Virus record (IMG/VR): IMGVR_UViG_3300035698_002928 | Coordinates: 1 to 23,423 of that record | Origin: a virus | Strand: one strand, 5' to 3' | DNA length: 23,423 nt | Shown: positions 1 through 23,423 of the stretch, piece after piece | Layout of the letters: every line of letters begins with the position of its first letter | Numbering within the stretch: the stretch's first letter is position 1 | Made by a program: the position numbers and the translations under genes | The notes under the pieces: model-generated | Told to the model about the DNA's origin: nothing | Databases searched by the model: none | What the model saw: the letters and a program-made list of their open reading frames with translations, nothing else

Positions 1-1857
1 CCACACGCTGGACAAACACCAACGGTTTTATTTGATATTTTTCAAAATACTAATTATTATCCAGGATTGGAATTACCGATATTGGCTGAAGAAATTCAAC
101 AAGAAATAAATGGTGCAGAATATTTAAATTCACCAATAAGAACAAAACCAAGTGATTACCCTGGATCATATTTTGGATATTTTGATACTGTAGATAAAAC
201 ATATTCTAATACAACAGGAGATGCAATTAGATTGAGTGGGAATTATTATGGTGTATTAAAAAACTCCAATGATAATTTAGCTGAAGATACTTATGTTGAA
301 AAGTTAACAGATTTTAATTCTGATAATATAGATGGGTTGGCAATTGATTTTAATAGAAAACATTATTTAAAAATGAGCTTACCAGGATCAACTGTTAAGA
401 ATTTTGATGAATTTAATGCTATGGTAATCAATGATGAAGCACCTTCAGATTTTGAATATAATGCTATATTGTGGTATTATGATATTGATGATGGTAGTGG
501 TAGTATCAATACAAATTTATATGGTATAGAATTTTTAAATAATCCAGATGACGATTTTGGATTAAATGATGATAAAACAATAACTCCCACTAGAAAATTA
601 GTAACTAATTCAGAACAAGATGGTTTATCTTATATTTATAATTTAAATTTAGATTATAAAGTTGATAATGATATGAGTCCATTGAGATATGATACTACTT
701 CTATTTATAATTTATTTGGTTTTGATTTATATAATAATGTAATGGCGAATTATGGAAAATTAAATAGAAATTTTATGACTATAATTGAACAGTTTTTATC
801 TATGAATCAAAAAATAAATGATTTAGAATCTATTCTATTTTCACAGACAGATTTAGATGAAATAAAATATAAATTAGATAGTCACGAAGAATTAATAAAA
901 TTATATAAAACGAATCAAGTTGTAGATTCAGATACGATTGAAGTTGAAATTGATTATACTAAAAATTATCCAGCTATTAAATTTAATGCTAGGCAAATTA
1001 CTTATGATGATATTTATAATTATTATACAACAGATATATTTGAATATAATATAGTAAATCAAAATACAGGTTTAACAACAGCAACATATATTATGGCATC
1101 AACAGAAGATCCATATATTGGGGTAGTTAGAAGAGGTAGTAGTTGGAATATCAATGTACCAAATAAAGGTAATACGTTAGTAAATATTTATAGTGATATT
1201 GTAAATGAATTAAGTATTACAACAGGTAGTATTATATTAAATAATGATCTTGCATTTAAACAATCGATGGATATTATAGTAAGAAGTAATATATGTGATA
1301 AATTAAATGATTTACAAGTGAATATTATGTTTGATAATGGAACAGGTATAGGTAAAAAAGAAACATTACTTATGAATGCATTTGATTTACCGATTGATGT
1401 TCAGTCATATGATGATACTAATCCAACAGGTTCAACATTTAATAATTCATATTATTATGATGCATCTACATATATTGATCCTGAACCTGATAGTGTAATC
1501 ACAGGAACAACAACATCATTTGATTTAAATGATGATTTATTTGCTGTTGGTGATTGGGTTTATATTGATGGTTTTAATTTTTCTGGTTCCACTGCAGCAA
1601 CATCAGGATTAACTATTGATTATTCTGGATTATTTTATATAACAGGAAAAACAGGAATTCAAATAACAATAGATTGGGATTCTTCAAATGTTGGAACGAT
1701 GATAGGAAAACCAATAGTGTTTTATTATAAAGGCGTAAAAATTAATATATTAAGAATTGATAGTTCTTTAACATCAGATATAAATCATAGATATTTGATG
1801 ACTAGAAGCTTTTTAACAACAGAATATATACAAAAATTAAATACTCAAAATGATTAG
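1..1857 (+). CDS. Large virion structural protein, probably baseplate/tail (5'-partial)
   Basis: The reading frame is open from the first base, so the gene begins upstream of the window. The first start-like codon, TTG at 67, is not convincing because the protein-like sequence continues before it. About 618 residues are visible. They are rich in Asn, Asp, Tyr and Ile, with no signal peptide, membrane segment or enzyme motif. A region near residues 255-310 looks helical and coiled-coil-like, and the C-terminal third is Gly/Ser/Thr-rich and beta-like, as in phage structural proteins. The stop overlaps the start of the next gene by 8 bases, and the gp6-like wedge gene follows, so a baseplate or tail role is inferred. 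I do not recognise the family. Confidence 0.6.
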   Translation, partial: PHAGQTPTVLFDIFQNTNYYPGLELPILAEEIQQEINGAEYLNSPIRTKPSDYPGSYFGYFDTVDKTYSNTTGDAIRLSGNYYGVLKNSNDNLAEDTYVEKLTDFNSDNIDGLAIDFNRKHYLKMSLPGSTVKNFDEFNAMVINDEAPSDFEYNAILWYYDIDDGSGSINTNLYGIEFLNNPDDDFGLNDDKTITPTRKLVTNSEQDGLSYIYNLNLDYKVDNDMSPLRYDTTSIYNLFGFDLYNNVMANYGKLNRNFMTIIEQFLSMNQKINDLESILFSQTDLDEIKYKLDSHEELIKLYKTNQVVDSDTIEVEIDYTKNYPAIKFNARQITYDDIYNYYTTDIFEYNIVNQNTGLTTATYIMASTEDPYIGVVRRGSSWNINVPNKGNTLVNIYSDIVNELSITTGSIILNNDLAFKQSMDIIVRSNICDKLNDLQVNIMFDNGTGIGKKETLLMNAFDLPIDVQSYDDTNPTGSTFNNSYYYDASTYIDPEPDSVITGTTTSFDLNDDLFAVGDWVYIDGFNFSGSTAATSGLTIDYSGLFYITGKTGIQITIDWDSSNVGTMIGKPIVFYYKGVKINILRIDSSLTSDINHRYLMTRSFLTTEYIQKLNTQND

Positions 1858-2506
1858 TATAAAAGATATTGAAACATCATTAAAAAAAGTTTTTTCTAAC
1901 GCATCCATACAATCAATTGATAGTGTATATGAAAAAACTAAAAAAGGTTATTCTTTAGTTATAGATTTTAAAAATTTATTTTTGAGTAAAACTAATATAA
2001 TATTTACTAAATTAATATTTGAAGTAGATAAAGACAAAACATATTTGTTATCTAATGATGATAATTTTCAATTTAAATATTTATTTGATATAAATTGTAA
2101 TTATAAAATTAGAATGTTTAGTAATCTTGATGAATTAGAAAAATTAGTATCGTCAATATTTATAGATAATAAATTTGGAGATAATATAAAAATATTATCA
2201 TCATTTATAAAATCTCCAAGTTCTCTTATAAACAATTGGTTTTCAGAAAATGGTGTTAGAAACATATCTATTTATGATGTTAAGATGGATGAAAAATATA
2301 AAATAATTCCTTGTAAATCTTTATTTTTTAGTTTTGCAATAAATTTAAATAATCAAATAGATATTGATTTAACATTAAAAAAGGACAATAATACAAATTA
2401 TATATTCGATTTTAAGATTTATGATAATACAATAAAAGAAGAAAGAGAAAATTTATCAACAATGATTCAAGTTATTGGTGAAACATTAAAAACAAAATAT
2501 ATTTAA
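1850..2506 (+). CDS. Hypothetical protein, structural operon
   Basis: This 218-residue protein has no family I recognise. It starts with ATG inside the end of the preceding gene (8-base overlap), indicating translational coupling. The product is mixed alpha/beta, Lys/Asn/Ile-rich and without signal peptide, transmembrane stretch or Cys motif. Its place directly before the gp6-like wedge gene suggests a small baseplate or tail-assembly protein, in the slot where T4-type phages often carry gp53- or gp25-like proteins, but I see no gp25 or gp53 signature. Function is unassigned. Confidence 0.6.
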   Translation: MISIKDIETSLKKVFSNASIQSIDSVYEKTKKGYSLVIDFKNLFLSKTNIIFTKLIFEVDKDKTYLLSNDDNFQFKYLFDINCNYKIRMFSNLDELEKLVSSIFIDNKFGDNIKILSSFIKSPSSLINNWFSENGVRNISIYDVKMDEKYKIIPCKSLFFSFAINLNNQIDIDLTLKKDNNTNYIFDFKIYDNTIKEERENLSTMIQVIGETLKTKYI

Positions 2507-2515
2507 AATTGATAA

Positions 2516-2529
2516 TTTAATATATAAAA
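2516..2529 (+). promoter_or_regulatory. Candidate late promoter for gp6-like gene
   Basis: TTTAATATATAAAA lies in the 41-base gap between two genes. The TATATAA core (2521-2527) ends 20 nt before the ATG at 2548. The same word recurs upstream of other late genes here at nearly the same distance, and a gp55-like sigma factor is encoded in the window. It resembles the T4 late promoter TATAAATA. The assignment rests on pattern only, in a very AT-rich genome. Confidence 0.55.
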
Positions 2530-2547
2530 AAAATCGAACATAACTCA

Positions 2548-4398
2548 ATGAACAAATTTTTTGATTTTATAGAAATAACATATGATAAATTAGGTAATCA
2601 ATTAGAATATTGGTTAAAAGATACTTATCAAAAGTCTGGGAAATTATTTTCACATGCATCACCATCTGGTATGATAATGCATATTCAAAAAATATTATTT
2701 TCTAATAATATGGTTTATATAAAGAATTCCGTGAAACAAATGGATATTGAAACAACAACGAATTCAAGAATAATAATAAATCAGTCTAGAATATCTGGTC
2801 ATAATCCGAGTAGATCTATATCTGCAAATGGTACAATTAAATTAAAATTAAAAGTTGGGATTAATATTTTAAGTAAAATTAAAGGTGGTAAAATTCAAAT
2901 GATGAATAATACATTGATGAAAAATAAATCAAACCAAATGGATTATGTAATTTCTACGGGTGATTCAATAAAAAACATTTATGATGTGAATTCTTATACT
3001 GAATTATTTTTTAGTATTAAACAAGGTAAATATGAAGAACAGAAATATACTGGTGATGGTAAAAGAAATAAATCTGTAAAAGTTGTGGTTAATAGAAATC
3101 AAATAATTGACAATTTTGATTTTTCAGTTTATTATAATGGGATATCATTGAAGTCTGTTGATAGTTTGTATGATATGTTACCAAATGAAATGGCTTGTTA
3201 TACAAAAACTGGATTTGATGGTGGATTGGATATTTATTTTGGAACAGGTGATTATGGTTTTGTTCCTGAAATTGGTTCAATTATAACTGTTAGATATTTA
3301 TTAACGGATGGTGCAGATGGAAATATTTTGAATAATATAGTTAATGATTTTACATTTGAAGATAATGTTTATGATTCAGATGGAAATATAATAAATATGA
3401 ATGATTTATTTGATATTTATATTCATACTGATATAAATTTTGGTGTTAATTCTGAAAGTGTCGAATATATGAAATCTGTAATACCTCATGTATCTAGAAA
3501 TTTCGTATTAGCTTCTCCTGATCAATTTATATACCATTTAAAGAGATTAAATTTGTTTTCCAAAGTTAATGCTTTCAATCTTTTAGATGAAAATAATTTC
3601 AATAATAATAAATATATTGAGACATTTATAAAAGAAACATTTGGTGATACTGTTGATATTGAAAATACAAGAGAACAAATGACTAGATATTTTCCAACAA
3701 TATATGATAATCAAATATATTTATATTTAATTCCAAAAATTAAAAATTATTTTGTTGACGATTACAATTACTTTAATGTTCCATTTGATGTTTTTTATTT
3801 AGATGATAACGAGAAAGAAAAAGTGATGAAATATTTAAGAACAATGGGAATATTAAGTTTAACTACAAATGTTGTAATTATTCAACCGACTATATCATTA
3901 TATGTTATGAATATTTATATTAGAAGATATCAAACAGATGTTAAGGACAATATTAAAAATCAAATAATAGAAATAGTTTCTGATTATTTTGTTAATAATG
4001 AAAGATTTGATAGAATAGTTAAATCCGATATTATAAAAACTATTAAAAATCAAATTACATCTGTTGATAGTGTTAATGTAGAATTTATTAGTAAAAAGAA
4101 TGAAGATTATCATGGAGATGGTTTAAAAAGCAATAATATTAACCATAATGTATTAGAAGATGAAATAGTGTTAATAAAGGAAAAGAAAATATATAAGAAA
4201 ACACCATATAATCCAAATGCTGTAATAGGATTAGATCCAGTTCAAGGTGATATAGTAGTCGAAAATAATGAATTGCCAATATTAAGAGGTAGTTGGTATG
4301 ATAGAAATGGTGTATATTACAATGATGTTCCATCTACAAATGGGTTGAATTCTATTAATATAATTTGGACAGGAACAAATGAAAACAATATAAATTAA
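2548..4398 (+). CDS. 6: Baseplate wedge protein, T4 gp6-like (baseplate J family)
   Basis: This 616-residue protein is a probable baseplate wedge component, part of the ring that holds the contractile tail baseplate together. The best evidence is at residues 222-259: a Gly-Asp-rich stretch followed by YFGTGDYGFVPEIGS, then ITVRYLLTDGADGN. This matches the FGDG..G..P..G..I.V.Y..T.G..GN pattern shared by gp6 and baseplate J proteins. Length is close to T4 gp6 (about 660). Residues 440-530 form an alternating helix/strand region typical of the C-terminal domains. It has its own upstream promoter-like element and no Shine-Dalgarno. The next gene begins 1 base after its stop. Confidence 0.8.
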   Translation: MNKFFDFIEITYDKLGNQLEYWLKDTYQKSGKLFSHASPSGMIMHIQKILFSNNMVYIKNSVKQMDIETTTNSRIIINQSRISGHNPSRSISANGTIKLKLKVGINILSKIKGGKIQMMNNTLMKNKSNQMDYVISTGDSIKNIYDVNSYTELFFSIKQGKYEEQKYTGDGKRNKSVKVVVNRNQIIDNFDFSVYYNGISLKSVDSLYDMLPNEMACYTKTGFDGGLDIYFGTGDYGFVPEIGSIITVRYLLTDGADGNILNNIVNDFTFEDNVYDSDGNIINMNDLFDIYIHTDINFGVNSESVEYMKSVIPHVSRNFVLASPDQFIYHLKRLNLFSKVNAFNLLDENNFNNNKYIETFIKETFGDTVDIENTREQMTRYFPTIYDNQIYLYLIPKIKNYFVDDYNYFNVPFDVFYLDDNEKEKVMKYLRTMGILSLTTNVVIIQPTISLYVMNIYIRRYQTDVKDNIKNQIIEIVSDYFVNNERFDRIVKSDIIKTIKNQITSVDSVNVEFISKKNEDYHGDGLKSNNINHNVLEDEIVLIKEKKIYKKTPYNPNAVIGLDPVQGDIVVENNELPILRGSWYDRNGVYYNDVPSTNGLNSINIIWTGTNENNIN

Positions 4399-4399
4399 A

Positions 4400-4924
4400 A
4401 TGGATATATGTTTTAATAGTTTTGAAAAAATAGATGAAAGTATGCATATAGCTTCTAAAATAAAATTAAGAGATTCTATACATTCTATAGTAATAGATGA
4501 TTTACAACCAGGAGAAGAAATGGAATTACCAATTTTAAGTAAAAAATTATATGAAAAATTTAATATAAAGATATCTGCTGGAATATTAGAACAATTATTA
4601 TTTATAATGTGGTGGAGAAAAGACGATTATACTATTTTTAGAGATAAAGATAGAAAATGGTTAGATGTTTGGCCATGGAAAAAAACCATTGAAAGAAAGA
4701 AAAGAATAAAAGATCCACCATTAGGAAAATCTAAGAGAAAAATGAAAAAAGAAGAAGACGAAAAAAAACGTCAATTAAATTCTCCATATTATAGGAGAAC
4801 AATATATCCCACTATTAATCCAACTACACATAATCCAAATAAACATCATTTGAATAAAAATAGTAATATTGATGATGAAGATGATGATATTTATCAAACA
4901 AATAGATGGTGGCGAGGTTGGTAA
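4400..4924 (+). CDS. Hypothetical basic protein with acidic tail
   Basis: This 174-residue protein is not recognised. The N-terminal 90 residues look folded, with a helix-rich segment ending in a Trp-rich patch (MWWRKDDY, then WLDVWPWKK). Residues 95-125 are extremely Lys/Arg/Glu-rich, and the tail holds an acidic run (DDEDDD) and ends NRWWRGW. It follows the gp6-like gene by one base, so it is in the same transcript and is probably a small structural or assembly factor. The charged, low-complexity C-terminal half suggests a flexible binding tail. No catalytic motif is visible. Confidence 0.6.
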   Translation: MDICFNSFEKIDESMHIASKIKLRDSIHSIVIDDLQPGEEMELPILSKKLYEKFNIKISAGILEQLLFIMWWRKDDYTIFRDKDRKWLDVWPWKKTIERKKRIKDPPLGKSKRKMKKEEDEKKRQLNSPYYRRTIYPTINPTTHNPNKHHLNKNSNIDDEDDDIYQTNRWWRGW

Positions 4925-4939
4925 AAATATATATTTAAA

Positions 4940-5197
4940 ATGATAGAAGAATATTCAGAAATAAAAGAATTGTATGATTTAAAACATAGAAACGATAATG
5001 AAATTCATACACATTATGATTATGAAACAAATTTAATTAGAAAAATGTTTTCTAAATATATTTATAGTAATGATAATATGAACACAATGTTAGGATTTTT
5101 GAAACAACAATGGATATGGATGATTGAATCTGTATTACCAGTTAAAAATTTTTATAATTATACAGTTGGAAAATATTGGAATAAACACAATAGTTAA
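4940..5197 (+). CDS. Small hypothetical protein
   Basis: This 85-residue protein starts at an ATG 15 bases after the preceding stop, behind an A/T-only leader. It is charged at the N-terminus. The C-terminal half (residues 45-80) is aromatic-rich, with Trp-Ile-Trp-Met and a Lys-Asn-Phe-Tyr-Asn-Tyr stretch. There is no clear membrane helix. Its position in the baseplate operon between two other small unknown proteins supports a structural or assembly role, but I do not recognise a family. Confidence 0.55.
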   Translation: MIEEYSEIKELYDLKHRNDNEIHTHYDYETNLIRKMFSKYIYSNDNMNTMLGFLKQQWIWMIESVLPVKNFYNYTVGKYWNKHNS

Positions 5198-5208
5198 TAT
5201 CCACCAAA

Positions 5209-5631
5209 ATGGGAAAAATAGACCCTAAATTTCTTATATATACCTATATGAATGAAGAAAAGAAAAAAGTATCGTTTTACGGTAAGGTTGCTAAAATGCC
5301 AGATGATACTATGGCGTCTAAATCTATACAATTTTTGGAAAATATAAGAGTTTCTAAACAGAAACTTTGGTATATTTTAATACAGAAACAAGATGATGAA
5401 CTCCAAATGATTAAATATAATAACAAACTTGGTGTTGATATGAATATGTTTGTTGAAAAATTAAAGTTGTATTATAATGATAATGAATTAGTAAAAGAAC
5501 ATATTTCTAAATTAGAAATAGATGGAAACGATAAATTTTCAATAATCAAAAATATTCCAAAAGTAGAAGTAGGAGGTAAAAAATTAATTTCACTAATAAC
5601 TGAAGATTTATTAAAACTTTTATATAAATAA
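5209..5631 (+). CDS. Hypothetical protein, last gene of baseplate block
   Basis: This 140-residue soluble protein of mixed alpha/beta composition is not recognised. It is the last gene of the rightward structural block: its stop is followed within 3 bases by a perfect palindrome (5634-5657), and the next gene is on the opposite strand. The start at 5209 is 11 bases after the previous stop and has no Shine-Dalgarno. The C-terminal 35 residues are Lys/Ile/Leu-rich and probably helical. A role in tail or baseplate assembly is suggested by context only. Confidence 0.6.
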   Translation: MGKIDPKFLIYTYMNEEKKKVSFYGKVAKMPDDTMASKSIQFLENIRVSKQKLWYILIQKQDDELQMIKYNNKLGVDMNMFVEKLKLYYNDNELVKEHISKLEIDGNDKFSIIKNIPKVEVGGKKLISLITEDLLKLLYK

Positions 5632-5633
5632 AA

Positions 5634-5657
5634 AAAGTGGATAAATTTATCCACTTT
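5634..5657. terminator. Bidirectional terminator between convergent genes
   Basis: A perfect 24-base palindrome (arms AAAGTGGATAAA and TTTATCCACTTT) sits 2 bases after the stop of the rightward gene and 23 bases beyond the end of the leftward gene. Both arms carry GTGG/CCAC, the only G/C-rich bases nearby. An A-run precedes it and T/A-rich sequence follows, so it can terminate in both directions. The position between convergent genes makes this very likely. Confidence 0.8.
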
Positions 5658-5680
5658 AAAATATATTCAACTATTTAACA

Positions 5681-7255
5681 TTATTTAACCCCTAAAACAT
5701 TAGCTGCTATATCAATTCCAGTATTTCCATATGGGTTGATGTTTCTATCATCACTATATCCAATGATATATTTGGCATAAATATCATTATCATCAAATCC
5801 TTCATCAACAAAATTTATATGTGGATATTCCTTTTCTAATAAATCGTTATGTTTTGTGCAACAATATATTAAACAATTGTGTTTTTTTCTAAACTTTTCG
5901 ACTGATTCTGACCATGAATAACAATATTCTGTTGAATTAGTATCCAATTTAATAAATACATCTTTATATTTTAAATCGAAATCAACCGAGCTGATATTAC
6001 CATTATTTAAATCTGTAATTTTAATAATCCAATTAGTATACCATTTTCTATTTGCAATTGACCATTGATCATTAGACATATCTAAACTATAAACTAATTC
6101 ATCTTTATCACCATCAATATAATCTACTTTATATTTAACATTTTTTAAAGGTGATGTTATACTAACTTTTGGACCAGAATGATAATCGATTTTAATTTCA
6201 ATATCTTTTTCAACTGGTTCTTTATAAATAATTTCAGAATTATCATAAATATCAATAATCTTATTTCTCATTGTTTCACTTGTGAAATTTGTTTTTATGT
6301 CGATTACATTAAAATAAATTTGTTCAAGTTTTTTTACAATAACACTCCAGTCATATTTTTTAGATGTTATTAAAGTTTCTTTTTTTAATGAATCATAATT
6401 TTCAATTGCAAATTTTAATTTATTAACAACATTATCAGTATGTCTTTTTGTTTTAACTAACCCACCTAATTCATCTACACCCGAATATGTTCCAACAATT
6501 GGTAATCCACATGATAATGATTCTAATAATGTTAAATTTGGATGTCCTGCTTCTAAATCGGATAAGTGTAAAAATATAGTGTGTCGATTATAAATTTCTA
6601 TTAATTCTTCTTCAGTCGGACTTTTAATAATTTCTAATTTATCATATTCTAATAAATCTTTATTAGAATCAAAATATGTATCATTAGATTCTGGACCAAC
6701 AATAGTTATAGGTAAATCCAATTCTTTAGCTGATTCAATTGCATATCTAAATCCTTTTCTATCGTTTGTTTCATTAAATAATAACCCATTAGATGCCACA
6801 CATAATAATTTATGTCCATTTTTTTGATAATTTTTATCAACATATAGTTCAGTATCTACACCATGAGGTAGATAGAACAATTTATCTGTGTCATTAAAAT
6901 AATCTATAAGATATTCAGCATGTGATATTGATATTATAGATCTTTTCATTGCTTTAAGATTTTCTTTATAACATAAAGATTTTTTACCCCATAAATAAGA
7001 GTGATGATCATGTAAAGAATAAATATATGGTTTTTTTGCTAGATATAAATCATCAAAACCTTGATTTGCAGTGTGTGAATGATATATATCATAATCTTTT
7101 TTAAAATCCCATGGCACATCAATATCAACTTCATGTCCCAATTTTTCTAATTGAATTTTATAATTCCATATTACTTTTTCAACTGCTCCCCAACCTTTAG
7201 GTGGTATTTCTACAATACCTGGATGTAGTATTAATATATTAAGTTTTCGTTTCAT
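5681..7255 (-). CDS. GT4 glycosyltransferase fused to a relic heptosyltransferase-like module
   Basis: This 524-residue protein probably transfers a sugar from a nucleotide-sugar donor. Residues 1-320 are a GT-B, GT4-type enzyme. They have a Gly-rich acceptor loop (PPKGWGAVEKV, 18-28), a donor-side segment KGFRYAIESAK (167-177), and EAGHPNLTLLE (235-245) in place of the usual E-x7-E. Residues 365-524 form a second module: a beta domain (VKYKVDYIDG, WSIANRKWYTNWIIKI) then VEKFRKKHNC and FVDEGFDDNDIYAKYIIGY. From memory this matches the middle of autotransporter strand-loop-strand O-heptosyltransferases. It stops where their second Rossmann domain would begin, and the usual SLGD loop is replaced near residues 440-447. 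It lies 2 bases downstream of another GT gene, in a leftward two-gene operon. Confidence 0.8.
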   Translation of the reverse strand: MKRKLNILILHPGIVEIPPKGWGAVEKVIWNYKIQLEKLGHEVDIDVPWDFKKDYDIYHSHTANQGFDDLYLAKKPYIYSLHDHHSYLWGKKSLCYKENLKAMKRSIISISHAEYLIDYFNDTDKLFYLPHGVDTELYVDKNYQKNGHKLLCVASNGLLFNETNDRKGFRYAIESAKELDLPITIVGPESNDTYFDSNKDLLEYDKLEIIKSPTEEELIEIYNRHTIFLHLSDLEAGHPNLTLLESLSCGLPIVGTYSGVDELGGLVKTKRHTDNVVNKLKFAIENYDSLKKETLITSKKYDWSVIVKKLEQIYFNVIDIKTNFTSETMRNKIIDIYDNSEIIYKEPVEKDIEIKIDYHSGPKVSITSPLKNVKYKVDYIDGDKDELVYSLDMSNDQWSIANRKWYTNWIIKITDLNNGNISSVDFDLKYKDVFIKLDTNSTEYCYSWSESVEKFRKKHNCLIYCCTKHNDLLEKEYPHINFVDEGFDDNDIYAKYIIGYSDDRNINPYGNTGIDIAANVLGVK

Positions 7256-7257
7256 AT

Positions 7258-10116
7258 TTAATTATTTTCATTTTTATATAAGAATTTACCATTATCACTT
7301 AATAATTTAATATTAGATTTATTTATATCAAAATAATCAGTATCAATAATTTCATTAGTTTCATTATCTATAAAGGTAATTTTTAATTCAATATTATCAT
7401 TATTTCCTAAAACTATTTTTTTATAAAAAATAGTTTCTTTTGTTATTTCCACATTAATAATATCTTCTAAAATATTATTGTTGTATTTTTTAACAACCAT
7501 TTTTCTGTTATCAATTTTATTACTAGTATTTAACCATAAAACTATTTCATCATCTTTATTTTCAACAGGTACAAGTGTTAAATACTCAACACCAGAAAAA
7601 AGATTTATATTTCCATTAAATAATTTATTTTCATCGGATTCTCTAATAATCAATTTATCTTTATAATTTTCTAATTTTTTATAAAAATATCTTTCAAGAA
7701 AATTGTCAATATTTAGATTTGTACATTCTTTATTATAAATTTCACTTGTTCTAGGGTTATCAAATATTTTTAACCATAAATCAACATCAATTATAAAAAA
7801 TACAGATTTTAGTACATCTAATCCATTATCATTAAATTTCATAAAGAATCCTTCTTTATCCTGTTTATCTATATCTTTTATTAAATTATTAATAGTTGAT
7901 AAATCTTTATTACTAAAAATAAAATCATAAGTAACATTTACAATTTTATCATAACCTAAAGATTTTGCCAATCTAATAGAATTTTCAATATTGTTTAATA
8001 CTGCCAAAGATTGATTTAATTTATCAGCGTTAGATAATTCATTGAGATTTACATCTATTCTATATTTATCGGTTTCATTCCAAAATTTTGTATATAAACT
8101 ATGTTTAATCATAGGATTATGATCATCATAAACACAATATTTTACCATTTTTTGAATATCATTATCTATTGGTATATGTGATGAAATTAAAATATCTTTA
8201 CCTTTTAATGAATTGATACAATCGATAGTAGTTTTCTTTTTGATCCCACTATTAATATATGTAGATAATATATATAAATTTTTAGATTCTTTTGGAAATT
8301 TAAATTTTTTAGTGAATGACAATTTGTTATTTCTGAAGAAATCTACATTAACATATTTCAAATCCTTAAAATGATCTACATTTACCCAAGTGTTAAATTC
8401 ATTTGAAATATTGACAACTGTTGAATAAAATTCAGATTTATTGTCTTTTAATTTTATGTTATATTTAACTGTTTTTGGTGTTGAATTTATTAAATTAAAT
8501 ATCAATTTATTTTCTTCAATATTATAATCAATATTTATTAGATTATTATCTTTATGAATTTTAGTGTCTTTATGAATTTTTTTATCTTTATCATTAGAAA
8601 TATATTCTAACCATTTAGTTGTTTCATCCCAACCATCTGTTCTATATTTAGAAAATAATGTATTTTTAAATGTTTTATTTATAAATAGAAGATATCCTAC
8701 TATCTTATATTTAATATTATTATCTGACATTTCTTTTATGATTTGTTTAATATCAGAAATTATATTATTATCAGATATGTGTATATATTGTTCATTTATA
8801 ATAATTAAAAAATCAAATAATGAAAATTCTTTTTCAATTATTTTTCTATATGTTAAATAGTTACTATATTCTTTTGAACCTAAACCATAAACTCCTAATC
8901 TATCAATATCATCAGGTCTTATACAATTTGATTTTGGTGGAATATCATTATAATCAATTATATCGCTTTTAACATAACCAATTTTATTATTAATTAAAAC
9001 ATTTTTTAGTGATTCATTATAATTATTTATTTGTACTACTCTAATATTTAATGATTCGTCAATTTTATCAACTTTGGGTATATCTTTAATTTCTAAATTT
9101 TTTTCAATTTTTGGAATTATAGAATTTTGTATGTGATTAGTTATTGAATCGTTTTTAAATAAAAATTCTTTAACTAATTTAGAATCATCAGATAAATCAC
9201 CAATCATATAAGTACAATCTGGATCATCATCATATTTTCCACAATAAACATCTAATGGAAATAAAAATAGAGGAATATCTTCTTGTAATGCTTCTTTAAT
9301 CACAAGTGGATTCAATTCTTTGTCATATCTAAACCCTCTTGATGTGAAAAGAAATAAATCACATGCTGTATAAAAATCATCAACATCAGATCTTTCACCC
9401 CATATAACACAATTATTTGGTTTGTTTTCCATAAGAGGTTTCCAATAATGCTCAAAATTTCCAGCTTGATTACCAACAAAATGAAATTTAATTTTTTCAT
9501 TTTCTAATTCTTTAGCAATTTCAAAAGCATATTTTTGGTTTTTTCTTGGTGTAAATAATCCAACATTTAAAATATGTTTATAATTAGGATCTAATCCTAA
9601 TTTTTTAAGTGCATTGTTTTTATCAACAGATGATCTCATTTTTTTATCAACTGGATATTCGACAACTTCAGTTGGTATTCCAAATTTATTAAATTTGAAA
9701 CAATTGTATTGACTAACAAAAATAAATTTATCTGGAAAAAATAATTTATTATCTACAACATAATCTGATGAATGTGTAGTTTCAAATATTTTATATTTTC
9801 TATCCTTTTTATAAATTTCTTTTGCAATATTATAATCCATAAACATTTCTGGAATTTCTTCCATATGAATTATATCTGGTTTTATATTATTAATAATGTC
9901 TAAAATTGCATTTTTATTATCACCTAATGTGAAGAAATTTTCAGATGGAATTAGATTTTTAATCCTATTTTTTTGAATAATAAAACTATGAGATATATTA
10001 GAATATTCTATTACATATATTTCATAATTATCTTTTATTAATTCAATTCTTTTTACTAAAACCTGAGGAGCACCACCAGTTGATAAGTGTGGTGTAATAG
10101 CTAATAATTTTTTCAT
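7258..10116 (-). CDS. Multidomain glycosyltransferase (GT4, GT25-like and GT2-like regions)
   Basis: This 952-residue protein heads the leftward operon. Residues 1-330 are a GT4-type enzyme: LSTGGAPQVLV (11-21), THSSDYV (114-120), LNVGLFTPRKNQKYA (183-197) and ELNPLVIKEAL (267-277), the E-x7-E-like motif. Residues 355-500 resemble the GT25/LPS-transferase fold (CIRPDDIDRLGVYGLG, then FSLFDFLIIINEQYI), but the expected acidic metal site is replaced by NEQ. Residues 530-610 look like a beta linker. Residues 613-830 resemble a GT2-like family (LYILSTYINSG; SLKGKDILISSHIPID; VYDDHNPM; AKSLGYDKIVNVTYDF), again with a weak metal motif. A C-terminal beta region follows. Only the GT4 unit looks clearly catalytic. 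The domain assignments beyond GT4 are from pattern memory. Confidence 0.75.
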   Translation of the reverse strand: MKKLLAITPHLSTGGAPQVLVKRIELIKDNYEIYVIEYSNISHSFIIQKNRIKNLIPSENFFTLGDNKNAILDIINNIKPDIIHMEEIPEMFMDYNIAKEIYKKDRKYKIFETTHSSDYVVDNKLFFPDKFIFVSQYNCFKFNKFGIPTEVVEYPVDKKMRSSVDKNNALKKLGLDPNYKHILNVGLFTPRKNQKYAFEIAKELENEKIKFHFVGNQAGNFEHYWKPLMENKPNNCVIWGERSDVDDFYTACDLFLFTSRGFRYDKELNPLVIKEALQEDIPLFLFPLDVYCGKYDDDPDCTYMIGDLSDDSKLVKEFLFKNDSITNHIQNSIIPKIEKNLEIKDIPKVDKIDESLNIRVVQINNYNESLKNVLINNKIGYVKSDIIDYNDIPPKSNCIRPDDIDRLGVYGLGSKEYSNYLTYRKIIEKEFSLFDFLIIINEQYIHISDNNIISDIKQIIKEMSDNNIKYKIVGYLLFINKTFKNTLFSKYRTDGWDETTKWLEYISNDKDKKIHKDTKIHKDNNLINIDYNIEENKLIFNLINSTPKTVKYNIKLKDNKSEFYSTVVNISNEFNTWVNVDHFKDLKYVNVDFFRNNKLSFTKKFKFPKESKNLYILSTYINSGIKKKTTIDCINSLKGKDILISSHIPIDNDIQKMVKYCVYDDHNPMIKHSLYTKFWNETDKYRIDVNLNELSNADKLNQSLAVLNNIENSIRLAKSLGYDKIVNVTYDFIFSNKDLSTINNLIKDIDKQDKEGFFMKFNDNGLDVLKSVFFIIDVDLWLKIFDNPRTSEIYNKECTNLNIDNFLERYFYKKLENYKDKLIIRESDENKLFNGNINLFSGVEYLTLVPVENKDDEIVLWLNTSNKIDNRKMVVKKYNNNILEDIINVEITKETIFYKKIVLGNNDNIELKITFIDNETNEIIDTDYFDINKSNIKLLSDNGKFLYKNENN

Positions 10117-10134
10117 TCAAGAATTCTTTTTTCT

Positions 10135-10148
10135 TTATTTATATTAAA
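10135..10148 (-). promoter_or_regulatory. Candidate late promoter for the leftward GT operon
   Basis: Read on the minus strand, TTTAATATAAATAA occupies 10148 down to 10135 and contains TATAAATA, identical to the T4 late promoter consensus. The seven-base core following TTTAA ends 20 nt before the ATG at 10116, the same spacing seen for rightward late genes in this window. Confidence 0.55.
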
Positions 10149-10181
10149 TTATTTCAATAGTTTAGTTTTTTAATAATTCAT

Positions 10182-10195
10182 TTTAATATATAGAA
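10182..10195 (+). promoter_or_regulatory. Candidate late promoter for the fibre module
   Basis: TTTAATATATAGAA lies in the divergent 98-base gap. Its core TATATAG (10187-10193) ends 21 nt before the ATG at 10215. With the element at 10135-10148 it forms a back-to-back promoter pair. No Shine-Dalgarno lies between it and the ATG. Confidence 0.5.
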
Positions 10196-10214
10196 TAAAT
10201 ATAATAATTATTTA

Positions 10215-10871
10215 ATGGGTTTTAGAACAGATATACTTTCAATAAGCGGTGATACATCAAGAATAATAATAAATAAAACTGGTAATGGTGGAATATTTTC
10301 TGATGAAGGTGGTTCATTATCAGTTAATAATGATGGAAAACTTATATATACAGAACCAACTGGTGGAGAGTGGTTTATAATTGGACCATCAGGGGGGACA
10401 AGTTTATCTGCATTCACATATGAAACAAATAATTTGATTATCAAACAAGATGATGGTCAAAATTTTCCTTTAGATTTAACAACAACATTAGATATTAGAT
10501 ATGCTGCGTCAGGTGCAACTGGTACAAGTGGAACAAGTGGAACAGATGGTACTTCAGGTGTAGATGGAACTTTTTATGGATCATCAGGTACAGATGGTAC
10601 TTCAGGTACAGATGGTACTTCAGGAACATCAGGAAGTAGTGGCACATCAGGGACTTCAGGAACAAACGGCACAAGTGGAATATCTGGTACATCAGGTATA
10701 TCAGGTACAGACGGTACATCAGGAACAGATGGTACATCAGGAACAGACGGTATATCAGGTACATCAGGTATATCAGGAACTTCAGGAACAGATGGCACAT
10801 CAGGTACTTCAGGAACAGACGGCACATCAGGAACAGATCCACTTGTACCAGCTGTTCCATTTCCTACGTAG
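10215..10871 (+). CDS. Collagen-like tail fibre protein
   Basis: This 218-residue protein is a probable trimeric fibre or adhesin segment. Residues 1-98 are a Gly/Ser/Asn-rich beta domain with a stretch typical of phage fibre heads (SLSAFTYETNNLIIKQDDG). Residues 100-208 are about 36 Gly-X-Y triplets, mostly Gly-Thr-Ser, Gly-Thr-Asp and Gly-Ile-Ser, with one GTFY interruption. It ends with a short Pro-rich tail (DPLVPAVPFPT) at a TAG. The -1 frame is already open at that point and continues into the lectin-like domain encoded downstream, so this may be the N-terminal part of a longer fibre protein. It starts behind a late-promoter candidate. Fibre location is inferred from repeat type and neighbours. 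Confidence 0.75.
   Translation: MGFRTDILSISGDTSRIIINKTGNGGIFSDEGGSLSVNNDGKLIYTEPTGGEWFIIGPSGGTSLSAFTYETNNLIIKQDDGQNFPLDLTTTLDIRYAASGATGTSGTSGTDGTSGVDGTFYGSSGTDGTSGTDGTSGTSGSSGTSGTSGTNGTSGISGTSGISGTDGTSGTDGTSGTDGISGTSGISGTSGTDGTSGTSGTDGTSGTDPLVPAVPFPT
10512..10838 (+). repeat. Gly-X-Y collagen-like coding repeat
   Basis: This is a 327-base imperfect tandem array of 9- and 18-base units of the type GGN-ACN-TCA-GGN-ACN-GAY, encoding about 36 Gly-X-Y triplets without prolines. Third positions vary between copies, so the protein pattern rather than the DNA is conserved. The antisense frames produce long artefactual ORFs rich in Val-Pro. Confidence 0.9.
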
Positions 10872-10969
10872 CTCCCGACTCAATATCAATAATAAATAAT
10901 TCACGTGGAACTGAACAAAGTAGATATTATTGTTCTTTTATACCTGCTTATAATGTTGCGGATGGTGGT

Positions 10970-11410
10970 ATGACTTTATATTATGATGATAATACTGCTT
11001 CAGATTATTCTTTAATAATGGATGCTCCATTTAATGTTGAGTATCAAAATGGATCAACCGCAACTGATGGTGTATATGCACAAGATCCAATAATGAGAAG
11101 TTTATCATCATGGTATGATGAAGGAACTGGTACTCCATATATAGCAGTTACAGGTTTAACTGTAGCATCAACTTATAAGTTTACTTTTTTTGGATCAAGA
11201 ACATCATTTACAGCAGAAGCTAGATATACAATTTCAGGTGGAACATCAGAAGATGGTACTTATGTTGATTTAGATTGTAATAGTAATTATTTGAATACAG
11301 TATCAGTTAGTAATATTTCACCATCATCTAGTGGTAAAATAGGGTTTTGGACATATTGGGAAAATAATCAAGCAGTTTTAAATGTATTAGAAATAGAAGA
11401 AGGATCATAA
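10970..11410 (+). CDS. Lectin-like beta domain, probable C-terminal part of fibre protein
   Basis: 146 residues from the first ATG, but the frame continues upstream with convincing protein sequence (APDSISIINNSRG, then YYCSFIPAYNVADGG) back to 10871, where the previous gene stops. The domain contains VTGLTVASTYKFTFFGSR and a C-terminal NVLEIEEGS, the same fold pattern as residues 25-200 of the next protein. It is probably a carbohydrate-binding beta-sandwich carried by fibres (inference). No Shine-Dalgarno or promoter-like element precedes the ATG. I favour it being the C-terminal half of the collagen-like protein, reached by a -1 shift or separated by a 1-base deletion. Its stop overlaps the next start (TAATG). 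Confidence 0.6.
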   Translation: MTLYYDDNTASDYSLIMDAPFNVEYQNGSTATDGVYAQDPIMRSLSSWYDEGTGTPYIAVTGLTVASTYKFTFFGSRTSFTAEARYTISGGTSEDGTYVDLDCNSNYLNTVSVSNISPSSSGKIGFWTYWENNQAVLNVLEIEEGS

Positions 11411-13329
11411 TGAGTAAGATAATACTACATAACGGTAAAACAGTTTTTTGGAATGGTAAAACATTTTTAGATTTTTCTAATGCTGTATATTCTGGGATAT
11501 ATTTATTTGATTTTGGATCAGATAGTTATAAAACTAATGGAAATTGGAATAATATTACATTAACATCACCAAGTTTAACTGATATTGTTGATAATAGTGG
11601 ATATACATCAACTATTAATATTACAGTCGTGAGTGGATTCACATCTACTGTTAATCCTGGTTTAGGTGGTTCAGGTTATCCAGATACAGCAACTAGAGAT
11701 TATTTAGCTGATGATACTAATAATGTATATTATAATGTTTCTGGATTAGATGATGATAAAAAATATGATTTTACTTTTTATTCATATGTACCTACTGATC
11801 CAGATGATTACACGTATATTGAAATACAAGATAAATTTTTAAAATATCAATATAATTTAGGTGAAGGTAAAATAATAAATATATCACCTATTAATAATGA
11901 TATATTAATTAAATTAAATTATGGTGAATCATCAGGTGATGTTTTATTATGTGTAATGGTGATGAATGAAAAAATTCCTATTACTTATGAATCTACTAGT
12001 ATAGATAGCATACAGGTAGTATTTGAAACAGTTCCAACAGAGGATAATATTGGTGTAACAAAAACACCATTTAGGTATGATAAACAATATGCATATTCAT
12101 ATTCTTGGGATGATGGTGTTTTAGATCAATACACTTATGGATTTAAATATTTAACTGGTGGTGTAGCAGGAGATAGTAATTATTATTCAGGTAAAACTTA
12201 TACTGATGGTTGTGGAAACGATGTCAATTTTAGTGTTGGTTGTGCTATATTTTCATTAACTAATGCCGGTGTTGATGCTCATGATGGTTCTGCGTCTATG
12301 TCATGGGAACAGATGGCAGAAATGTATGATGCTGGATGGGCAATTAATTCACACCAATTTCAAGATGGTGCAACAGATTCAAATTATCAGGTTGAACGAA
12401 ATAGATCTTATGCAAGATTATATTCTTCAGGTTATACTACATCAACACCATCAGGAATAACAATAAAAATATTTACACAAAATGCAACTAATTATATGGC
12501 ACCTACAGTATGGGCAATAACTGGAATGACTAAATTATATTCTTATGAAAATGCTAATAATTATCAATGGTTTGGTGCTGGTAGAAATGATCATATGGCA
12601 GGTATTGTAGATTGGGATTATATGGATGGAGCATGGAGAATTGGTTTTGATAAATGGCCTCAAAATGATTTCGGTGTATATAGGTGGAACACTGTTACTG
12701 AGTCAGATATGATTTCTAATATGAATCAAGCAACAGGTGCCACAGAAGATAATAAATATCATTCGTGGAAATTTGGATTAACTCATTCTGTTGCAGGTGC
12801 AGGAGGTGGATTTGGTTCATTTAATGAATTTATGAATACTATGGATTATCTCGAAGATACATATGGATCAAAAGGTAACGATAAATTATGGATGAGTGCT
12901 AATCAAAATGTTTATGAATATTTATATGTTCATGGTGTTACAGATGTCGAAACATCATTAAATAATAATATTATGGATATTACAATTAGTTCACAAAATA
13001 CAAATTCAGGCAATACAATACCAGATGATTTAAGAACATATGCTTTAACATTAAAAATTACAGGTGCTACAATATCTGATATAATAATAAACGGTGGAAC
13101 AGGTTGTACATATAATACATCATATGATACTGATACAGGTTTAATAAATCTTAATTGGATTGGTAATGAAAATCAACCGACTAATTATGATTATGGTGAA
13201 TATTTTGTTGTAATTGCAGAAAGTAGTGGAACAACTGAAAATAAAGAAGTTGCACAAGATTATATATGGACATTACAATCTGGTTCATCTGGTAGAACAT
13301 ATTTACAAGATAGGTTGGATTTAACATGA
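11410..13329 (+). CDS. NodB-like polysaccharide deacetylase-related fibre protein
   Basis: This 639-residue protein has three parts. Residues 1-200 form a beta domain (FDFGSDSYKTNGNWNNITL; YNVSGLDDDKKYDFTFYSY) related to the preceding protein. Residues 218-510 look like a NodB-type carbohydrate esterase: YSWDDG (D234, D235) for the TFDDG motif, EMYDAGWAINSHQFQD (H315) for the HS-x-x-H motif, GLTHS (H459), and an ANQNVYEYL signature. Residues 515-639 are a beta-rich tail. The second metal histidine expected at 319 is Asp, so activity is uncertain. A likely role is recognising or deacetylating host surface polysaccharide (inference). No signal peptide is present, consistent with a virion protein. 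Confidence 0.7.
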   Translation: MSKIILHNGKTVFWNGKTFLDFSNAVYSGIYLFDFGSDSYKTNGNWNNITLTSPSLTDIVDNSGYTSTINITVVSGFTSTVNPGLGGSGYPDTATRDYLADDTNNVYYNVSGLDDDKKYDFTFYSYVPTDPDDYTYIEIQDKFLKYQYNLGEGKIINISPINNDILIKLNYGESSGDVLLCVMVMNEKIPITYESTSIDSIQVVFETVPTEDNIGVTKTPFRYDKQYAYSYSWDDGVLDQYTYGFKYLTGGVAGDSNYYSGKTYTDGCGNDVNFSVGCAIFSLTNAGVDAHDGSASMSWEQMAEMYDAGWAINSHQFQDGATDSNYQVERNRSYARLYSSGYTTSTPSGITIKIFTQNATNYMAPTVWAITGMTKLYSYENANNYQWFGAGRNDHMAGIVDWDYMDGAWRIGFDKWPQNDFGVYRWNTVTESDMISNMNQATGATEDNKYHSWKFGLTHSVAGAGGGFGSFNEFMNTMDYLEDTYGSKGNDKLWMSANQNVYEYLYVHGVTDVETSLNNNIMDITISSQNTNSGNTIPDDLRTYALTLKITGATISDIIINGGTGCTYNTSYDTDTGLINLNWIGNENQPTNYDYGEYFVVIAESSGTTENKEVAQDYIWTLQSGSSGRTYLQDRLDLT

Positions 13330-13412
13330 TACTAATAATAATTATTTTAAATTTGGAGTATTATCTTGGTGGTTATAAAAATGTGATGTCTGATGAACTT
13401 ATTAAAAAATAG
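13326..13412 (+). CDS. Possible 28-residue small protein
   Basis: A short ORF starts with an ATG overlapping the stop of the deacetylase-like gene (ATGA at 13326-13329), the arrangement of translationally coupled genes. It encodes a hydrophobic start (MILIIIILNLEYYLGGY) and a charged end (SDELIKK). It could be a small membrane-associated peptide or simply chance in AT-rich DNA. Only the overlap supports it. Confidence 0.3.
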   Translation: MILIIIILNLEYYLGGYKNVMSDELIKK

Positions 13413-13414
13413 AT

Positions 13415-13433
13415 AATTATATCTATAATTTTT
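13415..13433 (+). terminator. Weak AT hairpin after the fibre module
   Basis: An inverted repeat AATTATA / TATAATT with a 2-base spacer is followed by TTT. All pairs are A-T, so the hairpin is weak. It is placed where the fibre operon would end, before the next promoter-like element. Confidence 0.25.
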
Positions 13434-13448
13434 AAACATTTTCTAGTC

Positions 13449-13462
13449 AATATTATATAATA
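13449..13462 (+). promoter_or_regulatory. Candidate late promoter for the GT cassette
   Basis: The TATATAA core at 13454-13460 ends 19 nt before the ATG at 13480, matching the spacing of other late-promoter candidates. The upstream five bases (AATAT) deviate from TTTAA. A 12-base palindrome, TATTATATAATA (13451-13462), overlaps it. Confidence 0.4.
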
Positions 13463-13479
13463 AATAAAAAAACTAATTT

Positions 13480-15072
13480 ATGAAAGATAATTTAGTATTA
13501 ACTATATCTATAGGTGAATATTATGAAAAATTAGGTAAAGTTACATTACCAAGTATTAAAAAATATGCAAAGAAAATTGGTGCAGATTTTTCAAATATAA
13601 CTGAAAATGACCCAAATTATATTACTCAAAAATATAATAAATTTCATATTTATACACTTTTGAATAAATATAGAAGAATAATCTATTTAGATATAGATTT
13701 AATAATTAGAGAAGATTGTCCAAATCTTTTTGATATTGTACCAGAAACAGAACTAGGGATGTTAAACGAAGGTAAATATGCCCCTAGAACTGAATATATT
13801 GTTCAAGCTTCAGAATATTATAAAGAACCTTTAAAAGATTGGGATGGTAAATTTTATAATTCAGGCGTGATGGTTATATCAAGGAGACATAAACAAATGT
13901 TTAAGTTACCAAAAGGTATTGATTTTGTTGAAACTGATCAACCATATCTTAATTTAAGAATATGTAATGATAAAATTGATATGTTTCAATTAGATTATAA
14001 ATTTAATAGAATGGATATACTTGATAAAATTATAGGTATATCAAGATTAGATTCATATATTATGCATTATGCTGGAGCACCAAGAGATCAAATATTTAAT
14101 GTATTACTCGGTGATATTAAACAATGGGAAATAGATTCACCTGAATATAAATATGATCAAAATATTGCAATTGCTGTTTCAGCAGGTATGGGTGATCAAC
14201 TTTGTGCTGAGCCAGTTATTAGATATACACAAAAAATATATCCAGATGCAAAAATTTTTATTATTTCACATTTTAAAAGATTATTTGAACATTTAGATAT
14301 TCCAATTTATGATTATGATGAATGGAAAGGATTGAAAGATGCTGTTCTTACAATGCACTCATGTCCAGATGATGAACAGTCTCAAACTGATTTATCTCAT
14401 GTATTATTTCACCCTACAGATTTTGCATCTTTATCAATGATAAAGAGAACATTACCTGTTAAAGATAAAACAATAAAAATGAAAGTTGATATTGAAGATG
14501 TTTCAAGTATTGTTGATATGTTAAAAGATAAACCATCAGATAAAAAAGTTGTTTTAGTTCATGCTGGTAAATGGTGGCCTTCTAAAACATTTCCAGTTGA
14601 ATGGTGGCAAAAAGTAGTAGATAAATTATCAGAAAAATTAACTGTTGTGTTAATTGGTAAATATATTGAAAATAAGCAAGGTTATCAACCAGTTAAATGT
14701 CCAAAAGATGGAATGGATTTTAGAGATATAACATCATTGGGAGAAATGATTGCATTAATATCATTATCTAAGGTAACATTGACAAATGATAGTTCACCAG
14801 TTCATATTGCAGGAGCATTTGATAATTGGTTAGTTGCAATTCCAACTTGTAAACACCCTGATCATATGATTCCATTTAGAAATGGAGTTCAAACATATAA
14901 AACTAAAGTTTTATATAAAGAATTGTTATTAGATGATTTAGAAATCAGACATACTGAATCATATCCTGACAATATAGACAAAGTACCTGATGGTAAAACT
15001 TTATATGATTATTTACCTGATGTTGATACTGTTGTAAAAGAAGTATTTGATATTTATGATAATGATAAATAA
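13480..15072 (+). CDS. Bifunctional GT8-like / GT9 heptosyltransferase-like glycosyltransferase
   Basis: This 530-residue protein is a fusion of two glycosyltransferase types. Residues 1-215 are GT-A, GT8-like (glycogenin/galactosyltransferase type), with the metal-binding DxD in IYLDIDL (D71, D73), an FYNSGVMV stretch and MHYAG near residue 192. Residues 225-490 are GT9-like (heptosyltransferase fold): SAGMGD (234-239) for the phosphate loop, VLVHAGKWWPSKTFP with a following EWW, and TNDSSPVHIAGA (435-446) for the donor-site D/S-GPxH motif. Both domains keep their key motifs, so two sequential transfers by one protein are plausible. Its N-terminal domain is paralogous to the next protein. 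It is preceded by a late-promoter candidate and heads a four-gene cassette. Confidence 0.8.
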   Translation: MKDNLVLTISIGEYYEKLGKVTLPSIKKYAKKIGADFSNITENDPNYITQKYNKFHIYTLLNKYRRIIYLDIDLIIREDCPNLFDIVPETELGMLNEGKYAPRTEYIVQASEYYKEPLKDWDGKFYNSGVMVISRRHKQMFKLPKGIDFVETDQPYLNLRICNDKIDMFQLDYKFNRMDILDKIIGISRLDSYIMHYAGAPRDQIFNVLLGDIKQWEIDSPEYKYDQNIAIAVSAGMGDQLCAEPVIRYTQKIYPDAKIFIISHFKRLFEHLDIPIYDYDEWKGLKDAVLTMHSCPDDEQSQTDLSHVLFHPTDFASLSMIKRTLPVKDKTIKMKVDIEDVSSIVDMLKDKPSDKKVVLVHAGKWWPSKTFPVEWWQKVVDKLSEKLTVVLIGKYIENKQGYQPVKCPKDGMDFRDITSLGEMIALISLSKVTLTNDSSPVHIAGAFDNWLVAIPTCKHPDHMIPFRNGVQTYKTKVLYKELLLDDLEIRHTESYPDNIDKVPDGKTLYDYLPDVDTVVKEVFDIYDNDK

Positions 15073-15081
15073 CGTTGAAAT

Positions 15082-15708
15082 ATGAAATGTAATATTTATA
15101 CTTTAAATATAAACAATTATTTTCCTGAAATGATGGAAATTACTATACCATTAATGAAAAAATATGCAAATAAAATAGGTGCAAATTTTGTGGAAATTAC
15201 AAAACGAAAATTTCCAGATTGGCATATTCATTATGAAAAGATGCAAATCTATGAATTAGGAATGGATTGTGATTGGAATATATTTTTTGATGGTGATATT
15301 TTAGTTAATCCAAATATGTATGATATTACAAAATTAGATATAACAAAAATTTTACTAAAGGATGGATATAGAGCAGATATAAAATTTACAGATTTTATAA
15401 ATGATGGTAGAAATATGGGAATATCATCTTGTTTTTTAGCGTCTTCTAAATATTGTCATAAAATATGGACACCTTTAAATATAACACCAAAAAATGCAAC
15501 AAAACAAATTATTACTTCTAATGAAAATAAAAGAAAAGGAATAAATTCTGATTTTTATCAAGAAGAATTAGCTTTAAGTTATAATCTTGTAAAATATAAT
15601 ATAGATTTTAATGGTATACCAGAAAACTCATTATTTCATTCTTATGAATCCAATAAAAAAGAAGAAAAATTAAATGAAATTAAAATTAAATTAAAAGAAT
15701 GGATATAA
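15082..15708 (+). CDS. GT8-like glycosyltransferase
   Basis: This 208-residue protein resembles the N-terminal domain of the preceding gene: both have a Thr-[Leu/Ile]-Pro then KKYA-x-KIGA-x-F-x-x-IT segment near residues 22-41. The metal-binding site is FFDGDILVNP (D70, D72). It therefore looks like a compact GT-A transferase derived by duplication. The segment GMDCDWNIFFDGD fits a nucleotide-sugar binding strand. It starts 9 bases after the previous stop and its end overlaps the next gene by 10 bases, so it is in the same transcript. Donor and acceptor cannot be read from sequence. Confidence 0.7.
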   Translation: MKCNIYTLNINNYFPEMMEITIPLMKKYANKIGANFVEITKRKFPDWHIHYEKMQIYELGMDCDWNIFFDGDILVNPNMYDITKLDITKILLKDGYRADIKFTDFINDGRNMGISSCFLASSKYCHKIWTPLNITPKNATKQIITSNENKRKGINSDFYQEELALSYNLVKYNIDFNGIPENSLFHSYESNKKEEKLNEIKIKLKEWI

Positions 15709-16550
15709 CAGTTATTATTTCAACAAGAGGTAGATATCACACGACACTACCTCTTTGTTTAATGTCCATATTAAATCAATCATATTCACCAATTGAAGTT
15801 ATATTAGTAGATGATAATGATGTTAAAGAATTTTATAATATTCCAATTAATAAAGAAATTTTAAAATTATTTAAATTAAAAAATATTGATTTTTCATATT
15901 TTCATGGAGAATCAAAAGGTCAAGTTTATGCACAAAAAATAGGAATAGATAATTCAAAAACAGATTGGATATTTAGAACAGATGATGATAATATATTAGA
16001 AAGTAATGTATTGGAAATATTATCAGGGAACATAAATGAAAAAGTTGGTGCATTATCTGGAATCATAATTTCTAACATTTATAATAAATTGAGAAAAATA
16101 GAAATACATGGTGATATTTATAATAAAATAGAAGATATTTATTCATCATTTAATATACAAATGTGTGGAAATCAAGATAATAAAATTAAAAAAGTAGAAC
16201 ATTTGTATTCTAATTATCTTTTTAAAAAAGATATAATTAAAAGTGATATTACGTTAGATTTTTCACCAGCAGGTCATAGAGAAGATACTGTTTTTACTCA
16301 TGAAATATATAGAAAAGGTTATGATTTAGTAGTAAATCCAAAATGTATTATTTATCATTTGAATGAACAAAAAGGTGGAAATAGAACTCATCAAAATGAA
16401 CAAACAAATATAAATGAAAAGAAATTTATTCAAAAGATGAAAGATTGGGGAGTTATACCAAATAAATTAAAAATAGAAAAAGATGAAGATATGATATTTA
16501 CAATGCGTGGAAATACAAAATATTGGATTTTATCTAAAAATAAAAATTAA
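15699..16550 (+). CDS. GT2 family glycosyltransferase
   Basis: A 283-residue GT-A enzyme. It has the full GT2 pattern: N-terminal VIISTRGR (5-12), an EVILVDDND loop (about 33-41), a Gly-Gln-containing segment before the DxD, FRTDDDN (D95-D97) binding metal and nucleotide, and HRED (193-196) as the catalytic acidic motif. It ends with a basic Asn/Lys-rich tail. It probably transfers a hexose in the cytoplasm, acting with its cassette neighbours on one glycan (inference). It overlaps the preceding gene by 10 bases and is followed after 1 base by the methyltransferase gene, so coordinated expression is likely. Confidence 0.85.
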   Translation: MDITVIISTRGRYHTTLPLCLMSILNQSYSPIEVILVDDNDVKEFYNIPINKEILKLFKLKNIDFSYFHGESKGQVYAQKIGIDNSKTDWIFRTDDDNILESNVLEILSGNINEKVGALSGIIISNIYNKLRKIEIHGDIYNKIEDIYSSFNIQMCGNQDNKIKKVEHLYSNYLFKKDIIKSDITLDFSPAGHREDTVFTHEIYRKGYDLVVNPKCIIYHLNEQKGGNRTHQNEQTNINEKKFIQKMKDWGVIPNKLKIEKDEDMIFTMRGNTKYWILSKNKN

Positions 16551-16551
16551 T

Positions 16552-17025
16552 ATGAAAAATAGATTTGAATTTTTTACACCATTAATGTGGGAACATGAAT
16601 ATAAACTAATTGAAAAATATTTAGAATCAGATGATATTTTATTAGAATGGGGAACAGGTAATGGTACTATTTATTTTTCAGGATTAGTAAAAGAAGTTAT
16701 ATCAATAGAACATGATATAGATTGGGTGAACTCTATTCAAAAAACTATTGATGCTTATGAAATTGATAATATAATTCTTCATCATGTATCACAACACACA
16801 CCAGATCCAATTCCTTGTAGATATGAACAGTTTAAAGATTATATTGAATATGCAAAAATTAAAAAATTTAAATTTGATAAAGTTTTAGTTGATGGAAGAG
16901 CAAGAAAATATTGTGCTAAATCAATTTATGATATAATTGATGATGATGTTATTATTTTTGTTCATGATTTTAACCATAATGATTATAATATGGTGTTAAA
17001 TATTATGATATTGTTGAACAACTAA
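16552..17025 (+). CDS. SAM-dependent methyltransferase-like protein, frame broken near the C-terminus
   Basis: The start is placed at 16552 (1 base after the GT2 stop); an upstream in-frame ATG at 16507 lies inside the GT2 gene and adds 15 unlikely residues. The zero-frame product is 157 residues. It shows a class I Rossmann core: LLEWGTGNGT (30-39, motif I), EVISIEHD (48-55, acidic residue for SAM ribose) and FDKVLVDGRAR (108-118). It ends IFVHDFNHNDYNMVLN then IMILLNN. The expected family C-terminus (YYDIVEQLTEGQGIAALKKK) is encoded in the -1 frame from 17001. It may methylate a sugar or a sugar-bearing substrate in the cassette (inference). Confidence 0.7.
   Translation: MKNRFEFFTPLMWEHEYKLIEKYLESDDILLEWGTGNGTIYFSGLVKEVISIEHDIDWVNSIQKTIDAYEIDNIILHHVSQHTPDPIPCRYEQFKDYIEYAKIKKFKFDKVLVDGRARKYCAKSIYDIIDDDVIIFVHDFNHNDYNMVLNIMILLNN
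16995..17001 (+). other. Possible -1 slippery heptamer in the methyltransferase gene
   Basis: G-TTA-AAT lies in the correct phase for a -1 slip (codons TTA at 16996 and AAT at 16999). It differs only in the last base from GUUAAAC, the shift site of equine arteritis virus. Slipping here joins VLN directly to YYDIVEQ. No strong downstream stem or pseudoknot is obvious. Confidence 0.35.
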
Positions 17026-17093
17026 CTGAAGGACAAGGAATCGCAGCTTTAAAGAAAAAGAAAAAAGTTATAGAAGATAATAATTATTATTAG
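17001..17093 (+). other. -1 frame C-terminal extension of the methyltransferase
   Basis: From 17001 the -1 frame reads YYDIVEQLTEGQGIAALKKK and then a short basic/acidic tail to TAG at 17091-17093. It has no start codon of its own and completes the fold of the upstream methyltransferase, giving 180 residues in total. It is either reached by frameshifting or left by a 1-base deletion upstream. Confidence 0.65.
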
Positions 17094-17102
17094 GATTCAT
17101 AT

Positions 17103-17140
17103 ATTATAATTTTAATATATAAAATAAAATTATAATTTTT
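17103..17140 (+). terminator. Hairpin with T-tract after the methyltransferase cassette
   Basis: A perfect 12-base inverted repeat, ATTATAATTTTA (17103-17114) and TAAAATTATAAT (17125-17136), has a 10-base loop and is followed by TTTT. It lies 9 bases after the methyltransferase extension stop. The stem is all A-T, so termination strength is uncertain. The late-promoter word overlaps its 5' arm and loop. Confidence 0.45.
17111..17124 (+). promoter_or_regulatory. Candidate late promoter before a startless remnant
   Basis: TTTAATATATAAAA is identical over 14 bases to the element at 2516-2529. Its core (17116-17122) ends 19 nt before ATA at 17142, exactly where a start codon would be expected. 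Confidence 0.45.
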
Positions 17141-17141
17141 T

Positions 17142-17291
17142 ATAAAATCTAGAACCTTTGCGTATAATTCTACAGGATCAACTTTTTCAAATTTTAAACT
17201 CACTGGAAATATATCTTATACAAGACAAGGTGATGGTGCTTCATCAGAATATGAAATTATTACTGATACACCATTATTGATAAATATTTAA
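17142..17291 (+). pseudogene. Startless fibre/structural gene remnant
   Basis: The frame is open for 49 codons from ATA at 17142 to TAA at 17289, with no ATG, GTG or TTG near its beginning; an in-frame TAA lies at 17133. It reads IKSRTFAYNSTGSTFSNF and continues with Gly/Ser/Thr-rich residues to TDTPLLINI, similar in feel to the N-termini of beta-rich virion proteins of AT-rich phages. The upstream promoter word is intact and correctly spaced. The likely history is loss of ATG (ATG to ATA) and truncation of a former structural gene. Initiation at ATA is a less likely alternative. Confidence 0.4.
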
Positions 17292-17307
17292 TTTCTATAC
17301 TACATAA

Positions 17308-17321
17308 TTTTATATATATAA
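17308..17321 (+). promoter_or_regulatory. Candidate promoter for gp15-like gene
   Basis: TTTTATATATATAA lies in the gap before the ATG at 17335, 13 nt after the TATATAA register. This is a looser match and shorter spacing than the other late elements. Confidence 0.35.
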
Positions 17322-17334
17322 AGAAAAGTATAAA

Positions 17335-18201
17335 ATGCCAGATAGTATAAGTTCCATAGATCAAACTTTTAATTATAATAACATTTTTTTTAGAATGTTA
17401 CATATATCATTAGCTAAAACATTAAATAGAACAATAAGATGGATTAATTATTTTAGTGATGAAAAAAGGTGTGTTACAGTACCCATATATTTATCATTTG
17501 CTGGGTCAGAAAGATTTTTATTGGATTCGTATCTTGATGATGTAACAGATCAAAGAGTTGAATTAAATACTGATCAAATTCCAAGAGGAATAATAACACC
17601 TACAAGTTTTAGTTCAATTAGTGATGAATTTGCAAATCCAAATATCTATATTCCTAAAAACACTAAAATACATGGGGAATATACAAAAATAATTTCTAAA
17701 GTTTTTGCAATCCCAATTAATGTTTCTTATGATGTAGAAATTAGAGTCGATAGTGAAATAGATATTTATAAAGCATCTGAAAAAATAATGGATTTATTTT
17801 TTAATTATAGATTTTTTAATATGGATTATTTTGGTATAAAAATAGATAATATTTTAGAACTACCAGATGATAGAACTATTAAATTACCAAGAGATGGTGA
17901 TATGGATTTGGGTAGTGATAATGTAAAAAGTATAAATTTTACACTTAATGTTAGAAGTAATTATCCATCATGGCAAGTTGATACAGATAAAGTAGAATGT
18001 GAAAATTCAGAGTATGAAAATATTAAAAGAGTATATTGGAAAAATTATATTTTAGATATAGATAAACTTGATGAAGATTTACCAACCGATCCAAATTTGA
18101 AACCAGTTGAAAATTTTGATGTAGAAGGTGATTTTGCTAAAGATAATCCAGATTATGAAAAATTCGATACTGATCCAACTACAGGTATTACTTGGGGATA
18201 A
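17335..18201 (+). CDS. 15: Tail completion / sheath stabilisation protein, T4 gp15-like
   Basis: 288 residues, close to T4 gp15 (272), the protein that caps the contractile tail and joins it to the head. The family order is visible: an N-terminal helix with FFRMLHISLAKTLN (18-31), then CVTVPIYLSFAGSERFLL aligned with the IRVPITYASKEHFM region of T4, IPRGIITPTSFSSIS in place of the LPRI-L segment, PINVSYDVEIRVDSEID followed by a helix (SEKIMDLFFNYRF), and INFTLNVRSNYPSW near residue 205. The last 50 residues are an acidic, Pro-rich extension absent from T4. The alignment is from memory and divergent, so this is a moderate-confidence call. Confidence 0.6.
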   Translation: MPDSISSIDQTFNYNNIFFRMLHISLAKTLNRTIRWINYFSDEKRCVTVPIYLSFAGSERFLLDSYLDDVTDQRVELNTDQIPRGIITPTSFSSISDEFANPNIYIPKNTKIHGEYTKIISKVFAIPINVSYDVEIRVDSEIDIYKASEKIMDLFFNYRFFNMDYFGIKIDNILELPDDRTIKLPRDGDMDLGSDNVKSINFTLNVRSNYPSWQVDTDKVECENSEYENIKRVYWKNYILDIDKLDEDLPTDPNLKPVENFDVEGDFAKDNPDYEKFDTDPTTGITWG

Positions 18202-18209
18202 AATAGAAA

Positions 18210-18266
18210 AAAACGAATAAAAAATTATTATATATAGTTAAGAATTGTAATAATTTTTTTCGTTTT
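18210..18266 (+). terminator. Long imperfect hairpin after gp15-like gene
   Basis: The 5' arm (18210-18230) and 3' arm (18248-18266) pair over about 19 bases, including AAAACG/CGTTTT and TTATTA/TAATAA, with a 2-base bulge in the A-tract. The 17-base loop begins TATATAG, a late-promoter-like word. It lies 8 bases after the stop. The rest of the gap to 18301 is A/T-rich leader. Confidence 0.5.
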
Positions 18267-18300
18267 ATGCAAGATTGCAATTAAAAAATAATAAACAAAT

Positions 18301-19587
18301 ATGAAAAATTTGAAATTAAAAATTTTCGATTTTAAACAAAAACTAAGTTTTGATCAAAATGATATCTCTGTTGTAGTTGAAAGAGTATTAAGTGAATATG
18401 ATAATTATTCAGAAAAAGAAATTAAGAATATTTTAAATGAAAGATTATTTAAATATACTTATGATACTGAAGTAAAGAATCTTCTTGAAACAGTTGAAAA
18501 TGAAATTGAATCAAATACTTTAGTATATGATTTGAAAGATTTATATAAATTGGTTGAAAGACAAAATCAAGGTATGATTTATAGAACACCTTTAAATACT
18601 ATTCTTGAAATTATTAATAAAGCTGATGATGATTCAAGATTAGAATCTATTCTAAATGAATTAAAATTATATGAATGGGTGCCACAAATTAAGAAATTTA
18701 TTTATGGTTTAACACAAAGTCCAATTGAAAGACAAAATATGACTAATTCTGGTGAAGGAAATTCAGTTTATACTTTGGTAGAAAAAACTAATGATGGTTA
18801 TTTGGCATTTGTTGCTGATAGATGGTTTTCATTAAATGATGAAAATGTAGAACAAACTTTATTAGAAGATCATGTTGAAGATATTGACAGAGTTAGAGAA
18901 TTAAGAATTCTTGAACAAGTTATGAATTTAGCAACAATTGAAAACAATATTCTTTATTTAAAAGTAGATGAAGATTTAACTATTGGATTATCTACAAAAG
19001 ATAAGTCATTATATATTAATGAAGAAAAATTGGATGCTGAAACTACACTAGAAAATGTATTTAATTCACCAATTGTACCTTATCTTAAAAAAGATTATTT
19101 TGTATTATTAAATACACTTAAAGAAAATCTTAATAATATGGTTGAACTTGATGTAGCAATTAAAGTAGATAATATTTTAAATCCACATTATGAAGCTTAT
19201 GCTTTCAATTATAAAGACAAAATGTATCTATACAGTAAAGATATGAGAACTGGTTCTTCATTCTATCAATATGAATCTGTTAATGAACTTATTCGTGATA
19301 TTAAGAAAGAATTAGATTATGACTTAACTCCATTTTTTGAAAATAAACTTTCAAAAGAAATGAAGAAGATTAGAACATTAGAAGATAAAGAAAAAGTATT
19401 AGAAGCAAAAATTAAAGACGTACAAGATTCAATAGATGAGTTACAAAATGTACCTGAATTATTAGAAAGTAGTGCAGATTTAAAATTAACCTTTGATAAT
19501 TTATTACTTTATAAACATCAGTTAAATGGTAAGTTAAATGAATTAAAAAATTATAGAACACAGTATAGAAAAATTTCTCTTAAATAA
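18301..19587 (+). CDS. Hypothetical protein with C-terminal coiled coil
   Basis: A 428-residue acidic, soluble protein I cannot assign. Residues 1-110 are helical. Residues 115-300 look globular, with GNSVYTLVEKTNDGYLAFVA and a short FVADRWFSL segment. Residues 360-428 are a charged heptad-like coiled coil (LEDKEKVLEAKIKDVQDSID). It is transcribed alone: hairpins lie on both sides and a terminator follows 19 bases after the stop. It sits between the tail-completion and late-sigma genes, so a virion or assembly role is possible, but the sequence gives no motif. The A-rich leader before the ATG has no Shine-Dalgarno. Confidence 0.65.
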   Translation: MKNLKLKIFDFKQKLSFDQNDISVVVERVLSEYDNYSEKEIKNILNERLFKYTYDTEVKNLLETVENEIESNTLVYDLKDLYKLVERQNQGMIYRTPLNTILEIINKADDDSRLESILNELKLYEWVPQIKKFIYGLTQSPIERQNMTNSGEGNSVYTLVEKTNDGYLAFVADRWFSLNDENVEQTLLEDHVEDIDRVRELRILEQVMNLATIENNILYLKVDEDLTIGLSTKDKSLYINEEKLDAETTLENVFNSPIVPYLKKDYFVLLNTLKENLNNMVELDVAIKVDNILNPHYEAYAFNYKDKMYLYSKDMRTGSSFYQYESVNELIRDIKKELDYDLTPFFENKLSKEMKKIRTLEDKEKVLEAKIKDVQDSIDELQNVPELLESSADLKLTFDNLLLYKHQLNGKLNELKNYRTQYRKISLK

Positions 19588-19606
19588 TTTTAATTTTCAT
19601 TATTTT

Positions 19607-19644
19607 AAAAAATCATCACATTAATTTGTGGTGATTTTTTTTTT
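19607..19644 (+). terminator. Rho-independent terminator
   Basis: The stem AAAAAATCATCACA (19607-19620) pairs with TGTGGTGATTTTTT (19627-19640) with one G-U pair and a 6-base loop TTAATT, followed by more T residues. It is the clearest terminator in the window and closes the single-gene unit 18301-19587. Confidence 0.85.
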
Positions 19645-19662
19645 AAAACTTTTAAATTTAAT

Positions 19663-19674
19663 TTTTATATATAA
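19663..19674 (+). promoter_or_regulatory. Possible promoter upstream of late sigma gene
   Basis: TTTTATATATAA resembles the late element but lies 98 nt before the ATG at 19773, far from the usual spacing. It would give the sigma-factor transcript a long leader. Confidence 0.25.
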
Positions 19675-19725
19675 GATATAATTAATTGAACTACATCTAA
19701 TTACTTTTTAGCATAATTTTCCTAA

Positions 19726-19733
19726 TATAAATA
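19726..19733 (+). promoter_or_regulatory. TATAAATA element upstream of late sigma gene
   Basis: An exact TATAAATA word, the T4 late consensus, lies 39 nt before the ATG at 19773 in the leader of the gp55-like gene. If real, the sigma factor would reinforce its own expression. Such words are common in AT-rich DNA. Confidence 0.25.
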
Positions 19734-19772
19734 TAAAAATAAAAAACGAAAAAAAAAATTTTTAATTGCATT

Positions 19773-20147
19773 ATGGCTAGATATTTAGAAGATAATGAAC
19801 TTTATTATGAAATAGTTTTATCAAAAGGAAAAGGTAAATTGACTCCGAATGCGGAGAGAATGCTAATTTTAATTGGTAATAGAATTATAAGAAAAAAAGA
19901 AAAATATTATAGAAATCCAGATGATAAAAATGATTGTCTTCATCAGGGGTTTTTAATGATGTTCCAAAATTGGAGAAATTTTAATGAAAAAAGGTATAAA
20001 AGTGCATTGCCATATTTCACAGAAATTTTCAAAAGAGCAATGGCGGGTGGATTAAAAGAAATTTATAATATAAAAAATAATAGGGACAAAGTTATTATGA
20101 TTAGTCTTGATTCTAGTAATAATGGACAAGGATTGCACAATATTTAA
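19773..20147 (+). CDS. 55: Late-transcription sigma factor, T4 gp55-like
   Basis: A 124-residue protein probably acting as the sigma subunit that directs host RNA polymerase to late promoters. Its sequence follows the gp55 family pattern: LTPNAERMLILIGNRIIRK (about 24-42), then DCLHQGFLMMFQNWRNFNE (54-72), KRYKSALPYFTEIFKRA (73-89) and LKEIYN. T4 gp55 has the matching [41 protein letters not shown]. It is shorter than T4 gp55 (185), ending NNGQGLHNI; the T4 C-terminal clamp-binding tail is not evident here. It is followed 1 base later by a small gene. The presence of a repeated TATA-type late element in the window fits the role. Confidence 0.75.
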   Translation: MARYLEDNELYYEIVLSKGKGKLTPNAERMLILIGNRIIRKKEKYYRNPDDKNDCLHQGFLMMFQNWRNFNEKRYKSALPYFTEIFKRAMAGGLKEIYNIKNNRDKVIMISLDSSNNGQGLHNI

Positions 20148-20148
20148 G

Positions 20149-20364
20149 ATGGAAGATAAAGAAAAAATATTGAGATTGAATTTACAAGAAGCAGAAAAAG
20201 AATATAATTCTGATATTGGCGAACATTATTTAGCAAGTGTGATTTTTAGTATTAAAGAACAAAGACTTATTAAAGTACAAAAGTGTTTGTTTGAACTTGA
20301 AAAATATTTATGGGATCAGCACCAAATTATCAGAAAAAAAACACTATTCCCCAAAATAAAATAA
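20149..20364 (+). CDS. Small helical hypothetical protein
   Basis: 71 residues from the ATG at 20149, immediately after the sigma-factor stop; an earlier in-frame ATG at 20107 lies within the sigma gene and encodes sequence unlike the rest. The product is almost entirely charged helix (EKILRLNLQEAEKEYNSD, then a Lys-rich end), with no motif recognised. It lies between the late sigma and gp4-like genes, spaced by 1 and 4 bases, so it is in one transcript with both. A small assembly or regulatory factor is possible. Confidence 0.6.
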   Translation: MEDKEKILRLNLQEAEKEYNSDIGEHYLASVIFSIKEQRLIKVQKCLFELEKYLWDQHQIIRKKTLFPKIK

Positions 20365-20368
20365 ATTT

Positions 20369-20875
20369 ATGAGTAAAAATATAGCACAGAAAGATGGGAA
20401 ATGGTATAAAGGAAAATATAAACCATTAAATATTGATAAATATGTAGGTGATATTGATGATATAGTATATCGTTCCAAATGGGAATACAATTTTTGTTAT
20501 TATTGTGATACTGAAGAACGTATCAAAAAATGGGAAAGTGAACCACCACGACATAAAATTCAATATGATGTTATGGAATATGGTAAATATAAACAAAAAA
20601 CTTATAATCCAGATTTTTGGATTCAAGTTGAAAAATTGGATGGTGAAATTGATGAACTTATAATAGAAGTTAAACCATATAAACAAACAATAGAGCCAGT
20701 TGAACCAAAAACAACTACTGTTAAAACTATAAGAAATTATGAATATGCTTTAAGACAGTATATTAAAAATATAAATAAATGGAATGCTGCTACTGAATAT
20801 TGTAAAAGAAGAGGTATACCTTTTTATGTTCTTACTGAAAAATATTTTGAAAGCAAACAAATAAAATTATTTTAA
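20369..20875 (+). CDS. 4: Head completion protein / endonuclease, T4 gp4-like
   Basis: 168 residues (T4 gp4 is 150). The family signature is strong: IDKYVGDIDDIVYRSKWE (22-39) aligns with ISKYRGDPKKITYRSNWE of T4, and WESE with WGSE. The endonuclease core is YNPDFWI (D82) and IIEVKP (E100, K102), a PD-(D/E)xK-type site, then PVEPK and KWNAATEYCKRRGIPFYVLTE near the end, as in T4. In T4 the protein is needed to finish heads so that tails can attach. It overlaps the next gene by one base (TAATG). Confidence 0.88.
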   Translation: MSKNIAQKDGKWYKGKYKPLNIDKYVGDIDDIVYRSKWEYNFCYYCDTEERIKKWESEPPRHKIQYDVMEYGKYKQKTYNPDFWIQVEKLDGEIDELIIEVKPYKQTIEPVEPKTTTVKTIRNYEYALRQYIKNINKWNAATEYCKRRGIPFYVLTEKYFESKQIKLF

Positions 20876-21612
20876 TGGGACAATTTAAAGATTATTGTAG
20901 AAAATTATTTGGTGAGTATAATAATAATATGGAATTAATAACGAAAGAATCTACAGAAAGAATTTTTCATTTAATAAAAAATCCTAATCATGAAGTATTT
21001 TTTGCTAAAAAATTATCAATCGGTAAATTTTATTTTATAAGATATGATTATAATGGTAATAAAATGTGGTGTCCAATTTTTATTATTGATGATAGATATA
21101 AACCAGATATTCAAAAAAGAATAATTTATGCTATAAATATTGATTATTTACCTTATGCATATAGAATTGTATTCTTTGATATATTATTTGAAAATTTTAG
21201 AAAAACTATAGATTATAATGTAAATAAATCAGATAATGAAGTTGAAAGATCATTAAAGATAAATTTTGAACTTATTTATAATTTATTAAGAAAGAATGGT
21301 GGTAATGAATATGCTATAACAGCTTATGATTATTCAAAAATAGATGGATTAAAAAAAGGTACACCAAAAATGTTTTTCGTATCTACCACATTTGTTTCAA
21401 GATTTGTTTTTATAAACACGAAAAAAGTTAATATGAAGAGCATGAAGGATTTATCCATAATAATGGATGATTATGATATTAAAAATAAATTAAATAATTT
21501 AATTAGTGAGTTTAATTCAATTAAAGAAGATTTGGATATTAATGATCAAAAACAATATTATAAAAAATTAAAAAAATTAGAAGATAAATATAAATTATTT
21601 AAAAATAAATAA
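20875..21612 (+). CDS. Hypothetical protein upstream of portal
   Basis: A 245-residue protein overlapping the gp4-like gene by one base. The central part contains GKFYFIRYDYNGNKMWCP (50-67), an IFIIDDRYKP segment, and INIDYLPYAYRIVFFDILF (about 88-106), which recalls a compact beta-plus-helix fold found next to head/portal genes in T4-like phages of AT-rich genomes. I cannot name the family with confidence. The C-terminal 40 residues are a Lys/Asp-rich helix. It lies between gp4 and the portal, suggesting a role in head or DNA-packaging assembly (inference). Confidence 0.6.
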   Translation: MGQFKDYCRKLFGEYNNNMELITKESTERIFHLIKNPNHEVFFAKKLSIGKFYFIRYDYNGNKMWCPIFIIDDRYKPDIQKRIIYAINIDYLPYAYRIVFFDILFENFRKTIDYNVNKSDNEVERSLKINFELIYNLLRKNGGNEYAITAYDYSKIDGLKKGTPKMFFVSTTFVSRFVFINTKKVNMKSMKDLSIIMDDYDIKNKLNNLISEFNSIKEDLDINDQKQYYKKLKKLEDKYKLFKNK

Positions 21613-21625
21613 TGGGACATATTTT

Positions 21626-21640
21626 TTTAATATATAATAA
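21626..21640 (+). promoter_or_regulatory. Candidate late promoter for portal gene
   Basis: TTTAATATATAATAA has its core TATATAA (21631-21637) ending 20 nt before the GTG at 21658. Flanking TTTTTTA (21623-21629) and TAAAAAA (21638-21644) form an inverted repeat with the core in the loop. The leader has no Shine-Dalgarno. Confidence 0.55.
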
Positions 21641-21657
21641 AAAAGAATCATAAATAA

Positions 21658-23423
21658 GTGGCTACATATAGTAGAGTAGGAAATAACCCAAATCCATCAG
21701 GTGGTCAAAATGCTGGATTTTATAATAGAATTTTAAGAGGTCTTTCAAAATATGGGATGACTTGGGATGACGATAGAATTAAAAATACATATTCTATTGG
21801 ACCACAAGAAGATACTAGTGATTTAATATATGAACCTGGTACAAATATGTATGACCTTTTCACTAAAAAAGTTATAGCAAGAATATTAGAACAAAAGTCT
21901 GTAGCATATTTAGATAGAACATATTTTGATAAAAGAAAAATTTTAAGACAGTATTCAATTAAAGATGAGATTAAAGAATATATCACTCAAATAACTGATG
22001 AAGCTGTTATGTTTGATGAAGATAATCATTTTTGTAATATTAGAAATTTACCTGATAATTTTAATACTGAAATAAGACAAAGATATAGAGATAATTTTGA
22101 TAGATTGATGAATGATTTTAGATTATTTGATGGTACTACAGCTTGGAGTTATTTTAAAAATTTATTAATTGATGGATATATTTCATATGAAATTGTTTAT
22201 GATAAGAAACAAAAGAATGTAATAGATATATCACCAATTGATCCAATAACATTAATTATTGCAACAGATCCAGGTACTAATACTATTATATGGATACAAC
22301 ATCCTGATAATCCACAATTAAGAAGAGTTTTATTAGATTCACAAATTGTATATATTTCATATTCAAATAATAATGAATATTTTGAAACTAGTTATGTTGA
22401 AAATTTAATTAGACCTTATAACCAATTAAAAATGTTGGAACAAACTAAGATTCTTTATAATATAAATCAAGCATCTATTTATAAGAAATTTGTAATACCT
22501 ACAAATGGTTTAACAAGACAACAAGCAGAACAACAAATAACTCAGTTAATGTCTGAATATCATGAAGATGTCCAATGGGATGATCAAATGGGTACTATGA
22601 GTATAAATGGTAGTCAAGATATTCCACTTAGTAAAGATATATGGTTACCAGGTGGTGGAGAAGGTGGATCACCAGAAATAAATATTGAAACACCAGGTGG
22701 TATTGATTTAAATGAAGATATGATGTTAGGTTGGTTTTATAAGAAATTAAAAAGAGCAACAAAAATACCATTTAGTAGATTTGATGAAGATAGTGGTGGT
22801 GGTAATGTATATAACGATGCGTCAGATATTACAAGAGATGAAATTAAATTTAAAAATTTCGTTAATAGGTTAAGAACAATTTTTAAAGAATTGATTATTA
22901 AACCTTTAAGAATTCAAATGATATTGGATTTTCCAGAACTTAAAGATGATTATCTTTTAAGTAATTCAATTGAAGTTGATTTTAATACTAATGAATTATT
23001 TGAAGAATGGAAATATTTAAATAATTTACAAAAAAGATCAGATATAGCATCTGCATTAAATGCCAATTTAATGGATGCTGAAGGTAATCCTTTCTTTGAT
23101 GTAGAATGGTTAGTTAGAAATATTATGAAACTAACAGACGAGGAAATCGAAGAAAATAATAAATATAAATTAATGAGACAAAATCAACAAGGTGGAGAAG
23201 GCGGTGAAGGCGGACCTGAAGGTGGCGGCGGAGGTGATTTCGGTGGCGGCGGAGGTGATTTCGGTGGCGGCGGAGGTGATTTCGGTGGAGGTGGACAAGA
23301 CTTTGGTGGTGGACAAGACTTTGGTGGTGGACAAGACTTTGGTGGTGGACAAGACTTTGGTGGTGGACAAGACTTTGGTGGTGGACAAGACTTTGGTGGT
23401 GGACAAGACTTTGGTGGTGGACA
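21658..23423 (+). CDS. 20: Portal vertex protein, T4 gp20-like (3'-partial)
   Basis: 588 residues are visible and the frame is open to the window end. GTG at 21658 is the start: a TAA lies directly before it, conserved-looking sequence begins at once (ATYSRVGNNPNP), and the promoter spacing fits. gp20-type features include ITDEAVMFDED, FKNLLIDGYISYEIVYDKK, VYISYSN, LEQTKILYNIN, GLTRQQAEQQITQLMSEY, the DIWLPGG segment, and GWFYKKLKRATKIPFSRFD (358-376), which aligns with the conserved WF...L....VP.SR of T4. It forms the ring through which DNA enters the capsid. From about residue 510 it becomes a Gly-rich tail with GGGGGDF and GGGQDF repeats, more G/C-rich than the rest. Confidence 0.88.
   Translation, partial: MATYSRVGNNPNPSGGQNAGFYNRILRGLSKYGMTWDDDRIKNTYSIGPQEDTSDLIYEPGTNMYDLFTKKVIARILEQKSVAYLDRTYFDKRKILRQYSIKDEIKEYITQITDEAVMFDEDNHFCNIRNLPDNFNTEIRQRYRDNFDRLMNDFRLFDGTTAWSYFKNLLIDGYISYEIVYDKKQKNVIDISPIDPITLIIATDPGTNTIIWIQHPDNPQLRRVLLDSQIVYISYSNNNEYFETSYVENLIRPYNQLKMLEQTKILYNINQASIYKKFVIPTNGLTRQQAEQQITQLMSEYHEDVQWDDQMGTMSINGSQDIPLSKDIWLPGGGEGGSPEINIETPGGIDLNEDMMLGWFYKKLKRATKIPFSRFDEDSGGGNVYNDASDITRDEIKFKNFVNRLRTIFKELIIKPLRIQMILDFPELKDDYLLSNSIEVDFNTNELFEEWKYLNNLQKRSDIASALNANLMDAEGNPFFDVEWLVRNIMKLTDEEIEENNKYKLMRQNQQGGEGGEGGPEGGGGGDFGGGGGDFGGGGGDFGGGGQDFGGGQDFGGGQDFGGGQDFGGGQDFGGGQDFGGGQDFGGG
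23221..23423 (+). repeat. Tandem Gly-rich coding repeats in portal tail
   Basis: Three exact 21-base units (23221-23283, encoding GGGGGDF) are followed by one hybrid unit (23284-23304, GGGGQDF), six exact 18-base units (23305-23412, GGGQDF) and an 11-base partial unit at the edge. DNA identity between units implies recent expansion. The array continues beyond the window. Confidence 0.95.

Follow-up and report, generated by a model that had tools for sequence, protein, structure and literature searches.

The 11-mer TTTAATATATA (consensus in relatives WWTWATATATA) is best explained as a late-promoter element, a -10/TATA box used by a clade of huge phages whose predicted hosts are Bacteroidetes. 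We give this reading a probability of about 0.83. In the proposed mechanism, a short gp55-type sigma factor, comprising region 2 only, would recognise the box while bound to host RNA polymerase, with no -35 element involved. Transcription would start as in T4, 5-6 nt past the box. Note that this is inferred from two preferred distances to the start codon and a conserved A; the late timing and the reader are inferred too, as there are no RNA data. A box about 20 nt before ATG (14-29 nt) would give an A-rich leader of about 9-24 nt, mostly lacking a Shine-Dalgarno sequence. With the box 4-6 nt before ATG, the RNA would begin at or almost at the A of AUG, and the mRNA would be leaderless. Distances of 0-3 nt, where ATG would precede +1, and of 10-13 nt, which would leave a 5-8 nt leader, are avoided.

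The window, meaning the whole 23,423 nt stretch of DNA analysed, contains six exact copies of TTTAATATAWA on its two strands. Predicted promoters, other copies and the sigma gene are listed below. Gaps are counted between the 11-mer's last base and the start codon.

2516-2526, plus strand: predicted late promoter TTTAATATATA, exact; gap 21 to ATG 2548 (gp6-like baseplate wedge, 2548-4398)
10138-10148, minus strand: predicted late promoter TTTAATATAAA, exact; gap 21 to ATG 10116 (glycosyltransferase ORF 7258-10116, minus)
10182-10192, plus strand: predicted late promoter TTTAATATATA, exact; gap 22 to ATG 10215 (collagen-like tail fibre ORF 10215-10871)
13449-13459, plus strand: doubtful weak core AATATTATATA; gap 20 to ATG 13480 (glycosyltransferase ORF)
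17111-17121, plus strand: exact motif copy, remnant or orphan promoter, no clear gene downstream
17308-17318, plus strand: predicted late promoter variant TTTTATATATA; gap 16 to ATG 17335 (gp15-like tail-sheath stabiliser candidate)
19663-19673, plus strand: variant copy TTTTATATATA, lying 99 nt upstream of the sigma gene
19773-20147, plus strand: putative gp55-type late sigma, the proposed reader; 124 aa, sigma region 2 only
21626-21636, plus strand: predicted late promoter TTTAATATATA, exact; gap 21 to GTG 21658 (portal protein, gp20-like)

Four exact copies precede starts, as a first-pass annotation had claimed. Among 20 gene upstream regions, these are four matches at gaps of 20-23 nt; 3000 dinucleotide shuffles produced none (2973 times) or one (27 times), and never four. 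For the degenerate form, at gaps of 14-29 nt, the window has five sites and the shuffle maximum was three (8 of 3000). Occurrences of a 12-mer with up to two mismatches are only mildly above chance (156, compared with a shuffle mean of 123, s.d. 11, largest 153, n = 100). The motif signal in the window is carried by position rather than number. All sites in position, four exact and one variant, are of the longer-distance type. No host-type promoter word lies within 60 nt of the 20 gene starts. Of the downstream products, ORF 7258-10116 is a glycosyltransferase by Pfam (PF00534, E 1e-11) with no match in a PHROGs search, ORF 13480 matches Glyco_transf_9 and Glyco_transf_8, and the gp15 match of the 17335 product (E 0.0018) is below the Pfam cut-off.

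Other parts of the first-pass annotation needed adjustment. Its constant spacing holds for the exact sites of the window (gaps 21-22) but not for the relatives, which use two distances, 4-9 and 14-29 nt. Short leaders are retained, though at gap 21 the length would be about 16-17 nt, with +1 placed 5-6 nt past the 11-mer, and not 13-15 nt. The site at 17308, set aside as a weaker copy outside the pattern, fits the rule at gap 16; those at 18226/18231 and 19663, treated likewise, do lie apart and stay unassigned, the next called gene being 64 and 99 nt away, respectively. A looser element before 13480 is present, with its core at gap 20, but is doubtful: its A5T change is poorly supported in relatives (seven in-position matches and five in the reversed control). 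The A4T variant, which the 17308 site carries, has 37+48 such matches and 1+2 in reverse. An exact copy was also noted ahead of a startless remnant at 17142; no ATG follows this copy inside 45 nt, and the nearest called gene with an ATG starts 213 nt downstream. A 40-aa TTG frame is present at 17158, and the frame from 17142 has no relative below E 0.40 among metagenome loci and five genomes. Another exact copy, at 4559, is within gene 4400-4924. The evidence supports a regulon of late promoters, together with a gp55-like sigma and short leaders, as the best reading of the window pattern.

The nearest complete relatives are huge phages of 634-735 kb, in the top size range for bacterial viruses. 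Portal and sigma of the window are each 64% identical to those of the 735-kb relative, in which the baseplate wedge ortholog is preceded by the same motif at gap 21. Equal frequency inside genes, or random distances from starts, would have refuted the regulon. Neither was found: in four complete relatives (W01 to W04), 300 of 355 exact copies are noncoding, while noncoding DNA is 8-11% by our own gene calls, and distances are far from random. Exact copies and their reversed controls number 110 and 21 in W01, 91 and 22 in W02, 92 and 18 in W03, and 62 and 34 in W04 (noncoding only: 96 and 5, 80 and 7, 74 and 8, 50 and 12). An unbiased 9-mer scan ranked TTAATATAT first in W01, W02 and W03, and seventh in W04. 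Across the four genomes, the direction-specific excess in position is 241 vs 3, clearest in W01 (32% GC). The word TATAAATA is noncoding in 44 of 253 copies in W01 (noncoding DNA is 8% of that genome) and shows no distance peak there. Upstream of portal genes, TTTAATATA occurs in 5 of 16 relative rows (L010 and L018, which are one contig, L012, W03 and W04), with variants in W01 and W02; the motif is absent from the L009, L011, W05, Lak, PAU and PTm1 rows. Copies 87-99 nt before the sigma gene recur in L009, L010/L018, L016 and L011 and are not listed for L012 or L013. Within 160 nt of that gene there are none in W01, W02, W03 and W05, and one in W04.

Distances from WWTWATATATA to ATG fall into two classes, 4-9 nt (290 genes) and 14-35 nt (322 genes), with few between. 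Pooling 3767 genes, real and reversed counts are 12 and 39 at 0-3 nt, 290 and 19 at 4-9 nt, 8 and 8 at 10-13 nt, and 312 and 87 at 14-29 nt. The short class peaks sharply at 4-5 nt (216 of 290). The bimodality persists without ORF calls and is apparent in metagenome loci (57, non-redundant), with counts of 64 vs 2, 2 vs 3 and 89 vs 15. The window has no short-class site; nor do the six loci nearest to it (48 genes), and two are found in other near contigs (L018:1639, gap 4; L015:6990, gap 6). Leadered sites have a conserved A at positions 16-19. In the 4-6 nt class this place is taken by the A of ATG, which follows T or C in 191 of 246 cases. Orthologs can differ in class: those of gene 17335 have gap 16 in W01 and gap 5 in W02, W03 and W04, and one protein, 67% identical with residue 1 aligned to residue 1, sits at gap 4 in one genome and at gap 27 in a second.

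We infer, without transcript data, that the 4-6 nt class implies leaderless mRNAs. The promoter reading could be right and this inference wrong, if a separate upstream promoter made the translated RNA. No transcripts are available for short-class genes and, according to the part of PMC6847099 available, leaders exceed 10 nt in 87% of predicted transcripts in Flavobacterium johnsoniae. Certain short-class starts may also be miscalled, since mixed short/long ortholog pairs are in register in only 14 of 34 cases; where both orthologs belong to the short class, 28 of 36 pairs are in register. Against an upstream promoter are the 4-5 nt peak, the depleted 0-3 nt zone, the T or C before the A, and the fact that 231 of 290 short-class genes have no alternative Met in their first 20 aa. 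Furthermore, the host-type word TATNTTTG peaks at the same distance. We consider this alternative unlikely, though it retains some weight. Because host-type words show both distances in W02-W04, leaderlessness is not special to gp55.

That the protein at 19773-20147 is a gp55-like sigma, as first proposed, is supported by orthologs and by predicted fold. The window protein matches phrog_234 ('late sigma') at E 0.0015, and orthologs do so at E 1.9e-7 and 7.3e-13. In its structural model (pLDDT 83.5), the best solved match is T4 gp55 (7d7c_F; Z 14.3, 106 residues, rmsd 1.9) and the next has Z 10.4. Note that helical models may reach Z of about 14 through a common arrangement. Foldseek gives E 0.009 with T4 gp55 and hhalign is weak (probability 22%, E 0.001). 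The Sigma70_r2 match is below cut-off, and a PDB sequence search found no sigma. Orthologs are 47-64% identical in W01-W04 and 40% in W05, a 462-kb relative. These sigmas have 121-134 aa, compared with 185 aa for T4 gp55, the missing part falling mostly within the C-terminal half; the long T4-like C-terminal part is absent, and a short conserved tail (...G.GLHNI) is present. The polymerase C-termini inspected are unlike the gp55 tail, and the phmmer route found no gp45 homolog. The short form could suffice, because T4 gp55 truncated at its C-terminus retains basal transcription (PMC7892883, as far as the available part shows).

Reading of the motif by gp55 remains an inference, because other proteins with sigma region 2 above cut-off are encoded in all five complete relatives (one each in W01, W02 and W03, two in W04 plus one below, four in W05). 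Such a sigma, ECF-like by length and sequence, might read the promoter in place of gp55; candidate ORFs of 197-201 aa occur in W02, W03 and W04, that of W02 matching phage sigma family phrog_1740 (E 3e-21). Region-4 sigmas, which these candidates may be, usually require a -35 block. Logos of 26+50 sites (W01) and 75+66 sites (W02, W03) have none, just a weak A-tract that lies some 13-17 nt upstream of the box. The motif also tracks the gp55 orthologs. Where these are most divergent, in W05, the box is changed to TGATATATAA (25 vs 1 reversed), consistent with co-evolution with gp55. The association with structural genes likewise fits gp55, and we regard another reader as improbable.

That association is as follows. 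The extended motif, at gaps of 4-35 nt, precedes 23 of 48 structural and 6 of 61 replication genes (p 9e-6); the reversed background is 5 of 48 structural genes, and 115 vs 621 over all 3767 genes. For the core WATATATA, the figures are 35 of 48 and 8 of 61 (p 2e-10), and the reversed control of this near-palindrome alone is itself high, at 21 of 48 structural genes. The extended motif is absent in 25 of 48 structural cases, including the major capsid and protease genes of W01-W04, which have a bare ATATATA core at most. The protease start in W04 appears misplaced. Replication genes with the motif include uvsX-like genes in W02, W03 and W04. Late and host-type words rarely occur together (2 of 915 genes in W02, 3 of 950 in W03 and 3 of 907 in W04; 8 of 2772 in total).

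Proximity to start codons would also be expected if the motif worked in RNA, as a translation-initiation or processing element, and not as a promoter. One ribosome-binding element would not readily account for two distances separated by about 15 nt, and a host-type promoter word has the identical pair. In addition, the motif forms divergent pairs, at 10138/10182 in the window and at 101421/101461 in W01, an arrangement that fits promoters. We regard an RNA element as very improbable. An artefact of AT composition (the genome is 24.5% GC), suggested by the 12-mer counts and by nonzero reversed controls in AT-rich genomes such as W04, is refuted by the positional controls, both the window shuffles and the directional excess that is clearest at 32% GC.

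Late proteins of the relatives frequently begin like T4 IPII/IPIII (MKTYQEFIAEA). T4 internal proteins bear a capsid targeting sequence, according to the accessible portion of PMC3012670. A loose N-terminal pattern, devised after seeing the data and recording resemblance only, matches 108 of 995 proteins in W01, 133 of 915 in W02, 157 of 950 in W03 and 78 of 907 in W04 (shuffles 27, 21, 22 and 21). Proteins bearing it are linked to the regulon, and iterated profiles found a gp21-type protease in all five complete relatives. T4, by comparison with these 78-157 proteins per genome, has three internal virion proteins in the annotated stretch examined. The N-termini suggest packaged cargo, in the absence of virion data. 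We judge the chances to be even that all of the following hold jointly: a two-setting architecture of both the late and the host-type boxes that avoids intermediate leaders, a leaderless mode for hundreds of genes in four genomes, orthologs that switch settings, and tens to more than 100 proteins loaded into the head for injection.

The motif offers a sequence-only finder of late genes in genomes that each have about 900 called genes. It predicts proteins possibly accompanying the virion and lets transcription starts be inferred. No promoter map for phages of 634-735 kb turned up in the accessible literature on late promoters, on gp55 or on leaderless mRNAs of phages; on Mahaphage promoters that literature offered just the original genome description. 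The two distances make a direct prediction on leaderless translation in Bacteroidetes; in F. johnsoniae, the member studied best in this respect, mRNAs are mostly leadered and lack Shine-Dalgarno sites (PMC6847099, in the part available). The short gp55 raises the question of whether late transcription is still tied to the replication clamp, a link in T4 relatives that the available text of the T4 review treats as unsettled (PMC2988020).

T4 late promoters depend on the gp55/gp33/gp45 system (Geiduschek and Kassavetis, PMC2988020; structure, PMC7892883; both available in part). The two systems share a lone TATA box of the 8-bp type that lies roughly one helical turn upstream of +1 (inferred here), an absence of -35 conservation, a reader with a sigma region 2 domain (proposed here), late structural genes and use of both strands. 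The core differs: here it is AATATATA, with an additional conserved TTT, and in T4 TATAAATA (6 of 8 identical). The second placement in relatives, 4-9 nt from ATG, is absent in T4, where none of 17 late boxes in 124 of 169 kb lies at that distance (gaps 13-29). The Bacteroidetes housekeeping promoter, TTTG/TANNTTTG in the available part of PMC6847099, differs in sequence from the late box; its word is present upstream of other genes in the relatives, perhaps early ones, although timing data are lacking. Leaderless mRNAs have precedents in phages: the AR9 paper describes phage transcripts as frequently lacking a leader (PMC5312081, portion available). For bacterial genes, a TA box roughly 10 bp ahead of the start codon is read as a sign of leaderlessness (PMC3160421, from the part accessible). 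The geometry here is the same, but involves both phage-type and host-type boxes, alongside a leadered mode in the same genomes.

The window has six exact copies of the box TTTAATATAWA. Four copies precede the starts at 2548, 10116 (minus strand), 10215 and 21658, with gaps of 21, 21, 22 and 21 nt (gap is the distance from the last base of the 11-mer to the start codon). When the 20 gene upstreams were shuffled 3000 times, preserving dinucleotides, at most one such match arose, and this happened 27 times. The first-pass annotation had placed a late-promoter element at a set distance before window starts, and these four sites bear it out. Two copies are misfits: one lies within a gene (4559) and another, at 17111, has no clear gene downstream. 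The latter had been read as preceding a startless remnant at 17142. While the exact copy is there, no relative of the remnant was found among the loci and genomes compared (best E 0.40). A variant, TTTTATATATA, at 17308, is 16 nt upstream of 17335. A motif copy at 18226 is 64 nt upstream of the gene at 18301. ATGCAA, 30 nt past this motif (18226-18284), recurs in related metagenome loci L009, L010/L018, L012 and L013, and is possibly a short leader reading frame.

The window, 23.4 kb of a virus record, has a GC content of 24.5% and its gene set includes T4-type structural genes:

2548-4398, gp6-like baseplate wedge (phrog_219, E 8e-18)
20369-20875, gp4-like head-closure protein (phrog_218, E 6e-37)
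20875-21612, gp2-like protein, weak match (E 0.0017)
21658 onward, portal, with a GTG start

The portal ORF (21658-23421) ends in a long GGGQDFGGG-type repeat that runs off the record; Gly-rich repeats also terminate the portal gene of W01, the closest relative. Glycosyltransferase and tail-fibre-like ORFs split the structural module (block 5681-16550). Pfam matches confirm the glycosyltransferase labels of ORFs 5681, 7258, 13480 and 15699, and a divergent promoter pair (10138/10182) lies inside this block. The closest named relatives of the window are uncultured phage records, in this order:

W01, LR756501.1, 735 kb, portal 64% and sigma 64% identical to the window
W02, W03 and W04, LR745206.1, LR756502.1 and LR756504.1, 635-642 kb, portal 48-51%
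W05, LR756500.1, 462 kb, portal 36%

We infer that W01-W04 correspond to the largest of the complete genomes that Al-Shayeb et al. assigned to the Mahaphage clade, with predicted Bacteroidetes hosts (PMC7162821). An alternative genetic code in W01 was rejected; coding density (0.874, 0.877, 0.882) hardly moved with TAG or TGA readthrough.

Only this record represents the window's own genome, so the whole-genome test was run on the complete relatives. Exact copies, compared with the motif read backwards, numbered 110/21, 91/22, 92/18 and 62/34 in W01-W04. The noncoding copies (96/110, 80/91, 74/92 and 50/62) far exceed the noncoding share of these genomes, which is 8.0, 8.5, 8.0 and 10.6% by our own ORF calls. 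The motif thus passes the genome-wide check. A prior-free 9-mer scan upstream of genes, ranked by excess over the reverse, placed TTAATATAT first in W01, W02 and W03, and seventh in W04. In a single-change scan, the exact form scored 102 (gap 4-9) and 139 (gap 14-29) against 2 and 1 reversed. T1A and A4T are also in use, giving the consensus WWTWATATATA. Chance matching through AT-richness is ruled out by positional shuffles and reversed-motif controls. The T4 consensus TATAAATA was rejected as the box, since 44 of 253 copies in W01 are noncoding and there is no distance peak. No phage papers were among the literature matches listed for TTTAATATA. W04 has another upstream word, TTTTAAAACTTT, in strong excess (TTTTAAAAC, 27 vs 0 reversed), possibly a further promoter class.

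Counts of exact against reversed copies were 23/31 in W05, 49/42 over the whole Lak-B4 record, 7 vs 6 in PTm1 and 0 vs 0 in PAU. In 250 of the 550 kb of Lak-B4 (MK250023.1), the late motif showed no excess upstream of genes. Upstream regions in that stretch are dominated by TGTATCTTTG, which is a promoter word of the host type and peaks in enrichment at 25-40 nt from starts. Raw counts in two IMG/VR contigs near the window were 8 vs 9 (G001) and 9 vs 4 reversed (G002). In W05 the late box is TGATATATAA (25 vs 1 reversed). The late motif is thus confined to W01-W04 and to the kin of the window, while W05 has the changed box.

The spacing had been described as constant. This holds for the exact window sites (21-22 nt) but the relatives use two distances.

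Genes by gap between box and start codon, W01-W04 pooled (n=3767 genes)
0-3 nt: 12 (reversed 39)
4 nt: 116
5 nt: 100
6 nt: 30
7-9 nt: 44
10-13 nt: 8 (reversed 8)
14-29 nt: 312 (reversed 87)

The distance to the first ATG past each exact noncoding site, obtained without ORF calling, is bimodal too. Of 348 metagenome relatives, 80 were kept, 78 used (L007 and L008 were excluded) and 57 remained after near-duplicate removal. These 57 loci, each with a gp55 relative, gave 64 vs 2 reversed at 4-9 nt, 2 vs 3 at 10-13 nt and 89 vs 15 at 14-29 nt. The six loci nearest the window (48 genes) had none in the short class (4-9 nt) and 8 vs 2 in the long class (14-29 nt). The short class is absent from W05.

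The first base of the 8-bp T4 box is at position -13 (PMC2988020), and therefore +1 is 5 nt past the box. The equivalent point in the long class, with inferred leaders of 9-24 nt, is a conserved A (94% A, position 17, W01). In the short class it is the A of the ATG, preceded by T or C in 191/246 cases. Because the two coincide, the short class is best read, without RNA data, as putative leaderless mRNAs. Where both partners of a reciprocal-best pair fall in the short class, their N-termini are in register in 28/36 cases (motif-free pairs, 445/719), and 231/290 genes of this class lack any further Met within 20 residues. For mixed pairs the rate is lower (14/34), and some starts in the short class may therefore be misassigned; one mixed pair, with gaps of 4 and 27, is 67% identical from residue 1. 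Note that genes were called as our own longest-ATG ORFs (at least 50-60 aa). Hence, the genome counts do not include genes that start with GTG, as the portal of the window does.

The protein at 19773-20147 (124 aa) had been proposed as a gp55-like late sigma that reads the box. Orthologs of 121-134 aa occur in all five genomes (40-64%) and match the late sigma family phrog_234 (E 7e-13 in W05, 2e-7 in W02). Sequence-only comparisons were weak, and a profile search of PDB sequences found no sigma. Modelling from 8 sequences gave a poor structure (pLDDT 55.8); 49 sequences gave pLDDT 83.5. Among solved structures, the latter model is closest to T4 gp55 as seen in the gp55-dependent open complex (7d7c_F; Z 14.3 over 106 residues with rmsd 1.9; the runner-up has Z 10.4), which Foldseek also puts first, though only at E 0.009. 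Compared with T4 gp55, the protein lacks about 60 residues, mostly in the C-terminal half. Family and fold thus support a gp55-like sigma, but its role as reader is less secure. Another phage sigma might read the box instead and this remains a rival, since every genome encodes one or more sigmas besides gp55; W05 has four further sigma-region-2 proteins.

Genes were labelled with T4 and PTm1 proteins and iterated profiles, taking the best match per label and genome, dropping E above 1e-30 and excluding gp2. The extended motif (gap 4-35) precedes 23/48 structural but 6/61 replication cases (p 9e-6); for the core, WATATATA, these are 35/48 and 8/61 (p 2e-10). Walking back along operons gave 31/48 and 14/61. 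Major capsid and protease genes of W01-W04 lack the extended box and have the core at most. The host-type word, with the published consensus TAnnTTTG (PMC6847099), was recovered de novo as TATATTTGT in W02-W04. Co-occurrence of late and host-type words, computed for W02-W04 only, was seen before only 2/915, 3/950 and 3/907 genes; about 15, 12 and 8 are expected from the same table (own arithmetic). The host-type word TATNTTTG also lies 3-9 nt from ATG (39, 24 and 15 vs 2, 1 and 0 reversed in W02-W04; only 3 vs 0 in W01). By position alone, this implies that host-type promoters in W02-W04 may also produce leaderless mRNAs. As both distances recur for the host-type word in these three genomes, the spacing rule seems to apply to mRNAs of these phages generally and not just to those of the late sigma.

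Many proteins behind late promoters begin alike (MKHLKKYNES, MKYLKTYKLFES and MIKDYFTYIKES, among others). Large sets of otherwise different W01-W04 proteins share MK[HY]LK.[YF]NES and variants, and in W03 many of them are clustered, as in the stretch at about 10-32 kb. A loose T4-like pattern matches 108/995, 133/915, 157/950 and 78/907 proteins in W01-W04 (shuffle means 27, 21, 22 and 21). The tight form MK[HY][LI]K.Y matches 2, 81, 100 and 34, against about 0.5. In W02-W04, the shared N-terminus is far commoner behind late than behind host-type words (56/168 vs 2/79, 63/164 vs 5/68 and 41/109 vs 2/61). W05 has 44/663 (16 in shuffles) with no link to the motif. Since these N-terminal patterns were drawn up once the data had been inspected, their p-values are optimistic. 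In the window, 1/20 proteins matches, the baseplate wedge at 2548. This is most likely accidental, and so the loose pattern gives false positives. The shared peptide resembles the T4 capsid-targeting sequence (the T4 IPII N-terminus is MKTYQEFIAEA), and two PAU proteins with N-termini MKSLTNLYENKLNEAS and MKTISKLYEAKLNEAS were labelled internal capsid proteins by their depositors. We infer a capsid-targeting peptide; packaging has not been shown.

We conclude that the late-promoter finding is real, and that its main weight lies beyond the window. In T4 (124 of 169 kb), 17 TATAAATA sites are within 60 nt of an ATG; their gaps are 13-29 nt, with none at 4-9 nt. Some of the largest known phages very probably have a late promoter system of the T4 type in which the box has diverged and, as inferred here, a leaderless mode exists.
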